From: Acidovorax sp. 1608163
GTDB taxonomy: Bacteria; Pseudomonadota; Gammaproteobacteria; Burkholderiales; Burkholderiaceae_C
NCBI RefSeq assembly: GCF_003669015.1
Contig: NZ_CP033069.1
Location: forward strand, 2,800,501-2,864,500
Direction: 5' to 3'
DNA length: 64,000 nt
The notes under the pieces were generated by a model. It worked only from the letters and a program-made list of their open reading frames with translations. It was not told the DNA's origin and searched no databases. Shown here one piece after another: positions 1 to 64,000 of the stretch. The first letter of the stretch is position 1. Every line of letters starts with the position of its first letter. The position numbers and the translations under genes were made by a program.

Positions 1-106
1 GAGCTGCATCGCTGAACACCGGAGACGGACCCGCAGGGCTTCGCGGCAAAGCTGGCAAGCCTGTGGGCTGCGCCCCTGCGTCAACACGCGGGCGCGCCGC
101 CAGGTA

Positions 107-1225
107 TCAACCCCAGTTGCTGCCCAACTGCACCAGCACCCCTGCGGCCACCAGGCTCGCCTGCCAGCGCAGCATGGTGGGCAATGTGGGGGTACGCTGC
201 TCCACGGTGCGGTACAGCCATTGCCCTGCCACCATGGCCAGCGAAAACGCCAGCAGCATGCCCAAGGCATTGACCCACGGCGATGCTGGCCACAGGCTGC
301 TGACCACGGCATTGACGAGCAGGCACACGGCAAAGTGGATGAGGAACACGGAGTAGGACATTTGCCCCAGGCGCACCAGCGGCGAGACCCCACGCCACTG
401 CCGCACCGCAGGGGTGCGCATGGCCCACACCATGAGCAAGGCCGTTGCCAGCGCCAGCGCGATGCGCGCCCTGAATTCCAACGCCAAACCCACGCCGCCC
501 AGCACGGCCATCGCCAGCACCCAGCCCGTGGCCTGCGGAGCGCGGCTCGCCCAAAAGGCCATCATACCCAGGCCATAGGCACCAAAGAAGTAAACCGCCC
601 ACACATCCCACTGCGCGTCGCGGTTAAAGCCCCAGAGCGAGGCTGCCACACCGGCCACCACCACAGTCTGACCCAGCAAGGCGGCGCCCTGCTTGGCCAA
701 GGCTGATGGCAACGCCCGCACCGCAGCAAAGATCAGCAGGCTGAGAGCAAAGAGCTGAAAGTCGATCGCCACGTACCAGACCCCGGCCGACAGGGATTCA
801 TGGTCTACCAGACTGTGCAGCAGCAGCGCATGGGTGACCAACTGGGCCAGGCTCGGGTCGCCGGGCACGGAGGGGTGCTCCATCCAGGGGCGCACCAGCG
901 CACTGATCAGCACAGTCACCAACAACGCCACCACATACGGCACCACCAGGCGCACAAAGCGCTTGCTCAGTTGCTGGCCCACCTGGCCGAAGCGGGCCAC
1001 ACCCTCGGGCGCCAGGCTGGAGGCAGCCAGGTAGCCGCCCAGCACCAAGAACACTTGCACCGCCATGCGCGCGTAGTCGTACAGCCAGGCCATCAGGTCA
1101 GGTGCCAGGGGCTGGGCTATGTCAGACATGGGGCCATAAAAGGCCAGATGGTGCGCAACGATGGCTGCGCAGGCCAGACCCTTGACGGTGTCCAGCAGCG
1201 GCAGGCGTGAGGTGTGTTGAGACAT
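107..1225 (-). CDS. Acyltransferase family 3 membrane protein
   Basis: Integral membrane protein of the acyltransferase-3 family (OafA/NodX type), which transfers acyl groups onto surface polysaccharides or other envelope substrates; the substrate here is unknown. The N-terminus carries the family hallmark (LDTVKGLACAAIVAHH, with His25/His26 as the usual catalytic region), followed by about ten hydrophobic segments over 372 residues, a normal length. I use the ATG at 1225 because the family motif starts just after it; the longer reading frame to 1276 adds unrelated residues. It stands alone, divergent from the cyd regulator. Confidence 0.85.
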   Translation of the reverse strand: MSQHTSRLPLLDTVKGLACAAIVAHHLAFYGPMSDIAQPLAPDLMAWLYDYARMAVQVFLVLGGYLAASSLAPEGVARFGQVGQQLSKRFVRLVVPYVVALLVTVLISALVRPWMEHPSVPGDPSLAQLVTHALLLHSLVDHESLSAGVWYVAIDFQLFALSLLIFAAVRALPSALAKQGAALLGQTVVVAGVAASLWGFNRDAQWDVWAVYFFGAYGLGMMAFWASRAPQATGWVLAMAVLGGVGLALEFRARIALALATALLMVWAMRTPAVRQWRGVSPLVRLGQMSYSVFLIHFAVCLLVNAVVSSLWPASPWVNALGMLLAFSLAMVAGQWLYRTVEQRTPTLPTMLRWQASLVAAGVLVQLGSNWG

Positions 1226-1416
1226 GCAGAAACGGGATTCACCAACGCGCGCTGGCGAAATGGTTCGCAGGCGCAAATGTAAAACCCTCTATTGTCCTCT
1301 TTCCATGTAAAGCGTGCCAGCCCCGGCCCAAACCGGTGAAGGCAAGGCCGTCCTCACCCCAGCGCGGAGAGGCAAATCACCTCTGAGCAATCACCGCCCG
1401 AAATCACGAAACAGGC

Positions 1417-1458
1417 AATTTATTGAATTTTCAGTATTTACTGAAAATTCAATAAATT
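1417..1458. promoter_or_regulatory. Perfect 20-bp-arm palindrome, probable operator of the cyd regulator
   Basis: Two perfectly complementary 20-base arms (1417-1436 and 1439-1458) flank a 2-base centre. Each arm holds TTGAATTTTCA or its complement. It is AT-rich in a GC-rich region and lies 21 bases ahead of the regulator start. MarR-type dimers bind palindromes of this kind and often autoregulate, so I infer an operator controlling the regulator-cydAB operon; it could also affect the divergent acyltransferase. Confidence 0.75.
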
Positions 1459-1478
1459 TGGAGCACAATGCGCTTCCT

Positions 1479-2063
1479 ATGACCTACGTCAAAAACCTCC
1501 CTCCTCTGAATCGCCAATTCGTGTCCCATTTCGGCGAGATGGGCAGCCGCTGGGGCATCAACCGCACCGTGGGCCAGATGTATGCGCTGATCTTCCTGTC
1601 GCCGCGCCCCGTCAATGCCGACGAGATTGCCGAGACCCTGGAGTTCTCGCGCTCCAACGTAAGCATGGGCCTCAAGGAGCTGCAGTCGTGGCGGCTCGTC
1701 AAGCTCAGCCACCAGCCCGGGGACCGGCGCGAATACTTTGAGGCACCCAAGGATGTGTGGGAAATCTTCCGCGTGCTGGCCGAGGAACGCCGCCGCCGCG
1801 AGATCGAGCCCACGCTGTCCATGCTGCGCATGGCGCTGCTGGAAGAGCCCACCTCGGACGAAGAACGCTATGCCCAGGAGCGCATGCGCGAGATGCACGA
1901 GCTGATCGACCGCCTGATGACCTGGTTTGACGATGTGCAGCGCCTGGCCCCCGAAACCGCCCTGCAGCTGATGGGCATGGGCACGGCGGTGACCCGGGTG
2001 CTGGAGTTCAAAGACCGCCTGACTGGCAAGGGCCGCGCGGGCGACAACGCCAAGGGGGGCTGA
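1479..2063 (+). CDS. GbsR/MarR-type transcriptional regulator of cydAB
   Basis: A 194-residue DNA-binding protein with a MarR-like winged helix near residues 45-95 (ADEIAETLEFSRSNVSMGLK is the recognition region) and an Arg/Glu-rich helical C-terminus for dimerisation. It resembles the GbsR/MarR family. The ATG at 1479 gives the normal family N-terminus, whereas the upstream extension runs through the palindrome. It ends 4 bases before cydA, so the three genes almost certainly form one operon, and its likely job is control of the bd oxidase, probably with autoregulation through the 1417-1458 palindrome. The inducing signal cannot be read from the sequence. Confidence 0.82.
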   Translation: MTYVKNLPPLNRQFVSHFGEMGSRWGINRTVGQMYALIFLSPRPVNADEIAETLEFSRSNVSMGLKELQSWRLVKLSHQPGDRREYFEAPKDVWEIFRVLAEERRRREIEPTLSMLRMALLEEPTSDEERYAQERMREMHELIDRLMTWFDDVQRLAPETALQLMGMGTAVTRVLEFKDRLTGKGRAGDNAKGG

Positions 2064-2067
2064 GGCC

Positions 2068-3438
2068 ATGGACGCGCTCGATACCTTCACGCTGTCGCGC
2101 ATCCAGTTCGCGGCCAACATCAGCTTTCACATCCTCTTTCCCACCATCACCATTGCCCTGTGCTGGTTTCTGGTGTTCTTCCGGCTGCGCCACGCGGCCA
2201 CGCGGGGCACGCCAGCAGCCGTTGGTTGGGGGCAAGCCTATTACTTCTGGACCAAGGTGTTTGCGCTGACCTTCGCCATGGGCGTGGTCTCGGGCATCAC
2301 CATGAGTTTTCAGTTCGGCACCAACTGGCCTGGCTTCATGGAGCGTGCGGGCAACATCGCCGGGCCGCTGCTGGGCTACGAGGTGTTGACGGCATTTTTT
2401 CTGGAAGCCTCGTTCCTGGGCATCATGCTGTTTGGCCGGGGCCGTGTGTCTGACCGCGTGCACCTGGCAGCCACACTGCTGGTGGCCTTCGGCACCACGC
2501 TGTCGGCGTTCTGGATTTTGAGCCTGAACTCGTGGATGCAGACCCCTGTGGGTTACGAGATCATCGACGGCAAATTCCATGCGGTGGACTGGCTGGAGAT
2601 TGTGTTCAACCCGTCCTTCCCCTACCGGCTGGGGCACAAGCTGCTGGCCTCGTGCCTCACGGCAGGCTTCTTGATTGCGGGGGTCAGCGCCTGGCAGTTG
2701 CTCAAAGGCACGGCCGCACCTGGCACCCGCCAAGCCTTGCGCACGGCCGTGGTGGCGGTGTCCGTGGCGATGCCACTGCAAATCTTCATGGGCGACCTGC
2801 ACGGCCTGAACACGCTGGAGCACCAACCCGCCAAGATCGCCGCCATCGAAGGCATCTGGCACACCGAAAAAGGCGCGCCGCTGACCCTGTTTGGCCTGCC
2901 CAACGAGAAAGAAGGCCGCACCGACTACGCCCTGCAGATCCCCAAGGGCGCGAGCTTGGTCCTGGCGCATGACCCCGATGCCGAGCTGAAGGGACTGAAC
3001 GAGTTTGCAGGCGCGCACCCGCCCGTGGCGCCTGTGTTCTGGGGCTTTCGGGTGATGGTGGGCGTGGGCCTGCTGATGCTGGCCGTGGCCTGGGCTGCCG
3101 CGTGGGCCTTGTGGCGCCGCCGCGCGCACAGTGCTGGCATGCTGCCCCGCAAGGTGCTGTGGGCGCTGGTGGGCATGACGTTCTCGGGCTGGGTGGCCAC
3201 GCTGGCGGGCTGGTACGTGACGGAAATCGGGCGCCAGCCCTACCTGGTCTACGGCCTGCTCAAAACCGCCGAGGCCGTGGCCCCCCACCCCAGTGGCATG
3301 GTGGCTGGCACGCTGGCGGCCTACCTCACGGTGTATGCGCTGTTGCTGGCCGCCTACGTGGGCGTCATCAAGCACATGGCCGAACACGCCACCCTGCCCG
3401 CCCCCGCCGTGGCGCCCGCCACACCCCAAGCCGTTTGA
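2068..3438 (+). CDS. cydA: Cytochrome bd ubiquinol oxidase subunit I, short Q-loop (CIO) type
   Basis: Quinol-oxidising, heme-carrying subunit of a bd-type terminal oxidase in the inner membrane. Residues matching the E. coli ligands are visible: His21 (heme b595), His190 and Met330 (heme b558), and the conserved glutamates Glu105 and Glu113. At 456 residues it lacks the long Q-loop insertion of E. coli CydA (about 520), which places it with the cyanide-insensitive CIO-type oxidases. It starts 4 bases after the regulator and is followed by cydB. The role is respiration at low oxygen or under respiratory inhibition. Confidence 0.96.
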   Translation: MDALDTFTLSRIQFAANISFHILFPTITIALCWFLVFFRLRHAATRGTPAAVGWGQAYYFWTKVFALTFAMGVVSGITMSFQFGTNWPGFMERAGNIAGPLLGYEVLTAFFLEASFLGIMLFGRGRVSDRVHLAATLLVAFGTTLSAFWILSLNSWMQTPVGYEIIDGKFHAVDWLEIVFNPSFPYRLGHKLLASCLTAGFLIAGVSAWQLLKGTAAPGTRQALRTAVVAVSVAMPLQIFMGDLHGLNTLEHQPAKIAAIEGIWHTEKGAPLTLFGLPNEKEGRTDYALQIPKGASLVLAHDPDAELKGLNEFAGAHPPVAPVFWGFRVMVGVGLLMLAVAWAAAWALWRRRAHSAGMLPRKVLWALVGMTFSGWVATLAGWYVTEIGRQPYLVYGLLKTAEAVAPHPSGMVAGTLAAYLTVYALLLAAYVGVIKHMAEHATLPAPAVAPATPQAV

Positions 3439-3454
3439 ACGGCAGGAGCCCCCC

Positions 3455-4468
3455 ATGATGGAACTACTGAACTGGGCCACCGCCCTGCCCCTGATCTTCA
3501 TGGCTGTGATGGGCCTGGCCTTGTTGGCCTACGTGATTTTGGATGGCTACGACCTGGGTGTGGGCATGCTGCTGCCGCTGGCCACGCACGCCGAGAAGGA
3601 TGTGATGGTCTCCAGCATCGGCCCCTTCTGGGACGCCAACGAGACCTGGCTGGTGCTGGGTGTGGGCGTGCTGCTGGTGTGCTTTCCGATGGCGCACGGC
3701 CTGGTGTTGTCGGCGCTGTACCTGCCCGTGGCGGTGATGCTGATCGGCCTGATCGTGCGCGGGGTGGCGTTTGACTTTCGCGTGAAGGCACGCGATGCAC
3801 ACAAGGCCGCCTGGAACCACCTGTTTGCGCTGGGCTCCCTGGTCACCACCCTGGCCCAAGGCTGGATGCTGGGGGCGTACGTCACCGGCTTTCACACCGA
3901 CCTGTGGAGCCGCCTGTTTGCCGTGGGCATTGCGCTGACGCTGCCCGCCGCCTACGCCATGCTGGGCGTGGGCTGGCTGGTGATGAAGACCGAGGGCGAA
4001 CTGCAGCGCAAGGCATTGCGCTGGGGCCAGGGCGTGCTGTGGCCCATGGGCTTTGCGCTGGTGGGCATTTCGCTGGCCACCCCGGTGGTGAGCCACACGG
4101 TGTTCAACAAGTGGTTTGCCCTGCCCGGCTTTTTTGCACTGCTGCCGATTCCACTGGCGTGCGTGGCCGCCTTCTTCGCCATTCGGCATGTGCTGGCCGC
4201 ACCGCGGGTGGTGGCAGCGGGCTATGGCTGGGTGGTGTTTGTGGCCACGGTGGTGATTTTTGTGCTGGCCTTCTTCGGGCTGTCGTACAGCATCTACCCC
4301 TACATCGTCATCGACCGCCTCACGGTGTGGGAAGCCGCCAGCGCGACGGAATCCTTGGCGGTGATCGGCATTGGCGTCGCGATCACGCTGCCGGTGATCG
4401 TGATCTACACCATCTTCATGTACCGCGTGTTCTGGGGCAAGGCGCGGGAACTGACGTACGGGCTGTGA
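3455..4468 (+). CDS. cydB: Cytochrome bd ubiquinol oxidase subunit II
   Basis: Second structural subunit of the bd oxidase (337 residues, about eight membrane helices). The N-terminus has the typical CydB pattern (VILDGYDLGVGMLLP), and GPFWDANETWLVLGVG is the family signature. The ATG at 3455 is preceded by AGGAG at 3444-3448 with good spacing; the open frame to 3293 is an artefact overlapping cydA. No CydX-type small subunit gene is recognisable in the 149 bases that follow, as is common for CIO-type operons, and no cydDC is in the window. Confidence 0.96.
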   Translation: MMELLNWATALPLIFMAVMGLALLAYVILDGYDLGVGMLLPLATHAEKDVMVSSIGPFWDANETWLVLGVGVLLVCFPMAHGLVLSALYLPVAVMLIGLIVRGVAFDFRVKARDAHKAAWNHLFALGSLVTTLAQGWMLGAYVTGFHTDLWSRLFAVGIALTLPAAYAMLGVGWLVMKTEGELQRKALRWGQGVLWPMGFALVGISLATPVVSHTVFNKWFALPGFFALLPIPLACVAAFFAIRHVLAAPRVVAAGYGWVVFVATVVIFVLAFFGLSYSIYPYIVIDRLTVWEAASATESLAVIGIGVAITLPVIVIYTIFMYRVFWGKARELTYGL

Positions 4469-4523
4469 TGCGTGCCGCCCAACGCCACAGCCCGGGACCC
4501 CAAACATTAAATCAAATCAAGCC

Positions 4524-4571
4524 CTGGCGCTTATTGAATAAGCGCTAGCAGCTATACATTCGATAGCAAAC
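4524..4571 (+). repeat. Dispersed intergenic repeat, copy A
   Basis: Hairpin GCGCTTAT-TGA-ATAAGCGC followed by AGCAGCTAT, a short AT spacer and ATAGCAAAC; the GCTAT and ATAGC parts can form a second small stem. It is the first of eight members of one family in the window. It fills the gap between cydB and the convergent nitronate monooxygenase gene and may act as a bidirectional transcription stop. Confidence 0.8.
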
Positions 4572-4617
4572 ACACCACTGAGCGACCAAGCCCAGCGGTA
4601 TGCACTGCATGCGCCGA

Positions 4618-5571
4618 TCAGAGCTTCAAGCGCGCCCGCGCTTCTTCGTACTCACGGCGCAGCTTGGCCACCAGCTCGGCCGTGCTGGTCACGGCGTTGA
4701 TGGCGCCAATGCCCTGGCCGCAGCCCCAGATGTCCTTCCAGGCCTTTTGGGCGCCACCGCCAAAGTTCATCTTGCTGGGGTCGGACTCGGGCAGGTTCTC
4801 GGGGTCCAGCCCTGCGGCGCGGATCGAGGGCGCTAGGTAGTTGCCGTGCACGCCCGTGAACAGGTTGCTGTAGACGATGTCGTCGGAGTTGCTCTCCACA
4901 ATGGCTTGCTTGTAGGCATCCACCGCGCGGGCCTCGTGCGTGGCAATGAAGGCCGAGCCGATGTAGCCAAAGTCGGCCCCCATGGCCTGGGCGGCCAACA
5001 CCGCGCCACCGCTGGCGATGGAGCCGCTGAGCGCCAAGGGGCCGTCAAACCACTGGCGAATTTCCTGGACCAGCGCGAACGGGCTCTTGGTGCCTGCGTG
5101 TCCACCGGCACCGGCCGCCACGGCGATCAGGCCGTCAGCGCCCTTCTCGATCGCCTTGTGCGCGAACTTGTTGTTGATGATGTCGTGCAGCACGATGCCG
5201 CCCCAGGCGTGCACCGCCTGGTTCACATCCTCACGCGCACCCAGGCTGGTGATGATGATCGGCACCTTGTACTTGGCGCACACCTGCATGTCGTGCTCCA
5301 GGCGGTCGTTGCTCTTGTGCACGATCTGGTTGATGGCAAAGGGCGCGGCGGGCTTGTCGGGATTGGCCTTGTTGTAGGCGGCCAGCGTCTCGGTGATTTC
5401 GGCCAGCCACTCATCGAGCAGTTCGGCGGGGCGCGCATTGAGTGACGGCATGGAGCCCACCACACCGGCCTTGCACTGCTCAATGACGAGCTTGGGGTTG
5501 CTGATGATGAACAGCGGCGATCCGATGACGGGCAACGACAGGTTTTGCAACGCGGCGGGCAGTTTGGACAT
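4618..5571 (-). CDS. Nitronate monooxygenase (2-nitropropane dioxygenase family)
   Basis: FMN-dependent TIM-barrel oxidoreductase of 317 residues. The glycine-rich phosphate-binding segment AVAAGAGGHAGTKSPFALVQ (about residues 150-170) and the GADFGYIGSAFIATHEA segment are family hallmarks. Members oxidise nitronates such as propionate-3-nitronate, and many are annotated only as NAD(P)H-dependent flavin oxidoreductases, so the physiological substrate is uncertain. It is flanked by two repeat copies and probably transcribed alone. The ATG at 5571 begins the normal N-terminus. Confidence 0.88.
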   Translation of the reverse strand: MSKLPAALQNLSLPVIGSPLFIISNPKLVIEQCKAGVVGSMPSLNARPAELLDEWLAEITETLAAYNKANPDKPAAPFAINQIVHKSNDRLEHDMQVCAKYKVPIIITSLGAREDVNQAVHAWGGIVLHDIINNKFAHKAIEKGADGLIAVAAGAGGHAGTKSPFALVQEIRQWFDGPLALSGSIASGGAVLAAQAMGADFGYIGSAFIATHEARAVDAYKQAIVESNSDDIVYSNLFTGVHGNYLAPSIRAAGLDPENLPESDPSKMNFGGGAQKAWKDIWGCGQGIGAINAVTSTAELVAKLRREYEEARARLKL

Positions 5572-5610
5572 GGCAACAACTTCCAGAAACAGGTTTTGAT
5601 TGAAATAGCC

Positions 5611-5659
5611 CTCTAGCGCTTATTCAACAAGCGCTAGCAGCTATTATTTTTATAGTAAA
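5611..5659 (+). repeat. Dispersed intergenic repeat, copy B
   Basis: CTAGCGCTT and AAGCGCTAG form a 9-bp stem around a 7-base loop, then AGCAGCTAT, an AT spacer and ATAGTAAAG. It occupies the 161-base gap upstream of the nitronate monooxygenase start and downstream of the acyl-CoA dehydrogenase stop. Confidence 0.8.
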
Positions 5660-5732
5660 GGCCTGCACCCTGCACAGGCCTCGTCTCACTCTTTTTCATT
5701 CCTCAACGGGCGGGCTGCCCTTTCAGGACGCG

Positions 5733-7523
5733 TTAGAACGCCTCCAATGCCAGCTCGGTCACGCTGGCGGCACCTTCCACAATGCTGTCGCGCAGGCCGG
5801 GGGCCTTCACCAGAATGTGGTCAGCGTAGAACTGGGCCGTGGTGATTTTTGCGCGCATGAAGGCTTCGTCCTGTCCCTTTTGCAACAGGTCTTGGGCCAC
5901 CAGCAGGCTGCGCGCCAGTTGCCAGCCCGCCACCACATTGCCCGCCAGCATCAGGTAGGGCACGCTGCCCGCGAAGACGGCGTTGGGCTGGGCCTTGGTG
6001 CCGCCCGCCACGAAGTCGATCACGTCGAGCAGCGCCTTGCGCGCAGCCGTCAGGCGCTTGGCCACAGCCAGTGCGGCTGGAGTGCCGCTGGCCAGCAGTT
6101 CACTTTCAGTCTTCTCGATCTGCGCGGCGATGCCCTTGGCCACCTGCCCGCCATCGCGTGCCGTCTTGCGGCCCACCAGGTCGTTGGCCTGGATGGCGGT
6201 GGTGCCTTCGTAAATGGTCAGGATCTTGGCGTCGCGGTAGTACTGGGCCGCGCCAGTTTCTTCAATGAAGCCCATGCCGCCATGCACCTGCACGCCCAGA
6301 CTGGTCACTTCCAGGCTGGTCTCGGTGCTGTAGCCCTTGACTAGCGGCACCATGAATTCATAGAACGCCTGGTTCTGCTTGCGCGTGTCGGCATCGGGGT
6401 GGTGGTGTGCGGCGTCAAACGCGGCAGCTGCCACAGTGGCCATGGCGCGGCAGCCTTCCACGGTGGCGCGCATCGTCATCAGCATGCGCTTCACATCGGG
6501 GTGGTGGATGATGGCCGCGCTGGCGGCAATGGAGCCGTCCACAGGGCGGCTTTGCACGCGGTCCTTCGCGTACTGCACGGCCTTCTGGTAGGCGCGCTCG
6601 GAGATCGCGATGCCCTGCATGCCCACGGCGTAGCGGGCCGCGTTCATCATGATGAACATGTATTCGAGACCACGGTTTTCCTGGCCCACCAGGTAACCCA
6701 CCGCACCGCCATGGTCGCCAAACTGCAGCACGGCCGTGGGCGATGCCTTGATGCCCAGCTTGTGCTCAATGCTCACGCAGTGCGCGTCGTTGCGGGCGCC
6801 CAGCGTGCCATCCTGGTTGACCATGAACTTGGGCACCACGAACAGGCTGATGCCCTTCACGCCTTCGGGCGCGCCCTGCACGCGGGCCAGCACCAGGTGC
6901 ACGATGTTCTCGGCCATGTCGTGCTCACCGTAGGTGATGAAGATCTTGGTGCCGAAGATTTTGTAGGTGCCGTCGGGCTGCGGTTCGGCGCGCGTGCGCA
7001 CCAGGGCCAAGTCCGAGCCCGCCTGGGGTTCCGTCAGGTTCATGGTGCCTGTCCACTCGCCGGTCACCAGCTTCTCCAGGTACGTGGCTTTGAGTTCATC
7101 GCTGCCGGCCGTGAGCAGGGCCTCGATGGCGCCATCGGTCAGCAACGGGCACAGCGCAAAGCTCATGTTGGCGCTGTTGGTCATCTCGATGCAGGCCGCA
7201 CCAATGGTCTTGGGCAGGCCCTGGCCGCCGAAATCGGCCGGGTGCTGCAGGCCTTGCCAGCCGCCTTCGCCGTACTGGCGAAAGGCCTCCTTGAAGCCGG
7301 GAGTGGTCGTGACCACGCCGTCTTCCCAGCTCGACGGGTTCTTGTCGCCCTCGAAGTTGAGCGGAGCCAGCACGCCCTCGTTGAACTTGGCGCACTCTTC
7401 CAGCACGGCGGTGGCCGTGTCGAGGCCCGCGTCTTCAAAGCCGGGGATTTGTGCGATCTGTTCGATATTGGCCAGGTGCTCAATGTCGAACAGCATGTCC
7501 TTGACGGGGGCGGTGTAGCTCAT
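5733..7523 (-). CDS. Acyl-CoA dehydrogenase, large (about 600-residue) DmdC-like class
   Basis: FAD enzyme that introduces a trans-2 double bond into acyl-CoA and passes electrons to ETF. The core signatures are present: MNLTEPQAGSDLALVRT in the FAD/substrate region, YGEHDMAENI, and the catalytic-base segment ILTIYEGTTAIQANDL in the C-terminal half. At 596 residues with a C-terminal extension it belongs to the long class that includes 3-methylmercaptopropionyl-CoA dehydrogenase DmdC, so long-chain or thioether acyl-CoAs are both possible. The ATG at 7523 has GGAG six bases upstream and is preferred to the adjacent TTG at 7526. It lies downstream of etfBA, its likely electron acceptor, but behind a terminator. 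Confidence 0.92.
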   Translation of the reverse strand: MSYTAPVKDMLFDIEHLANIEQIAQIPGFEDAGLDTATAVLEECAKFNEGVLAPLNFEGDKNPSSWEDGVVTTTPGFKEAFRQYGEGGWQGLQHPADFGGQGLPKTIGAACIEMTNSANMSFALCPLLTDGAIEALLTAGSDELKATYLEKLVTGEWTGTMNLTEPQAGSDLALVRTRAEPQPDGTYKIFGTKIFITYGEHDMAENIVHLVLARVQGAPEGVKGISLFVVPKFMVNQDGTLGARNDAHCVSIEHKLGIKASPTAVLQFGDHGGAVGYLVGQENRGLEYMFIMMNAARYAVGMQGIAISERAYQKAVQYAKDRVQSRPVDGSIAASAAIIHHPDVKRMLMTMRATVEGCRAMATVAAAAFDAAHHHPDADTRKQNQAFYEFMVPLVKGYSTETSLEVTSLGVQVHGGMGFIEETGAAQYYRDAKILTIYEGTTAIQANDLVGRKTARDGGQVAKGIAAQIEKTESELLASGTPAALAVAKRLTAARKALLDVIDFVAGGTKAQPNAVFAGSVPYLMLAGNVVAGWQLARSLLVAQDLLQKGQDEAFMRAKITTAQFYADHILVKAPGLRDSIVEGAASVTELALEAF

Positions 7524-7552
7524 CAATGTCTCCAGGAAAGCGAAATTTCGTC

Positions 7553-7581
7553 AAAAAAAAGGCATCGCGAACGATGCCTTT
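7553..7581 (-). terminator. Intrinsic terminator between etfA and the acyl-CoA dehydrogenase
   Basis: On the minus strand a perfect 10-bp stem (AAAGGCATCG / CGATGCCTTT) closes a TTCG tetraloop and runs directly into a T tract. It ends the etfBA transcript. It lies only 30 bases before the acyl-CoA dehydrogenase start, so that gene needs read-through or a promoter inside etfA. Confidence 0.9.
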
Positions 7582-7598
7582 GTGCAAGCAGCAGGGCT

Positions 7599-8531
7599 TT
7601 ACAGCGCCTTGACCAATTCAGGCACAGCCGTGAACAGGTCGGCTTCCAGCCCATAGTCGGCCACGCTGAAGATCGGCGCCTCAGGGTCCTTGTTGATCGC
7701 CACGATCACCTTGGAGTCCTTCATGCCCGCCAAGTGCTGGATGGCACCCGAGATGCCGGCCGCGATGTACAGCTGCGGTGCCACGATCTTGCCGGTCTGG
7801 CCCACTTGCAGGTCGTTCGGGGCGTAGCCTGCATCCACCGCAGCGCGGCTGGCGCCGATGGCGGCGCCCAGCTTGTCGGCCAGCGGGGTGATGACTTCGT
7901 TGAACTTCTCTGCACTGCCCAGCGCACGGCCACCGGAGACGATGATCTTGGCGGCGGTGAGTTCAGGGCGGTCGTTCTTGGCGATTTCGCTGCCCACGTA
8001 GCTGCTCTTGCCTGCATCGGCGGTCGCAGCGGCGGTTTCGACCGCGGCGCTGCCACCCGTGGCAGCTGCGGCATCAAAGCCGGTGGTGCGCACGGTGATG
8101 ACTTTGACGCTGTCGGCGCTTTGCACGGTGGCAATGGCGTTGCCTGCGTAGATGGGGCGCTCGAAGGTGTCTTGGCTCACCACCTTGGTGATGTCGCTGA
8201 TCTGCGCCACGTCGAGCTTGGCGGCCACGCGGGGGGCCACGTTTTTGCCACCTGCGGTGGCAGGGAACAGGATGTGGCTGTAGTTGCTGGCGATGGCCAG
8301 TACCTGGGCTGCCACGTTCTCGGCCAGGCCGTGGGCCAGGCTTGCTGCGTCGGCGTGGATCACCTTGCTCACACCAGCGATCTGGGCTGCTGCTTGGGCG
8401 GCAGCGCCGGCGTTGTGGCCAGCCACCAGCACGTGCACGTCGCCACCGCAGGCCACAGCGGCCGTGACGGTGTTCAGGGTGGCGCCTTTGATGCTGGCGT
8501 TGTCGTGTTCAGCAATAACGAGTACCGACAT
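7599..8531 (-). CDS. etfA: Electron transfer flavoprotein alpha subunit
   Basis: FAD-carrying subunit of ETF (310 residues), which takes electrons from acyl-CoA dehydrogenases and hands them to ETF-quinone oxidoreductase. The N-terminal domain begins [10 protein letters not shown]. The C-terminal FAD-binding domain shows [37 protein letters not shown] and [10 protein letters not shown], all canonical. The start directly abuts the etfB stop (no intervening base), giving tight translational coupling. Its location next to an acyl-CoA dehydrogenase supports a role in fatty-acid or branched-acid oxidation. Confidence 0.97.
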
Positions 8532-9281
8532 TTAGATCACCTTCGCTTCGTTCTTGAGTTTTTCAACGAGGGCCGCCACGTCGGCCACCTTCACACCCGC
8601 GCCGCGCTTGGCGGGCTCGGTCACCTTCAGGGTCTTGAGGCGAGGGGCCACGTCCACGCCGAGGTCTTCGGGCTTGACGGTGTCCAACTGCTTTTTCTTG
8701 GCCTTCATGATGTTGGGCAAGGTGACGTAGCGGGGTTCGTTCAGGCGCAGGTCGGTGGTGATGACGGCGGGCAGCGTCAGGGCCAGGGTTTCCAGGCCGC
8801 CGTCGATTTCGCGGGTCACATTGACCTTGTCAGCGGCCAATTCCACCTTGCTGGCGTTGGTGGCCTGGGGCAAGTCGGCCAGGGCCGCCAGCATCTGGCC
8901 GGTCTGGTTGGCGTCGTCGTCGATGGCTTGTTTGCCCAGGATGATGAGCGCAGGTTGCTCTTTGTCCACCAGGGCCTTGAGCAGCTTGGCCACGGCCAGG
9001 GGTTGCAGTTCGACATCGGTCTCGACCAGGATGGCGCGGTCTGCACCAATCGCCATGGCCGTGCGCAGGGTTTCCTGGCACTGGGCTACGCCGCAGGAGA
9101 CTGCGATGACTTCGGTCACCAGGCCTTTTTCTTTCAGGCGCACTGCCTCTTCAACGGCGATTTCGTCAAAGGGGTTCATGCTCATCTTCACGTTGGCGAT
9201 GTCCACACCCGTGTTGTCCGACTTCACTCGGACCTTCACGTTGTAGTCCACCACGCGCTTGACAGGGACCAAGACCTTCAT
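8532..9281 (-). CDS. etfB: Electron transfer flavoprotein beta subunit
   Basis: Partner of EtfA (249 residues), AMP-binding and responsible for docking to dehydrogenases. It has the standard beginning [30 protein letters not shown], and the ETF-beta signature around [21 protein letters not shown]. An AGGAG precedes the ATG on the minus strand. It is first in the etfBA operon, and the palindrome at 9315-9326 lies in its upstream region. Confidence 0.97.
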
Positions 9282-9309
9282 TGCTGCGGCTCCTAGAGAG
9301 TTGGTTGAA

Positions 9310-9327
9310 TTGACGTTTACGTAAACC
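9310..9327. promoter_or_regulatory. Palindrome GTTTACGTAAAC upstream of etfB, probable operator
   Basis: A perfect 12-bp palindrome (9315-9326) sits about 35 bases upstream of the etfB start, where a repressor could cover the promoter. Its form is like operators of fatty-acid and branched-chain-acid degradation regulators in Proteobacteria (LiuR-like sites are the nearest I recall), but the cognate regulator is not in the window and that identity is inference. Confidence 0.5.
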
Positions 9328-9479
9328 AGATGATTCTATGCCGCACTGCAGCGAACCCAACAAAAGGATGCGCTTGCTGGCGGCAAATTTTCAAAAACGA
9401 ACGACCGTGCTTTTTGTGAATTATAGGCCAGCAATTCACTGGCGCACAAAGAGTTTGCTGTCACCTGCGGCACGCAGGG

Positions 9480-10837
9480 TCACTGCCCCTGGCTTTGCGG
9501 TGCGGATGCCGCATCGGCCCCCACCAGGGCAGCCACGGTGGGCCCGGCCCCTGGCAAGCTGCCTTCCACCTGCACGTGCATGACGCGCTGGGGGAACGGA
9601 ATGTCGATATGGTGCGCGCGCAGCGCCGCCAAAATGGCCCGGTTGATGTCCGAGCGCAGGCCCAGGGTTCCGTTTTCCGAATCGGCAATCCAGAACCCCA
9701 CCGTGAACTCCAGGCCATCGGCACCAAAAGCAGACAAAGACGCAGACGGTGCGGGATCACGCAGCACGCGGTTGCTGGCCAGGGCCGATTCGGTCAACAG
9801 CTGGATCACCAGATCCACATCGCTGTCGTAGGCCACACTCACCACGGTGGACAGCCACACGCGGGGATCGGCCAGAGACAGGTTTTCCACCCGCTGGGTG
9901 ATCAGCATCTCGTTGGGCACGATGGACTCGCGCCCCGCAGCAGACCGCACCACGGTGTAGCGCGCATTGATGTTGGTGATGCGGCCTTCAAAGTTGTCTA
10001 CGCGCACGTTGTCGCCAATGCGCATGCTGCGCTCGGTCAGGATGACAAAGCCGCTGACGTAGTTGGAGGCCAGCTTTTGCAGCCCCAGGCCAATGCCCAC
10101 GCCCACAGCCCCCCCAGCACCGACAAGGCCGTGAGATCAATCCCCACCGCCGACATGGCCACAATGAGGCCAAAGAAAATCATCACAGCCCGCAGCGCGT
10201 TGCTGACGGCCTTGCGCAGCGACAACTCAGCCCCCGTGGCTGAGCGCAACAAGCGCGACTCAATGGCTGCCGACACCCACAGCGTGAGCAGCAGCACCGC
10301 CGCCGCCGTCAAGGCCCCTTCCACCATGGTGCGCAGGCTCAGGTTCACGCTGCCCACCTTCCAGTGGATCTGCTCCATCTCGCCCAGCACCAGAGGCAAT
10401 AGGCCCGTGACCCACAGCACCATGGCCAGCCACGCCAGCCAGGAGATGGTGCGCTCGATCGGTTTGACCCACTGGGACTGCGGAAACGCTACCTGCAGCA
10501 CTTTGGCCCCGATGCGGATCACGACCAGTGACACCAGCACCGGAATCGCCACCTTGAACACGGCCAGCGGCACCCAGTTGAGCAGCACGGTGCGCGCCAC
10601 GTAGCCCAATGCCAGCAGCACGATGGGGAACAGCGCCCCATCCACCACCTTGCGGCCAAACAGAATGGAGCGATGCCCTTCTTGCTTGAGCCCACGGCGC
10701 AGCAAGGCCACCATGCCCCAGGCCAGCCCCACACACACCAGCAGGCTGGCCAGCTCAATCAACACGGTGGGCGCTGCAAAGGCACGCAGCCACTGCCCCA
10801 CATCGTCCAGCATGGGGGTATCTACAGAGCCTGCCAT
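9480..10837 (-). pseudogene. MscS-family mechanosensitive channel, frameshifted
   Basis: Small-conductance mechanosensitive channel with several N-terminal membrane helices, the pore helix (TALSVLGG then AVGVGIGLGLQKLASN in the shifted frame) and the MscS beta/C-terminal domain (NFEGRITNINARYTVVR, VPNEMLITQRVENLS). The reading frame breaks at a run of seven C on the plus strand (10109-10115); an eighth would restore the canonical pore sequence exactly. The ATG at 10837 shares one base with the stop of the upstream hydratase gene (TGATG). This is either a real null allele, a slippage-controlled gene or a homopolymer sequencing error. All the rest of the protein is intact, which favours recent loss or error. 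Confidence 0.88.
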
Positions 10838-11652
10838 CAGCGCTTCCACTCCGGTGTGCGTTTCTCGGCAAAGGCCCGCGCGCCTTCCTGGGCGGCTGGG
10901 TCCATCATGTTGAGCGCCATGGTCTGCCCGGCCAACTGGTAGGCCGCCTCGATGCCCAGCTCGCGCTGCTGGTACACCAGCGCCTTGCCCATGGCAATGG
11001 CAGCGCGGGGCTTCTCCAGAATGGACTGGAGCAGTGTTTCTACCTCGGCATCCAGCGCATTGGCTGGTACCACGCGATTGAGCAGGCCCTGCGCCTGGGC
11101 GGTGCGGGCGTCGATGAAGTCTCCGGTGAGCAGCATCTCCATGGCGCGCTTGGCAGGCACATTGCGCACCAGCGGCACGCTGGGTGTGGCGCAAAACAGG
11201 CCGTAGTGGATGCCGCTGGTGGCAAAGCTGGCGTCTTCCGCCGCCACCGCCAAATCACACTGCGCCACCAGTTGGCAGCCCGCAGCGGTGGCCATGCCTT
11301 GCACCCGCGCAATGACGGGCACAGGCAGCTTGTGGATGGTGAGCATCATGCGGCTGCACTGCGCAAACAGCTTTTGGTACCACGCCTGATCGGGGTGGGC
11401 GGCCATGTCCTTGAGGTTGTGCCCCGCACAAAACGCCTTGCCTTGCGCCGCCAGCACCACGGCCCGCGCGGACGGGTCCTGGGCCACAGCGTCCAGCGCC
11501 TGCTGCAACGCCACCAGCATCTCCGAGCCCAGGGCATTGAAGCGCCCCGGATCGTTCAAGGTCAGGGTGATCACCCCCCGCTCATCGCGCGCCACCGCCA
11601 GAGGCGATTGCGGCGCTTGCAGCGACATTTGCGCCGTGTCCAAAACCGTCAT
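10837..11652 (-). CDS. Enoyl-CoA hydratase/isomerase family protein (ECHDC3-like)
   Basis: Crotonase-fold protein of 271 residues. The first oxyanion-hole segment AFCAGHNLKDM and the second region VQGMATAAGCQLVAQCDLAVA are clear. The usual catalytic Glu of the GGGxE motif is replaced here (AAGCQ), so ordinary enoyl-CoA hydration is doubtful; the sequence resembles the ECHDC3-type subgroup, whose chemistry is poorly defined. The ATG at 11652 is the family start. It overlaps the mscS start by one base, so the two were probably co-transcribed. Confidence 0.85.
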   Translation of the reverse strand: MTVLDTAQMSLQAPQSPLAVARDERGVITLTLNDPGRFNALGSEMLVALQQALDAVAQDPSARAVVLAAQGKAFCAGHNLKDMAAHPDQAWYQKLFAQCSRMMLTIHKLPVPVIARVQGMATAAGCQLVAQCDLAVAAEDASFATSGIHYGLFCATPSVPLVRNVPAKRAMEMLLTGDFIDARTAQAQGLLNRVVPANALDAEVETLLQSILEKPRAAIAMGKALVYQQRELGIEAAYQLAGQTMALNMMDPAAQEGARAFAEKRTPEWKR

Positions 11653-11690
11653 CCGTTCAACTACCTTTCACATCCAACAAAAAATACACG

Positions 11691-12644
11691 TCAAAGATCC
11701 GCCAGCACGCGCAAGTGCGCCTCCACACTGCGGGCCAGCGGCCCCATCACGTAGCCGCCCTCCAGGCACGACACGATGCGGCCCTTGGAGTAGCGCCGGG
11801 CAATGTCTTTCACACGCTGGGTGATCCAGGTGTAATCCTGCTCGGTCAGGCCCAATTGGCCCATATCGTCCTCGCGGTGGGCATCAAAGCCCGCGCTCAC
11901 AAAAATCATCTCGGGCTTGAAGGCCTCCAGCCTCGGAATCCACATCATCTCGATGATCTCCCGGACATCCATGCCCCGCGTGTAGGCCGCCACCGGCACG
12001 TTCACCATGTTGGGGGCCGGGTCCACATCGCCGCTGTACGGATAGAACGGGTGCTGGAAGATGCTGACCATGAGCGCCCGCGAATCTCCCGCCAGGATGT
12101 CCTCCGTGCCGTTGCCGTGGTGCACGTCAAAGTCCACCACCGCCACGCGCTGCAGGTTATAGCGCTGCAACGCATATTTGGCGGCCACCGCCACGTTGTT
12201 GAAGAAGCAAAACCCCATGGCCTTGCTGCGGGTGGCATGGTGGCCCGGGGGGCGCACGGCGCAAAAGGCATTTTCCAGCTCACCCGCCATCACCGCATCG
12301 GTGGCGGCCAGCGCAGCGCCTGCGGCGCGCAAAGCGGCTTTCCAGGTGTGGGCATTGATGGAGGTGTCCGTGTCCAGCTGCGAGTAGTTGGGCCCGCCCG
12401 CCATCAGCTCTTCATTCAGGCGATCCGACAGGCCCCGCAGCGCCGCCACATGCATGCGGTCGTGCGCCAGTTCAATGTCGGCCAATGCGGCCTCGGGGGC
12501 TTCAAACCGCTCCAGCGCATCGCCCACGCCGGTGACCAGCAAGCGGTCTTCAATGGCATCTAGGCGCTCGGGGCATTCGGGGTGGCCCGGGCCCATTTCG
12601 TGTTTCCAACAGTCCCTGTGCGTGAAATAGCCCGTCTTGCTCAC
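11691..12644 (-). CDS. Histone-deacetylase-family (acetoin utilisation/acetylpolyamine) amidohydrolase
   Basis: Zinc-dependent deacetylase of the arginase/HDAC fold, 317 residues from a GTG start. Visible motifs are GPGHPECPERLDAI at the N-terminus, RPPGHH with His135/His136, VDFDVHHGNGT with Asp173 and His175 as metal ligands, FVSAGFDAH with Asp254 and EGGY near the C-terminus. Bacterial members remove acetyl groups from small molecules or proteins; the substrate is unknown. I choose GTG 12644 (MSKTGYFTH) because a GGGGA sits upstream and homologues begin there, not at 12707. It is divergent from moxR with a 53-base gap. Confidence 0.9.
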   Translation of the reverse strand: MSKTGYFTHRDCWKHEMGPGHPECPERLDAIEDRLLVTGVGDALERFEAPEAALADIELAHDRMHVAALRGLSDRLNEELMAGGPNYSQLDTDTSINAHTWKAALRAAGAALAATDAVMAGELENAFCAVRPPGHHATRSKAMGFCFFNNVAVAAKYALQRYNLQRVAVVDFDVHHGNGTEDILAGDSRALMVSIFQHPFYPYSGDVDPAPNMVNVPVAAYTRGMDVREIIEMMWIPRLEAFKPEMIFVSAGFDAHREDDMGQLGLTEQDYTWITQRVKDIARRYSKGRIVSCLEGGYVMGPLARSVEAHLRVLADL

Positions 12645-12697
12645 AGTCTTGTCCCCGTGTCTCAGATTTTTCAGAGTTTTTCGGATAACGTTGCGCC

Positions 12698-13618
12698 ATG
12701 GATGCACAGCACAAAATCAAATCGCTTTTAGACCAGCTTAACACGGTGATCGTAGGCAAAAAGGCCCAGGTTCAAGACTGCGTGGCCTGCCTGCTGGCCG
12801 GGGGCCACCTGCTGATTGAGGACGTGCCCGGCGTTGGCAAGACCACCTTGGCCCACGCGCTGTCGCGCACCTTCGGTCTGCAGTTTTCGCGGGTGCAGTT
12901 CACTGCCGACCTGATGCCCAGCGACCTGACCGGCGTGTCGGTGTACGAGCGCGGCAAGGAAGGCTTTGTCTTTCACCCCGGCCCGGTGTTTGCCCAGGTG
13001 CTGCTGGCCGATGAAATCAACCGCGCCAGCCCCAAAACGCAAAGTGCCTTGCTCGAAGCCATGGAAGAAAAGCAGGTCTCGGTCGAAGGCGCCACCCGGC
13101 CCCTGCCCCACCCCTTTTTCGTGATCGCCACACAGAACCCACTCGACCAGCTTGGCACCTTCGCGCTGCCTGAATCGCAGCTGGACCGTTTTTTGATGCG
13201 CATCTCCATTGGCTACCCCGACCGCGCCTCAGAGCGCCTGCTGCTGGCCGGATCAGACCGCCGCGACATGGTGGACACCCTGCCCGCCCTGCTGGACGCC
13301 CCCGAGCTGGCCGAGCTGCAACGCCAGGTGCTGGCCGTGCATGCGTCCGATGCCCTGCTGAACTACGTGCAAGACCTGGTGGCCGCCACGCGCTCGGGCC
13401 AATGGTTTTTGCAAGGCCTGTCGCCCCGTGCGGGGATTGCCCTCGTGCGCGCGGCCAAGGCGCAGGCATTGATCAGCGGGCGCGACTATGTCGCCCCTGA
13501 CGACGTGCAGGCCGTGCTGCCCCAAACCATTGCCCACCGCCTAGTGCCTGTGGGCGATGCCGGGCGCGGCGCAGTAGAGCAAGTGCGTGCCATGGTCGAT
13601 GCCACCCCCCTGGCGTGA
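12698..13618 (+). CDS. MoxR-family AAA+ ATPase
   Basis: AAA+ chaperone-like ATPase of 306 residues. Walker A is EDVPGVGKTTLAHAL (about residues 41-55), Walker B LLADEINRASPK (about 102-113), sensor region ATQNPLDQLGTFALPESQLDRF. MoxR proteins act with DUF58/VWA proteins in assembling or activating envelope complexes. It is first in a three-gene operon with the DUF58 and transglutaminase-like genes, an arrangement widely conserved in Proteobacteria. Its stop overlaps the next start. Confidence 0.94.
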   Translation: MDAQHKIKSLLDQLNTVIVGKKAQVQDCVACLLAGGHLLIEDVPGVGKTTLAHALSRTFGLQFSRVQFTADLMPSDLTGVSVYERGKEGFVFHPGPVFAQVLLADEINRASPKTQSALLEAMEEKQVSVEGATRPLPHPFFVIATQNPLDQLGTFALPESQLDRFLMRISIGYPDRASERLLLAGSDRRDMVDTLPALLDAPELAELQRQVLAVHASDALLNYVQDLVAATRSGQWFLQGLSPRAGIALVRAAKAQALISGRDYVAPDDVQAVLPQTIAHRLVPVGDAGRGAVEQVRAMVDATPLA

Positions 13619-14661
13619 TGGCTGGCACAGCAACCCGCCCCGCTGCCCCAAAGCCGTTGGCAGGCGTTGTCGGGGGCTTCTCGCCCCTGGCGCCGCTGCG
13701 TCGGCGCTTTCGTGCCTGGTGGGAGGGGCGCCTCAAGCGCGATGACACCCTCACCCTGACCCAGCGCAACGTCTATATCGTGCCCACCGGGCCGGGGTGG
13801 ATGCTGGCCGTCACCCTGCTGGTGCTACTGGTGGCGTCCATCAACTTCCAGCTCAACCTGGGCTACCTGTTCACCTTCATGCTGGCGGGCAGTGCCGCCA
13901 TCGGCATGCACATCTGCCACGCCACGCTGCGCGGCATCACTTTGCACCTCAAGCCGCCCCAGCCCCAGTTCATGGGCACCAGCGCAGCGCTGGAGGTGCA
14001 ACTGTCCAGCCTCCGCACCACGCCGCGCTATGGCATTGGCGTGGCCGTGCACGAGCCCGAAGCCCACGCCGAGCACCACTGGGCCTGGACCGATGTACCT
14101 GCCCAGGGCCAGGCCACGGTGCAGGTGGCGTTCCAGCCCCAGCGGCGCGGCCTGCACCCGGTGCCTACGTTGACGGCCGAAACGCGCTTTCCCATGGGCA
14201 CTTTCCGCGTCTGGACCTATTGGCGCCCGGCCTCTCAAATCCTGGTGTACCCCGCCCCCGAGGTACCCGCCGCGCCCCTGCCCCCCGGCGAGCCCCGCGC
14301 CGCAGGCAAGGGCAGCGCCAACAGCCAGGGCATTGGCGAATTTGACGGCGTGCGTGCCTACCGGCGCGGCGACCCGCTCAAACTCGTGGTGTGGAAGAAA
14401 GCGGCCAAGTCGCTGGGCAGCGGCACCGATGATCTGGTCAGCCGCGACGCCCAGCAAAGCCAGCGCCAAGAGCTGTGGCTGGACGTGAACAAAGCCAACC
14501 TGCCCGACCCTGAGGCGCGCATCTCCCGCGTCACCGCCTGGGTGCTGCAAGCCGACCGCCTGGGCCTGGACTACGGCCTGCGCGTGCCAGGGCGTGAGAT
14601 TGCCCCAGGCAGCGGCGCAGCGCACCGCATGCAGTGCCTGGAAGCCTTGGCGCTGTGCTGA
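13618..14661 (+). CDS. DUF58 domain protein
   Basis: Partner of the MoxR ATPase, 347 residues. Two adjacent membrane helices near residues 60-100 (WMLAVTLLVLLVASINF and LFTFMLAGSAAIGMHI) are followed by a soluble domain holding the DUF58 core EFDGVRAYRRGDPLKLVVWK. Function is not established, but MoxR/DUF58/transglutaminase triads are linked to envelope integrity. ATG 13618 shares one base with the moxR stop (TGATG), showing translational coupling; a GTG three bases earlier is the alternative. Confidence 0.9.
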   Translation: MAGTATRPAAPKPLAGVVGGFSPLAPLRRRFRAWWEGRLKRDDTLTLTQRNVYIVPTGPGWMLAVTLLVLLVASINFQLNLGYLFTFMLAGSAAIGMHICHATLRGITLHLKPPQPQFMGTSAALEVQLSSLRTTPRYGIGVAVHEPEAHAEHHWAWTDVPAQGQATVQVAFQPQRRGLHPVPTLTAETRFPMGTFRVWTYWRPASQILVYPAPEVPAAPLPPGEPRAAGKGSANSQGIGEFDGVRAYRRGDPLKLVVWKKAAKSLGSGTDDLVSRDAQQSQRQELWLDVNKANLPDPEARISRVTAWVLQADRLGLDYGLRVPGREIAPGSGAAHRMQCLEALALC

Positions 14662-14704
14662 CACGCGCCGCCAGCCCCACCGCTTGAATACACCCATAAA
14701 AATG

Positions 14705-14757
14705 CCATCCAGCGCAATCCAATCCAGCGCAAGAAGCTATCTTTTCAATAGCAAACA
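14705..14757 (+). repeat. Dispersed repeat, degenerate copy C
   Basis: The right half (CCAGCGCAAGAAGCTAT, AT spacer, CAATAGCAAAC) matches the family; the left stem has decayed into an ATCCAGCGCAATCC-like duplication. It lies between the DUF58 and transglutaminase genes, so operon transcription must pass through it. Confidence 0.6.
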
Positions 14758-14811
14758 TCGTCACCCATGGGGGACGGCGCTGATAGCCCCCCCGCGCGGG
14801 AAGGCCTGCCC

Positions 14812-16929
14812 ATGAGCGCGCTGCCCGCCACGGCGCCCCGCGCCACACTGCGCCAAACCCTGGCCCACCTGCCCCGCGAAGCGCGGGACACCCTGTTCCT
14901 GCTGGCCGTGATCGCCTGGGTCATTGCACCCCAAGCGCAGTGGCTGCCTGTGTGGACCAGCCTGCTGGTGGCCGGCATCCTGCTGTGGCGCAGCTGGCTG
15001 GCCTGGTACAGCAGGCCGCTGCCCAGCCGCTGGATCACCTCGGGCCTGATAGCGCCTGTGGCATTTGGCGCCACCATCTTCTCGTACGGCACCTTCGTCG
15101 GGCGCGAGGCCGGGGTCACGCTGGTGGTGACCCTGCTGGCTCTCAAGACTCTGGAGCTGCGCGCCCGCCGCGATGCCCTGGTCATCTTCTTCCTGGGCTT
15201 CTTCACCATGGTCAGCAGCTTCTTCAGCTCGCAATCGCTGCTGACCGCAGCCGCCATGCTGGTGGGACTGCTGGGTATGCTCACCGCGCTGGTCAATGCC
15301 CACATGCCCGTCGGGCGCCCCCCACTGCTGCAATCGTTTCGCACCGCGTTCACCATGGCGCTGCTGGGCGCGCCCATCATGGCAGCGCTGTTCATGCTGT
15401 TCCCCCGCATGGCGCCGCTGTGGGGGGTGCCCAGCGAGCAAACCGTGGGCGGCAGTGGCCTGTCGGGATCGATGAAGGTGGGTAGCATCGCTGAGCTGGC
15501 ACTGAATGAAGCCGTGGCGTTTCGCCTGCGCTTCGACAACCCGACACAAGAGCTGCCCCCGCCCTCGACCATGTACTTCCGTGGCCCCGTGCTCGCGGGA
15601 TTTGACGGGCGCGAGTGGCGGGCCGAGCCTTTTCGCGAGGACAACAGCTGGGCGGCACGGGTGGGGTTGCCTGCCAACTTGCAGGTGCAGGGCCCCGCGC
15701 TGCGCTACGAAGTGACGCTGGAGCCCCAGAGACGCCCCTGGCTGATGGTGCTGGAAGCCACCCCCCAGGCCCCCGAGCTACCCGGCAACCCCACCTACAT
15801 GACGCAGGATTTGCAGTGGATGGCAGCGCGCCCCATCATGGACGTGGTGCGCTACCGGGCGGAAAGTTACCCCGAATTCCGCCACGGCCCCAGCACCACA
15901 GTGCGGCAGCTACGCGAGTTCGTAGCCTTGCCCCCAGGCTTTAACCCCCGCACGCTGGCACTGGCCGCCCAGATGCGCGCCGACCCGGCCCTGGCCAACG
16001 GCGACACGGCCGCCCTGGTCAGCGCTGCGCTGAACCGGCTGCGCACCGGTGGCTACAGCTACACGCTGGAGCCCGGCGTGTACGGCGAGCACACCGCCGA
16101 CGAGTTCTGGTTTGACCGCAAGGAAGGCTTTTGCGAGCACATTGCATCGGCCTTTGTGGTGCTGATGCGGGCCATGGACGTGCCCGCGCGCATCGTCACA
16201 GGCTACCAAGGCGGCGCCATCAACCCGCTGGACGGCTACTGGACCGTGCGCCAAAGCGATGCCCACGCCTGGGCCGAGGTGTGGATGCCCGAGCGCGGCT
16301 GGGTGCGAGTGGACCCGACCGGCGCCGTGGCCCCCGGCCGCGTGGGGGCCTTTGAGCGCCTGGCTGCGCCCCGGGGTGCCTTTGCATCGGCCATGGGCAC
16401 CATGATCGGCGTGAGCACCCTGCAGCAGCTGCGCGCAGCGTGGGAGGCCGTCAACAACCGCTGGAACCAATGGGTGCTGAACTACACCCAAAACCGCCAG
16501 ATGGACCTGCTCAAAAAGCTGGGCTTTGAATCGCCCAGCTGGCAAGACCTGACGACGATTTTGGGCGGCCTGCTGGGCGTGGCCGCGCTGGGCGCCGCAG
16601 GGTGGAGCTGGTGGGAGCGCAGCCAGCACGACCCGTGGCTGCGCCTGCTGGCCCGCACCCGCAAGCGCCTTGCCAACGCCGGGCTGCCGCTGCCCGATCA
16701 CCTGCCACCACGCACCATGGCGCAGAAGGTGCTGGCGCACTGGAGCCAAAGCGCCACCAACCCGGGCCACGCTCCTCAATCAACGCCTGCGCAGCCCATT
16801 CAACCCATTGCAGACTGGTTGCTGCGCCTGGAGCAGGTACGCTATGCAGCCCACCCGGCTGCGCAGCTCAGTGCCCTGCGGCGCGAATTCAACGCCCTGC
16901 CCTGGCCTGCAGCCCGCAAAGGTCCTTGA
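14812..16929 (+). CDS. TgpA-like membrane transglutaminase (DUF3488 + transglutaminase-like domain)
   Basis: Inner-membrane protein of 705 residues: about five to six N-terminal helices (DUF3488), a periplasmic transglutaminase/protease-like domain, and a further membrane helix near residues 580-605 before a cytoplasmic tail. The papain-like triad is visible as Cys441 (KEGFCEHIAS), His485 (SDAHAWAEVW) and Asp501 (WVRVDPTGAV). P. aeruginosa TgpA is an essential relative. ATG 14812 has GGGAAGG upstream, and the ATG at 14767 falls just after a repeat with no ribosome site. It completes the MoxR-DUF58-TgpA operon. Confidence 0.92.
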   Translation: MSALPATAPRATLRQTLAHLPREARDTLFLLAVIAWVIAPQAQWLPVWTSLLVAGILLWRSWLAWYSRPLPSRWITSGLIAPVAFGATIFSYGTFVGREAGVTLVVTLLALKTLELRARRDALVIFFLGFFTMVSSFFSSQSLLTAAAMLVGLLGMLTALVNAHMPVGRPPLLQSFRTAFTMALLGAPIMAALFMLFPRMAPLWGVPSEQTVGGSGLSGSMKVGSIAELALNEAVAFRLRFDNPTQELPPPSTMYFRGPVLAGFDGREWRAEPFREDNSWAARVGLPANLQVQGPALRYEVTLEPQRRPWLMVLEATPQAPELPGNPTYMTQDLQWMAARPIMDVVRYRAESYPEFRHGPSTTVRQLREFVALPPGFNPRTLALAAQMRADPALANGDTAALVSAALNRLRTGGYSYTLEPGVYGEHTADEFWFDRKEGFCEHIASAFVVLMRAMDVPARIVTGYQGGAINPLDGYWTVRQSDAHAWAEVWMPERGWVRVDPTGAVAPGRVGAFERLAAPRGAFASAMGTMIGVSTLQQLRAAWEAVNNRWNQWVLNYTQNRQMDLLKKLGFESPSWQDLTTILGGLLGVAALGAAGWSWWERSQHDPWLRLLARTRKRLANAGLPLPDHLPPRTMAQKVLAHWSQSATNPGHAPQSTPAQPIQPIADWLLRLEQVRYAAHPAAQLSALRREFNALPWPAARKGP

Positions 16930-17026
16930 CAAGGTCCAGGCCCCAAACCCGGCCCCACCCCGCCAACGCACCCTTACCCCCTAGCGGGCCGACACCGAAT
17001 CGGCCCCGCTCTTTCAGACCCGCTTC

Positions 17027-18106
17027 ATGTTCAAGACCGTTCTGCTTGCTACATCTTTAATAGCTACCAGCGCAATACCTGCAAGCGCCAAGCCCCAAAA
17101 ACCTTCACAACCAGCGGCCACACGCAACAACACGGTACAGGGCAGCACCCCGTACGCCCAGCGCGAAGACGCCATGCAGTTTGCCGACGACCTGGCCGCG
17201 CGCCGGGGGCTGGACCCTGAATGGGTGCGCCAGGCCGTAGGCCAGGCGCGCTATCTGGGCGGCGTGCCCAAGCTCATGCTGCCGCCCGCCTCTGGCACCG
17301 CCAAAAACTGGCGCCTGTACCGCAGCCGCTTCATCGACCCCATCCGCATCCGCGCAGGGGTGCGCTTTTGGCAAGAGCACCGCGAAGCCCTGGCCCGCGC
17401 CGAGCAGGAATATGGCGTGCCCGCCGAGATCATCGTCGGCATCATCGGGGTCGAGACCATCTACGGCCAGCAGATGGGCAACTTCCGCGTGATGGACGCG
17501 CTGGCCACACTGGCCTTCGACTTCCCCGCCGCGCATCCGCGCGCCAAAGAGCGCACCGAGTTCTTTCGCCGCGAGTTGGAGCAATGGCTGAGCCTGGCCA
17601 ACCGCACCAACATCGACCCGTTTGAGGTCAAGGGCAGCTACGCAGGCGCCATGGGGCTGGGGCAGTTCATGCCGTCAAGCTGGGCCCGGTTTGCGGTGGA
17701 CTTTGACGGCGACAGCCGCATCGACCTGTTCAAGAGCCCCACCGATGCGATTGGCTCGGTGGCCAACTACTTCAAGGGCCATGGCTGGACCACGGGCATG
17801 CCGACGCACTTTGCTGTGCAGTTCGACCCCGCCACGCTCAAGCTCGACGAGCTGCTGGCGCCCGACATCCTGCCCACCTTCAGCGCGGCCAGCCTGCAGG
17901 CCAAGGGCGCGGTGCTTGACGCAGCGGGCGCACAGCATACAGGCCCCATGGCCCTGATCGAGCTGCAAAACGGCGGCGATACGCCCACCTACGTGGTGGG
18001 CACCGAGAACTTCTACGCCGTCACGCGCTACAACTGGTCGAGCTACTACGCGATGGCGGTGATTGAGCTGGGGCGCGAAGTCGCCGCCGCCCGCGCAGCG
18101 CGGTAG
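17027..18106 (+). CDS. mltB: Membrane-bound/periplasmic lytic murein transglycosylase B
   Basis: Cleaves the MurNAc-GlcNAc bond of peptidoglycan with formation of the 1,6-anhydro product. The catalytic Glu143 lies in VGIIGVETIYGQQMG, and GSYAGAMGLGQFMPSSW and the EF-like DFDGDSRIDL loop are Slt35 hallmarks. The 359 residues begin with a signal peptide ending near ASA (residue 21) without a lipobox, so it is probably soluble periplasmic. The signal-peptide DNA overlaps a copy of the dispersed repeat. Its 3' end overlaps the convergent monooxygenase gene by 61 bases. Confidence 0.93.
   Translation: MFKTVLLATSLIATSAIPASAKPQKPSQPAATRNNTVQGSTPYAQREDAMQFADDLAARRGLDPEWVRQAVGQARYLGGVPKLMLPPASGTAKNWRLYRSRFIDPIRIRAGVRFWQEHREALARAEQEYGVPAEIIVGIIGVETIYGQQMGNFRVMDALATLAFDFPAAHPRAKERTEFFRRELEQWLSLANRTNIDPFEVKGSYAGAMGLGQFMPSSWARFAVDFDGDSRIDLFKSPTDAIGSVANYFKGHGWTTGMPTHFAVQFDPATLKLDELLAPDILPTFSAASLQAKGAVLDAAGAQHTGPMALIELQNGGDTPTYVVGTENFYAVTRYNWSSYYAMAVIELGREVAAARAAR
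17044..17082 (-). repeat. Dispersed repeat copy D inside the mltB signal peptide
   Basis: In reverse orientation the string TTGCTA, an AT-rich spacer, AATAGCT-C-AGCGC reproduces the right half of the repeat family. It encodes roughly residues 6-17 of the MltB signal peptide (LLATSLIATSAI). The match is partial, so chance similarity is possible, but the order and spacing of elements agree with intergenic copies. Confidence 0.5.
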
Positions 18107-19125
18107 TCGCCCACCGCGCTGGCAGGCACCCAGCCCAGCTCCGGCGCAATCAGGCGGGCGGTGTCTCTCAATATCTGGGTGTACTCGGCTGCACTGAAGT
18201 CATACGGCAATTCCAGCCGCAGCTCTTGCACCAAGGGCACGATGGGGTCGCGGCGCAAGTGCTCCAGGATTTCATCGGCCGTGCCCACCAGGTCGCGGGC
18301 GAACAGCGTGCGGCGCTCGCCCTGCGGGGCCAGCGTGCGCCCATGCCGCGATGCAGCCCAGGCGCGGTAGCGGGCACGGGTGCTGGCGTCCGCACCGTCC
18401 AGCGGCACGATCACGCGGCCCAGCGCCACGCGCGGGGCGCAAGCCCCGGCCCAGTGCGCGTGGTACAGCGCCAGTTGGCTGCGCTGCGCTTCAAAAAAAT
18501 CATCCGTCTGCTCACCCCGGTTCAGGTTACCAACCAGCAGGTGATAACCGTTTTCGCCCGCCCAGCGGGCCGAACGCAACGAGCCACCGCCGTACCACAA
18601 CCGCTGCGCCAGCCCTGGCGCGTGTGGCTGCACCCGTGGGCGCTGGCGGCCCGCGGGCGACTCCACAAACGTGTCCTCGTCGCCAATCAGGTCACCGCGC
18701 AGGTTCTCGCGCAGCCGCTGCACGCGGGCGTGCGAGAAGTCCAGGGCCGACGCATCCCCATCCAACAACCGCTCGCCCAGCAAGTCGCCATACGGCGGGG
18801 CACCAGCGCTCAGCCCGACCTGTAGCCGCCCCTGTGCCAGCACATCCACCGTGGCCAGGTCTTCGGCCAGACGGAACGGATTCTCGTAGCCCATCTGGAT
18901 CACCGCAGTGCCCAATGCAATGCGCTGGGTGCGCTGGCTGGCCGCCGCCAAAAAAGTGGTGGCGGACGACACCCCACGCTCCAGGTGCCGTTGGCGCACC
19001 CAGGCGCTTTGGTAACCCAGCGCCTCGCCCAGCGCGAACAGGTCCAGGGCTTCGTTCAGGCCCTGCAGCGGGCTGGCTTCGGCATAGCTGCCGGGGGTGA
19101 GGAATGCAAGGTGGGCAATGGCCAT
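18046..19125 (-). CDS. LLM-class (luciferase-like) flavin-dependent oxidoreductase
   Basis: TIM-barrel flavin monooxygenase of the bacterial luciferase superfamily, 359 residues. The beginning AHLAFLTPGSYAEASPLQGL, WVRQRHLERGVSSATTFLAAAS and IALGTAVIQMGYENPFRLAEDLATVD fit the family, with YGGGSLRSARWAGENGYHLLVG near the flavin site. The substrate is unknown. It is the last gene of the long minus-strand sulfur/amino-acid operon, starting two bases after the preceding binding-protein stop, and its last 61 bases overlap the convergent mltB. No flavin reductase gene is nearby. Confidence 0.85.
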   Translation of the reverse strand: MAIAHLAFLTPGSYAEASPLQGLNEALDLFALGEALGYQSAWVRQRHLERGVSSATTFLAAASQRTQRIALGTAVIQMGYENPFRLAEDLATVDVLAQGRLQVGLSAGAPPYGDLLGERLLDGDASALDFSHARVQRLRENLRGDLIGDEDTFVESPAGRQRPRVQPHAPGLAQRLWYGGGSLRSARWAGENGYHLLVGNLNRGEQTDDFFEAQRSQLALYHAHWAGACAPRVALGRVIVPLDGADASTRARYRAWAASRHGRTLAPQGERRTLFARDLVGTADEILEHLRRDPIVPLVQELRLELPYDFSAAEYTQILRDTARLIAPELGWVPASAVGDYRAARAAATSRPSSITAIA

Positions 19126-19127
19126 GG

Positions 19128-20069
19128 TCAGAACTTCGGCAAGCCGGGGGGATTGGTCTCGGACTTTGGCAAGGCCTCCTCCAGCAAAGCCCAGCGCTGC
19201 AGCGCCTGCGTGTACTGGCCGCTCTGGATCAGTCCATTGGTCGCCAGGGTCAACGCATCGGCCAGGCCCGAGCCCTTGCGGGTGGTGATGGCCACATCCG
19301 ATTTGAGCGGCCAGCCCGCATTCACGGTGCCAACCAGCTTGGTCTTGCCTTCTTTGGCCGCGTGGTAGGCCTGCGGCGCATTGGGGTTGAAATTGGCGTC
19401 TGCACGGCCCGACACCACCGCCAGCAGGCGTGCGGCATCGTCGTCAAAGTACAGCAGCTCCACGGGCTTGAGCCCTGCGGCCAGGTTCTTCTTATTCCAT
19501 TCGAGCAGGATGCGCTCCTGGTTCGTGCCCGAGCCGGTCACCACCTTCAGCCCAGCCACATCCTTGGGCTCCTGGATCGCCGTGATCTTGCTGTCGGTGC
19601 GCACATAAAACCCGTGCAAACCCAGGCGGTAGGTGGAGAAGTCGAACTTCTCCTTGCGCTGCTCCGTCACCCCCACGTTCGAGATCACGGCATCGTATTT
19701 GCCAGAGCTCAGCCCCAGCGGCCAGTCGGCCCAGGCAATGGGCAGCAGCTCCAGCTTCAGGCCCAGCGCATCGGCCACCAGTTGTGCGTAGTCGGGATCA
19801 AACCCCACCACGGTCTTGGCGTCGCTGGCGTAGGTGGAAATGGGCGGTGCAAACGGCGCAATCGCCACCGTGAACACGCCTTCCTTTACAAACTTGAAGC
19901 CCTTGGGGATGGCCTGGATGGCCGCCGCGTTCTTGTCCGCACGCAGGCGGCCCTTTTGTTCGGGGCTGAAGTCAAACGCCGCCGCAGCCATCGCCGCACT
20001 GGCCACAGAGAAAAATGCCAGCGCGGCGCCCGCCGCCAGCACCGTGCGACGCACAAGGTTCAATGCCAT
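19128..20069 (-). CDS. Polar amino-acid ABC transporter substrate-binding protein 2
   Basis: Periplasmic family-3 solute-binding protein of 313 residues with a Sec signal peptide (RRTVLAAGAALAFFSVASAA, cleavage near AMAAA). Segments FDPDYAQLVADALGLKLEL, WADWPLGLSSGKYDAVISN and FSTYRLGLHGFYVRTDS are typical. It is a clear paralogue of the next upstream gene, sharing PEQKGRLR/PEQPGRPR and many core blocks. ATG 20069 begins the signal peptide; the frame to 20267 is spurious. Two binding proteins feeding one transporter also occur as YtmJ/YtmK in the Bacillus ytm operon. Confidence 0.9.
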   Translation of the reverse strand: MALNLVRRTVLAAGAALAFFSVASAAMAAAAFDFSPEQKGRLRADKNAAAIQAIPKGFKFVKEGVFTVAIAPFAPPISTYASDAKTVVGFDPDYAQLVADALGLKLELLPIAWADWPLGLSSGKYDAVISNVGVTEQRKEKFDFSTYRLGLHGFYVRTDSKITAIQEPKDVAGLKVVTGSGTNQERILLEWNKKNLAAGLKPVELLYFDDDAARLLAVVSGRADANFNPNAPQAYHAAKEGKTKLVGTVNAGWPLKSDVAITTRKGSGLADALTLATNGLIQSGQYTQALQRWALLEEALPKSETNPPGLPKF

Positions 20070-20136
20070 GGTGTTCCTATCAACGAAAGATATGTCGGAT
20101 CGGGCTCGCGACCTGAATGGATCGCGGGCCGTTGCC

Positions 20137-21072
20137 TTACTTCTTGGGCAAGCCGGGTGGGTTGGTGCGCGATGCGGTGATCGCTTCAGACTGCAAATTC
20201 CAGCGCTCCAGCGCCTTGGCGTAGTTGCCGTTTTTGATTTGCGCATTGAGTGCTGCGGTGACCGCATCGGCTATGCCCGAGCCCTTGCGCGAGGCCACCG
20301 CAATCTCTGCCACCTGGGGCCAGCCGCCCGAGAATGCGCCCACCAGGCGCGTCTTGCCGTCGCGTGCGTTGTGGGCCGCAATGCCGTTGGGCGCCAGGTA
20401 CGCATCGGCGCGCCCTGAGGCCAGGGCCAGGTACAGCACCACGTCATCGTCAAAATACAGAATGTCCACCGGCTTGAGGCCCGCCGCCACGTTCTGCTGG
20501 TTCCAGCGCAACAGGATCTGCTCCTGGTTCGTACTCGCCCCCACCACCACCTTGAGGCCCGCCACGTCCTTGGGCTCCTTGATGGACTGGATCTTGGAGT
20601 TGGCAGCCACGTAGATGCCCAGCTGATCATTGCGGTAGGTAGAGAAGTCGAACTTCTCCTTGCGCTCTTCCGTCACGGTGACGTTGGAGATCACCACATC
20701 GAACTTGCCAGACTGCAAGCCCAGCGGCCAGTCGGCCCAGGCCACCGACACCAGCTCCAGCTTGCGGCCCAGGCTGTCAGCTACCAGTTGGGCAATGTCG
20801 GGGGCATTGCCCACTGGGGTTTTATTGTCGGTGGCATAAGCGCCAAACGGCAGGCGGCCCGTGGTGGTGCCCACCGTCAGCACACCGTCCTTGGCAAACT
20901 TGAAGCCAGGGGGCAGCAGCTTGAGCGCATCGTCCACCTTTTGCGAGCGGGGGCGGCCGGGCTGCTCCGGGCTCAGGTCCACGGCCTGGGCGGTGGCGTG
21001 CAGCGGCATCAGGGCCGCAGTGGCGGCCAAGGCCAGCAGCACAGACGAGAGGGTTTGGCGAAACGTGGGCAT
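20137..21072 (-). CDS. Polar amino-acid ABC transporter substrate-binding protein 1
   Basis: Second family-3 solute-binding protein, 311 residues, signal peptide MPTFRQTLSSVLLALAATAA ending near ATA-QA. Core blocks GNAPDIAQLVADSLGRKLEL, WADWPLGLQSGKFDVVISN and FSTYRNDQLGIYVAANS align with its paralogue downstream, while the ligand-facing residues differ, suggesting related but distinct ligands. ATG 21072 has AAGGAA seven bases upstream. It follows the fused permease-ATPase gene by about 107 bases. Confidence 0.9.
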   Translation of the reverse strand: MPTFRQTLSSVLLALAATAALMPLHATAQAVDLSPEQPGRPRSQKVDDALKLLPPGFKFAKDGVLTVGTTTGRLPFGAYATDNKTPVGNAPDIAQLVADSLGRKLELVSVAWADWPLGLQSGKFDVVISNVTVTEERKEKFDFSTYRNDQLGIYVAANSKIQSIKEPKDVAGLKVVVGASTNQEQILLRWNQQNVAAGLKPVDILYFDDDVVLYLALASGRADAYLAPNGIAAHNARDGKTRLVGAFSGGWPQVAEIAVASRKGSGIADAVTAALNAQIKNGNYAKALERWNLQSEAITASRTNPPGLPKK

Positions 21073-21179
21073 GAAGAAGTTCCTTGGTTTGAAATCAAAG
21101 CGATCAATGAAAGCCACAGGGCGGCCGAGCCCCGCGAGGGTGTGTTGGTGGACTTGCAGTGAATAGGGGCAGACCCGCG

Positions 21180-23075
21180 TCAGAGCACCTTGGCCAAAAA
21201 TTCAGCGGTGCGCGGGTGGTCAGGCTGGTTGAACACCTTGGCAGGCGAGCCTGTTTCCAAAATGCGCCCCCGCTCCATGAACACCACGGTGTCGGCCACC
21301 TCGCGGGCAAAGCCAATTTCGTGCGTCACGATGACCAGGGTGGTGCCGCTGCGCGCCAGCTCTTTGATCACATCCAGCACCTCGCCCACCAGCTCAGGAT
21401 CGAGTGCCGATGTGGGCTCATCAAACAACAGCACCTTGGGCTTGAGCGCCAGGGCCCGCGCAATCGCCACGCGCTGCTGTTGCCCACCCGAGAGCTGGCG
21501 TGGATAGCTGTGCGCCTTGTCGGCCAGGCCCACGCGGTCGAGCAGCTCCAGCGCCAGGGCCTCGGCCTCGGTGCGCGGCACACCACGCACATGGATGGGG
21601 GCTTCGATGATGTTCTCCAGCACCGTCAAGTGCGGGAACAGGTTGAAGTTCTGAAACACCATGCCCACGTCCACGCGGCGGCGCAAGATGTCCTTCTCGC
21701 CCAATTCGTACAGCGTGTCGGCATCCTGGCGGTAGCCGATCAGTTCACCGTCGATGGCGATGAAGCCGCCGTCCACGCGTTCGAGGTGGTTGATGGTGCG
21801 CAGCAAGGTGGACTTGCCCGAGCCAGACTGCCCCAGGATCACCGTGACGCTGCCCGGCTGCACCGTGAGCGTCACGCCATGCAGCACCTGCAGGTCGCCA
21901 TAGCGCTTGGTCACCCCGTGGATCGTGACCTCCCCACCCTGGCTGTGGTTCCCCGTCCAGCGGGGCACCACCGGCACGGCCGTGGGCTGTGCGGGTGGCT
22001 GCTGCACGACGGCCTGCGCAGGGGCTGGCACACCCCGAGCAGGCCGCGCAGGCCACAGGCGCTGGGCGATGGCACTGAACAGCGAAGGCGGCGGGTTGCG
22101 CAACGCCCCCTTGGAGAAATGCCGCTCGATGTAGTGCTGCACCAGCGACAGCACCGTGAGGATCACCAGGTACCACACCGTGGCCACCATGAGCAGCGGG
22201 ATCACCTCCAGGTTGCGGCGGTAGATGATCTGGATGGTGTAGAACAGCTCAGGCAGCGCCAGGATGTACACGTTGGACGTGCCCTTGGCCAGGCCGATGA
22301 TGTCGTTGAACCCCGCCGGCAGGATTGAGCGCATGGCCTGCGGCAACACGATGCGAAACGCCTGGCGCCGCCGTGGCAGGCCCAAGGCGGCAGCGGCCTC
22401 CAGCTGCCCCTGGTCCACCGCCAGGATGCCCCCGCGCACGATCTCTGACGCAAATGCAGCCTGGTTCAGCGTAAGGCCGATCAGCGCCGCAGCAAACGGG
22501 CTGATGAGCTGCGTGGTGGGGTAGGAGAAAAACGTCCAATCGGTGAAAGGCACCCCCACACTGAGCGTCTCGTACAGATAGCCCAGGTTGTTGATGATGA
22601 GCAGCAACACGATGATGGGGATGGAGCGAAAAATCCAGATGAACACCCACGACAGCCCCGCCAGCAACGGCGAGCGCGACACCCGTGCCAATGCCAGCGC
22701 GGTGCCCAGCGTGAAGCCCAACACCGCACCGAGTGCCGTGAGCAGCAGCGTGCGCCCCAAGCCCACCAGCACGGGTTCTGCAAAGAACCACTCGCCAAAC
22801 ACGCCCCAGCCCCAGCGCGGGTTGGTGAACACCGAATACAACACCAGCGCTATGACGGCGGCGGCAAACAGCGTGCCCACAGCGCGTGCGCGGTGCCGCG
22901 CCGGTACCACTTTGTAGTGCGAGTAGTCGCCCTTGCAGGGGGCTGGGTGGTGCATGGGGGCCTCCGGCGCAGCGGGCGCAGGGGCGCGGGCCGCGCCGCT
23001 GGACAACGGGGCAGACGGCGTGGAGCCCAGCGGGCGCAGGTGACCAGCGTCATCCAGGGTGGTCGTCGTTGACAT
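21180..23075 (-). CDS. Fused ABC transporter permease + ATPase, polar amino-acid type
   Basis: A single 631-residue polypeptide joins an inner-membrane permease and a cytoplasmic ATPase. The permease part (about residues 60-325) has five to six helices and the EAA-like loop [21 protein letters not shown] Pro/Ala-rich linker (about 335-375) leads to a complete ATPase with Walker [10 protein letters not shown], signature [15 protein letters not shown], Walker [15 protein letters not shown] and switch His in VIVTHE. Family members are normally two proteins (HisM/HisQ plus HisP types). It presumably works as a homodimer with the two downstream binding proteins. The first 50 residues are low-complexity. 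Confidence 0.92.
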
Positions 23076-23123
23076 GGGCCAGTCCTTCGTAAAACAAAAA
23101 TAGGGGTTCTCTGCAACCCAGGA

Positions 23124-23747
23124 TCAGGCTGCCCGGGCGTGGGCTGCTGGCGCTGCAGGCGCGGGCCCATGCACGCTGCCCAGCAGCCCCGTCGGCTGCA
23201 CAAACAAGTGCTGGGCGCGGGACGCCAGAAAATGCGGTGCATCGGCCAGGGAAGGCACCTCAGGCGACAGGCGCTTTTCAAACGGCAGCGACCGGTAGGT
23301 ACCCGCCGGGGCCGCCACATCAAACAAGGCCGAGTAGCCCAGGCCCTGGTACAGGCCCACCGCCTCGGGCTGGCGAAACCCCGTGGTCAGGTAGATGCGG
23401 CGGTAGCCCTGGCGCAGCACCTGCGCCTCCAGTTCCGCCATCACCTTGCAGGCCAGCCCCTGGCGGCGCCACTGCGAGTGGGTCCACATGCGCTTGAGTT
23501 CTGCCGTGTCGTCGTCATAGCGCTTGAAGGCGCCACCCGCCACCGCCTGCCCTTGCCGCAGCAGCAGTACAAAATTGCCACCCTGCGCGGGCGCAAACAG
23601 CTGCGGCGGGTACTTCTCCATCTCCCGAGGGCTGCCGTCCTGCTGGTAGAACTCGCCGTAGCGGCTGTCGTATTCGTAGGTCAGCTCCTGCACCAGGGGC
23701 TGGGCCAGGGGGTCCAGCGGGGTGGTGTAGACAAACAGGTCGCTCAT
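23124..23747 (-). CDS. GNAT-family N-acetyltransferase
   Basis: Acetyl-CoA-dependent N-acetyltransferase of 207 residues. The GNAT core is visible as ELKRMWTHSQWRRQGLACKVM (acetyl-CoA pyrophosphate-binding loop QWRRQGLA) followed by RRIYLTTGFRQPEAVGLYQGLGY. The last 45 residues are Pro/Ala-rich and outside the fold. Start and the M20 stop overlap as ATGA, so the two enzymes are translationally coupled. In the Bacillus yxe/ytm operons an equivalent acetyltransferase N-acetylates modified cysteines before oxidation; the same role is inferred here. Confidence 0.88.
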   Translation of the reverse strand: MSDLFVYTTPLDPLAQPLVQELTYEYDSRYGEFYQQDGSPREMEKYPPQLFAPAQGGNFVLLLRQGQAVAGGAFKRYDDDTAELKRMWTHSQWRRQGLACKVMAELEAQVLRQGYRRIYLTTGFRQPEAVGLYQGLGYSALFDVAAPAGTYRSLPFEKRLSPEVPSLADAPHFLASRAQHLFVQPTGLLGSVHGPAPAAPAAHARAA

Positions 23748-24979
23748 GCGATGGACTCCTGAGATTCGGTGGGGCCAGTGACCAGAAACTGCTCAGCCAG
23801 CCGCACCCAATAGCTGGCCGAGGGCGCCAGGATGGCGTTGTTGAAGTCGTAGTACGGGCTGTGCAGCGAGGCCCCATCGCCATTGCCCACAAACACATAG
23901 CTGCCGGGGCGCTTGAGCAGCATGAAGGCGAAGTCCTCGCTGGCCGTGCGCGGCCGAAAGCCCGCATCCACGGCCGTCACGCCAAAGGTGTCCAGCGCCA
24001 CCTGCCGGGCAAAGGCGGTTTCCTTGTCGTGGTTGATCACGGCGGGGTAACCCAGGCGATAGTCCACCTCGGCCGTGGCACCAAAGCTCTCGGCCTGCGC
24101 ACGCGCCACCTCGGGCACGCGGCGCTGCAGCAGCGCCCGCACCTCGGGCTTGAAGGCGCGGGCCGTGATCTTGAGTTCGACGCTCTCGGGAATCACGTTG
24201 GCCGCATGGCCGCCATGGATGGAACCCACGGTGACCACCCCCATGTCCAGCGGGTCCACATTGCGCGACACCACCGACTGCAGCGCAGTGATGATGTGCG
24301 CGCTGGCCACCACGGGGTCCACCGTGTCTTGCGGTGCAGCCCCATGCCCGCCCTTGCCGCGGACGGTGATGAGGGCCTGGTCCACCGAGGCCATGGCCGG
24401 GCCGCTCACGCAGCCAAAGTGCCCAGCCTCCACGCACGGCCAGTTGTGCAGGCCAAACACTGCATCGCACGGGAAGCGCTCAAACAGTCCTTCGGCAATC
24501 ATCTGCCGCGCGCCGCCACCGCCCTCTTCGGCGGGCTGAAAGATCAGGTGCAACGTGCCATCCCACTGCCCCTCTTGCGCCAGATAGCGGGCGGCAGCCA
24601 GCAGCACCGTGGTGTGCCCATCGTGCCCACAAGCGTGCATCACACCGGGGTTCACGCTGGCATAGGGCAGGCCTGTCGTCTCCTGAATAGGCAGCGCATC
24701 CATGTCGGCCCGAATGCCCAAGCGGCGCTCGCCCCAGCCCCTGCGCAGCGTGCCCACCACGCCCGTGCCTGCGATGCCGGTGGTGACCTCATAGCCCCAC
24801 TGCGCCAGTCGCTCGGCCACGATGGCTGCGGTGCGGAACTCCTGGAACGACAGCTCGGGGTGCTGGTGCAGGTCACGCCGCAGCGCCTTGAACTCGCCAA
24901 TGGACGACGCCACACTGCGGCGCACCTGCTCGGCGCGATCGCTGCCCGAAGCCACCTGCACAGGCAATGCGGCGCCCAT
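23744..24979 (-). CDS. M20-family amidohydrolase (hippurate/N-acyl amino acid hydrolase type)
   Basis: Zinc peptidase-like deacylase of 411 residues. The metal-binding set is seen in ADMDALPIQE (about 91-100), HACGHDGHT with Cys117/His119, QPAEEGGGGA with Glu151/Glu152, and the C-terminal RTASEDFAFML. The dimerisation domain starts near GKGGHGAAPQ. Members remove acyl groups from N-acyl amino acids; here deacetylation of an N-acetylated sulfur amino acid is the contextual inference (YxeP/YtnL counterpart). ATG 24979 overlaps the preceding stop (TGATG), favouring it over the GTG three bases upstream. Confidence 0.92.
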   Translation of the reverse strand: MGAALPVQVASGSDRAEQVRRSVASSIGEFKALRRDLHQHPELSFQEFRTAAIVAERLAQWGYEVTTGIAGTGVVGTLRRGWGERRLGIRADMDALPIQETTGLPYASVNPGVMHACGHDGHTTVLLAAARYLAQEGQWDGTLHLIFQPAEEGGGGARQMIAEGLFERFPCDAVFGLHNWPCVEAGHFGCVSGPAMASVDQALITVRGKGGHGAAPQDTVDPVVASAHIITALQSVVSRNVDPLDMGVVTVGSIHGGHAANVIPESVELKITARAFKPEVRALLQRRVPEVARAQAESFGATAEVDYRLGYPAVINHDKETAFARQVALDTFGVTAVDAGFRPRTASEDFAFMLLKRPGSYVFVGNGDGASLHSPYYDFNNAILAPSASYWVRLAEQFLVTGPTESQESIA

Positions 24980-26328
24980 CACGCGGCCTTGGGCACAGGC
25001 AACTCGGCCTGGCTGTCGGGCGCATGGCGGCTGGCCTTGCGGGGCAAACCCAGGTGGTCGCGCAGCGTCTGGCCCGGCAGCGTGCGCTCATAGCGGCCGC
25101 GTGCCTCCAGCGCCGGAATGACGAACTGCACAAAATCATCGAGCCCTTGCGACAGCACCGGAAAGCCCAGGATGAAGCCATCGGCCGCCCCCTCGTCCAC
25201 CCAGCGGATGATCTCGTCGGCCACGCGCTCGCCCGTGCCCACAAACTGCGAGCGTGGGGTAGCCACTTCCAGCGCCACCTGGCGCAGCGTGAGCCCGCGC
25301 GCTTGGGCATCGGCCTTGATGCGGTCAGTGGTAGAGCGAAAGCTGTTCTTGCCAATGTCGCCCAGCTCCGGAAACGGCGCGTCCAGCGCGTACTGCGTGA
25401 AATCGTGGTGATCGAAAAACCGCCCCAGGTAGGCCAGGGCTTCGTCGATGGTGAGCAACTCGCGAATGGTCTGGTACTTGGCTTCGGCCTCTTCTTGCGT
25501 GGCCGCCACGATGGGGCCGATGCCCGGGAAAATCTTCACCTCGTCGGCCTGACGCCCGTGCGCCACCGCACTGGCCTTGACCTTGCGCAAAAACGCCCGG
25601 GTCTCCTCGATCGACGGCGAATGGGTGAACACCGCGTCGGCAAACTTGCCCGCCAGGCCGATACCGGCGTCGGACGAGCCCGCCTGGAAGATCACAGGTT
25701 GCCCCTGCGCCGAACGACCGATGTTCAGCGGCCCGGCCACCTCAAAAAAGCGCCCCTTGTGGTTGAGCGTGTGCAGCTTGGCAGGGTCGAAGAACTGGCC
25801 CGTTTCACGGTTGCGCACGATGGCGTCTTCGTCCCAGCTGTCCCACAGTCCCTGCGTCACCTGCAGGTACTCGTCGGCGATCTCGTAGCGCAGCGCGTGG
25901 TCCGGGTGGGTGCGGCTGTAGTTCTGCGCGGTGCCTTCCAGCGGTGTGGTCACCACGTTCCAGCCCGCCCGGCCACTGCTGATGAGGTCCAGCGAGGCAA
26001 ACTGCCGCGCCACCGTGAACGGGTCGCTGTACGACGTGGAGATGGTGCCTGCCAAACCGATCTTGGAGGTGACCGTGGCCAGCGCCGACAGGATGGAAAT
26101 GGGCTCGAAGCGGTTGAGGAAATGCGGAATCGACTTTGCGTTGATGAACAGACCATCGGCCACAAACGCAAAGGCAATGCCGTTGGCGTCGGCCTTTTTC
26201 GCCGTGCGGATGTAGAAGTCCAGGTTCACGCTGGCGTCTGCCGGACCTGCGGGGTGCTTCCACGCATTCATGTGGCCACCGGCGCCGTGCAGCATCACAC
26301 CAAAGCGGATGGGGGATTTTGGGCTCAT
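24979..26328 (-). CDS. NtaA/SnaA/DszA-type flavin-dependent monooxygenase
   Basis: Class C flavin monooxygenase of 449 residues in the nitrilotriacetate/pristinamycin IIA/DszA group. Typical blocks are GIAFAFVADGLF, SIPHFLNRFEPISILSALA, SSGRAGWNVVTT, NYSRTHPDHALRYEIADEYLQV and GQPVIFQAGSSDAGIGLAGKFADAVF. Such enzymes need reduced FMN from a separate reductase. In Bacillus the counterparts YxeK/YtnJ oxidise N-acetylated S-substituted cysteines to release the sulfur amino acid, and this gene sits in the same gene company. ATG 26328 gives the normal N-terminus; the TTG at 26349 is unlikely. Confidence 0.92.
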   Translation of the reverse strand: MSPKSPIRFGVMLHGAGGHMNAWKHPAGPADASVNLDFYIRTAKKADANGIAFAFVADGLFINAKSIPHFLNRFEPISILSALATVTSKIGLAGTISTSYSDPFTVARQFASLDLISSGRAGWNVVTTPLEGTAQNYSRTHPDHALRYEIADEYLQVTQGLWDSWDEDAIVRNRETGQFFDPAKLHTLNHKGRFFEVAGPLNIGRSAQGQPVIFQAGSSDAGIGLAGKFADAVFTHSPSIEETRAFLRKVKASAVAHGRQADEVKIFPGIGPIVAATQEEAEAKYQTIRELLTIDEALAYLGRFFDHHDFTQYALDAPFPELGDIGKNSFRSTTDRIKADAQARGLTLRQVALEVATPRSQFVGTGERVADEIIRWVDEGAADGFILGFPVLSQGLDDFVQFVIPALEARGRYERTLPGQTLRDHLGLPRKASRHAPDSQAELPVPKAA

Positions 26329-26376
26329 GGGAACAAACTCCGACAACAAATGGGAAGGATGGAAAGCAGCAGGCGC

Positions 26377-27378
26377 TCAGGCCGCCACGGCGTCAAAGGC
26401 TCCGGCCAGCAGTTCGACCGATGCGAGCCGGTCGGCAAAGCCCGTCACAGGGGTATCGACCACAAACTCTTCGATGCCGTAGCGCTCTGCCAAGGCATCG
26501 AGTTGCTCACGCACATGGTTTTGCGAGCCTGCAATCACATGCGGGCGGGTTTCTTCAAGGCGGTACTCGCTCACACCCGCCTGGCGCGCAAATTCGGCAG
26601 CAGCCTGCTCGCTGGGCAGGTTGAAGGTCTGGCCCGTGGGCAGGTGCAGCTTGAACACACGCAGCGCGCCCACCAGGCGCTCGGCCTGTGCCTGCGTTGG
26701 CGCCACCAGCGCATACAGCGCCAGCGACGGGGCACGGCCTGCGGCCTCGCGGTACACCTTCAGCGATCGCTCGATGTTGGCCGGGTCGCCATTGAAGTGC
26801 CCGGCGTACGTGAAGTTCCAGCCGTGGCGGGCCGCGAGTGCCGCGCTGTCTGGGCTACCGCCCAGCAGATAGCGCTCTGGCAAGCTGGGGGGCTGGGGCT
26901 GGGCGACGGCCCCAGCCAATGGATGGGCCGCAGGCAGCGCGTTGTGCAAAAAGGCGTCCAGCTCGGCAAAGCGGGCGGCAAAGTCGGGCTTGGCAGTCTT
27001 GTCGTGCACGGCCTGCAGCGCACGGGTAGACAACGGCAACCCGCCGGGCGCCTTGCCCACACCCAGGTCCACACGGCCTGGGGCCAGGGCCGCCAGCAAC
27101 TTGAACTGTTCGGCCACCTTGAAGGGGCTGTAGTGCTGCAGCATGACGCCGCCCGAACCCACGCGGATGCTCGAAGTGCGCGCCAGGATGTGGGCCGCCA
27201 GCACCTCGGGGGCGGAGCCTGCAAGGCCCGGGTTGCCGTGGTGCTCAGCCACCCAAAAGCGTTTGTAGCCCAGTTGCTCGGCGCGCTGCGCCAGCGCTAC
27301 GGTGCGCTGCAGGGCCTCGGCGGCGGTAGTGCCCTCGGGCACAGGGCTTTTGTCGAGCAGAGAAAGGGCGTAGGGCAC
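26377..27378 (-). CDS. MsnO8/YtmO-like luciferase-family oxidoreductase
   Basis: LLM-class flavoprotein of about 333 residues. It begins PYALSLLDKSPVPEG, then AEQLGYKRFWVAEHHGNPGLAGSAPEVLAAHI, SSIRVGSGGVMLQHYSPFKVAEQFKLLAAL and GRVDLGVGKAPGG, the pattern of the MsnO8-type subgroup. The GTG at 27378 matches where relatives begin; a TTG at 27408 is the alternative and neither has a strong ribosome site. It is close upstream of the NtaA-type monooxygenase and, like YtmO in the Bacillus ytm operon, accompanies an N-acetyl-amino-acid pathway. Confidence 0.83.
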   Translation of the reverse strand: MPYALSLLDKSPVPEGTTAAEALQRTVALAQRAEQLGYKRFWVAEHHGNPGLAGSAPEVLAAHILARTSSIRVGSGGVMLQHYSPFKVAEQFKLLAALAPGRVDLGVGKAPGGLPLSTRALQAVHDKTAKPDFAARFAELDAFLHNALPAAHPLAGAVAQPQPPSLPERYLLGGSPDSAALAARHGWNFTYAGHFNGDPANIERSLKVYREAAGRAPSLALYALVAPTQAQAERLVGALRVFKLHLPTGQTFNLPSEQAAAEFARQAGVSEYRLEETRPHVIAGSQNHVREQLDALAERYGIEEFVVDTPVTGFADRLASVELLAGAFDAVAA

Positions 27379-27520
27379 GGTGGAGGCGATTCGCGCATGA
27401 GTGATCAATGCAGCAAATTCTGTGGCCCGCAGGCCCCCACCGGTTGCGCTAACTTTTCATATCGATATGCAGGGGGCGTTGCGCGGTGCCCCCTGTACAG
27501 ACAGCCTCAGAACCGCTGCC

Positions 27521-28873
27521 TCAAAACCGCTGCATCTGGCAGCTGTGCGGCTGCTCGGCTTTGGCTGCAGGGATCTGCCGCACCACGCGGAAACCATAGC
27601 CCGAACCTTCCACGTCGAACTTCACGCCGGGCGCGCCCTTCTTGTCCATCACGCCCACGGCCAGGGCCTGCTGGAATTGGTGGTCGGCCGCGCGCATGGC
27701 GCCGCCCTGCCCAGCAAGCTGCACGTTGGCCTTTTCCATTTGGCGGGCCACGGCCACCACATCGGTGGTGCCTGCGCGCTCGATGGATTGGGCCAGGGCT
27801 TCGACCATCAACTGCATGCGCATGTGCACGTAGTCATCCTGCGGCTTGGGAAAGCGATCACGGAACGACTGGTAGAAGGCCTCGCTCTGCGCGCCGGGCA
27901 CATTGGGCAGCCAGTCGGCCACGGCCACCACTTTGCCAATGCCCGCATCGCCCATGGCTGCAGGCGCACCCAAGGCGTTGCCATAGAAGGTGTAGAAGCT
28001 GCCTTCAAAGCCCACCTCGCGTGCGGCCTTAACCAGCAGCGTGAGGTCGTTGCCCCAGTTGCCTGTCACCACGGCCTGTGCGCCGCTGGTTTTGATCTTG
28101 ACGGCGTAGGGCGCAAAGTCTTTGACGCGGCCCACGGGGTGCAGCTCGTCGCCCACCACCGTCACATCGGGGCGCTGGGCGGCCAATTGCTTTTTGGCCT
28201 CGCGCAGCACGGCCTGGCCAAAGCTGTAGTCCTGGCCAATGAGGTACACGCTCTTGAGTGCTTTGTCCTCGCGCATCACCTCCATCAAAGCAGCCATGCG
28301 CATGTCGGCATGCGCGTCAAAGCGGAAGTGCCAGAAGCTGCATTTTTCGTTGGTGAGGATGGGATCCACCGCCGAGTAGTTCAAGAACAGCACACGCTTG
28401 CTGGGCTCGCGCTCGTTGTGCTTGTTGATGGCCTCGATCAGCACCGCCGCAGTGGCCGACGAATTGCCTTGCAAGATGACCTGCGCGCCATCGTCAATGG
28501 CAGCGCGCAGGGCCGACAATGCCTCTTCGTTTTGGCCCTTGCTGTCGTAGCGCTCCAGCACCAGCGGGCGCTTGCCGCCAGCGGCGGCAGGCAGCGTAAC
28601 GCCACCGCGCGCATTCACGCGCTCCATAGCCCAGTAGACGTTGCGAAACACGGCCTCGCCGGTGTTCGCAAAAGCGCCCGACAGGCTTTCAATCAAAGCC
28701 ACCTTGATGGGCTTGCCTGCGGGCACTGCGGCCGTGGACGCTGCACTTTGTGCCCAGCCCGATGCCGCGGGCGCAAGGCCCAGAACCGCTGCACCCGCCA
28801 CCGTGCAAGCGGCCTGAAATAGTGCTGCGCGGCCCCATTTCAAGCCCGCAGTTTGCAATTTATTCATGCTCAT
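27521..28873 (-). CDS. Branched-chain-type (LivK-like) ABC substrate-binding protein
   Basis: Periplasmic binding protein of type I fold, 450 residues, with a signal peptide ending near GWAQS. Blocks KVALIESLSGAFANTGEAVF, GKRPLVLERYDSKGQNEEAL, GNSSATAAVLIEAINKHN and YLIGQDYSFGQAVLREAKK fit the LivK/urea/amide-binding family. ATG 28873 has an AAGGGA five bases upstream; ATG 28867 is possible. No LivHMGF partner genes are present here, so it either works with a distant transporter or serves the adjacent operon. It is first in the minus-strand run of genes leading into the monooxygenases. Confidence 0.87.
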   Translation of the reverse strand: MSMNKLQTAGLKWGRAALFQAACTVAGAAVLGLAPAASGWAQSAASTAAVPAGKPIKVALIESLSGAFANTGEAVFRNVYWAMERVNARGGVTLPAAAGGKRPLVLERYDSKGQNEEALSALRAAIDDGAQVILQGNSSATAAVLIEAINKHNEREPSKRVLFLNYSAVDPILTNEKCSFWHFRFDAHADMRMAALMEVMREDKALKSVYLIGQDYSFGQAVLREAKKQLAAQRPDVTVVGDELHPVGRVKDFAPYAVKIKTSGAQAVVTGNWGNDLTLLVKAAREVGFEGSFYTFYGNALGAPAAMGDAGIGKVVAVADWLPNVPGAQSEAFYQSFRDRFPKPQDDYVHMRMQLMVEALAQSIERAGTTDVVAVARQMEKANVQLAGQGGAMRAADHQFQQALAVGVMDKKGAPGVKFDVEGSGYGFRVVRQIPAAKAEQPHSCQMQRF

Positions 28874-28960
28874 TTTTCCCTTGAAATCCCGTGGATGCGT
28901 ACACACCTCCTGTGCATGCGGCGACCACCCCGAGAGCCGCGCAGTGTATAGGAGTACCCC

Positions 28961-29356
28961 ATGATCTTCGCCCCCGTGATCCGCCGCGCCGCCTTCAACC
29001 CCAACCCACGCGCTGCCGACCTGGCCTTGCAACGTTTTCTCATGGGCAGCCTGGGTGCCACCGCTGCGGCCCAGCCCACCACAGCAGGCTGCATCGTGAC
29101 GCAAGACGAGAAAAGCACCACGCTGCAGTTGGATGTGCCGGGCCTCTCACGCGAGCAGCTGAACATCACCATCGAAGGCAATGTGGTGAAGCTGCAAAGC
29201 GCCGAAGGCGCCCCCCGCCAGGTGCAACGCGCCTGGGAACTGGCCCAGGATATTGACGCCGCCGCCAGCACGGCCAAGCTTGAAAACGGCGTGCTCACCC
29301 TGACACTGGTGCGCGTGGAGCCCGTGAGCAAAGCCACTTCGCTGACCATTCACTGA
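28961..29356 (+). CDS. Small heat-shock protein, Hsp20/alpha-crystallin family
   Basis: ATP-independent holdase of 131 residues. The alpha-crystallin domain runs from about residue 45 to 125, with LQLDVPGLSREQLNITIEGN and the C-terminal strand AKLENGVLTLTL (the A-x-x-x-n-G-v-L signature). The C-terminal I-x-I-type tail is represented by LTIH. ATG 28961 has AGGAG six bases upstream. It is divergent from the binding-protein gene and followed by a strong terminator, so it is monocistronic. Confidence 0.9.
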   Translation: MIFAPVIRRAAFNPNPRAADLALQRFLMGSLGATAAAQPTTAGCIVTQDEKSTTLQLDVPGLSREQLNITIEGNVVKLQSAEGAPRQVQRAWELAQDIDAAASTAKLENGVLTLTLVRVEPVSKATSLTIH

Positions 29357-29413
29357 AGCATCTCTGGGGTGCAGCACGCTGCACGCCCAGGCCATCAAAA
29401 CCCGCCCCCAATA

Positions 29414-29450
29414 AAAAGGCCCCTTTCGGAGATTCCGAAAGGGGCCTTTT
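29414..29450. terminator. Bidirectional intrinsic terminator between hsp20 and the MacB-like operon
   Basis: A perfect 17-bp stem (29414-29430 with 29434-29450) around a GAT loop carries AAAA on its left edge and TTTT on its right, so it can stop transcription arriving from both the plus-strand hsp20 and the minus-strand export operon. Confidence 0.93.
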
Positions 29451-29501
29451 GTGCCTTTGCGCTGGGCACATCACCACCGCGATGGGCGGTGGGTGTGCCA
29501 C

Positions 29502-30709
29502 TCACTCGTGGCGCAACGCGTCAATCGGGTCCATGTGCGCCGCGCGGCGGGCCGGAAAGTAGCCAAACACCACGCCAATGCCCGCCGAGAACACAAACGA
29601 GAGCAGGTTGACCCCAGGATTGAACAGGTAGGGCACGCCCATCACCTGCGCCAGCCCCAGCGATGCAGCTGTGGCCAGCACAATCCCCACCAGTCCGCCC
29701 AGTGCGGCCAGCACCACGGCCTCGATCAAGAACTGCAACAGCACCTCGCGCTCCAGCGCGCCAATGGCCAGGCGCAAGCCGATCTCGCGGGTGCGCTCGG
29801 TCACGCTCACCAGCATGATGTTCATGATGCCGATGCCGCCCACCAGCAAGCTCACGGCGGCCACGGCGCCCAGCAGCATGGTCATCACCTTGGTGGTGCC
29901 CGACAAAGTGTCGGCCAGTTGCTTGGTGTCAAGCACGTTGAAGTTGTCCTCATCGGTGTCCGACAGCTTGCGCAGCTCGCGCAGCAGCTGCGTCAGCGCG
30001 CTTTTGACGCGGGTAGGGTCGCTGCCATCCTGCATCGACACCAGCAGCGTGTTCACGCGGGTGTTGCCCGTCACGCGCCGCTGCAGGGTCTTGATGGGGA
30101 TGAGCACCATGTCGTCCTGGTCGTTGCCAAACGCCCCCTGCCCTTTGGACGTCAGCACGCCCACCACCTCGCAAGAGAAGGCCTTGACGCGCAGCTGCTC
30201 ACCCACCGGGTCGCGGCCACCAAACAGCTCGCGGCGGATGGTCTCACCCACCACGCACACCGCCGCGCCCGCACGCAGCTCGGGCTCAGAGAACGCGCGG
30301 CCTCCGGCTTGCAAGGTCCAGTTACCGGTCTCCAGCCAGGCGTTGGTGCTGCCAATCACGCTGCTGGTCCAGTTGCGCCCACTGGCCACCACAGTGGCGC
30401 TGGCGCGTGCCTCAGGCGCCACGGCCAAAATGCCGCCAATTTGCTGCGCAATCACATCGGCATCGGTGTCTTTGAACGAAGGCGCGCCAGTGCCTCCGCC
30501 CGGCCCCATGCGCTGGCCGGGGCGCACTTGCAGCAAGTTGGTGCCCAGGCTTGAAATCTGCGTCTGCACCGCCATGGTGGCGCCGTTGCCCAAGGTCACC
30601 ATGGTGATGACCGCGCTCACGCCAATGACGATGCCCAATATGGTCAGGAACGAGCGCATGAGATTGCGCCGAATGGAGCGCAGCGCCAAAAGAATCGTAC
30701 TGAACAGCA

Positions 30710-30710
<1 letters not shown>
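29502..30710 (-). CDS. MacB-like ABC transporter permease (FtsX fold)
   Basis: Permease of 402 residues with one N-terminal helix (SFLTILGIVIGVSAVITMV), a large periplasmic domain and three C-terminal helices, the MacB/LolC mechanotransmission plan. GIGIMNIMLVSVTERTREIGLR is the family signature. ATPase and permease are separate proteins here, whereas E. coli MacB is a fusion. ATG 30710 overlaps the ATPase stop (TGATG). With the MacA-like adaptor and TolC-like protein it should form a tripartite exporter moving substrate from periplasm to outside. Confidence 0.9.
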
Positions 30711-31491
<781 letters not shown>

Positions 31492-31495
<4 letters not shown>

Positions 31496-32877
31496 GGCGC
31501 GGCCTTGCCAGTGCGTTGGTCGGTGATGACCTTGGCGCCGGGCTCCAGGCCTTCGGTGCTCACTTCGGTCATGCGCCCATCGCTGATGCCCACCTTCACG
31601 GTCATGGGCTGCGGCGTGCCATCCTTGAGCAGCCAGATCTGGCGCGTCTGGCCCGCGCCTTCGCGCTGCCCATTTCCACTATTGCCGCCGGCAGGCTTGC
31701 GGCCCGAGGGCGCGTTGCGGGGCGGCCCGGGCATGAGCTGCGAGACGATGCCCCGGTTGCTGCTGGCAGGCTTGGCTACAGACTCAGCCCCCGCCTGGGC
31801 CGGGGTAAAGCGCAGGGCGGTGTTGGGCACCAGCAGCACGTCGTTGCGTTCGGTCGAGGTGATGGTGGCTGCCGCCGTCATGCCTGGGCGCAGGCTCAGA
31901 TCGCTGTTGTCCACGTCCAGCCAGGTGATGTAGGTCACCACGTTGTCCGTCTTGGTGGAGCCAAAGGACACGCGGGTCACCTCGGCCGGGTAGCGGCGCG
32001 AGGGGTAGGCGCTGACGGTGAAGCTGGCCTTTTGCCCCACGGTGAGCGAACCCACATCGGCCTCGTCCACGCTCACATCCAGCCGCAGACGCGTCAGGTC
32101 CTCCACCACGGTGAACAGCGTCACGGCTTGCAGCGATGCGGCCACGGCGTTGCCAGGCTCTACGCTGCGGGTGAGCACCACCCCGTTGATAGGCGAGCGG
32201 ATGGAGGCCTTGGACAGGCTGGTTTCGTCGGTGGACAGCGCCGCTTTGGCGTCATCGACCGAAGCGCGGGCGCTGAGCTCGTCGGCTTTGGCACGGTCCA
32301 GCGTGGCACGCCCGGCGTCCAACTCGGTGGCCGATGGCACCTTGCCACCGGACAGGCGCGCCACCTCTTGCAGGCGTGCAAAGCCGGCCTCGGATTCCTT
32401 GGTCGTGGCCTGGGCTTGGGCCAGCTTGGCCTGCGCAGAGGCAAGAGACGCCCGCGAGCGCAGCACCTGCGCTTCGAGCTTGGCAGTGTCCAGCTCCACC
32501 AGCACCTGGCCTTTTTTGACCTTGTCGTTCACGTCCACCAGCACGCTGCGCACCGTGCCCGACAGCTCACTGCCGATGGTGACCGTTCGGGTGGGGTTCA
32601 GCGTGCCATTGGCAGCCACGTTGAGCGTGAGATTGCCGCGCCGCACCTCTTCGGTCACGAAGCTGGGAGCCGCGCTGGCGGCCTTGCTGGCTTGCCAGGC
32701 ATACACACCACCTGCCGCCACCAGCAGGCCCACCACGCCCAGCCACACCGTGGTGCGCTGCCACCAGCGGCGCCGTGGCGCACTGCCCAGCAAGTCGTTC
32801 AGGCCATTTGCCGCCGTGGTCTGGGGTGCGGCAGGCTGAGGGGAAGAGGAATTCACAGAAGCGTCAGGATGGTTCAT
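31492..32877 (-). CDS. MacA-like periplasmic adaptor (membrane fusion protein)
   Basis: Adaptor of 461 residues anchored by one N-terminal helix (TTVWLGVVGLLVAAGGVYAW). It shows the lipoyl halves (NLTLNVAANGTLNPTRTVTIGSE... and IRSPINGVVLTRSVEPG) flanking a long alpha-helical hairpin rich in Ala/Gln/Lys, then beta-barrel and membrane-proximal domains. A Pro/Gly/Asn-rich insertion near residues 385-415 is unusual. It couples the MacB-like transporter to the outer-membrane channel encoded just upstream. Confidence 0.92.
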
Positions 32878-33005
32878 TGAATGGAAAAATTCGGGTCATC
32901 AAAAGGGGAAGGACGTGGGCCAGGGGGCCATGCACTGGCAAGTGCTTGGGGTGCTGTAACACCGGCACGCCAGGCAAGGCAGGGCCAGTGCGAGCCCCGC
33001 CACGG

Positions 33006-34427
33006 CTACTGCCAGCCGCCGCCCAGGGCCTTGTACAGGCGCACATGGTCGGCCGCCACGCTGGCCACGGTGGTTGCCACGCTGTCTTGCGCAGACAGCT
33101 GCGTGCGCTGGGTCTCCAGCACGGTGGCAAAGTCGATCAGGCCGCTGCTGTAGCGTTGTTGCGCCATCAGCGCGGCGTTGGCAGCGGCATCTGCGGCAGC
33201 CTGCAGGCGCGCCAGGCGTTCGTTATCGCCCTGCAAGGCCACCAGGGCGTCCTCTACATCTTTGAGCGCCGTGAGCACGGCAGCTTCGTAGCCCACACGC
33301 ACCTGCTCCAACGCCGCTTGCTGCGACCGCACCTGGGCCTTGGCCGCGCCGCCATCGAACAGCGAGGCAGACAGGCTGGCCGCCAGCGCACTGGCGACCG
33401 AATTGCCCCCCGTCAGCGTACCCAAGGTCAGTGCCCGCAGGCCCAAGGAACCGCTGAGCGAAAAGTCAGGGTACCGCGCCGCATCGGCCTGGGCCACCCG
33501 CGCCACCGCCGCCGCCACGCGGTGCTCTGCGGCCCGCACATCGGGGCGCTGGCGCAGCGTTTGCGCAGGGATGTCCAGCGCCAAGTCGTTCGGCGCCGTG
33601 GGCACCGGCGCAGTGGCCGCCAAGCGTGCATCCAGTGCAGCAGGCGCTTGCCCGGTCAACACCGCCAGGCTGTGGCGCGACTGCGCCAGGCTGCTTTGCA
33701 GCGCGGGAACCTGGGCGGCGGTCTGCTCAGCCGCAGCACGGGCCTGCTCGGTCACCAGCGAGGTGGTCAGCCCCGCCTGCAGGCGCCACTGAGCAATCTG
33801 CAGCGTTTCTTGTTGGCTGGCCAGGTTGCTGCGCGCAATCTGCAGGCGCTGCTGCAGGCCGCGCAGCTCGATGTAATTCACCGCCACCTCGGCGGCCAGC
33901 GACACCTGTACATCGGCCAGGCTGGCCTCTGCGGCGCGGGCATCGGCCTCGGTGGCCGTCACCCCGGCGCGCAGGCGGCCAAACACATCGGGCTCCCAGC
34001 TCGCGTCAAACCCGGCGCTGTAGCTGTTGCCCGTGCTGCCGGAAGCGCGGCTGCGCTGCGCCGAGGCCGAGGCACCAATCTGCGGCAAGGTGCCCGCCGT
34101 CTGCACATCCACCAACGCCCGCGACTGCTGCAATGCCGCCTGTGCACTGCGCACCGAAGTGTTGGCGGCCAGCGCTTCGGTGATGAGCGCCGTCAGCTCC
34201 GGGTCACCCAGCCGCCCCCACCACTGCGCCAGCGGCGTGGCAGCAGCCCCTGCGCTGGCGGCAGACCACCCGGCAGGCACGGGCACCACTGGCACATCAG
34301 CGCTGTGCGGCTGCAGGCTGCTGCAACCCGCCAGCACCAGAGCCAATGCCAATCCTGGCAAAGCAAAGGACGCACTACGCAGGTTGCGGCCTGGTGAGGC
34401 GGGTGGGAGGGAACGGAAAAGCTTCAT
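33006..34427 (-). CDS. TolC-family outer-membrane efflux lipoprotein (NodT type)
   Basis: Outer-membrane channel of 473 residues with a lipoprotein signal (VLAGC, lipidated Cys35) and two repeated helical-hairpin halves typical of the RND-type outer-membrane factors (YIELRGLQQRLQIARSNLASQQ; QQAALEQVRVGYEAAVLTALKDVEDAL). ATG 34427 is chosen over the TTG at 34442. It is first in the export operon, 128 bases before the adaptor gene, and a Fur-box-like palindrome lies just upstream of its start. Confidence 0.92.
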   Translation of the reverse strand: MKLFRSLPPASPGRNLRSASFALPGLALALVLAGCSSLQPHSADVPVVPVPAGWSAASAGAAATPLAQWWGRLGDPELTALITEALAANTSVRSAQAALQQSRALVDVQTAGTLPQIGASASAQRSRASGSTGNSYSAGFDASWEPDVFGRLRAGVTATEADARAAEASLADVQVSLAAEVAVNYIELRGLQQRLQIARSNLASQQETLQIAQWRLQAGLTTSLVTEQARAAAEQTAAQVPALQSSLAQSRHSLAVLTGQAPAALDARLAATAPVPTAPNDLALDIPAQTLRQRPDVRAAEHRVAAAVARVAQADAARYPDFSLSGSLGLRALTLGTLTGGNSVASALAASLSASLFDGGAAKAQVRSQQAALEQVRVGYEAAVLTALKDVEDALVALQGDNERLARLQAAADAAANAALMAQQRYSSGLIDFATVLETQRTQLSAQDSVATTVASVAADHVRLYKALGGGWQ

Positions 34428-34436
34428 GGATGTATT

Positions 34437-34451
34437 TGACAATCATTCTCA
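34437..34451 (-). promoter_or_regulatory. Fur-box-like palindrome upstream of the TolC-MacAB operon
   Basis: On the minus strand TGAGAAT-G-ATTGTCA matches the 7-1-7 Fur consensus TGATAAT-N-ATTATCA at 12 of 14 positions. It lies ten bases ahead of the start codon, within the expected promoter/leader. If real, the exporter is repressed by iron and may secrete a siderophore or relieve metal stress. Confidence 0.5.
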
Positions 34452-34588
34452 ACAACATCCATTGTCCCGGTTTCCGTTGTCGCCCTGAAGGCGCTTGTGT
34501 CAACCTTTGGTAAAGAAATGGGGACACTCAACCCTCTGCCCTGCAGCACCGCGCGGGGCATGCTGCGCACAAGCCAAATACCGAAGAA

Positions 34589-35590
34589 TCATTTGGTTTG
34601 GCAATCAACCCATGCCAGCGCCAACCCAAGCCGCGACTGGCCGACGACCCCCACCCGGTACTCCGTAGGCGACACCCCCACCTGCGCCCGGAACACCCGG
34701 CTGAAATACGCCCCGCTGCTAAAGCCCCACGAGAAAGCTATCTCGCTGATGGTGCGGTGGCGGCAGTCGGGATTGCGCATCTCATCCATACACGCCTGCA
34801 AGCGGCGGCGCAGGATGTGTTCGGCCAGGGTTTCATCGGCGTCGGCAAAGGCGTTGTGCAGGTGGCGCTTGCTGCAGTTCAGCCCTTGGGCCATGCGCTC
34901 AATGGTCAGCGCCGGGTCTCGCAGGTGCTGTGCGATGTAGGCGCGGATGCGGTCTTTGAAGGCCTCGTGCAGCGCGGCAGCGGGGCCCTGCCCGGCCAGC
35001 TCTTGCAGCGACAGGCAGACCAGCTCGCCAATCAGCCGCCCGGCGCCGCGTGCGGCCTCGGGGGTCATGCTGGGCAGCTCGTTGTAGGTGCTGCGCATGG
35101 CGTCCAGCGCCACGCGCGAGATGCCCGCGTGGCCGCCCACCACACGGCCCATCAGCGTGGGCAGGTGCAGGCCACGCTCGGCCAGCTGGCTGGTGGGCAC
35201 CCTCACGATGAGGTGGCGGCTGCGCTGGGGGTTGGCCACTTCGTAGCTGCCCGTGGTGTCGTAGATGGCCCAGCCACCGGGCTGCACCACCGCCTGCCGC
35301 CCGTGCTGTTGCACCAGGGCCTGCCCCTGCCAGGGGGCGACGATTTTGAGGTAGTGCTGCGCGCCTGCACGGGCTGTGCGTGGGCGGCGAATGACGCGGT
35401 GGCGGTTGGCCTCCAGCTGCGTCAGCACCACATCCCCCGCCCAGGCGGTGTGCAGGTGGCCGTCAAAGCCGGTGTCGCCGTACAGATCAGACTCCAACCC
35501 ATCAAACAGCGTGGCCATCCAGTCGCGCCAGGCCAGCGCGGCCTGCTGCGGCGGCAGGTTGTCGGTGGTGAGGCGGGTCGCTTCGGCCAT
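34589..35590 (-). CDS. AraC-family transcriptional regulator (FeaR-like N-terminal domain)
   Basis: Regulator of 333 residues. The N-terminal effector domain (AraC-binding-like 2 type; PGGWAIYDTTGSYEVANPQRSRHLIVRVP) is followed by a C-terminal double helix-turn-helix, LTIERMAQGLNCSKRHLHNAF and TISEIAFSWGFSSGAYFSRVFR. The same architecture occurs in FeaR, which activates an aldehyde dehydrogenase gene, and here the regulator is divergent from an aldehyde dehydrogenase 231 bases away. Control of that gene by an aromatic aldehyde or amine is inferred. Confidence 0.88.
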   Translation of the reverse strand: MAEATRLTTDNLPPQQAALAWRDWMATLFDGLESDLYGDTGFDGHLHTAWAGDVVLTQLEANRHRVIRRPRTARAGAQHYLKIVAPWQGQALVQQHGRQAVVQPGGWAIYDTTGSYEVANPQRSRHLIVRVPTSQLAERGLHLPTLMGRVVGGHAGISRVALDAMRSTYNELPSMTPEAARGAGRLIGELVCLSLQELAGQGPAAALHEAFKDRIRAYIAQHLRDPALTIERMAQGLNCSKRHLHNAFADADETLAEHILRRRLQACMDEMRNPDCRHRTISEIAFSWGFSSGAYFSRVFRAQVGVSPTEYRVGVVGQSRLGLALAWVDCQTK

Positions 35591-35821
35591 AGGGGGATAG
35601 GTGTCCAGGGGTGCGTGCCATTATGGGTGGCGGGCTAAGCCCCTGCGCAGCGCAGGTGGGTTGCCGGGGGTTATCCCTAGGCGGTGTGCGCTCTCGGTCA
35701 ACACCGCTGTGCACGGTGGGTCAAGCGAATGCAACGTGTGCTGGCTAGCATCCACAGGGTGCGTGGCATGGGCCGTTGGTCGGTCCATCGTCACGGTTTT
35801 ACCCCCTACAGGAGACACCCC

Positions 35822-37273
35822 ATGAGCCCCATTTCCATGCTGATTGGCGGGCAGCCCCGCGCTGCGTCCAACGGCGCCACGTTTGAGCGCCGCAACCCGC
35901 TGGACCACACCGTGGCCACCACGGCGCCTGCCGCCACCGTGGCCGATGCCGTGGCGGCGGTAGAGGCTGCGGCGCAGGCCTTCCCAGCCTGGGCGGCCCT
36001 GGGGCCAGGCGCGCGCCGCACCCTGCTGATGAAAGCCGCCCACGCACTGGAGGGCAAGGCCGATGCCTTTGCCCAAGCCATGGCGGCAGAGACCGGCGCA
36101 TCCGGCATTTGGGCAGGCTTTAACGTGCACCTGGCGGCCGACATGCTGCTCGAAGCCGCCGCCATCACTACGCAGATCAATGGTGAGGTGATTCCATCGA
36201 ACGTGCCGGGCTCGGTGGCCATGGCGGTGCGCCAGCCAGCGGGCGTGGTGCTGGGCATTGCGCCGTGGAATGCGCCGGTGATTCTGGGCGTGCGCGCCAT
36301 CGCCACGCCACTGGCCTGCGGCAACACGGTGGTGCTCAAGGGCTCAGAGCTGTGCCCCGCCACGCACGGCCTGATCATCGAGGCGCTACAAGAAGCCGGG
36401 CTGCCGCCGGGCGTGGTGAACTTTGTGACCAACGCCCCCGCCGATGCGGGCGCTGTGGTGGAGGCCATGGTGGCCCACCCGGCCCTGCGGCGCGTGAACT
36501 TCACCGGCTCGACCAAGGTGGGCCGCATCATTGCGCAGACCTGCGCCAAGTACCTCAAGCAGGCGGTGCTGGAGCTGGGCGGCAAGGCCCCGTTTGTGGT
36601 GCTGGACGATGCCGATGTGGACGCCGCTGTGGCTGCGGCCACCTTCGGTGCCTTCGCCAACTCAGGGCAGATCTGCATGTCCACCGAGCGCATCGTGGTG
36701 GACGAGAAAGTGGCCGACGAGTTTGTAGCCAAGCTGGCCGCACGCGCCACCAGCCTGCCGCTGGGCGATCCACGCAAAGGCCCGGTGGTGCTGGGCTCGG
36801 TGGTAGACCAGGCCACCGTCACCCGCTGCAATGCCCTCATCGACGACGCACTGGCCAAAGGCGCCACGCTGGTGTGCGGCGGCAAGGCCGACAGCACGCT
36901 GATGCCCGCCACGCTGCTGGACCATGTGACCCCCGCCATGGACATCTACCGCGAGGAGTCCTTTGCGCCCGTGAAGGCCATCGTGCGAGTGAACGGCGTG
37001 GAGGAAGCCGTGGCCTGCGCCAACGACAACGAGTTCGGCCTCTCGGCCGCCGTGTTTGGCCGCGATGTAGCCCGCGCCTGGCAGGTGGCCGGGCGCATCG
37101 AGTCCGGCATTTGCCACGTCAACGGCCCCACGGTGCACGACGAGGCGCAGATGCCCTTTGGCGGCGTGAAGGCCTCAGGCTACGGCCGCTTTGGTGGCAA
37201 GGCGGGGATTGATGCCTTCACCGAGCTGCGCTGGATCACGGTGCAGACAGCCCCACGGCACTATCCGTTCTGA
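35822..37273 (+). CDS. NAD-dependent aldehyde dehydrogenase, salicylaldehyde/vanillin dehydrogenase-like
   Basis: Oxidises an aldehyde to its acid with NAD(P)+. The 483 residues have Asn150 (APWNAP), the general base Glu251 (VLELGGKAPF) and the nucleophile Cys285 in SGQICMSTER. The CMSTER context is typical of salicylaldehyde and vanillin dehydrogenases, so an aromatic aldehyde is the likely substrate. ATG 35822 has AGGAGA seven bases upstream; the longer frame to 35684 is unlikely. It is probably under the divergent AraC regulator. Confidence 0.92.
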   Translation: MSPISMLIGGQPRAASNGATFERRNPLDHTVATTAPAATVADAVAAVEAAAQAFPAWAALGPGARRTLLMKAAHALEGKADAFAQAMAAETGASGIWAGFNVHLAADMLLEAAAITTQINGEVIPSNVPGSVAMAVRQPAGVVLGIAPWNAPVILGVRAIATPLACGNTVVLKGSELCPATHGLIIEALQEAGLPPGVVNFVTNAPADAGAVVEAMVAHPALRRVNFTGSTKVGRIIAQTCAKYLKQAVLELGGKAPFVVLDDADVDAAVAAATFGAFANSGQICMSTERIVVDEKVADEFVAKLAARATSLPLGDPRKGPVVLGSVVDQATVTRCNALIDDALAKGATLVCGGKADSTLMPATLLDHVTPAMDIYREESFAPVKAIVRVNGVEEAVACANDNEFGLSAAVFGRDVARAWQVAGRIESGICHVNGPTVHDEAQMPFGGVKASGYGRFGGKAGIDAFTELRWITVQTAPRHYPF

Positions 37274-37290
37274 TATTGGGTTTTTTTGGG

Positions 37291-37341
37291 CTCTAGCGCT
37301 TGATGAATAAGCGCTAACAGCTATATTTTTAATAGCAAACC
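37291..37341 (+). repeat. Dispersed repeat, copy E
   Basis: CTCTAGCGCTT-GATGAAT-AAGCGCTAACAG then CTATATTTTTAATAGCAAAC. It occupies most of the 86-base gap between the aldehyde dehydrogenase and the convergent tsaD and can fold as a hairpin on either strand. Confidence 0.8.
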
Positions 37342-37359
37342 ATCCGGTAGCGGAGCTGA

Positions 37360-38409
37360 TCAAGCCGCAGGGGCGGTGATCGCGTCCAGCGGCCAGCGCG
37401 GCTTCACGTCAAAGGCGTAGGCGGTGTTGGCCTGCTGCTGCCCGGCCTGCAGGCGCATGGCGGCGGCCATGGCGATCATGGCGCCGTTGTCGGTGCACAG
37501 GTGCAGCTCGGGGTAGTGCACGCGCACGCGGTTTTTCTCGCAGGCCGCGTTGAGCTGCTCGCGCAGCAGGCGGTTGGCGCCCACACCGCCCGCCACCACC
37601 ACGCGCTTGAGGCCCGTTTGCTTGAGGGCCGTCAGGGTCTTTCGCACCAGCACATCGACGATGGCCGCCTCGGTGCTGGCAGCCAGGTCGGCCTTGCGGG
37701 CTTCCAGGTCTGCGCCCAGCTTTTTGGCCTGGGTCAGCACCGCGGTTTTGAGCCCGGCAAACGAGAAGTCCAGATCGCCGCTGTGCAGCAGTGGCCGTGG
37801 CAGCTTGAAGGCCGCTGCATCGCCCTGCTGCGCCAGGCGCGACAAGGCAGGCCCGCCGGGGTAGCCCAGGCCCATGAGCTTGGCAGACTTGTCAAACGCC
37901 TCGCCCGCAGCATCGTCAATGGTTTCGCCCAGGATTTCGTAGCGCCCCACCCCGTCCACCCGCATGAGCTGGGTGTGGCCGCCCGACACCAGCAGCGCCA
38001 CAAACGGAAACTCAGGCGGGTCGGCACTCAAAAAGGGCGAGAGCAAATGCCCCTCCAGGTGGTGCACGCCCAGCACCGGCTTGCCCAGCGCAGCCCCCAG
38101 TGCACAGGCCACGCCCGCGCCCACCAGCAAGGCGCCCGCCAGGCCAGGGCCCTGGGTGTAGGCCACCACGTCCACGTCGGTCAGGGTCTGACCGGCATCG
38201 TGCAGCACCTGAGTGGCCAACGGCAGCACGCGGCGGATGTGGTCACGGCTGGCCAGCTCGGGCACCACGCCGCCGTAGGCTTGGTGCATTTCGATCTGGC
38301 TGTGCAGCGCGTGGGACAACAACGCAGGCACGCCCGTGCCCGATGAACGCACCAGCGCCACGCCGGTTTCGTCGCAAGAAGATTCAATACCCAGGATCAG
38401 CAAACTCAT
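37360..38409 (-). CDS. tsaD: tRNA N6-adenosine threonylcarbamoyltransferase
   Basis: Catalytic subunit of the t6A37 tRNA-modification machinery (349 residues), ASKHA-fold. It begins [19 protein letters not shown]; the metal-binding His117 and His121 lie in [12 protein letters not shown], and the phosphate loops [10 protein letters not shown] and [14 protein letters not shown] are present. It is an essential housekeeping gene. It ends against repeat copy E. The upstream binding-protein gene is co-directional, 68 bases away, but functionally unrelated. Confidence 0.97.
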
Positions 38410-38477
38410 GCCCCGAGTGTAAGAGCCTGCCCACGGACATGGCGCCAGCAGGTTTGCGGGCCGCTGCCACCTTGCGC

Positions 38478-39641
38478 TTACCAGCGGTCAGAACGCATGC
38501 GCAATTCCCAGTTGCCGCCGCGCAGCTCGTACACGCCCACGGCGCCGTAGCGCTGCTCGCCCTTGTCATCCCAGCTCATGGTGCCGATGACGGGGGCGTA
38601 GCCGTTGATGGCGTGCATGGCTTTGGTGATCTCTTTGGGGTCGGCCGACTTGGCCTTCTGGATGGCGGCGGTCAGCACATAGGTGCTGTCGTAGCTGTAG
38701 TGGCCGCCGTAAGCCGGTGGCTTTTTGTAGGCAGCCAGGTACTTTTCGAGGAACGGCTTGCCCGTGGTGAACTCCTTGGCCTCCAGCACGGGGGAGGTGG
38801 CGTAGAGCCCTTCGACCAGGCCTGCGCCCTTGAGCATGTCGGTGGTCTTGATGGTGTCGCCGCCCAGCAGCTGCACCTTGGTGTGGCCCACCTTTTGCAG
38901 CTCTTTGAGCAATGCCAGGGCCTGGAAATCGTTGAGGGTGGAGACGATCACCTCCACCCGGGCGGCCTTCAGCTCGCCCGCCAGCGCCTCAAACGCCACG
39001 GTCTTGTCGTCAAACGACTTGCGCACCACGACTTCCTTGTTCTCGGCCTTGAGCTGGGCGGCAGCACCGTCGGCCAGGCCCTTGCCGTAGGGCGTTCCGT
39101 CGTCCAGCGCGGCATAGCGCGAGGCGCCCAGCTGGGTGGCCGCAAACGAGCCAATGGCGCGCGCCTGCAAGGTGTCGTTGGCCACCATGCGAAAGGAGGT
39201 GTCAAAACCCAGCTGTGTGAACTTGGGGTTGGTGGAGATGGCGATCTGCGGGATGCTTTTGCCCGCGTAGATGGGTGCCGTCTCGATGCTCACGCCCGAG
39301 TTGAGGTGGCCGATGACCGCCACCACCCCGGCATCCACCAGTTGCTGGGCCACCTGCTTGCCCGTGGCCGCGTCGGCCTTGTCGTCCACCGCCACCACTT
39401 CCAGCTTGACGCGCTTGCCGTCCACCATGAAGCCGTCCTTGTTCAGCTCTTGCACGGCCAGGTTCACGCCGTTGAGCAAGTCTTGCCCCAACGCCCCCAG
39501 CGGGCCGGTCAAGGGCTGGGCTACGCCGATCTTGAGGGTGTCTGGCACCTTGCTGCACCCGGCCAGCACAGCGGCTGCGACCAGGGTGGGCAGCAGGGCC
39601 AAGGCCACCGGGAAACGGCGACGCGCAATGTGATTCTTCAT
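38478..39641 (-). CDS. Branched-chain amino-acid ABC substrate-binding lipoprotein (LivJ/LivK type)
   Basis: Type I periplasmic binding protein of 387 residues with a lipobox VLAGC (Cys29), so it is tethered to a membrane. [64 protein letters not shown] and [23 protein letters not shown] are standard LivJ/K blocks. No permease or ATPase partner is adjacent. It is divergent from the nasT-like gene across a 205-base region carrying an NtrC-like site. Confidence 0.92.
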
Positions 39642-39793
39642 GCAGTGGGCTCCTGAATATGAAATGAATGATCAAGTGACCGGAGGTATAGAAGAGCAGC
39701 CGGGCCCCGCACCATCGGGTATGCCCTGCCAGGGTTACATTTATTAGCAAGTTTCAGGCCCTGTAAGCCACGGCAGCGCACCCCTTTGGCCAC

Positions 39794-39810
39794 TGCACCG
39801 CTGCAGTGCA
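39794..39810. promoter_or_regulatory. NtrC-like binding site upstream of nasT
   Basis: TGCACC-N5-AGTGCA matches the NtrC dyad TGCACC-N5-GGTGCA at 11 of 12 positions. It is only about ten bases from the -24 element of the sigma-54 promoter, closer than a classical enhancer, so it could also modulate transcription of the divergent binding-protein gene. Confidence 0.65.
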
Positions 39811-39818
39811 CCAAAAAA

Positions 39819-39834
39819 TGGCGTAAATCTTGCT
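39819..39834 (+). promoter_or_regulatory. Sigma-54 promoter of nasT
   Basis: TGGC at -24 and TTGCT at -12 with exact GG-N10-GC spacing (39820-39833). Transcription is predicted to start near 39845, two bases before the nasT ATG at 39847, implying a nearly leaderless mRNA unless another promoter is used. Confidence 0.7.
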
Positions 39835-39846
39835 TAAAGTAGCGGT

Positions 39847-40473
39847 ATGAATGAGGCATTACGTATCGTGGTGGTCGCCCCCGACCTGGCCGTGACCGAC
39901 CCGGATGACGAGCACGCCCTGCTGCAGGCAGAGCGCTCCCGCGCGCTGCGCATTGGCCTGCTGGAGAACAACTTCAACCTCATTGCCACGCTGCCCGCCG
40001 ACGTCTTCCTGAGCGACCGGCTGGCCCAGTTGCAGCCCGACCTGATCATCGTGGACGCCGAGAGCGAAGCCCGCGATGCGCTGGAGCATGTGGTGATGGC
40101 CACGCGCGATGCCCGCCGGCCCATCGTCATGTTCACCAACGACGAGGACACCTCGCACGTCAAGGACGCGGTGGCCGCAGGCGTGTCGGCCTACATCGTG
40201 GCGGGGCTGGCGCCGCAGCGCATACGCCCCATCCTGGATGTGGCGATGGCGCGCTTTCAGCACGAGCAAGCCTTGCGGGCAGAGCTGGCCGACGCCAAGA
40301 CCGAGCTCAAGGACCGCAAGACCATCGACCGCGCCAAGGGCCTGCTCATGCAGCGCCAGGGCCTGAGTGAACAGGCCGCCTACGACAAGCTGCGCAAGAC
40401 GGCCATGGACAAGGGCCTGAAGCTGGTGGACGTGGCCCAGCGCATGCTGGACGTAATGGACCTGCTCGGCTGA
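39847..40473 (+). CDS. nasT: ANTAR-domain antitermination regulator, NasT-like
   Basis: RNA-binding antiterminator of 208 residues: a receiver-like domain (about 1-130; acceptor-type Asp in PDLIIVDAES, MFTND, and AYIVAGL where a Lys is expected) and a C-terminal ANTAR domain (about 140-205; KTIDRAKGLLMQRQGLSEQAAYDKLRKTAMD). In Azotobacter and Pseudomonas NasT binds twin hexaloop hairpins in nitrate-assimilation leaders and prevents termination, while NasS holds it inactive without nitrate. Three such leaders lie in this window. No NasS gene is adjacent, unlike the usual nasST pair. The receiver is extended by about 20 residues near its N-terminus (DPDDEHALLQAERS). Confidence 0.9.
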   Translation: MNEALRIVVVAPDLAVTDPDDEHALLQAERSRALRIGLLENNFNLIATLPADVFLSDRLAQLQPDLIIVDAESEARDALEHVVMATRDARRPIVMFTNDEDTSHVKDAVAAGVSAYIVAGLAPQRIRPILDVAMARFQHEQALRAELADAKTELKDRKTIDRAKGLLMQRQGLSEQAAYDKLRKTAMDKGLKLVDVAQRMLDVMDLLG

Positions 40474-40598
40474 CGGCGAGCCCCGCACCACCCTTCGCAC
40501 CGCACCACGCCACACCACCCCGCAATGGGGCAGCACCACACCGCAGCAGCACGCCCATGGAGCGGCCACGGCTCTGCGAAGGAACAGCGATGGTGCAA

Positions 40599-40615
40599 CG
40601 CACAAATCGCGTGCA
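40599..40615. promoter_or_regulatory. NtrC-like binding site upstream of nrtA
   Basis: CGCACA-N5-CGTGCA matches the NtrC dyad at 9 of 12 positions; an extra half site GGTGCA lies at 40592-40597. It is about 150 bases upstream of the predicted start, a normal enhancer distance. Confidence 0.5.
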
Positions 40616-40668
40616 GGCCTGCGCCACGCCACAGGGGCACAACAGGCATATCCCTTCAAGCCAAAACA

Positions 40669-40720
40669 TGCTGCAGCGCTTTATCTGCAAGCGCTAGAAG
40701 CTATCAAATAAATAGCAAAC
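40669..40720 (+). repeat. Dispersed repeat, copy F
   Basis: GCTGCAGCGCTTTATCTGCAAGCGCTAGAAGCTAT followed in pieces by an AT spacer and AATAGCAAAC; the two AGCGCTT/AAGCGCT arms pair. It sits immediately upstream of the nrtA sigma-54 promoter, between that promoter and the NtrC-like site. Confidence 0.78.
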
Positions 40721-40736
40721 GCATTCTTTTCAAAGC

Positions 40737-40752
40737 TGGCACACCGCTTGCA
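40737..40752 (+). promoter_or_regulatory. Sigma-54 promoter of nrtABC
   Basis: TGGCAC (-24) and TTGCA (-12) with exact GG-N10-GC spacing (40738-40751), a near-consensus element. Predicted transcription start is about 40763, directly before the first ANTAR hairpin. Confidence 0.88.
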
Positions 40753-40762
40753 TTAGCTCCTG

Positions 40763-40838
40763 CATAGACCAATGAAGGTCTTGTACTGGCGGCAGGCACC
40801 CAACGGCGGGTGAATGCAGCCAAGGAGCCTCAGGCTCC
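40763..40838 (+). ncRNA. ANTAR-target leader RNA of nrtA (twin hexaloop hairpins)
   Basis: Hairpin 1: AGACC-AATGAA-GGTCT (40766-40781). Hairpin 2: CACCC-AACGGC-GGGTG (40797-40812). Both loops have six bases with A first and G fourth, the known recognition features of ANTAR proteins. A third stem GGAGCC-TCA-GGCTCC (40824-40838) follows and leads into the terminator. NasT binding is expected to favour read-through into nrtA. Confidence 0.88.
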
Positions 40839-40847
40839 ACCCAGGAC

Positions 40848-40913
40848 AAAGGCGTCCCCACCCTTGCAACGTGCTGCCCCGGCGGCCGTGCAAGGCGTGA
40901 GGACGCCTTTTTT
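40848..40913 (+). terminator. Leader terminator before nrtA
   Basis: AAAGGCGTCC (40848-40857) pairs with GGACGCCTTT (40901-40910), with an inner CCTTGCA/TGCAAGG stem, and ends in a T tract. It is placed between the ANTAR hairpins and the nrtA start, so it is the attenuator controlled by NasT. Confidence 0.92.
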
Positions 40914-40948
40914 GTTTTCTTCACCGACTTGCCCTTGAGGGATGTGCC

Positions 40949-42193
40949 ATGACCGATTTGTTGAAAACCAGCCTCCACCGCCGCACCGTGCTGCAAGCGG
41001 CCACCGTGGGCGCCGTGGGTGTCAGCCCCGCACTGCGTGCGCTTGTCCACGCCCAGGGGTCGGATGCGCCTGAGAAGAAAGAGGTCAAGATCGGTTTTAT
41101 CCCGCTGACCGACTGCGCCAGCGTGGTGATGGCCTCGGTGCTGGGCATCGACAAGAAGTACGGCGTCACCATCATCCCCACCAAGGAAGCCAGCTGGGCC
41201 GGTGTGCGCGACAAGCTGGTCAACGGCGAGCTGGACTTTGCCCACGTGCTGTATGGCCTGGTGTATGGCGTGCACCTGGGTGTGAGCGGCCCCAAGAAAG
41301 ACATGGCCGTGCTGATGAACCTGAACCACAACGGCCAGGCCATCACGCTGTCTAAAAAGCTGGCGGACAAGGGTGCCGTGAACGGCGCCGGGCTGGCCAA
41401 GCTGATGGCCAGCGAAAAGCGCGAATACACCTTTGCCCAGACCTTCCCCACCGGCACGCACGCCATGTGGCTGTATTACTGGCTGGCCGCGCATGGCATT
41501 GACCCGATGAAGGACGCCAAGGTCATCACCGTGCCCCCACCGCAAATGGTGGCCAACATGCGCGTGGGCAACATGGACGGCTTTTGCGTGGGTGAGCCCT
41601 GGAACCAGCGCGCCATCATGGACGGCATCGGGGTCACGGCCAGCACCACACAAGCCATCTGGCAAGACCACCCCGAGAAGGTGCTGGGCACCACGGCAGA
41701 GTTTGCGCAAAAGTACCCCAACACCGCCCGCGCCGTGACAGCCGCCATCCTGGAAGCCAGCCGCTGGATCGACGAGGGCCTGGCCAACAAGAACAAGATG
41801 GCCGAAACCATTGCGGGCAAGGCCTATGTGAACACCAGTGTGGACGCGATCAACCAGCGCATCCTGGGCCGCTACCAGGACGGCATGGGCAAGAGCTGGG
41901 ACGACCCGAACCACATGAAGTTCTACAACGACGGCGCAGTGAACTTCCCCTACCTGTCCGACGGCATGTGGTTCCTGACGCAGCACAAGCGCTGGGGCCT
42001 GCTCAAGGACCACCCCGACTACGCGGGCGTGGCCAAGGCCATCAACCGGATCGATCTGTACAAGCAGGCCGCCACTGCGTCCAAAACCCCCCTGCCCAAG
42101 AGCGACACGCGCAGCCACAAGCTGATCGACGGCGTGGTGTGGGACGGCAAGGACCCCAAGAAGTACGCCGACGGCTTCAAGATCAAGGCCTGA
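40949..42193 (+). CDS. nrtA: Nitrate ABC transporter substrate-binding protein
   Basis: Periplasmic nitrate-binding protein of the NrtA/CmpA family, 414 residues. A twin-arginine type signal (LHRRTVLQAATVGAVGVSPAL) argues for export as a folded protein, and excludes it being the cytoplasmic sensor NasS. Blocks KIGFIPLTDCASVVMASVLGI, GELDFAHVLYGLVYGVHLG, FPTGTHAMWLYYWLAAHGIDP and GNMDGFCVGEPWN are characteristic. A GAGGGA ribosome site precedes ATG 40949. It is first in the nrtABC operon behind a sigma-54 promoter and an ANTAR-controlled terminator. Confidence 0.93.
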   Translation: MTDLLKTSLHRRTVLQAATVGAVGVSPALRALVHAQGSDAPEKKEVKIGFIPLTDCASVVMASVLGIDKKYGVTIIPTKEASWAGVRDKLVNGELDFAHVLYGLVYGVHLGVSGPKKDMAVLMNLNHNGQAITLSKKLADKGAVNGAGLAKLMASEKREYTFAQTFPTGTHAMWLYYWLAAHGIDPMKDAKVITVPPPQMVANMRVGNMDGFCVGEPWNQRAIMDGIGVTASTTQAIWQDHPEKVLGTTAEFAQKYPNTARAVTAAILEASRWIDEGLANKNKMAETIAGKAYVNTSVDAINQRILGRYQDGMGKSWDDPNHMKFYNDGAVNFPYLSDGMWFLTQHKRWGLLKDHPDYAGVAKAINRIDLYKQAATASKTPLPKSDTRSHKLIDGVVWDGKDPKKYADGFKIKA

Positions 42194-42258
42194 AGCCCAC
42201 CCCCTTCATCGCAACACCCACGCCCCGCCCTCCCCCACGTTGAAACCAGGAGATCGCC

Positions 42259-43209
42259 ATGGTCAGTGCTGTTTTTCACACCCCGCTGGACGCCGCGCCC
42301 CACGCGGACAAGCCCGCTACAAACTCCATAGCGCCTAGCGCTTTATCCATGAGCGCTACAGCCCAAAACACCTCTAAGCCCATGGCCTCGGCCCCCACCA
42401 AGGCCACTGGCCGCGACATGGCGGCGTGGTCGCGCAACTTCTGGATGGCGGTGCTTCCACCCGCCTGCGGCGTTGCGCTGCTGCTGGCGGTCTGGTCGAT
42501 GGTGTCCGTCTCCACAGGCAAGAGCATCCCCAGCCCGCTGGAGACCTGGGGCCAGGCGGTGGAGGTGTTCAGCAACCCCTTCTACCGCAATGGCCCCAAC
42601 GACCAGGGCGTGGGCTGGAACGTGCTGATGAGCCTGCAGCGCGTGGCCGTGGGCTTTGGGCTGGCGGCGCTGGTGGGCATTCCGGCCGGGTTTGTCATCG
42701 GGCGCTTCAACTTCCTGTCGCGCATGTTCAACCCGCTCATCAGCCTGCTGCGCCCCGTGTCGCCCCTGGCCTGGTTGCCCATTGGCCTGCTGGTGTTCAA
42801 GGGCGCCAACCCGGCTGCCATCTGGACCATCTTCATCTGCTCCATCTGGCCCATGGTCATCAACACTGCGGTGGGCGTGCAGCGCGTGCCGCAGGACTAC
42901 ATGAACGTGGCCCGTGTGCTGCAACTGTCGGAGTGGAAGATCGCCACCAAGATCCTGTTCCCCGCCGTGCTGCCCTACATGCTCACCGGCATCCGTCTGG
43001 CCGTTGGCACCGCGTGGCTGGTGATCGTGGCGGCCGAGATGCTCACGGGCGGCGTAGGCATCGGCTTTTGGGTGTGGGACGAGTGGAACAACCTGAACGT
43101 CAAGAACATCATCATCGCCATCTTCGTGATCGGCATCGTCGGGCTGGTGCTGGAGTACGCACTCATCAAGCTGGCCACCGCCTTCACGTTTGAAGAGGTC
43201 AAAACTTGA
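42259..43209 (+). CDS. nrtB: Nitrate ABC transporter permease
   Basis: Inner-membrane permease of 316 residues, NrtB/CmpB type, with about six helices and the EAA-loop region around PQDYMNVARVLQLSEWKIATKILFPAVLPY. Residues 1-60 form a long Ala/Ser/Thr-rich cytoplasmic lead not needed for the fold; part of it (about residues 20-34) is encoded by an inserted copy of the dispersed repeat. AGGAG lies six bases before ATG 42259. It operates with nrtA and the ATPase downstream. Confidence 0.93.
   Translation: MVSAVFHTPLDAAPHADKPATNSIAPSALSMSATAQNTSKPMASAPTKATGRDMAAWSRNFWMAVLPPACGVALLLAVWSMVSVSTGKSIPSPLETWGQAVEVFSNPFYRNGPNDQGVGWNVLMSLQRVAVGFGLAALVGIPAGFVIGRFNFLSRMFNPLISLLRPVSPLAWLPIGLLVFKGANPAAIWTIFICSIWPMVINTAVGVQRVPQDYMNVARVLQLSEWKIATKILFPAVLPYMLTGIRLAVGTAWLVIVAAEMLTGGVGIGFWVWDEWNNLNVKNIIIAIFVIGIVGLVLEYALIKLATAFTFEEVKT
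42315..42361 (-). repeat. Dispersed repeat copy G inside nrtB
   Basis: In reverse orientation GCTA-spacer-ATAGC-GCC-TAGCGCT-TTATCCATG-AGCGCTA reproduces the full family, including the hairpin. It remains in frame and codes for part of the N-terminal extension of NrtB. Confidence 0.75.
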
Positions 43210-43247
43210 CCCACCCCTGAGCGCCGCGCCATCGGCGCATCACCCCC

Positions 43248-43275
43248 CCGTGGCCCGGCAAAGCCGGCTCCACGG
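43248..43275. repeat. Hairpin between nrtB and nrtC
   Basis: CCGTGG / CCACGG outer arms and CCGGC / GCCGG inner arms form a strong GC-rich stem-loop with an AAA loop and no following T tract. It may stabilise the nrtAB part of the transcript. Confidence 0.55.
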
Positions 43276-43303
43276 TGGTCCTCGGAAAAACCAGGAGCTC
43301 CTC

Positions 43304-44119
43304 ATGCATACCTCTCTCACCACCAAGTTCATCGAAATCCAAGGCGTGGAGCAAACGTTCAAAACCGCCAAGGGGCTTTTCCCGGCGCTGAAGGGCATCG
43401 ACCTGACTATTGCGAAAGGCGAGTTCGTGGCGCTCATCGGGCACTCGGGCTGCGGCAAATCCACACTGCTGAACCTGATTGCAGGCCTCACCACCCCCAC
43501 CAACGGGGTGCTGATCTGCGCCAACAAAGAGATCAAGGGCCCCGGCCCTGAGCGCGCGGTGGTGTTCCAGAACCATTCACTGCTGCCCTGGCTCACGTGC
43601 TTTGACAACATCTACCTGGCGGTGGAGCGCGTGTTTGGTGGCAAGGAAAACATGGCCCAGCTCCAGGCCCGCACCGACGCCGCGCTGGCCCTGGTGGGCC
43701 TGACGCACGCAGGCCAAAAGCGCCCCGGCGAAATATCGGGCGGCATGAAGCAGCGCGTGGGCATTGCCCGGGCGCTCTCCATGGAACCCCAGGTGCTGCT
43801 GATGGACGAGCCCTTTGGCGCGCTGGACGCCCTGACCCGCGCCAAGCTGCAAGACGAGCTGCTGGAGATTGTGGCCCGCACCCAAAGCACCGTGGTCATG
43901 GTGACGCACGACGTGGACGAGGCCGTGCTGCTGTCCGACAAGATCGTGATGATGACCAATGGCCCCGCCGCCACCATTGGCGAGGTGCTGCACGTGGACT
44001 TGCCCCGCCCGCGCAAGCGCGTGGAGCTGGCCGAAGACCCGCACTACGTGCAGTACCGCAAGGCGGTGATCGACTTTTTGTACACACGTCAAACCCACGT
44101 GGAAAAAACCGCTGCCTGA
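43304..44119 (+). CDS. nrtC: Nitrate ABC transporter ATPase
   Basis: ATPase of 271 residues of the NrtC/NrtD/SsuB group. Walker A is GHSGCGKST, the NrtC/D-type segment AVVFQNHSLLPWLTCFDNI holds the Q-loop, the signature is ISGGMKQRVGIARAL, Walker B is VLLMDEPFGALD and the switch VTHD. It has no C-terminal binding-protein domain, so by length it is NrtD-like; the family name nrtC is used loosely. ATG 43304 has AGGAG six bases upstream. It powers nitrate uptake with nrtA and nrtB. Confidence 0.92.
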   Translation: MHTSLTTKFIEIQGVEQTFKTAKGLFPALKGIDLTIAKGEFVALIGHSGCGKSTLLNLIAGLTTPTNGVLICANKEIKGPGPERAVVFQNHSLLPWLTCFDNIYLAVERVFGGKENMAQLQARTDAALALVGLTHAGQKRPGEISGGMKQRVGIARALSMEPQVLLMDEPFGALDALTRAKLQDELLEIVARTQSTVVMVTHDVDEAVLLSDKIVMMTNGPAATIGEVLHVDLPRPRKRVELAEDPHYVQYRKAVIDFLYTRQTHVEKTAA

Positions 44120-44213
44120 GCGTGCACCTCGCCCCATCCCCCTGGGGCGCGCCTAAACTGAATTGCGGACTCTGCAACGTGAGGGTCGCCAAATCAACAC
44201 GGGAACCACGAGG

Positions 44214-46154
44214 ATGAATGCACTGATTGCACGCTTGAAACTCTGGCAAAAATTTGCACTGGTCTGCGCAGCCTGCATGCTGCTGGCCGTTACCGCATCG
44301 GCTTTGGTGCTGCAAGCTCGCTATGAAGCCCTGCGCACTGCACGGGCGGAACAAGCGGGGCTGAAGCCCGCAGAGCAGGTGCTGCGACTCATCCAGCTGA
44401 CCCAACAGCACCGAGGGCTGTCCAACGGAGCGCTCTCGGGCAACACCCAATTCATCGCGCAGCGCGAGAAAAAGCAGGCCGAGGTGCAAGACCGCCTGAA
44501 ACAGGCACTGCAAGCCACCCAGGCACTGGCCGCCAGCGCCAACGACACCAAGCTGTCGCCCCTGACAGCGCAGATTGAAAATGATTGGCAGGCGCTCGCC
44601 GCCCAGGTCGCGGCCCCCGGCGCCAAGGCGGCAGACAGCTTTCGCAACCACACCGCCCTTGTCGCGCGGCAACTGGTGCTTCTCAACCAGGTGCTGGACA
44701 CATCCACACTGACCCTGGACCCCGAGGCATCCAGTTACTACCTGATGTCGGGCACGCTCGACCAATTGCCCGCGCTGACGGAGTCACTCGGCCAGGCGCG
44801 GGCGGTGGGCGCCGGCGCACTCACCCGCCGCGATCTGGGCAACGCCGAGCGGGCCGCCTTGTTGGCAGCCGTCACTGCGGCGCGCCTACAGAACGACAAG
44901 GCGCAAGCACTGCTCAGCCGCGCTGGCGAAGCCGATGCAGCCGTACAACGCACGCTGGCCAGCGCGCAGAAAAAAGCGGCGGACGACGCCAGCCGCGCAC
45001 TGCAGTCCATTCAGGAGCAACTGCTGCAACCCACCGAGCTGAGCCACCCGCCCCAGGCCTACTTCGCCAGCCTGACCGAGGCCATCGACACCCAGTTCGC
45101 CCTCATCGCCAAAGGCTATGAAACCCTGGACACCATGCTGGAAGAGCGCGTGGCGCAGGCACAGCGCTTTATGTGGTGGTTCAGCGCCGCGCTGCTGGCC
45201 GCCCTGGTGGCGACCCTGTGGGTGAGCCTGGCCACGGTGCGCCAGGCGCAAGCCGCCGTGCAGCAAACCCTGGGCGCAGCCCGGGCCCTGGCCGTGGGGG
45301 ACCTGGGCCAGCCGCTGCACCTGAACACCCACGACGAGTTTGGTGACATCGCCCGCGCCCTGAACCAATCCACCCGCGCCCTGGCGGACACAGTGCAAGG
45401 CATTCAGCAGTCCATCGCCACGGTGCACACGGCATCGGTCGAGATTGCCGCAGGCACGCAGGACCTGAGCGCGCGCACCGAGCAACAGGCCAGCGCGCTG
45501 GAGCAAACCGCCGCCTCGATGGAAACCCTGAACCAGACGGTGAGCGCCAACAGCCAAAGCGCCAGCCAGGCCCATGCCCTGGCCCGCCAGGCCAGCGAAG
45601 AGGCCGAGCACGGGGGCGCGCAGGTGCAAAAGGTGGTGGCGTTCATGCAGGGCATCCACGAAAGCTCGCGCAAGATCGCAGACATCACCGGGGTGATCGA
45701 CTCCATTGCGTTCCAGACCAACATCCTGGCGCTGAATGCGGCGGTGGAAGCCGCCCGCGCAGGCGAGCAAGGGCGCGGGTTTGCAGTGGTGGCCAGCGAG
45801 GTGCGCAGCCTGGCCCAGCGCTCAGCCCAGGCCGCCCATGAGATCAAGGCACTCATCACCGATTCGGTGCAGCGCATGGACGAAGGCTCTCGCCAGGCCG
45901 ACAGCGCGGGCCAGGCCATGCAAGGCATCGTGCAGGCGATTGCCCGGGTCAGCGGCATCATGGCCGAGATCAGCAGCGCCAGCACCGAGCAGGCGTCGGG
46001 CATCTCGCAGGTGCTGGAGGCGGTGGAGCACATGGACCGCATGACCCAGCAAAACGCGGCCCTGGTGGAGGAAACCGCCGCTGCATCACAGGGGCTGCGC
46101 TCGCAGGCCGATCAGGTCAGCAGCGCGATGGCGCATTTCCGCCTGCAGCCTTGA
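44214..46154 (+). CDS. Methyl-accepting chemotaxis protein with NIT-like (nitrate/nitrite) sensor domain
   Basis: Transmembrane chemoreceptor of 646 residues. A helix at about 10-30 and a second near 320-340 bracket a long periplasmic helical domain, which contains [19 protein letters not shown], resembling the conserved core of the NIT nitrate/nitrite-sensing domain. A HAMP segment ([29 protein letters not shown]) and a complete signalling domain with [33 protein letters not shown] follow. Placement directly after nrtABC supports nitrate as ligand. ATG 44214 is used; the frame to 44163 begins with TTG and lacks a signal. Confidence 0.9.
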
Positions 46155-46198
46155 CGCCGCAGCGGGCGGCCCCGTGCGCTGCGCGCCGGGGGCGGGCA

Positions 46199-46639
46199 TT
46201 AACGGTGGCCGGTGATGTACTGCTCCAGCTGCTCGATGATGAATTTCTGCTCAGAGATGATGTCCTTGACCAGATCACCGATGGAGATCATGCCCACGAG
46301 CTGGTCTGCCTCCACCACCGGCAGGTGGCGCAGGCGGTTGTTGCTCATGATCTGCATGCACTGCTCGCTGGTCTGGTGCGGTCGCACAAACAGCACGTCA
46401 GGCGTCATCACATCGCGCACCTGGGTGGCGGCCGATGTGCGGCCCAGCAGCGCGATCTTGCGGGCGTAGTCACGCTCGGTGAAGATGCCCACGATGCGGT
46501 CATCGTCCTGTGTCACCAGCAGGGCTCCAATGCCCTTTTCGGCCATCAGGCGCAAGGCGTCCAGCACCGAATCAGCGGGGCGTACGGTGTACACGGTGGT
46601 GTCGGGTTTGGATTTCAGGATTTCGGCAACAACGGTCAT
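46199..46639 (-). CDS. CBS-domain pair protein
   Basis: Soluble 146-residue protein consisting of two CBS domains (about 12-65 and 78-135), with VRPADSVLDALRLMAEKGIGALLV and VRPHQTSEQCMQIMSNNRLRHLPVVE. Such proteins bind adenine nucleotides and act as energy or redox sensors; the partner is unknown. ATG 46639 has GGGAGG just upstream on the minus strand; the longer frame to 46690 is unlikely. It is convergent with the chemoreceptor gene. Confidence 0.9.
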   Translation of the reverse strand: MTVVAEILKSKPDTTVYTVRPADSVLDALRLMAEKGIGALLVTQDDDRIVGIFTERDYARKIALLGRTSAATQVRDVMTPDVLFVRPHQTSEQCMQIMSNNRLRHLPVVEADQLVGMISIGDLVKDIISEQKFIIEQLEQYITGHR

Positions 46640-46863
46640 GGCAACCTCCCGGTAAAGCGCAAAGCACGATGGATGAACCGACCTGTTCAAGCCCCTTCAG
46701 GGCTCTACCCAAAAAGAATTGAGCAGGCTTCAGAACATTTCAGCCCATCTGTGCGTTGAATGCAACCGTAGATGCCTTGATGAGACGTCTGGTTACCAAG
46801 CCAGGCGCTGGTTGCGCGGCAGGCCTGCGCCCGGCATCCACCATGACAGACCGTGAAATGCAC

Positions 46864-46942
46864 AAAAGCCAGCGGCCCAAGGGCTGCTGGCTTTTGCGTG
46901 GAGGGTTTGGGCTACGCCGTCAGGGTGGAAGCCCACCCTGAC
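46864..46942 (-). terminator. Hairpin pair ending the TRAP/gluconate operon
   Basis: In the 322-base gap between the CBS and dctP genes two stems lie just after the dctP stop: GTCAGGGTGG-AAGC-CCACCCTGAC (46919-46942), then a 15-bp stem (46864-46878 with 46881-46895) edged by AAAA and TTTT. The latter is an intrinsic terminator usable from both directions. I see no gene in the rest of the gap. Confidence 0.85.
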
Positions 46943-46961
46943 CCTAATCCCTGCCCTGCGC

Positions 46962-47981
46962 TCACTTGGCGGCGCGTGCTTGCGCCACAGCGCCCTGCAC
47001 TTCCTTCCACAAGCCTTCGCCCACGTTGGCGGCAATGCTGGCGTTCACAGCACCCAGTTTTTCGCGCATACGGTTGGCTTCTGCTGCGGGCAGTTCATTG
47101 ACCTGCATGCCCTTACCCTTCAAGTCCGCCAGCGCCTTGTCGGCTTCGGCACGGGTGTCCTGGCGTTCAAAGTCGCGGCTCTTCTTGGCAGCGTCCAGCA
47201 GCACCTTTTGCTCGGCCTTCGACAGACCATCCCAATACTTCTTGCTCACCAGCACGATCCAGGGGCTGTAGACGTGGTTGGTGACGGTGAGGTACTTCTG
47301 CACCTCATAGAACTTGCTCGACAAGATGGTGTTGAAGGGGTTCTCCTGGCCATCCACGGTGTTGGTTTCCAGCGCGGTGAACAGTTCAGAGAACGGCAGC
47401 GGCACGGCGTTGGCGCCCAGGGTCTTGAAGCTGTCGAGGAAGACGTTGTTCTGCATCACGCGCAGCTTGATGCCGTTCATGTCCTCCAGCTTGGCCACGG
47501 GACGTTTGCTGTTGGTGAGGTTGCGAAAGCCGTTCTCCCAATACACCAGGCCCACCAGGCCTTTTTCCTGCAGCTTGTCCATCACCTTCTGGCCCACCGG
47601 GCCGTCCAGCACCACATCGGCTTCCTTGGTGTTGTTGAACAGAAAGGGGGTGTCCCAGATGGCCATTTCTTTGGTGATGCCCACCAGCGTGGCGGTCGAT
47701 CCCACCATCATCTCTTGCGCGCCGCCAATCAGCGCCTGCTGCATTTGCAAATCAGAGCCCAGCGCGGCCGCGCCAATGGCACGCACGCGCATCTTGCCGC
47801 CCGATGCCTTTTCGACCTCCTCGGCAAACAGCTTGGTGGCGCGGCCCTGGTTGGAGACTTCGTTGAGCCCGTAACCAAAGCGGATGATGCGCGGCTTGAA
47901 GTCTTGCGCAGCGGCCTGGAACGAGCAGGCCAGCGCAGCCACCGACAAGGCGGCCAAAAGGGTGCGACGGAAGGTTTTCAT
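46962..47981 (-). CDS. dctP: TRAP transporter substrate-binding protein, DctP family
   Basis: Periplasmic binding protein of 339 residues with a Sec signal (RRTLLAALSVAALACSFQAA, cleavage near AAAQ). IRFGYGLNEVSNQGRATKLFAEEVEKASGGKMRV and the ligand-carboxylate region GIKLRVMQNNVFLDSFKTLGANAVPLPFSELFTALETNTVDGQENP contain the conserved Arg and the signature NTVDGQEN. In the operon with gluconokinase its ligand is probably gluconate or a related sugar acid. ATG 47981 is the signal-peptide start. Confidence 0.93.
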   Translation of the reverse strand: MKTFRRTLLAALSVAALACSFQAAAQDFKPRIIRFGYGLNEVSNQGRATKLFAEEVEKASGGKMRVRAIGAAALGSDLQMQQALIGGAQEMMVGSTATLVGITKEMAIWDTPFLFNNTKEADVVLDGPVGQKVMDKLQEKGLVGLVYWENGFRNLTNSKRPVAKLEDMNGIKLRVMQNNVFLDSFKTLGANAVPLPFSELFTALETNTVDGQENPFNTILSSKFYEVQKYLTVTNHVYSPWIVLVSKKYWDGLSKAEQKVLLDAAKKSRDFERQDTRAEADKALADLKGKGMQVNELPAAEANRMREKLGAVNASIAANVGEGLWKEVQGAVAQARAAK

Positions 47982-48122
47982 GGTTGTCTCCATTGTGGTG
48001 AGGGGTGAGGAACAGAGGAAAGGAATCAAAGGACATAGACGACCGATACCGACGCGGTCTAGGCCAGTGCCCCCGCGCAAGGGCCTACGCCGGCCGCACC
48101 GCCCCGCCGCGCTGGGGGCGTC

Positions 48123-48157
48123 CTCCTCCCGCATTGCGCAGCAATGCGAGAGAGGGG
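48123..48157. repeat. Hairpin repeat between dctP and dctM
   Basis: Perfect 7-bp stem GCATTGC-GCA-GCAATGC (48131-48147) inside imperfect CTCC/GGAG-like flanks. It lies in the 205-base dctM-dctP spacer and may protect the upstream message or adjust expression of the abundant binding protein relative to the membrane subunits. Confidence 0.55.
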
Positions 48158-48186
48158 TGAAGGCGCGAAGCGACTCAGGGGGTGCT

Positions 48187-49488
48187 TCATCTCAGCCAGA
48201 CGACGGGGGCGGTCACGATTTGCGGAAACACGACCAGCAGGGCAAGGATGAGCACGTAGGTCAGCAAGAAAGGGTTCACCCCTTTAATGACGCTGTGCAT
48301 GGAAATGCGCCCCACCCCCGCCACCACGTTGAGCACGGTGCCCACGGGCGGCGTGATCAGGCCAATGGCGCCGTTAAGCACAAACATCAGGCCGAAATAC
48401 ACCGGGTCTATCCCCGCCTTCACGGCAATCGGCAGCATCACCGGGGCAAAGATCAGGATGGTGGGCGTGAGGTCCAGTGCGGTGCCAATCAGCACCAGCA
48501 CGATCATCATCACGGCCATCAACAGGCGCGGGCTTTCCACCAACGGTCCAAGCCAGCTGGTGAGCACATTGGGCAGGTCGGCCAGCGTGATCATGTAGCT
48601 GGCCACTTGGGCGCCAGCGCACAGGAACATGACGACGGAGGTGGTTTTGGCCGCGCGCACCAGCACGCCATAGATCTCGGGCACACGCATTTCGCGGTGG
48701 ATGAACAGTGCCACCACCAGCGCATAGAACGCGGCCACCACGGCGGCCTCAGTGGGCGTGAAAACGCCCGACTTCATGCCCCCGATGATGATGAGCGGCA
48801 TGAGCATGGCCCAGAACGCGCGGGCCGTGGCGCGCAGGCGGTCTTTCACCGGCAGTGGCTCGCCCTTGGGCAGGTCCAGGTCGCGCAGCACCCAGCGCCA
48901 AGCAAAGATGAGGCCCACGCCCATCATCAACCCCGGCACGATGCCCGACACGAACAGCGCCGAGATCGAGGTGTTGGTCGTCACGCCATAAATCACAAAC
49001 GGCATGGACGGCGGGATGATGGGCGCGATGATGCCGCCGGAGGCAATCAACCCGGCCGAGGTGTTCATGGGGTAGCCCTGCTGGCGCATCATGGGCAGCA
49101 AGATGGTGGCCAATGCGGCCGTATCGGCCAGGGCCGAACCGCTCATGCTGGCCATGAGCACTGCAGCGCCGATGGCCACGTAGCCCAGGCCGCCGCGGAT
49201 GTGCCCCACCCAGGCCTGGGCCATGTCGATGATGCGGCGGCTGATGCCACCTGTGTTCATCAGCTCGCCCGCCAGAATGAAGAACGGCACCGCCAGCAGC
49301 GGAAAGCTGTCCACCCCCGCCACCAGGTTTTGCGCCAGCAACTGGGTGTCCCAAAAATCCAGCACCCATGCCATGCCAGCGCCCGTGAGCACCAGCGCCA
49401 GCCCCATGTTCATGCCTGTGCCCATCAGCACCAGCATGCCCACCGAAAAGACCACGAAGGCCATTGCTTCAGGCGTCATTCCAAACAT
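48187..49488 (-). CDS. dctM: TRAP transporter large permease, DctM family
   Basis: Ion-coupled transport subunit, 433 residues, about twelve membrane helices. FPLLAVPFFILAGELMNTGGISRRIIDMAQAWVGHIRGGLGYVAI, GSALADTAALATILLPMM and SGGIIAPIIPPSMPFVIYG are standard DctM motifs. ATG 49488 overlaps the dctQ stop (TGATG), so the two membrane subunits are co-translated; the frame to 49683 is spurious. It works with DctQ and DctP for uptake of a carboxylate, here probably gluconate. Confidence 0.94.
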   Translation of the reverse strand: MFGMTPEAMAFVVFSVGMLVLMGTGMNMGLALVLTGAGMAWVLDFWDTQLLAQNLVAGVDSFPLLAVPFFILAGELMNTGGISRRIIDMAQAWVGHIRGGLGYVAIGAAVLMASMSGSALADTAALATILLPMMRQQGYPMNTSAGLIASGGIIAPIIPPSMPFVIYGVTTNTSISALFVSGIVPGLMMGVGLIFAWRWVLRDLDLPKGEPLPVKDRLRATARAFWAMLMPLIIIGGMKSGVFTPTEAAVVAAFYALVVALFIHREMRVPEIYGVLVRAAKTTSVVMFLCAGAQVASYMITLADLPNVLTSWLGPLVESPRLLMAVMMIVLVLIGTALDLTPTILIFAPVMLPIAVKAGIDPVYFGLMFVLNGAIGLITPPVGTVLNVVAGVGRISMHSVIKGVNPFLLTYVLILALLVVFPQIVTAPVVWLR

Positions 49489-50027
49489 CACTCCACCTCC
49501 GCACCGTGGCCCAGGTCCAGCGGCTTGCGCAGCACCAGTTCCACCAAAGCCATCACGCCAATCGCCAGCGCACACAACAAGGCAGGCAACGGCAGCAGGG
49601 CCGACGAGTACCCCAGCACCACCGAATGGCTGCCCATGCCCACCACCACCTGCTGCCAGGCACCCCAGCCCAACATCACACAAGCTGCAATCACCAGCAG
49701 CCGAATCACGGCCGTGAGCAGCCCAAACGCCAGCGGCTTGCGGGCCAGCAGACCGGCCAGGCTGGTAAAGGCCATGTGCTCACCGGCGGGGTAAGCCGCC
49801 GCAGCACCGATGAACACCATCCAGACAAACAGCAGGCGCGACAGCTCTTCGCTGGCGGGAATGCCACTGCCAAAGCCGTAGCGCAGCACCACGTTAGAGA
49901 AAACAGCCACGGCCATGGTGCCCAGGCACAAGGCCATCAGCACGCTGGCGACGCGGGTGAAGCGGCCGTTGGCCGCGCGGCCCTCACCCTGTGGAGTGGT
50001 GGGGGTGGAAGGAGATGCGGCGCTCAT
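49488..50027 (-). CDS. dctQ: TRAP transporter small permease, DctQ family
   Basis: Small membrane subunit of 179 residues with four helices. VFSNVVLRYGFGSGIPASEELSRLLFVWMVFIGAA is the DctQ signature. Its start overlaps the gluconokinase stop as ATGA, tying the transporter to that enzyme in one operon. Confidence 0.93.
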   Translation of the reverse strand: MSAASPSTPTTPQGEGRAANGRFTRVASVLMALCLGTMAVAVFSNVVLRYGFGSGIPASEELSRLLFVWMVFIGAAAAYPAGEHMAFTSLAGLLARKPLAFGLLTAVIRLLVIAACVMLGWGAWQQVVVGMGSHSVVLGYSSALLPLPALLCALAIGVMALVELVLRKPLDLGHGAEVE

Positions 50028-50545
50028 GCGGCCTCCAGGGTGGTGAGCCAGGCGCAGGCCTGCTGCTCCAAAGTGGACAAAGGCAAGGCGGCGTCCAGCG
50101 TCAGCACGCCAGGCTCGCCCGTGGGGGATTCAAGCGTGGCGAACTGGCTGTCCACCAGCGCTGCCGAGAAAAAATGGGTTTGTGCGCGCGCCTTGACGCG
50201 GGCTTCCGACTCAGCCCGGTCGATCTGCAAGAACGCAAAGCGCAGCGAGGGGCAAGCGGCACGCAGCCGGTCGCGGTAGGCTTTTTTGAGCGCAGAGCAG
50301 GTCAACACCGCCCCTTCGGGCCGCGCTTGCAGCAACTGGCCCAGCTGGGTCAGCCAGCCTTCACGGTCGGCATCCGTCAAAGGCACGCCTTGGCTCATCT
50401 TGGTGCGGCTGGCGGCGCTGTGGTGGTCATCCCCCTCAATCAGCGGCAGTTGCAGCGCAGCCGCCAGGGACTGACCCAGGCTGGACTTGCCGCAACCCGC
50501 CACCCCCATGACCACCAAAAACACCGAAGAACTGTTCACAGACAT
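50024..50545 (-). CDS. gntK: Gluconokinase
   Basis: Phosphorylates D-gluconate to 6-phosphogluconate. The 173-residue protein has the P-loop GVAGCGKSSLGQ, then IEGDDHHSAASRTKMSQGVPLTDADREGWL and LTCSALKKAYRDRLR, diagnostic of the GntK/IdnK family. ATG 50545 is directly preceded by an operator-like palindrome instead of a ribosome site; a TTG at 50563 (six more residues) is possible. It heads the gntK-dctQ-dctM-dctP operon, divergent from a LacI-type regulator. Confidence 0.93.
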   Translation of the reverse strand: MSVNSSSVFLVVMGVAGCGKSSLGQSLAAALQLPLIEGDDHHSAASRTKMSQGVPLTDADREGWLTQLGQLLQARPEGAVLTCSALKKAYRDRLRAACPSLRFAFLQIDRAESEARVKARAQTHFFSAALVDSQFATLESPTGEPGVLTLDAALPLSTLEQQACAWLTTLEAA

Positions 50546-50546
50546 A

Positions 50547-50563
50547 TTGGTAGCGCTATCCAA
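50547..50563. promoter_or_regulatory. LacI-type operator-like site 1 at the gntK start
   Basis: TTGGTAGCGCTATCCAA is built on the palindrome TAGCGCTA with a central CG, as LacI-family operators are. It touches the gntK start codon and shares AGCGCTATCC with site 2 near the regulator gene. Confidence 0.65.
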
Positions 50564-50572
50564 TCAAATTCT

Positions 50573-50600
50573 AAAAAAGCACACCGCCTATTGGTGTGCT
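50573..50600 (-). terminator. Intrinsic terminator-like hairpin in the gntK leader
   Basis: On the minus strand AGCACACC-AATAGGC-GGTGTGCT runs straight into a T tract. It lies 28 bases ahead of gntK, between the operon and the upstream operator 2, so it could attenuate the gntK operon or stop a transcript from the regulator promoter region. Confidence 0.75.
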
Positions 50601-50661
50601 GTGAAACTAGAACCCTGCCGAAATTGCCACAAAATAGGGAATTCCGCCTTGTTCCAGAGCA

Positions 50662-50677
50662 AGGACAGCGCTATCCT
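50662..50677. promoter_or_regulatory. LacI-type operator-like site 2 upstream of the regulator
   Basis: AGGACAGCGCTATCCT is palindromic at 14 of 16 positions around AGCGCT and shares its right half with site 1. It is 36 bases upstream of the regulator start and could serve both divergent promoters. Confidence 0.65.
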
Positions 50678-50713
50678 AAATCCACATCCTCAAACCCCAA
50701 CGAGGGAAAACCC

Positions 50714-51739
50714 TTGACCAAACCCGACAGCAAACGCCGCTCCAGTGGCCGCATCACCCTGAGCGACGTGGCCAAAGCCGCTGGAGTGAGCCCCATCACC
50801 GCATCGCGCGCTTTGCGGGGCGAACGCGGCGTCGCGCAAGACTTGGTCGACCGCGTGAAGGTCGCCGTGCAGCAACTGGGCTATGTGCCTGACCCCGCAG
50901 CGCGCGCGCTGGCATCGCAGCGCAGCGTGCAGGTGCCCGTGCTGGTGCCGCTGCTGTCCAACGCTTTGTTTGTGGATGTGCTGGATGCCGTGCACCGCGT
51001 GCTCTTTCCCTTGGGCTACCAGGCCCTGATTGGCGTGACCCACTACGACCCGTTGGAAGAAGAGCAACTGCTGCGCACCTACCTGGCCCACCGCCCGGCA
51101 GGCCTGCTGGTGACAGGCTTTGACCGCACCGAAAACGCACGACAGATGATTGCCACCAGCGGCGTACCCTGCGTGCACCTGATGGAGGTGACAGCGGCCC
51201 CAGGCGTGTACTGCGCGGGCTTCTCGCAGCAAGACGCAGGCTATGCCATGGCAGAGCACCTGCTGCAGCGCGGCTACCGCCACATCGCCTTTGCGGCCGC
51301 CCAGTTGGACCCCCGCACACTGCAACGCGCCGAGGGCTATCGGCGGTGCCTGCGCCATGCGGGCCTGTACGACGCAAAGCTGGAAGTGCTCAGCCCCGAG
51401 CCCTCCTCCATCCGCCTGGGGGCCACCTTGCTTGAAGACATCGTGCGCACGCGCCCGCAGGTAGACGCCATCTTCTTTTGCAACGACGACCTGGCCCAAG
51501 GCGGCCTGCTGGCAGCACAGCGCCTGGGCATCGCCGTGCCGGGCACCGTGGCCATTGCAGGCTTCAACGACCTGGCAGGCAGTGACCAGATGCTGCCGCC
51601 ACTGACCACGGTGCGCACCCCCCGCGCCGCCATGGGCGAGGCCGGGGCACGCATGCTGCTAGCCCTGATGCAAGGACAATTGCCTGAGAGCAATTCGGTG
51701 AACCTGGGGTTTGAATTGACGGTGCGGGAGAGCACCTAA
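50714..51739 (+). CDS. LacI-family transcriptional regulator (gluconate-type GntR)
   Basis: Repressor of 341 residues: N-terminal HTH (ITLSDVAKAAGVSPITASRALRGERGVAQDLVDRVKVAVQQLGYVPD) and hinge, then a sugar-binding domain with DAIFFCNDDLAQGGLLAAQRLGIAVPGTVAIAGFND. The likely start is TTG 50714 with GAGGG upstream; the long open frame back to 49991 overlaps dctQ and gntK and is not coding. Being divergent from gntK, it probably represses the gluconate operon and itself through the two AGCGCT sites. Confidence 0.88.
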   Translation: MTKPDSKRRSSGRITLSDVAKAAGVSPITASRALRGERGVAQDLVDRVKVAVQQLGYVPDPAARALASQRSVQVPVLVPLLSNALFVDVLDAVHRVLFPLGYQALIGVTHYDPLEEEQLLRTYLAHRPAGLLVTGFDRTENARQMIATSGVPCVHLMEVTAAPGVYCAGFSQQDAGYAMAEHLLQRGYRHIAFAAAQLDPRTLQRAEGYRRCLRHAGLYDAKLEVLSPEPSSIRLGATLLEDIVRTRPQVDAIFFCNDDLAQGGLLAAQRLGIAVPGTVAIAGFNDLAGSDQMLPPLTTVRTPRAAMGEAGARMLLALMQGQLPESNSVNLGFELTVREST

Positions 51740-52599
51740 TCATCTAGCGCGGCTGGCTGCGCAGACCAAGCGGTGAGGGGCACTCTGACCAAGTCATCAC
51801 CGCCTCACGACGCCTCATTGCTCCGGACCGACCGAAGTCGGTAAATCGACCAAGCGCATCCCTCGCGCACTTACTTGGTTGTTGGCGCCATGCATCCCGC
51901 CCGGCAAAAAACGAACAGAAGGGTTGGGGCGAAATCGGGCCGGCGAGCCTCGCGCTCTGACGTCTGCGCCGCTTGCAAGGGTGCAAGCCCGTGCAGCGCA
52001 TCCATTGCATTCAGTCCTCCCTACTGCGCTGCAAAGCAATCCCCCGCCTCATTGCGCCGTCTTGCAGAGCCTCCCGCACTGCCTGCAGCAGAGCACATCG
52101 GCAGGGCCAGCTCACTCTCAGTGATGCGAGCCGCAATTAAGCACGACCAGTCCCCGGATCAAGGGGATGCACGGCGCAGAACCTGCACCTCTTCGTACCA
52201 GCAGTTTGAAAGACTTGAACTGCAGCTCACTCGAATGCGGATGCCGCTATTCCAATCAGCCAAACCACACATATCACACCAGCCAGCACACCACTGCTTT
52301 GCAGTGCCTGACTCTTCAGCCCTGCGGGCCAGGCTTCGCACACTGGTCTATCGCGCTATGTCATTACGCTCTGGTGAGACAGAGCGCCCATCCAAACAGA
52401 CATTGGACAGCGCAAAAATAACTAGACAAACAAACAAAAGTGAACAAAGCTGCACTTGATAAAAAATTAAATCCACTCGCGGCCATTGAGATGGACAACA
52501 ACTCCGTCAAATATTGCGCCTAAAAAACAATCATCAATACAAAATTTAAAAACAAAATATCCAATTAAACAATCAAAAACCATCTCCCACACAAATAAC
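51740..52599. other. Gene-poor stretch between lacI and the repeat-protein gene
   Basis: No convincing gene is seen. The one sizeable frame on the plus strand (51875-52459) has no domain, no ribosome site and composition unlike its neighbours. From about 52440 the DNA becomes strongly AT-rich, marking a compositional boundary that continues into the first 160 bases of the next gene. This fits the edge of a transferred segment. Confidence 0.6.
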
Positions 52600-55557
52600 A
52601 TGAAGACACCAAAAATCCACCAAAAACAAGTCAACAGAAATTTCCAAGAAATACAAAAAACATCCATTTTAGATGCTTTAAAAAAAATATCAACAACACT
52701 TTGGAAATTAATATTAATTATTATTTCTTTATTAGCTTACGGACAAGCATCTGCCGCCTGCAATCTCAGTTTCTCAACGACTGCAGGTGGGCAGGTTACG
52801 CAAAGCGGTAGTGAATATAAATATACATTTTCAACGACAGATTATGCAAACTGTGATCCTGGTGGAAAAACGGATGGAACTGGCGCCAGCCTGGGTATTT
52901 ACGTCGATGCAATAGGCAACCAGAACAGTGCCGGCAACAAGACTTTCCCGTCGTCAAGTGCGCACGGAACCAACAACGTGTTCATCATGTCGATCGGCGG
53001 CTCCACAGGACCGACAAATATTGATGCGTTCTATTACACGCCGCCAAACGGCTACTCTGGACCGGATTCATTTACTTTCTACGATTTCAACGGTTCTCCC
53101 TATACGGTCAACGTCACAGTGGTTGCGCCCGTACCGGGCGCACCAACAGGTGTTACCGCTACGCCAGGAAGTGGGCAAGCGTCGGTTGCCTTTACGGCTC
53201 CCGCCTCCGATGGTGGTAGTGCCATTCTTGACTACACAGTCACATCAAATCCCGGCAGCTTCACCACGACCGGCGCGGGCAGCCCGCTGACAGTGACGGG
53301 ACTGACAAACGGAACGCCATATAGTTTTACGGTCACGGCAAGAAATGCCAATGGCTCTGGCGCTGCGTCCACCGCGTCCTCTGCGGTCACGCCTAAGGCA
53401 ACGCAGACCATTACCTTTAACCCGCCCGGTGCACAGACTTTTGGCACGACACCGACCTTGACTGCTACGGCTTCTTCTGGTCTGACGCCGACATTCACAT
53501 CGTCGACAACCGGCGTCTGTACGATCACTTCCGGTGGTGCGTTGACGTTTGTCACGGCAGGCTCTTGTACGATTAATGCCGATCAGGCAGGCAATGCGAC
53601 ATACTCGGCAGCAGCAACGGTTCCGCAAACTTTTACTGTCAACGCCATCGCTCCGGGGGCACCAACGGCTGCGATCGGCACACCAGGAGACACTCAGGTC
53701 TCCGTCGCCTTCACCGCACCAGCTTCCAATGGCGGCAGTGCTATTCTTGACTATACGGTCACTGCCAGCCCCGGCGGAGCCACGGCTACCGGTGCAGCCA
53801 GTCCACTGAACGTCACTGGTCTGTTAAACGGCACTGCTTATACTTTTACCGTCACCGCCAGAAACTCGGCTGGCTCCGGTTCGGCATCTACGGCGTCTAC
53901 TGCAGTCACGCCCAGGGCTGCACAAACCATTACCTTTAACTCTCCCGGCGCACAGACTTTTGGTACGACACCAACCTTGACTGCAACCGCCAGTTCCACC
54001 TTACCTGTAACTTTCACCTCCACCACAACCGGGGTCTGTACAGTCACTTCCGGTGGTGCGTTGACGTTTGTCGTGGCAGGCTCTTGCACGATTAACGCTG
54101 ATCAGGCCGGTAATGCTGCCTTTTCGGCAGCAGCAACGGTTCCGCAAACTTTTACTGTCAACGCTATCGTGCCGGGGGCACCAACGGCGGCTGTCGCTAC
54201 CGCTGGAGCCGGACAAGCCTCCGTGGCCTTCACCGCACCAGCTTTCAATGGCGGCAGTGCTATTCTTGACTATACGGTCACTGCCAGCCCCGGCGGAGCC
54301 ACGGCTACCGGCGCAGCCAGTCCGCTGAACGTCACTGGTCTGTTAAACGGAACTGCTTATACTTTTACCGTCACCGCCAGAAACTCGGCTGGCTCCGGTT
54401 CGGCATCTACCGCATCCACGGCAGTGACGCCTAAGGCAACGCAAACCATTACCTTTAACTCTCCCGGTGGTCAGGCTTTTGGTACAACACCAACCTTGTC
54501 CGCTACAGCTTCTTCCGGTCTGATACCAACATTCACCTCCACAACAACCGGTGTCTGTACTATTACTTCCGGCGGTGCGTTGACGTTCGTCACAACTGGC
54601 ACTTGTACGATTAATGCCGATCAGGCTGGTAATGGCACATACCTAGCCGCGACTACCGTCGGGAGAACATTTGCGGTTAATGCGACTGTTCCAGGCGCCC
54701 CAACCGGCGCCGTCGGTACAGCAGGAGGTGGACAAGTATCCGTGGCCTTTACCGCGCCAGCTTACAACGGCGGCAGCGCCATCACAGGCTACACGGTGAC
54801 TGCGAGCCCCGGCGGTGCGTCTGTCAGCGGTGCGACCAGCCCATTGGTCGTCACCGGCCTGACAAACGGAACGCCATACACTTTCACGGTCACGGCAACC
54901 AATCTGGCAGGTACCGGCGCGGCATCTACCGCATCCACGGCAGTCACGCCTAAGGCAACGCAAACCATTACCTTTAACTCTCCCGGTGGTCAGGCTTTTG
55001 GTACAACACCAACCTTGTCCGCTACAGCTTCTTCCGGTCTGATACCAACATTCACCTCCACAACAACCGGTGTCTGTACTATTATTTCCGGCGGTGCGTT
55101 GACGTTCGTCACAACTGGCACTTGCACGATTAATGCGGATCAGGCCGGAGACGGCACTTATGGGGTAGCAACGACGATCAGCAGAACATTCGCCGTGAAT
55201 CCCGCTGTGCCGGGTGCGCCAACCGGTACCGTGGGTACAGCCGGAAGCGGACAAGTGTCTGTCGGCTTTACCGCGCCAGCATTCAATGGCGGCAGCACGA
55301 TCACGGGCTACACGGTCACTGCAAGCCCCGGTGGTGCGACGGTCAGCGGTGCGGCCAGCCCATTGGTCGTCACTGGCCTGACAAATGGCACGGCATACAC
55401 GTTCACAGTCACTGCGACCAATCTGGCGGGTACCAGTGCAGCATCCACGGCATCTGCCGCCGTAACCCCACGCCTGCTCACTGTGTCAAACCCTGTGTCG
55501 GGAATGACAGGCGCAGCCACAGCGACACTTTCGGGGGTGGCTCGTCCTGCACGCTGA
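52600..55557 (+). CDS. Tandem fibronectin-III/MBG-repeat surface protein, IPTL-CTERM type (main frame)
   Basis: Secreted protein of 985 residues in this frame. A long Lys-rich lead and a signal helix (LWKLILIIISLLAYGQASA) precede an Ig-like domain (about 50-175), then five fibronectin-III domains (each PGAPT...VAFTAPA...GSAI..YTVT) alternating with four MBG-like domains (TQTITFNSPGAQTFGTTP...CTINADQAG). Each two-domain unit is exactly 173 codons. The frame ends early because a G is missing from the run at 55533-55537; one more G joins it to the C-terminal sorting domain. Base composition is unlike the neighbours. Adhesion or matrix function is inferred. No exosortase gene is in the window. 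Confidence 0.85.
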   Translation: MKTPKIHQKQVNRNFQEIQKTSILDALKKISTTLWKLILIIISLLAYGQASAACNLSFSTTAGGQVTQSGSEYKYTFSTTDYANCDPGGKTDGTGASLGIYVDAIGNQNSAGNKTFPSSSAHGTNNVFIMSIGGSTGPTNIDAFYYTPPNGYSGPDSFTFYDFNGSPYTVNVTVVAPVPGAPTGVTATPGSGQASVAFTAPASDGGSAILDYTVTSNPGSFTTTGAGSPLTVTGLTNGTPYSFTVTARNANGSGAASTASSAVTPKATQTITFNPPGAQTFGTTPTLTATASSGLTPTFTSSTTGVCTITSGGALTFVTAGSCTINADQAGNATYSAAATVPQTFTVNAIAPGAPTAAIGTPGDTQVSVAFTAPASNGGSAILDYTVTASPGGATATGAASPLNVTGLLNGTAYTFTVTARNSAGSGSASTASTAVTPRAAQTITFNSPGAQTFGTTPTLTATASSTLPVTFTSTTTGVCTVTSGGALTFVVAGSCTINADQAGNAAFSAAATVPQTFTVNAIVPGAPTAAVATAGAGQASVAFTAPAFNGGSAILDYTVTASPGGATATGAASPLNVTGLLNGTAYTFTVTARNSAGSGSASTASTAVTPKATQTITFNSPGGQAFGTTPTLSATASSGLIPTFTSTTTGVCTITSGGALTFVTTGTCTINADQAGNGTYLAATTVGRTFAVNATVPGAPTGAVGTAGGGQVSVAFTAPAYNGGSAITGYTVTASPGGASVSGATSPLVVTGLTNGTPYTFTVTATNLAGTGAASTASTAVTPKATQTITFNSPGGQAFGTTPTLSATASSGLIPTFTSTTTGVCTIISGGALTFVTTGTCTINADQAGDGTYGVATTISRTFAVNPAVPGAPTGTVGTAGSGQVSVGFTAPAFNGGSTITGYTVTASPGGATVSGAASPLVVTGLTNGTAYTFTVTATNLAGTSAASTASAAVTPRLLTVSNPVSGMTGAATATLSGVARPAR
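53131..55473 (+). repeat. Four 519-bp tandem repeats plus a partial fifth in the surface-protein gene
   Basis: Units start at 53131, 53650, 54169, 54688 and 55207, each 519 bases apart; the last holds only the fibronectin domain. Units 2-3 and 3-4 share long nearly identical blocks (for example around 54430-54640 and 54950-55130), indicating recent duplication or gene conversion. Confidence 0.92.
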
Positions 55558-56012
55558 ATCCCACCAGCGGATTTGGCTCTGTGAGCCATCCAGCTACCGC
55601 AGACAAGCCCATGCCCTACGGGGAGTACGCGTTCGAGTCAACCAGCTGCGCAGGGACTGTGACGATGACAATCACCTATCCACAAGCCCTGCCAGCCGGG
55701 GTGCAATTTTGGAAGTACGGTCCTGCTACAGCCACAGTGGGCGGTGTAGTGGCTGCGTCCACATGGTTCCAGCTCAGCGGTGTCAACCTCAGCGGTGACC
55801 GCAAGACGGTGACCTACAGCATTACGGATAACGGAGTGGGTGACTCCGACGCAGCGGTAGGCAGCATTCGCGACCCATTTGCGCCAGTGGTAATTCCCGT
55901 CATGAGCGATCCCTCCTCTATCCCGGTGGATGCCCCATGGGCTCTGGTGTCGCTGTCGATCGTGCTGGGGTTGCTGGGTGTCCGCTGGCAACAACGCCAA
56001 GCACGGGGATAA
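55558..56012 (+). pseudogene. Out-of-frame C-terminal part of the surface protein with IPTL-CTERM-like signal
   Basis: The shifted frame continues the protein: a small conserved domain (SSCTLNPTSGFGSV, TMTITYPQALPAGVQFWKYGP, VTYSITDNGVGDSDAAVGSI) followed by SIPVDAPWALVSLSIVLGLLG, a hydrophobic helix and a basic tail (RWQQRQARG). This is the architecture of IPTL-CTERM proteins, which are sorted and processed at the cell envelope by an exosortase/archaeosortase-like system. The canonical IPTL letters are altered to IPVD. A hairpin GCGCCGAC/GTCGGCGC (56020-56057) follows the stop. Confidence 0.8.
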
Positions 56013-56211
56013 ATACACAGCGCCGACGGATCGATACCCAAAGTCGACTGTCGGCGCGACCACACCGGAACCAGCCACAACCCTCCCCTGCTCTAAGACG
56101 GATGATGCTGCTGCGTTCAGGGAAAGAAATAACCGAGCATTGGCTTTTATCGCTACAAGACGCTGAGGCCTCTGCGATGCGCCACAGGAGGCAAAGTGGG
56201 CACACAAATTC

Positions 56212-56300
56212 CGCAGACCTTGATGCAAGGGGCGACGGCCTGGTAACAACTCACTGAATCTGGAGTTTGAATTGTCTGAGCGCGAAAGCGGCTTCACAGA
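56212..56300 (+). pseudogene. Decayed remnant of a lacI-family 3' end
   Basis: TTGATGCAAGG followed by ...AATCTGGAGTTTGAATTG... parallels the last 80 bases of the intact regulator at 51660-51739 (CTGATGCAAGG, ...AACCTGGGGTTTGAATTG). One extra base breaks the frame. Translation of the second part gives NSLNLEFELSERES against NSVNLGFELTVREST. The rest of 56013-56330 holds only the hairpin after the surface-protein gene. Confidence 0.7.
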
Positions 56301-56330
56301 CACTCGCCAATTGAGCGGGGAAGTGAAATC

Positions 56331-56732
56331 CTATAGAGGCGCACCAGAGCCACGCCCCTCCAACAACGACCGGAGTGTGCTGATCGCTGCGTGCTGCACG
56401 GGCAATACAGCAAGCGCCAGAACGGGAGACAAAAACGCATCCCAAAACAGCGAAGTGACAGCGGCCAGGCCCCAAACAAAGCCGACGAGCAACAGAGCCG
56501 CCACGCATTGCGCCAGTGGTGACCTCTTTCGGATCAGGAGCAAACCAGCCCCCAGGACGGCGACCAGGCCCCACCCGATGAAGGGGTTGCTGGTCAAACG
56601 ATAAGGCATGGTTTTGGGCTTCCAGTCAACCACGAGCCCCCCACTGTGCAGCAAGAGAATGGCGGCCAGCATGACGACCACCGCCAACAAGACGGCAGAA
56701 CCTAGGTGATTGAGTTGCTTCATGGCTCGCAT
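56331..56732 (-). CDS. Hypothetical membrane protein
   Basis: I do not recognise this 133-residue protein. It has about four hydrophobic segments (SAVLLAVVVMLAAILLL; FIGWGLVAVLGAGLLLI; CVAALLLVGFVWGLAAV; FLSPVLALAVLPV) with short basic loops, consistent with a small inner-membrane protein. Start may be 56732 or the ATG at 56723; neither has a good ribosome site. It borders the transferred segment on its left. Confidence 0.5.
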   Translation of the reverse strand: MRAMKQLNHLGSAVLLAVVVMLAAILLLHSGGLVVDWKPKTMPYRLTSNPFIGWGLVAVLGAGLLLIRKRSPLAQCVAALLLVGFVWGLAAVTSLFWDAFLSPVLALAVLPVQHAAISTLRSLLEGRGSGAPL

Positions 56733-56796
56733 GCTGGCATTGTGTGCTGAACCCTGCGCAAAGGTCGCCAGCCCAGGCGCTTACAGCCCCCAGCCC

Positions 56797-58446
56797 TTAA
56801 GCCGCAGCCAACGCCCTCTGGCCTGAATCTGCCTTCATGGACTTGCGCAGCGCCACAGCATCCACGCTGTGTGCGCTGGACGATGCATCGATGCGGAACA
56901 CCTGCACCGTCTCTGAGACAGACTTGGCTTGGATGCTCAATTGCATGGCAGATGCGGCATTTTCTTCAACCAGTGCTGCGTTTTGCTGGGTGATGGTGTC
57001 CAACTGCGCCACGGCAGAGTTCACTTGCGAGATGCCACTGAGCTGCTCGCTGGAAGCGCCGTGGATTTCGCCCATCAGTGCATTCACCCGGCGCACAAGG
57101 TCCAGTGACTCAGACATGGTTTTTTGCGCCATGTCCGTCTTCACGTTGCCTTCTTGCACCTTGTTAGCCGAGTCGTCAATCAATTGCCGAATCTCTTTGG
57201 CCGCTGACAGGGTGCGGTGCGACAGGCTGCGCACCTCCGAAGCCACCACAGCAAAGCCTCTGCCCTGCTCGCCCGCACGGGCGGCCTCCACCGCAGCGTT
57301 CAGCGCAAGGATATTGGTCTGGAAGGCAATGCTGTCGATCAACTGCGTGATCTCGCTGATACGCCCGGAAGCGGATTGGATCTGCTTCATCGTAGCTGCC
57401 ACGCTGTTGACGACTTCGCTGCTGTGCTCAGCCACCGAAGTGGCTTGGGTGGCCAACTCGGTACCACGGCGGGCAGACTCGGCCGTTTGCCGCACCGTGC
57501 CGGTGATTTCCTCCATCGAAGCCGCCGTCTGCTCCAGGTTGCTCGCCTGGGATTCGGTGCGCGCTGACAGGTCCTGGTTGCCTTGCGCGATTTCCTGGGT
57601 GGACAACTGCATGCGCTCGGCCTCCTGGCGTGCATCGCGCACGATGGAGAGCAGGTTCACATTCAGTTGGGACAAGGCTTTTTGCAGGTGACCGGCCGTG
57701 TCATCGCGCGACGCTTGAATCTTCTGGGTCAGGTCCCCCGCCGCCATGCGGTTGGCCCACAGCAGCATCTGGTTCAGGGGGGCAATCGTCACGTTGTGCA
57801 TGTAGGCGGCCGCTCCCACGGCCAGGACCAGAACACCCAGCCAGGCCAAGCCAGACACCAACGACAGGCTGTGCCCCCCTGCCGATGCAGCCAGCCAGGC
57901 GGCAAGCACCACAGCGCCCATGCACACCAGCATCTTGCCCAGCGCGCCCATGCGCAGCAGCTCGGTGGTGCGCCCCCAAAGGTTGTCTTTGATCAGGCGC
58001 CCGGCACGCAGCTTGTGCACCAAGGCCCCGGCCTCTTTCTCGGCTCGCATGGTCTTGTACAGCTGCTCGGCCTGCTGGATCTGCTCGCGGGTGGCTTCGG
58101 TGCGCACCGACATGTAGCCCACGGGCTGGTCCCCCTGCATGAGGGGCGTGACATTGGCCATCACCCAGTAGTAGGTGCCGTTTTTGCGGCGGTTCTTCAC
58201 GGCGGCGGACCAGGGGATGCCCTTGGCGATGGTGTCCCACATGTCGCGAAAGGCCTCTTCCGGCATTTCAGGGTGGCGGATCATGTTGTGGGGCTGGCCC
58301 AGCAACTCTTGCTTTTCGTAGCCACTGACCTCCACAAACATGGGGTTGCAGTAGAGGATGCGCCCCTTCAGATCGGTCGTCGAGACCAATGTCTCGCCTT
58401 TGGGAAAGGGGTACTCCTGAGAGACAACGGGCAGGTTCATTCGCAT
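56797..58446 (-). CDS. Aer-like PAS-domain methyl-accepting chemotaxis protein
   Basis: Energy or redox taxis receptor of 549 residues. The cytoplasmic PAS domain (about 20-125; LVSTTDLKGRILYCNPMFVEVSGYEKQELLGQPHNMIRHPEMPEEAF) closely follows the Aer pattern, then a pair of membrane helices (about 165-220), a HAMP segment (ANRMAAGDLTQKI) and the signalling domain with [42 protein letters not shown] is the expected cofactor. ATG 58446 has AGGAG six bases upstream. It is divergent from the narK operon. Confidence 0.93.
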   Translation of the reverse strand: MRMNLPVVSQEYPFPKGETLVSTTDLKGRILYCNPMFVEVSGYEKQELLGQPHNMIRHPEMPEEAFRDMWDTIAKGIPWSAAVKNRRKNGTYYWVMANVTPLMQGDQPVGYMSVRTEATREQIQQAEQLYKTMRAEKEAGALVHKLRAGRLIKDNLWGRTTELLRMGALGKMLVCMGAVVLAAWLAASAGGHSLSLVSGLAWLGVLVLAVGAAAYMHNVTIAPLNQMLLWANRMAAGDLTQKIQASRDDTAGHLQKALSQLNVNLLSIVRDARQEAERMQLSTQEIAQGNQDLSARTESQASNLEQTAASMEEITGTVRQTAESARRGTELATQATSVAEHSSEVVNSVAATMKQIQSASGRISEITQLIDSIAFQTNILALNAAVEAARAGEQGRGFAVVASEVRSLSHRTLSAAKEIRQLIDDSANKVQEGNVKTDMAQKTMSESLDLVRRVNALMGEIHGASSEQLSGISQVNSAVAQLDTITQQNAALVEENAASAMQLSIQAKSVSETVQVFRIDASSSAHSVDAVALRKSMKADSGQRALAAA

Positions 58447-58683
58447 AGATAACTCCTGAAAAGCCACTTCACGCCAACATGCCAGTGAACTCTCTGCTCA
58501 AGAGGCTGCTACCGCCCCGAACCAAGAGCACCGCCGCACGACCAGAATAAATGAAAAGAAATATTTGTTACATAACTATTTGAGCGGGTCAAAGCACAAA
58601 AAATACACTTTGCACCCGTTCCAAAATCACCTGTAACAAACAAATCATTTAAATCAATCAAAATTCATCGTACAACCCAAAGC

Positions 58684-58700
58684 TACACCAAACTGGTGCA
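58684..58700. promoter_or_regulatory. NtrC-like binding site upstream of narK
   Basis: TACACC-N5-GGTGCA matches the NtrC dyad at 11 of 12 positions; a half site TTGCACC lies at 58609-58615. It is about 70 bases upstream of the predicted start. The surrounding 58447-58760 interval is otherwise AT-rich with no gene. Confidence 0.68.
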
Positions 58701-58737
58701 AACCACCAACAAAAAGTAGCCAACACACTTCAATTCA

Positions 58738-58753
58738 TGGCATGCGGCTTGCT
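58738..58753 (+). promoter_or_regulatory. Sigma-54 promoter of narK
   Basis: TGGCAT (-24) and TTGCT (-12) with exact GG-N10-GC spacing (58739-58752). The predicted transcript begins about 58764, at the first base of ANTAR hairpin 1. Confidence 0.85.
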
Positions 58754-58763
58754 TGTGGTGTTT

Positions 58764-58812
58764 TGCAGCCAACGAAGGCTGCAGGTTGACCCGGTGCAAA
58801 GGCGGATTGGGT
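58764..58812 (+). ncRNA. ANTAR-target leader RNA of narK
   Basis: Hairpin 1: TGCAGCC-AACGAA-GGCTGCA (58764-58783), a perfect 7-bp stem. Hairpin 2: ACCCGGTGC-AAAGGC-GGATTGGGT (58789-58812), with two G-U pairs and one mismatch. Both loops have six bases with A first and G fourth. They are separated by five bases and followed by the terminator. Confidence 0.8.
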
Positions 58813-58824
58813 GAACAAGACGCA

Positions 58825-58886
58825 GGCGTCTTCGCGGTGCAAGGGCTGGAAGTGGATAGCCCAGAGACCGCGCAGGCGCCTTTTTT
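58825..58886 (+). terminator. Leader terminator before narK
   Basis: A 14-base arm at 58825-58838 pairs with 58867-58880 (one G-U, one mismatch), with an inner GGCT/AGCC stem, followed by six T. It lies between the ANTAR hairpins and narK, as in the nrtA and nirB leaders. Confidence 0.9.
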
Positions 58887-58960
58887 GTTTTTGACACGGG
58901 CAACACATGGGCTGCGCAGGCAGGCCACTGGCCCGTGGCACCTTTGCACAGGCGCGCTCC

Positions 58961-60175
58961 ATGCTCCAGTTCCGCGAATTCCTCAAGTCGGGTCACGCCC
59001 CCACGCTGTGGTCCTCGTTTCTTTACTTCGGCTTCTCGTGCGCCGTGTGGGTCATCAACGGGGCCATGGCCCCGTTCATCCGGGACGACTTCCAACTCAC
59101 CCCCACCCAAATGGGGCTGATGCTGTCGCTGCCTATCTTTGCAGGCGCGCTGATGCGGTTCCCGCTGGGCATCCTGGCGCAATACATCGGCCGCAAGCGC
59201 GCCACGCTGGTCGAGATGGCGGGCATTGCCCTGGCCATGGCTTTTGGCTACTTCTTCGTGCACACCTATAACGACCTGCTGGCCATGGGTGTGCTGCTGG
59301 GGGTGGCAGGCGCCAGTTTTGGGGTGGCGCTGTCGCTGGGCTCGGGCTCGTTTCCGCCGCGCTACAAGGGCCTGGCCATGGGCATTGTGGGTGCAGGCAA
59401 TGTGGGCACGGCCGTGGCGGCGCTGCTGGCGCCCGCCCTCGCCCAAAAGTTTGGCTGGCAAACGGTGTACGGGTTTGCGGCGATCAGCGTGGCGATTCCG
59501 GCCATCGTGATGGCGGTGTACGCCCAAGAGCCCCCAGACCTGGACGCCCACGCCACCCTGCGCGAGCACGTGGCCTGCCTGTTTGAAAAAGACGGCTGGG
59601 CTTTCAGCCTGATTTATGCAGTGACGTTTGGGGGCTTCATTGGGCTCACCACCTTCTTGCCCAGCTACTTCAATGGGCAGTTTGGCGTCAGCAAAGTGCA
59701 GGCCGGGCAGCTGACCATGTTGGCCGCCTTTTTGGGCGCAGCGCTGCGGGTGTTTGGCGGCTGGCTGTCAGACCACTGGGGCGGCGTGAACACCCTCACG
59801 GGCGTGCTGTACATCACCGCCGTCAGTCTGGTGCTGTGCGGGTTTGCGCAGGAGTCTTTGCCCGTCACGGTGCTGCTGTTTCTGGTGTGCTTTGCCGCAC
59901 TGGGCGCAGGCAATGGGGCCCTCTTCCAACTGGTGCCCTTGCGCTGGCCTTTGTCCACGGCGGTGGCGGGCTCCATGATTGGCGAAATTGGCGCACTGGG
60001 CGGCGGCCTGATCCCGAACGCCATGGGCTTTTCCAAGCAATACAGCGGCAGCTACCTGTGGGGCTTTGTGTCCATCGCGGTGTGCGCAGCGGCCATGCTG
60101 GTGCTGCTGCGGGTGATGCAGATCCGCTGGACCAGAACATGGGCAGAGAAAGGTGGCCGTGCGCGCAGCGCATGA
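58961..60175 (+). CDS. narK: Nitrate/nitrite MFS transporter, NarK/NasA family
   Basis: Major facilitator of 404 residues with about twelve helices. The nitrate signatures are visible: GVAGASFGVALSLGSGSFPPRYKGLAMGIVGAGNVGTA near helix 5 and GAGNGALFQLVP near helix 11, with Arg in GALMRFPLGIL. It is preceded by a leader of the assimilatory (NasT) type, so an assimilatory NasA role is more likely than respiratory export. ATG 58961 (MLQFREFLKSGHAPTLW) is the family start; ATG 58907 adds 18 unrelated residues. Its 3' end contains one copy of a 20-base direct repeat. Confidence 0.9.
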   Translation: MLQFREFLKSGHAPTLWSSFLYFGFSCAVWVINGAMAPFIRDDFQLTPTQMGLMLSLPIFAGALMRFPLGILAQYIGRKRATLVEMAGIALAMAFGYFFVHTYNDLLAMGVLLGVAGASFGVALSLGSGSFPPRYKGLAMGIVGAGNVGTAVAALLAPALAQKFGWQTVYGFAAISVAIPAIVMAVYAQEPPDLDAHATLREHVACLFEKDGWAFSLIYAVTFGGFIGLTTFLPSYFNGQFGVSKVQAGQLTMLAAFLGAALRVFGGWLSDHWGGVNTLTGVLYITAVSLVLCGFAQESLPVTVLLFLVCFAALGAGNGALFQLVPLRWPLSTAVAGSMIGEIGALGGGLIPNAMGFSKQYSGSYLWGFVSIAVCAAAMLVLLRVMQIRWTRTWAEKGGRARSA

Positions 60176-60480
60176 CCGGCGCAAGCCGATGAGCGCGCAA
60201 GCGCTCGCCACATTTCCAGCAAAAGGGCGGGCGGGCACGCAGTGCCTGAGCTGGCAGAGCCAGCCAACGCATAGCGTTGCCCGCACTTTCGCTAGAAAGG
60301 GGGACGCGCGCGCAACGCGTGAGCGGTGCAGCCGTTATTGATCCGGCCTGAACCTACTTGAACCGTTCACGCTGAGCTTGTCGAAGCGCCGCGCAAGGTT
60401 TCGACAAGCTCAACCCGAACGGATATCTCAAGCTCAAAGAGGCCTGCTGAATAAAAGGGCGGCCGTGCGCGCAGCGCATG
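60155..60480 (+). repeat. Direct repeat pair of 20 bases around the narK 3' end
   Basis: GGCCGTGCGCGCAGCGCATG occurs at 60155-60174, overlapping the narK stop region, and identically at 60461-60480. Both are preceded by AAAGG-like bases. The intervening DNA holds other inverted repeats and no gene; the pair looks like a REP-type or duplication boundary. Confidence 0.75.
60363..60422. repeat. TGAGCTTGTCGAA-type inverted repeat
   Basis: Arms 60363-60385 and 60400-60422 pair with three mismatches; the inner TGAGCTTGTCGAA / TTCGACAAGCTCA is perfect. This palindrome is a common intergenic repeat in many Proteobacteria. It lies between narK and the convergent kinase gene. Confidence 0.85.
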
Positions 60481-60521
60481 GCGGGTTTCACCAAAAGCCG
60501 ACTACACAAATTGCATGAAAC

Positions 60522-60572
60522 ATGCTGCTAGCGCTTTATCTATAAGCGCTAGCAGCTATATTTTCAATAGCA
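60522..60572 (+). repeat. Dispersed repeat, copy H
   Basis: The best copy: GCTGCTAGCGCTT and AAGCGCTAGCAGC form a perfect 13-bp stem around TATCTAT, followed by TATATTTTCAATAGCA. It ends five bases before the stop of the kinase gene, in position to act as its transcription end. Confidence 0.85.
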
Positions 60573-60576
60573 CCCC

Positions 60577-62361
60577 TCAACGCGGCAAAAACAGAAGCCA
60601 GTAAACCAACAACAAATTCACCAGCACGCTCACCGCCAACGCAATCTTCCACACCGCAGTCGCGTCGCGTTGCAGCAAGGACTGCGCACCGCCCAGGGGC
60701 ATGGGCCGTGAGGCGCCGCGCTCCAGCGCCAGCAGCATCTCCTCGGCGGTTTCAAAGCGTTGGGTGCGCTGACGGGCCACGGCCTTGAGGGCGATGTGGT
60801 CGAGCCAGATGGGCACCTGCGGGTTGTGGCGGCTGGGGGCCTGCGGGTCGCGGTGGTAACGGCCCAGTTGGTGGGCCACCACCTCGCCGTAGGGCAGGCG
60901 GCCATGGCTGAGCAATTGGTACAGCGTCACCCCCAGCGCAAACAAATCACTGCCTGCATCGGGCAGTTGGCCCTGTGTGTCGCTGCTGCGCTCGTAGCCC
61001 GCCCACTGCTCGGGGTTCATGTAGCTGGGCGTGCCCGCGTGCAGGCGGCGTGTGGCCTCGGGCTCGCGGCCGCTCAAGGCCACGCCCAGGTCCAGCACGC
61101 GCAGCACACCGTCGTCGCCCAGGTGCAAGTTGTCGGGCTTGATGTCGCGGTGCACCACGCCCTGGCGGTGCAGCCAGCCCAGCAACTGGGCCGCCTGCGT
61201 GACAGCGCCCACCGCCTGCGCCACGCTCAGCGGTTGGCCGTGGGCCCGGTGGCGCAACCAGTCGCCCAGCGTGCGGCCCGCGTGCCATTCATACAGCAGG
61301 TAAAAGCCGCTGGCATCGCGCGCCGCAGCGCCGGGTGCCGGGCGCAAGGGCCAGTCCACCAGCCGGGCCAGGTGCGCACCGGCCGCGCCCGTTTGCATGC
61401 GCCGGGCCACCCAGGCCTCGTGGGCCAGCGTGGCGCGCTCTTGCACATCGTGGGCGCGCTGGGGCAGCAGGGTCTTGAGGGCGTACAGGCGCCCTGCCCC
61501 ATGTCCTTGCGCAGAAGCCTCGACCTGGTACACGCGGTGCACACCGTTGTCGGCCACCACGGCGCGCACGGTCAGGCCATCCACCGTGTCGCCCACCTTC
61601 AAAAGCGGCAGCACCGGCAGGGCCAGGGCGCGGCGCGATTCGTCTTGCAGCGTGCTCTCCAGCACGCCCTTGACCTGAATCACCATGGCAGTGAGGTTGT
61701 CGGTGCTGCCGCTGCGCAGCGCGGCGTCCACCAGCTGCTCGCTCAGCACCTGGGCAGGCTGGGCGGCCTGCAGCAGGGCCTGCAACTGGCGCTCGGGCAC
61801 AAAGCCATGCACCCCGTCTGACAGCAGCGCAAACAGGTCGCCGCTTTGCACCTCGCCCTGGCTGTAGTCCACCACCACATGGTCGTCCAGCCCCATGGCG
61901 CGCGTGAGCTGGTGCGCCATGTCGCGCTGGGCGATGACGTGGTCGGCCGTCAGCCGCTGCAAGCGCCCATCGCGCAGCAAATACGCCCGCGTGTCACCCA
62001 CATGCGCCAGGGTGTAGGACTGGCCCCGCAGCACCAGCGCGGTGATCGTGGTGAGGCCCACTGCGGGCTGGCGGCGCCGGTTCATCGCGGCCAGCCAGCT
62101 GTTGTGGGCGGCCAAGATGCGGTCCAGCGCCACGGTGGTGTCCCAGGTGGGGGGCGTGGCGAAGTAGTCCGTCACCAGCGCATTGACACTGGTCTGCGCG
62201 GCTTCACGCCCATGGCCACCGGTGCTCACACCATCGGCAATGGCGGCAATGGCGCCGCGCGCGCGCTCATGCCCACGGCCCTCGACCAGGGCGGCAAAGT
62301 CTTCATTGATGTCCTTGCGCCCCTGCAGGGACACCTGGCCAAAGTCCAGTTCAAAGCTCAT
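60577..62361 (-). CDS. Bifunctional PP2C phosphatase / Ser-Thr protein kinase, membrane-anchored
   Basis: A 594-residue fusion: PP2C phosphatase (about 1-235; KDINEDFAAL, AAIADGVSTGGHG, AHVGDTRAYLL, LLSDGVHGFV, GSTDNLTAMVI), then a Hanks-type kinase (about 275-560; ALK lysine, HRDIKPDNLHL catalytic loop, LDLGVAL in place of DFG, TPSYMNPEQW), then one C-terminal helix (IALAVSVLVNLLLVYWLLF). Similar fusions lie beside nirB and nasA in Pseudomonas, so a link to nitrate assimilation is conserved, though its targets are unknown. ATG 62361 starts the phosphatase domain; the frame to 62541 runs through the nirB control region. It is divergent from nirB. Confidence 0.92.
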   Translation of the reverse strand: MSFELDFGQVSLQGRKDINEDFAALVEGRGHERARGAIAAIADGVSTGGHGREAAQTSVNALVTDYFATPPTWDTTVALDRILAAHNSWLAAMNRRRQPAVGLTTITALVLRGQSYTLAHVGDTRAYLLRDGRLQRLTADHVIAQRDMAHQLTRAMGLDDHVVVDYSQGEVQSGDLFALLSDGVHGFVPERQLQALLQAAQPAQVLSEQLVDAALRSGSTDNLTAMVIQVKGVLESTLQDESRRALALPVLPLLKVGDTVDGLTVRAVVADNGVHRVYQVEASAQGHGAGRLYALKTLLPQRAHDVQERATLAHEAWVARRMQTGAAGAHLARLVDWPLRPAPGAAARDASGFYLLYEWHAGRTLGDWLRHRAHGQPLSVAQAVGAVTQAAQLLGWLHRQGVVHRDIKPDNLHLGDDGVLRVLDLGVALSGREPEATRRLHAGTPSYMNPEQWAGYERSSDTQGQLPDAGSDLFALGVTLYQLLSHGRLPYGEVVAHQLGRYHRDPQAPSRHNPQVPIWLDHIALKAVARQRTQRFETAEEMLLALERGASRPMPLGGAQSLLQRDATAVWKIALAVSVLVNLLLVYWLLFLPR

Positions 62362-62526
62362 GCACCACGGGCACGCAGGTTTCGTGCCCAACGTGGTGCA
62401 CGCGGCGGCGAACAAGGCTGCAAGCCGGGTGCCGCCTGGAGCGCGCCCCGGCTGGGTGCGGCCCGCCAACCGGATCGCCCCCGCCAGCCCGCAGCGCCTG
62501 CACCAGGCATGCCCCACAGCGGTGCA
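62361..62526. promoter_or_regulatory. Cluster of NtrC-like half sites upstream of nirB
   Basis: TGCACC at 62361-62366 and GGTGCA at 62395-62400 bracket an inverted repeat (TGCACCAC/GTGGTGCA with inner GGGCACG/CGTGCCC). A second pair is TGCACC at 62499-62504 and GGTGCA at 62521-62526. They lie about 35-200 bases upstream of the predicted nirB start, and the first touches the kinase start codon. Spacings differ from the standard N5 dyad, so NtrC binding is uncertain. Confidence 0.5.
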
Positions 62527-62533
62527 CACAAGC

Positions 62534-62549
62534 TGGCACACGCATTGCT
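62534..62549 (+). promoter_or_regulatory. Sigma-54 promoter of nirB
   Basis: TGGCAC (-24) and TTGCT (-12) with exact GG-N10-GC spacing (62535-62548). Predicted transcription start about 62560, just ahead of ANTAR hairpin 1. Confidence 0.87.
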
Positions 62550-62559
62550 TAACACCAGC

Positions 62560-62603
62560 AACGGCCCAAGCGGGTCGCGCAATTCACCGGTGCAACGGCG
62601 CAC
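62560..62603 (+). ncRNA. ANTAR-target leader RNA of nirB
   Basis: Hairpin 2 is clear: GTGC-AACGGC-GCAC (62590-62603), the same loop as in the nrtA leader. Hairpin 1 is CGGCC-CAAGCG-GGTCG (62562-62577) with one G-U pair; its loop keeps G at position four but has C at position one. The order promoter, hairpin 1, hairpin 2, terminator, gene matches the nrtA and narK leaders. Confidence 0.78.
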
Positions 62604-62621
62604 AGAAGGGTTGCACGGACG

Positions 62622-62679
62622 AAGGCGTCCCCACATGCGGTTTCGAGGTCCGAAGCAGCATCGTGTGGACGCCTTTTTT
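62622..62679 (+). terminator. Leader terminator before nirB
   Basis: AAGGCGTCC (62622-62630) pairs with GGACGCCTT (62667-62675), extended by CACA/TGTG across a two-base bulge, and ends in a T tract. The GGCGTCC/GGACGCC core is the same as in the nrtA terminator. Confidence 0.92.
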
Positions 62680-62721
62680 GCTTTTCGATTCGCCCCTGGC
62701 GATGGAACCGACGGAGTCACG

Positions 62722-64000
62722 ATGAAAAAGCCCAAACTGGTGATGGTGGGAAATGGCATGGCCGGTGTGCGCACGCTGGAAGAGCTGCTCAAGATTGCCC
62801 CCGATCTGTATGACATCACGGTGTTTGGCGCCGAGCCACACCCGAACTACAACCGCATCCTGCTGTCGCCCGTGCTGGCAGGCGAGCAGACGCTGGACGA
62901 GATCATTCTGAACGACTGGCAGTGGTACGCCGACAACCACATCACGCTGCACACCGGCTTCACGGTCAATGATGTGGACCGCGTGCGCCGCGTGGTGAGC
63001 GCCACCAGCAAGGACGGCGATGTGATCACCGCCGAATACGACCGCCTCATCATCGCCACAGGCTCCAACCCCTTCATCTTGCCCATCCCCGGCAAAGACC
63101 TGCAAGGCGTGCTGGCCTACCGCGACATTGCCGACACCCAGGCCATGATCGACGCCGCTGCCACCTACAAGCACGCGGTGGTGATCGGCGGTGGCCTGCT
63201 GGGCCTGGAGGCCGCCAATGGCCTCATGAAGCGCGGCATGCAAGTGAGCGTGGTGCATGTGGGCGACTGGCTGATGGAGCGCCAACTGGACGACGTGGCC
63301 GGCAAGATGCTGCAAAAGTCGCTGCAAGAGCGCGGCATGCAGTTCTTGATGAAAGCACAGACACAAGAGCTGGTGGGCAACGCCGAAGGCCGCGTGGCCA
63401 GCGTCAAGTTCAAAGACGGCACCGAGGTGCCCGCCGACCTTGTAGTGATGGCCGTTGGCATCCGCCCCAACACGGCCCTGGCCGAAAAAATGCGCCTGTA
63501 CGTGAACCGCGGCATTGTGGTGAGCGACACGCTGCAAACCACCACCGACGCCCGCATCTACGCCGTGGGCGAATGTGCCGCGCACCGGGGCATTGCCTAC
63601 GGTCTGGTCGCCCCGCTGTTTGAGCAGGGCAAGGTGCTGGCCAACCATTTGGCCGAGTTCGGCATCGGCCGCTACCAGGGATCGCTCACCTCCACCAAGC
63701 TCAAAGTCACGGGCATCGATCTGTTCAGCGCAGGCGACTTCCAGGGCGGCGAGAACACCGAAGAGATCGTGATGAGCGACCCCTTTGGCGGCGTGTACAA
63801 AAAGCTGGTCATCAAGGACGACAAGCTGGTGGGCGCCTGCCTGTATGGCGACACGGTGGACGGCAGCTGGTACTTCAAGCTGCTGCGCGACGGCCGCAGC
63901 GTGAGCGACATCCGCGACAAGCTGATGTTTGGCGAAAGCAACATCGGCGACGTGGGCCACCAGGGCCACAACAAGGCCGCAGCCATGGCCGACAGCGACG
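62722..64000 (+). CDS. nirB: Assimilatory nitrite reductase large subunit, NAD(P)H-dependent (5' part)
   Basis: Reduces nitrite to ammonium in the cytoplasm with NAD(P)H. The window ends inside the gene after 426 codons, about half of the usual 800-850 residues. Seen here is the FAD/NAD(P) oxidoreductase module: LVMVGNGMAGVRTLEELL (FAD), NYNRILLSPVLAGE, RLIIATGSNPFILPIPG, VVIGGGLLGLEAANGLMKRG (NAD) and DARIYAVGECAAHRGIAYGLVAP. The [4Fe-4S]/siroheme domains lie beyond the window. ATG 62722 has GGAG seven bases upstream. It is controlled by the sigma-54 promoter and ANTAR leader just described. Confidence 0.95.
   Translation, partial: MKKPKLVMVGNGMAGVRTLEELLKIAPDLYDITVFGAEPHPNYNRILLSPVLAGEQTLDEIILNDWQWYADNHITLHTGFTVNDVDRVRRVVSATSKDGDVITAEYDRLIIATGSNPFILPIPGKDLQGVLAYRDIADTQAMIDAAATYKHAVVIGGGLLGLEAANGLMKRGMQVSVVHVGDWLMERQLDDVAGKMLQKSLQERGMQFLMKAQTQELVGNAEGRVASVKFKDGTEVPADLVVMAVGIRPNTALAEKMRLYVNRGIVVSDTLQTTTDARIYAVGECAAHRGIAYGLVAPLFEQGKVLANHLAEFGIGRYQGSLTSTKLKVTGIDLFSAGDFQGGENTEEIVMSDPFGGVYKKLVIKDDKLVGACLYGDTVDGSWYFKLLRDGRSVSDIRDKLMFGESNIGDVGHQGHNKAAAMADSD

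Follow-up and report, generated by a model that had tools for sequence, protein, structure and literature searches.

A predicted sigma54-driven nitrate-assimilation regulon under ANTAR antitermination in Acidovorax sp. 1608163

The 64,000-nucleotide stretch of Acidovorax sp. 1608163 DNA analysed here (the window) carries a gene for an ANTAR protein, nasT, near three nitrate-assimilation operons, and raises the questions of whether this one protein controls all three and what tells it that nitrate is present. All features described are on the forward strand. NasT (39847..40473), the presumed antiterminator, combines an ANTAR domain (PF03861, 73.3 bits) with a receiver-like N-terminal domain that scored below the Pfam cut-off, and a NIT domain fused to ANTAR, as in NasR, was not found in this regulator. 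The protein is 45% identical to the NasT-type protein of Caballeronia, 41% identical to that of Paracoccus and 68-95% identical over the protein in many genomes of the family. The first operon consists of nrtA (40949..42193; PF13379, 345 bits), encoding a nitrate-binding protein whose N-terminus carries a twin-arginine (Tat-type) motif recognised by eye and by pattern, nrtB (42259-43209) and the ATP-binding nrtC, which ends at 44119 (nrtB and nrtC span 42259..44119; TIGR01183/TIGR01184 search above cut-offs). The gene narK (58907..60175) encodes an MFS transporter of the NarK type (PF07690) whose TIGR00886 score of 227.9 bits missed the cut-off of 311.7. The gene nirB (62722..64000), identified by domain matches, continues past the window end and is followed beyond it by genes for a Rieske protein and a molybdopterin oxidoreductase.

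Two leader hairpins precede each operon, H1 and H2. Those of nrtA (H1, 40766..40781, loop AATGAA; H2, 40797..40812, loop AACGGC) were identified from sequence and covariation, and those of narK (H1, 58765..58782, loop AACGAA; H2, 58789..58812, loop AAAGGC, with one G-G mismatch directly beneath the loop-closing pair) and nirB (H1, 62562..62577; H2, 62590..62603, loop AACGGC) from sequence and folding. The initial annotation had listed six six-base loops with a terminator before each start codon, and had counted A first in five of the six and G fourth in all six. The count is correct for the letters listed and the elements are present, with three corrections. One is the mismatch in the narK H2. 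The nirB H1, read as a hexaloop CAAGCG, adopts a 6-bp stem with the tetraloop AAGC in the minimum free energy (MFE) structure, and a related nirB leader (L055) likewise has no A1/G4 hexaloop at H1. In addition, a third six-base-loop hairpin, H3, had been missed in every one of the three leaders: GGAC-AAAGGC-GTCC at 40844..40857 (nrtA), AGAC-GCAGGC-GTCT at 58818..58831 (narK) and GGAC-GAAGGC-GTCC at 62617..62630 (nirB), all seen in sequence and folding.

ANTAR leaders are described as sharing a layout of two hairpins, P1 and P2 (PMC3369931), of which P2 overlaps the terminator (PMC3369936, PMC3369931). The twin target had been taken to be H1 and H2, but the published pair corresponds to H2 and the overlooked H3 (PMC3369931, PMC3369936). 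H2 has A1 and G4 in all three leaders, and H3 has G4 in all three with A (nrtA), G (narK) or G (nirB) as first base; a dual hexaloop is thus present in each leader with a purine in place of A at P2 and, for narK, with the mismatch in H2. The H3 loops of narK and nirB, which start with G and not A, count against the explanation preferred below.

Intrinsic terminators were identified by folding at 40848..40913 (nrtA, U run 40908-40913), 58824..58886 (narK, U run 58881-58886) and 62621..62679 (nirB, U run 62674-62679). H3 occupies the 5' arm of the terminator in all three leaders, and the two structures are therefore mutually exclusive in folding. With the start of the folded RNA assumed from the promoter position, the MFE was -84.8, -64.7 and -57.7 kcal/mol for nrtA, narK and nirB versus -70.8, -54.6 and -47.3 kcal/mol with H3 forced, a ddG of 14.0, 10.1 and 10.4 kcal/mol, respectively. 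The 3' arm of H3 was paired inside the terminator in 91 of 93 non-redundant leaders (median ddG 12.9).

The consensus for sigma54-type promoters is TGGCAYN5TTGCW. It has only three matches in the window, one before each leader (40737..40752 for nrtABC, 58738..58753 for narK and 62534..62549 for nirB), and one of 100 shuffles reached three. These promoters had also been overlooked in the initial annotation. Candidate NtrC boxes near the promoters (40600, 58684 and 62510) and before nasT (39794) are not put forward as sites, as the patterns taken together were no commoner than in shuffles.

A covariance model (R2), from whose training set the window's own leaders and all leaders of narK and nirB had been excluded, identified exactly three leaders in the 5.05-Mb genome, those of nrtA, narK and nirB, at 83.3, 63.7 and 46.9 bits. 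A fourth candidate (L125, 20.2 bits) sits within an ABC1-kinase-like coding frame and was rejected. Rfam at gathering scores gave no match in the whole window. Below gathering, the leaders of nrtA and nirB were each aligned by P11 (RF00625) and narK RNA (RF03032), starting at the promoter element and reaching the GGACAAAGGCGTCC stretch (E 0.015 to 8.7); they and the window's leaders are probably the same leader type, although every match was far under the gathering score (at best 27.8 versus 70 bits for RF00625 and 26 versus 43.2 bits for RF03032).

The 93 leaders, two of which look false, were collected on condition of G at H3 loop position 4 and a matching terminator arm. One upstream A1/G4 hexaloop hairpin was found in 42 of them, two in 43 and none in 8, and one such hairpin appeared in about 3% of letter shuffles of those stretches. 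The first base of the H3 loop was A in 76 of the 93 and A or G in 92. In an alignment of 36 leaders, 92.8% of cells were paired (32-47% in slid controls) and both sides had changed at 9 of 14 pairs, giving a covariation score of 0.311 versus 0.128 in shuffles, none of 500 of which scored as high. Both H1 and H2 covary. H3 is near-invariant, and because only one of its pairs varies its support rests mainly on exclusivity with the terminator and on conservation. Among 80 genomes of the family, leader and ANTAR protein occurred together in 47, ANTAR alone in 11, leader alone in 2 and neither in 20, so that a leader was missing from 11 of 58 genomes with ANTAR and present in 2 of 22 without an ANTAR match; this co-occurrence is partly built in, as the training leaders were gathered beside NasT.

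On this sequence evidence the nrtA, narK and nirB leaders are homologous RNA switches of the ANTAR-antitermination type. Predicted control of all three operons in trans by NasT is well supported because it is the single ANTAR match in the genome, and at this level the initial proposal of three operons with ANTAR-type leaders under one NasT stands, as does its placing of the regulator and all three targets inside 23 kb. We consider it very probable that ANTAR antitermination governs a sigma54-driven nitrate-assimilation regulon here, a familiar mechanism arranged in a new way. The sequences show that the three leaders are homologous, that H1 and H2 covary, that H3 and the terminator exclude each other when folded, that the genome has exactly three such leaders and a single ANTAR protein, and that leader and ANTAR protein co-occur in relatives; NasT binding, the direction of control, the use of sigma54 and a role for NtrC are what we infer. 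By default, the nascent leader RNA of each operon would fold into the intrinsic terminator. Active NasT would be drawn in by H2 (P1), in some leaders also by H1, and would then stabilise the short H3 (P2) built on the 5' arm of the terminator. Formation of H3 would block the terminator, and RNA polymerase would read into nrtABC, narK, or nirB with the genes that follow it. Through sigma54, initiation would respond to nitrogen limitation, with NasT as a second, post-initiation gate.

The arrangement resembles NasS-NasT of Paracoccus denitrificans, Azotobacter, Pseudomonas and Bradyrhizobium, described with a NasT-type ANTAR protein, nitrate-assimilation operons and leaders with hairpins and a terminator; in P. 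denitrificans NasT binds the nasA leader (PMC3795266, PMC5424462, PMC6759348). Unlike in that system, three operons here have near-identical leaders of the sigma54 type, a third hexaloop hairpin is present in the nrtA and narK leaders, and a Tat-motif NrtA stands in the position of the cytoplasmic NasS. No NasS, that is, no NrtA relative lacking an export signal, was found in the genome, where a search for NasS relatives gave the Tat-motif NrtA at 393.6 bits with the next match at 25 bits, and PF13379 gave 346.7 and then 70.6 bits. NasT may accordingly work without a nitrate sensor, always active or limited by its expression, with the operons following nitrogen status alone. This reading, a tentative possibility worth keeping in view, agrees with the missing NasS and with a sigma54-like site directly upstream of nasT (39819-39834), and sigma54 promoters have been predicted for this protein family in beta- and gamma-proteobacteria (PMC12316311). 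Against it, the receiver-like domain is still conserved, suggesting that a partner is still bound, and there would be no point in keeping three terminators if the antiterminator were constitutive.

Within this genome NrtA alone is closely related to NasS. It occupies the NasS position behind nasT, and its identity to the presumed Caballeronia NasS is 48-49%; the presumed NasS proteins of Caballeronia and Paracoccus share only 33%. As a Tat precursor that folds in the cytoplasm prior to export, it could hold NasT and release it on binding nitrate, a dual role that we regard as rather unlikely. Consistent with it, NrtA had a Tat motif and its own NrtB at 88 loci, a count not reduced by genome, while at six loci in three genomes (G002, G040 and G082) the NrtA after nasT had neither and was followed by a second Tat-NrtA (33-34% identical) with a divergent NrtB, that is, another nitrate transporter; this cross-table rests on NrtB. 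The signal-less proteins also fall between NasS and Tat-NrtA in the tree. However, a single switch of the signal suffices on the tree (98/98), with the root unsure and bootstrap unsettled, so repeated signal loss is not supported and the three genomes may simply retain a true NasS. Moreover, no NrtA column convincingly followed NasT versus NasR, in a weak test of six well-supported independent pairs. The wider proposal that in Acidovorax and much of the family the exported NrtA doubles as the nitrate sensor of NasT, a signal-less copy being kept as sensor only where the transporter differs, is doubtful.

H1 and H2 could still form the NasT target, with the terminator opposed indirectly and without H3. 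Both hairpins covary and, in the window's leaders of nrtA and narK, both carry A1/G4 hexaloops, but the H1 loop is GNRA-type in relatives (L019, L081, L084, L116 and L120) and H1 was not seen in L109, L142, L152, L153, L196 and the nrtA leader of L121. H3 is by contrast near-invariant and overlaps the terminator, as does the published P2 (PMC3369936), making this alternative very unlikely. That another RNA-binding protein or RNA switches the leaders while NasT acts elsewhere, as the two leader-bearing genomes without an ANTAR match might suggest, is most improbable given the strong leader/ANTAR co-occurrence, the loops and hairpin layout of the ANTAR-target type, and the NasT or NasR adjoining the nrtA leader in relatives.

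ANTAR antitermination of a sigma54-driven regulon, the preferred reading, has further parallels. The Klebsiella NasR/nasF leader is described with two A1/G4 hexaloop hairpins, the second over the terminator (PMC3369931, PMC3369936), and differs in that its regulator has the NIT domain lacking in the window's protein. In Enterococcus, P1 is reported to recruit EutV and P2 to exclude the terminator, with one ANTAR protein serving several targets, but the pathway and sensor (the kinase EutW) are different and these accounts describe no sigma54-type element (PMC3369931, PMC8934654).

Other family members (G020, G024 and G117) carry a NIT-ANTAR NasR at the nasT position, and the two regulators have been swapped repeatedly at this locus. 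The P2 loop AACGGC occurred in 20 of 22 leaders beside NasR versus 3 of 116 beside NasT, and 0 of 22 versus 51 of 116 had a pair of A1/G4 hairpins upstream, trends whose Fisher p ignores kinship and neither of which can reach 0.05 with five well-supported independent pairs; the pattern gave no leader at 17 loci (13 NasT, 4 NasR), and the regulator was not assignable at 23 of 204 NrtA loci. A NasR-specific P2 loop was rejected. Inheritance of the leader together with the neighbouring regulator is more likely, because four other leaders from NasR genomes (L141, L181, L190 and L192) lack AACGGC.

With nasT and exactly three natural targets in 23 kb, and with many relatives varying the upstream hairpins, loops and linkers, the locus makes the use of P1 versus P2 by ANTAR proteins, described as an open question (PMC8934654), testable on natural variants. 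The missing NasS poses the question of whether NasT is sensorless here or a transport protein moonlights as the sensor; if NrtA is that sensor, one protein would serve transport and gene control, and the switch would be tuned by how fast that protein is exported. That NasT and NasR have been exchanged repeatedly suggests that regulators with quite different sensors can be served by one leader design.

The leaders of nrtABC (40737-40913), narK (58738-58886) and nirB (62534-62679), which start three operons, are homologous to one another. Genes for a Rieske protein and a molybdopterin oxidoreductase lie downstream of nirB. Three matches to TGGCAYN5TTGCW, which we take to be the sigma54 promoter consensus, were found in the window, each followed by one of the leaders. 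As many matches were reached by 1 of 100 shuffles, and the whole 5.05 Mb genome contained 25 matches versus 4 for the reversed pattern. These sigma54-type promoters were absent from the initial annotation. A further sigma54-like site, TGGCGTAAATCTTGCT (39819-39834), ends 12 bases 5' of the nasT start codon, so that nasT would have nearly no leader.

Each leader includes three short hairpins, termed H1, H2 and H3 in order. Two hexaloop hairpins per leader had been described initially and the letters of all six named loops are present in the sequence, but nirB H1 folds with a tetraloop, narK H2 contains one mismatch and H3 had been overlooked (GGAC-AAAGGC-GTCC in nrtA, AGAC-GCAGGC-GTCT in narK and GGAC-GAAGGC-GTCC in nirB). 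The terminator 5' arm in all three leaders is formed by the H3 3' arm and part of the H3 loop, and H3 and the terminator are therefore mutually exclusive. With transcript starts assumed from promoter position, folding energy favored the terminator over the H3 state by 14.0 (nrtA), 10.1 (narK) and 10.4 kcal/mol (nirB) while H1 and H2 folded the same in both states. Targets of EutV, NasR and AmiR are described as having a P1/P2 layout in which both loops have A at the first and G at the fourth position (A1/G4) and P2 overlaps the terminator (PMC3369931, PMC3369936). The window leaders have this layout, with H2 corresponding to P1 and H3 to P2.

An alignment of 36 leaders, three from the window and 33 from relatives, each with H1, H2 and H3, had 92.8% paired cells versus 32-47% in slid-structure controls, and changes on both sides in 9 of 14 pairs. 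The covariation score was 0.311 versus 0.128 in shuffles, none of 500 being as high. Variation in H3 was confined to one of its four pairs in this alignment, and its pairing was kept through changes in other leaders (AGAC/GTCT, GAAC/GTTC, CGAC/GTCG). The covariance-model search proposed in the initial annotation was run with a model of 29 nrtA leaders from other genomes, the window, narK and nirB leaders being held out, and recovered exactly the three leaders in the whole genome (83.3, 63.7 and 46.9 bits). A fourth match of 20.2 bits, within the reading frame of an ABC1-kinase-like protein, was rejected.

A pattern of promoter, H3 and terminator collected 93 non-redundant leaders. The window's narK leader, whose terminator arm matches inexactly, is for that reason not among them. 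The H3 3' arm was paired inside the terminator by MFE in 91 of the 93. Upstream A1/G4 hexaloop hairpins numbered two in 43 leaders, one in 42 and none in 8, while about 3% of shuffled stretches had one. The common rule is H3 plus at least one upstream A1/G4 hairpin, those eight being the exceptions, and H1 is optional. Loci L019, L081, L084, L116 and L120 have a GNRA-type H1 loop, and among the leaders inspected H1 was not seen in L109, the nrtA leader of L121, L142, L152, L153 and L196. The hairpin in the H1 position has an AACGGC loop in L031, L035 and L041, whose H2 position is less regular.

NasT (39847..40473, + strand) was the single ANTAR match in the genome, its closest named relatives being from Acidovorax (97% identity). 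It was matched in 84 of 120 family genomes (E 1e-10, ANTAR-only matches counted). The leader model was also run on 80 of the 120, of which 47 had leader and ANTAR match, 11 ANTAR only, 2 leader only and 20 neither (Fisher p 3.8e-9), an association partly built in because the model's leaders were gathered beside NasT. The leaders in genomes without an ANTAR match were in L261 (4088-4185, genome G079), where an MFS transporter is downstream, and in L260 (3191-3296, G027), a locus that stops at the contig end. In samples of 300 genomes from the order and 369 from the class, the leader model matched 81 (E 0.01) and 34 (E 0.001), respectively, the window's own genome counted in each.

In genomes G020, G024 and G117 a NasR-like NIT-ANTAR fusion precedes the leader and nrtA. 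With regulators assigned by BLAST score, 127 distinct NrtA proteins were linked to NasT, 26 to NasR and 21 to neither, and on a quick 94-row NrtA tree the regulator label changed 15 times, at least six of them by well-supported branches. The H3 loop was AACGGC in 20 of 22 NasR-adjacent leaders and AAAGGC in 88 of 116 NasT-adjacent leaders, and two upstream A1/G4 hairpins occurred in 51 of the 116 and none of the 22. Other leaders in the NasR genomes deviate from this trend, and linked inheritance of leader and regulator is therefore its simpler reading. No NrtA alignment columns tracking NasT versus NasR were found.

Paracoccus NasS is described as an NrtA relative without a signal peptide that sequesters NasT and releases it upon binding nitrate or nitrite (PMC3795266, PMC5424462). 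The nasS genes of L201 and L202 lie directly 3' of nasT and were assigned by position and missing signal, the records being unannotated. The presumed Caballeronia NasS matched only NrtA in the window's genome (49%, 393.6 bits; next 25 bits), and PF13379 scored 346.7 bits for NrtA, then 70.6 bits. The NrtA N-terminus is of the twin-arginine (Tat) type and, judged by sequence, the only NasS candidate found in this genome is an NrtA predicted to be exported. The comparison covered NrtA loci whose 5' end is complete, which have NasT no more than 3 kb upstream and which extend 1 kb or more downstream, counted without reduction by genome. At 88 loci NrtA was of the Tat type and was accompanied by an NrtB sharing 55% identity or more with that of the window. 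At six loci from G002, G040 and G082 the NrtA homologue (61-70% identical) lacked the signal, and an NrtB of that similarity was missing. Downstream, these three genomes encode another NrtA of the Tat type (33-34% identical) together with a divergent NrtB (31-41%). On a 78-protein tree with unsettled bootstrap, long branches and an unsure root, the signal-less proteins were placed between NasS on one side and the Tat-NrtA clade on the other, with a single state switch (98/98). Either NrtA would have arisen from an old NasS or NrtA would have lost its signal.

Under low nitrogen, transcription most likely starts at the sigma54-type promoters, presumably with a role for NtrC. Free NasT would then most likely be recruited by H2, and by H1 where its loop fits, and most likely hold the emerging H3 so that the terminator is unable to form. 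We infer a nitrate response of the three leaders. A successive-binding model has been proposed for EutV (PMC8934654); applied here, it would assign recruitment to H1 and H2 and antitermination to H3.

Several other features lie around these operons. Next to the nrtC 3' end lies a chemoreceptor (44163-46154) whose NIT nitrate-sensing domain scored 36 bits (PF08376); it is possibly involved in nitrate taxis. The interval between narK and nirB encodes a protein that combines PP2C phosphatase and Ser/Thr kinase domains (60577-62541, - strand). Similar palindromic repeats of the GCGCTTTATCNNNNAGCGCTA type are at 40670-40697, 42329-42358 and 60524-60556, one within the nrtB reading frame, and an inverted repeat 3' of narK (60357-60489) matched Rfam AaHKsRNA41 below threshold (33 vs 97 bits).

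The antitermination mechanism is already known. Less usual is the arrangement, in which the sigma54-type leaders of three operons closely resemble one another and contain a third hairpin, and in which NasT is present but no NasS was found. No title or abstract found in the open-licence literature for NasT leaders, NasT-NasS-Burkholderia, NrtA-NasS-Tat or Acidovorax-ANTAR reported such an arrangement. Rfam P11 and narK RNA probably represent the leader type described here, and in the open-licence literature listed for these two families no statement to this effect was found. The H2-H3 linker is 31 to 36 bases in Acidovorax nrtA leaders versus a median of 15 over leaders, and contains an extra hairpin (40813-40843 in the window; relatives such as L013 and L044). 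These leaders are natural variants in which the spacing rule reported for EutV can be tested.
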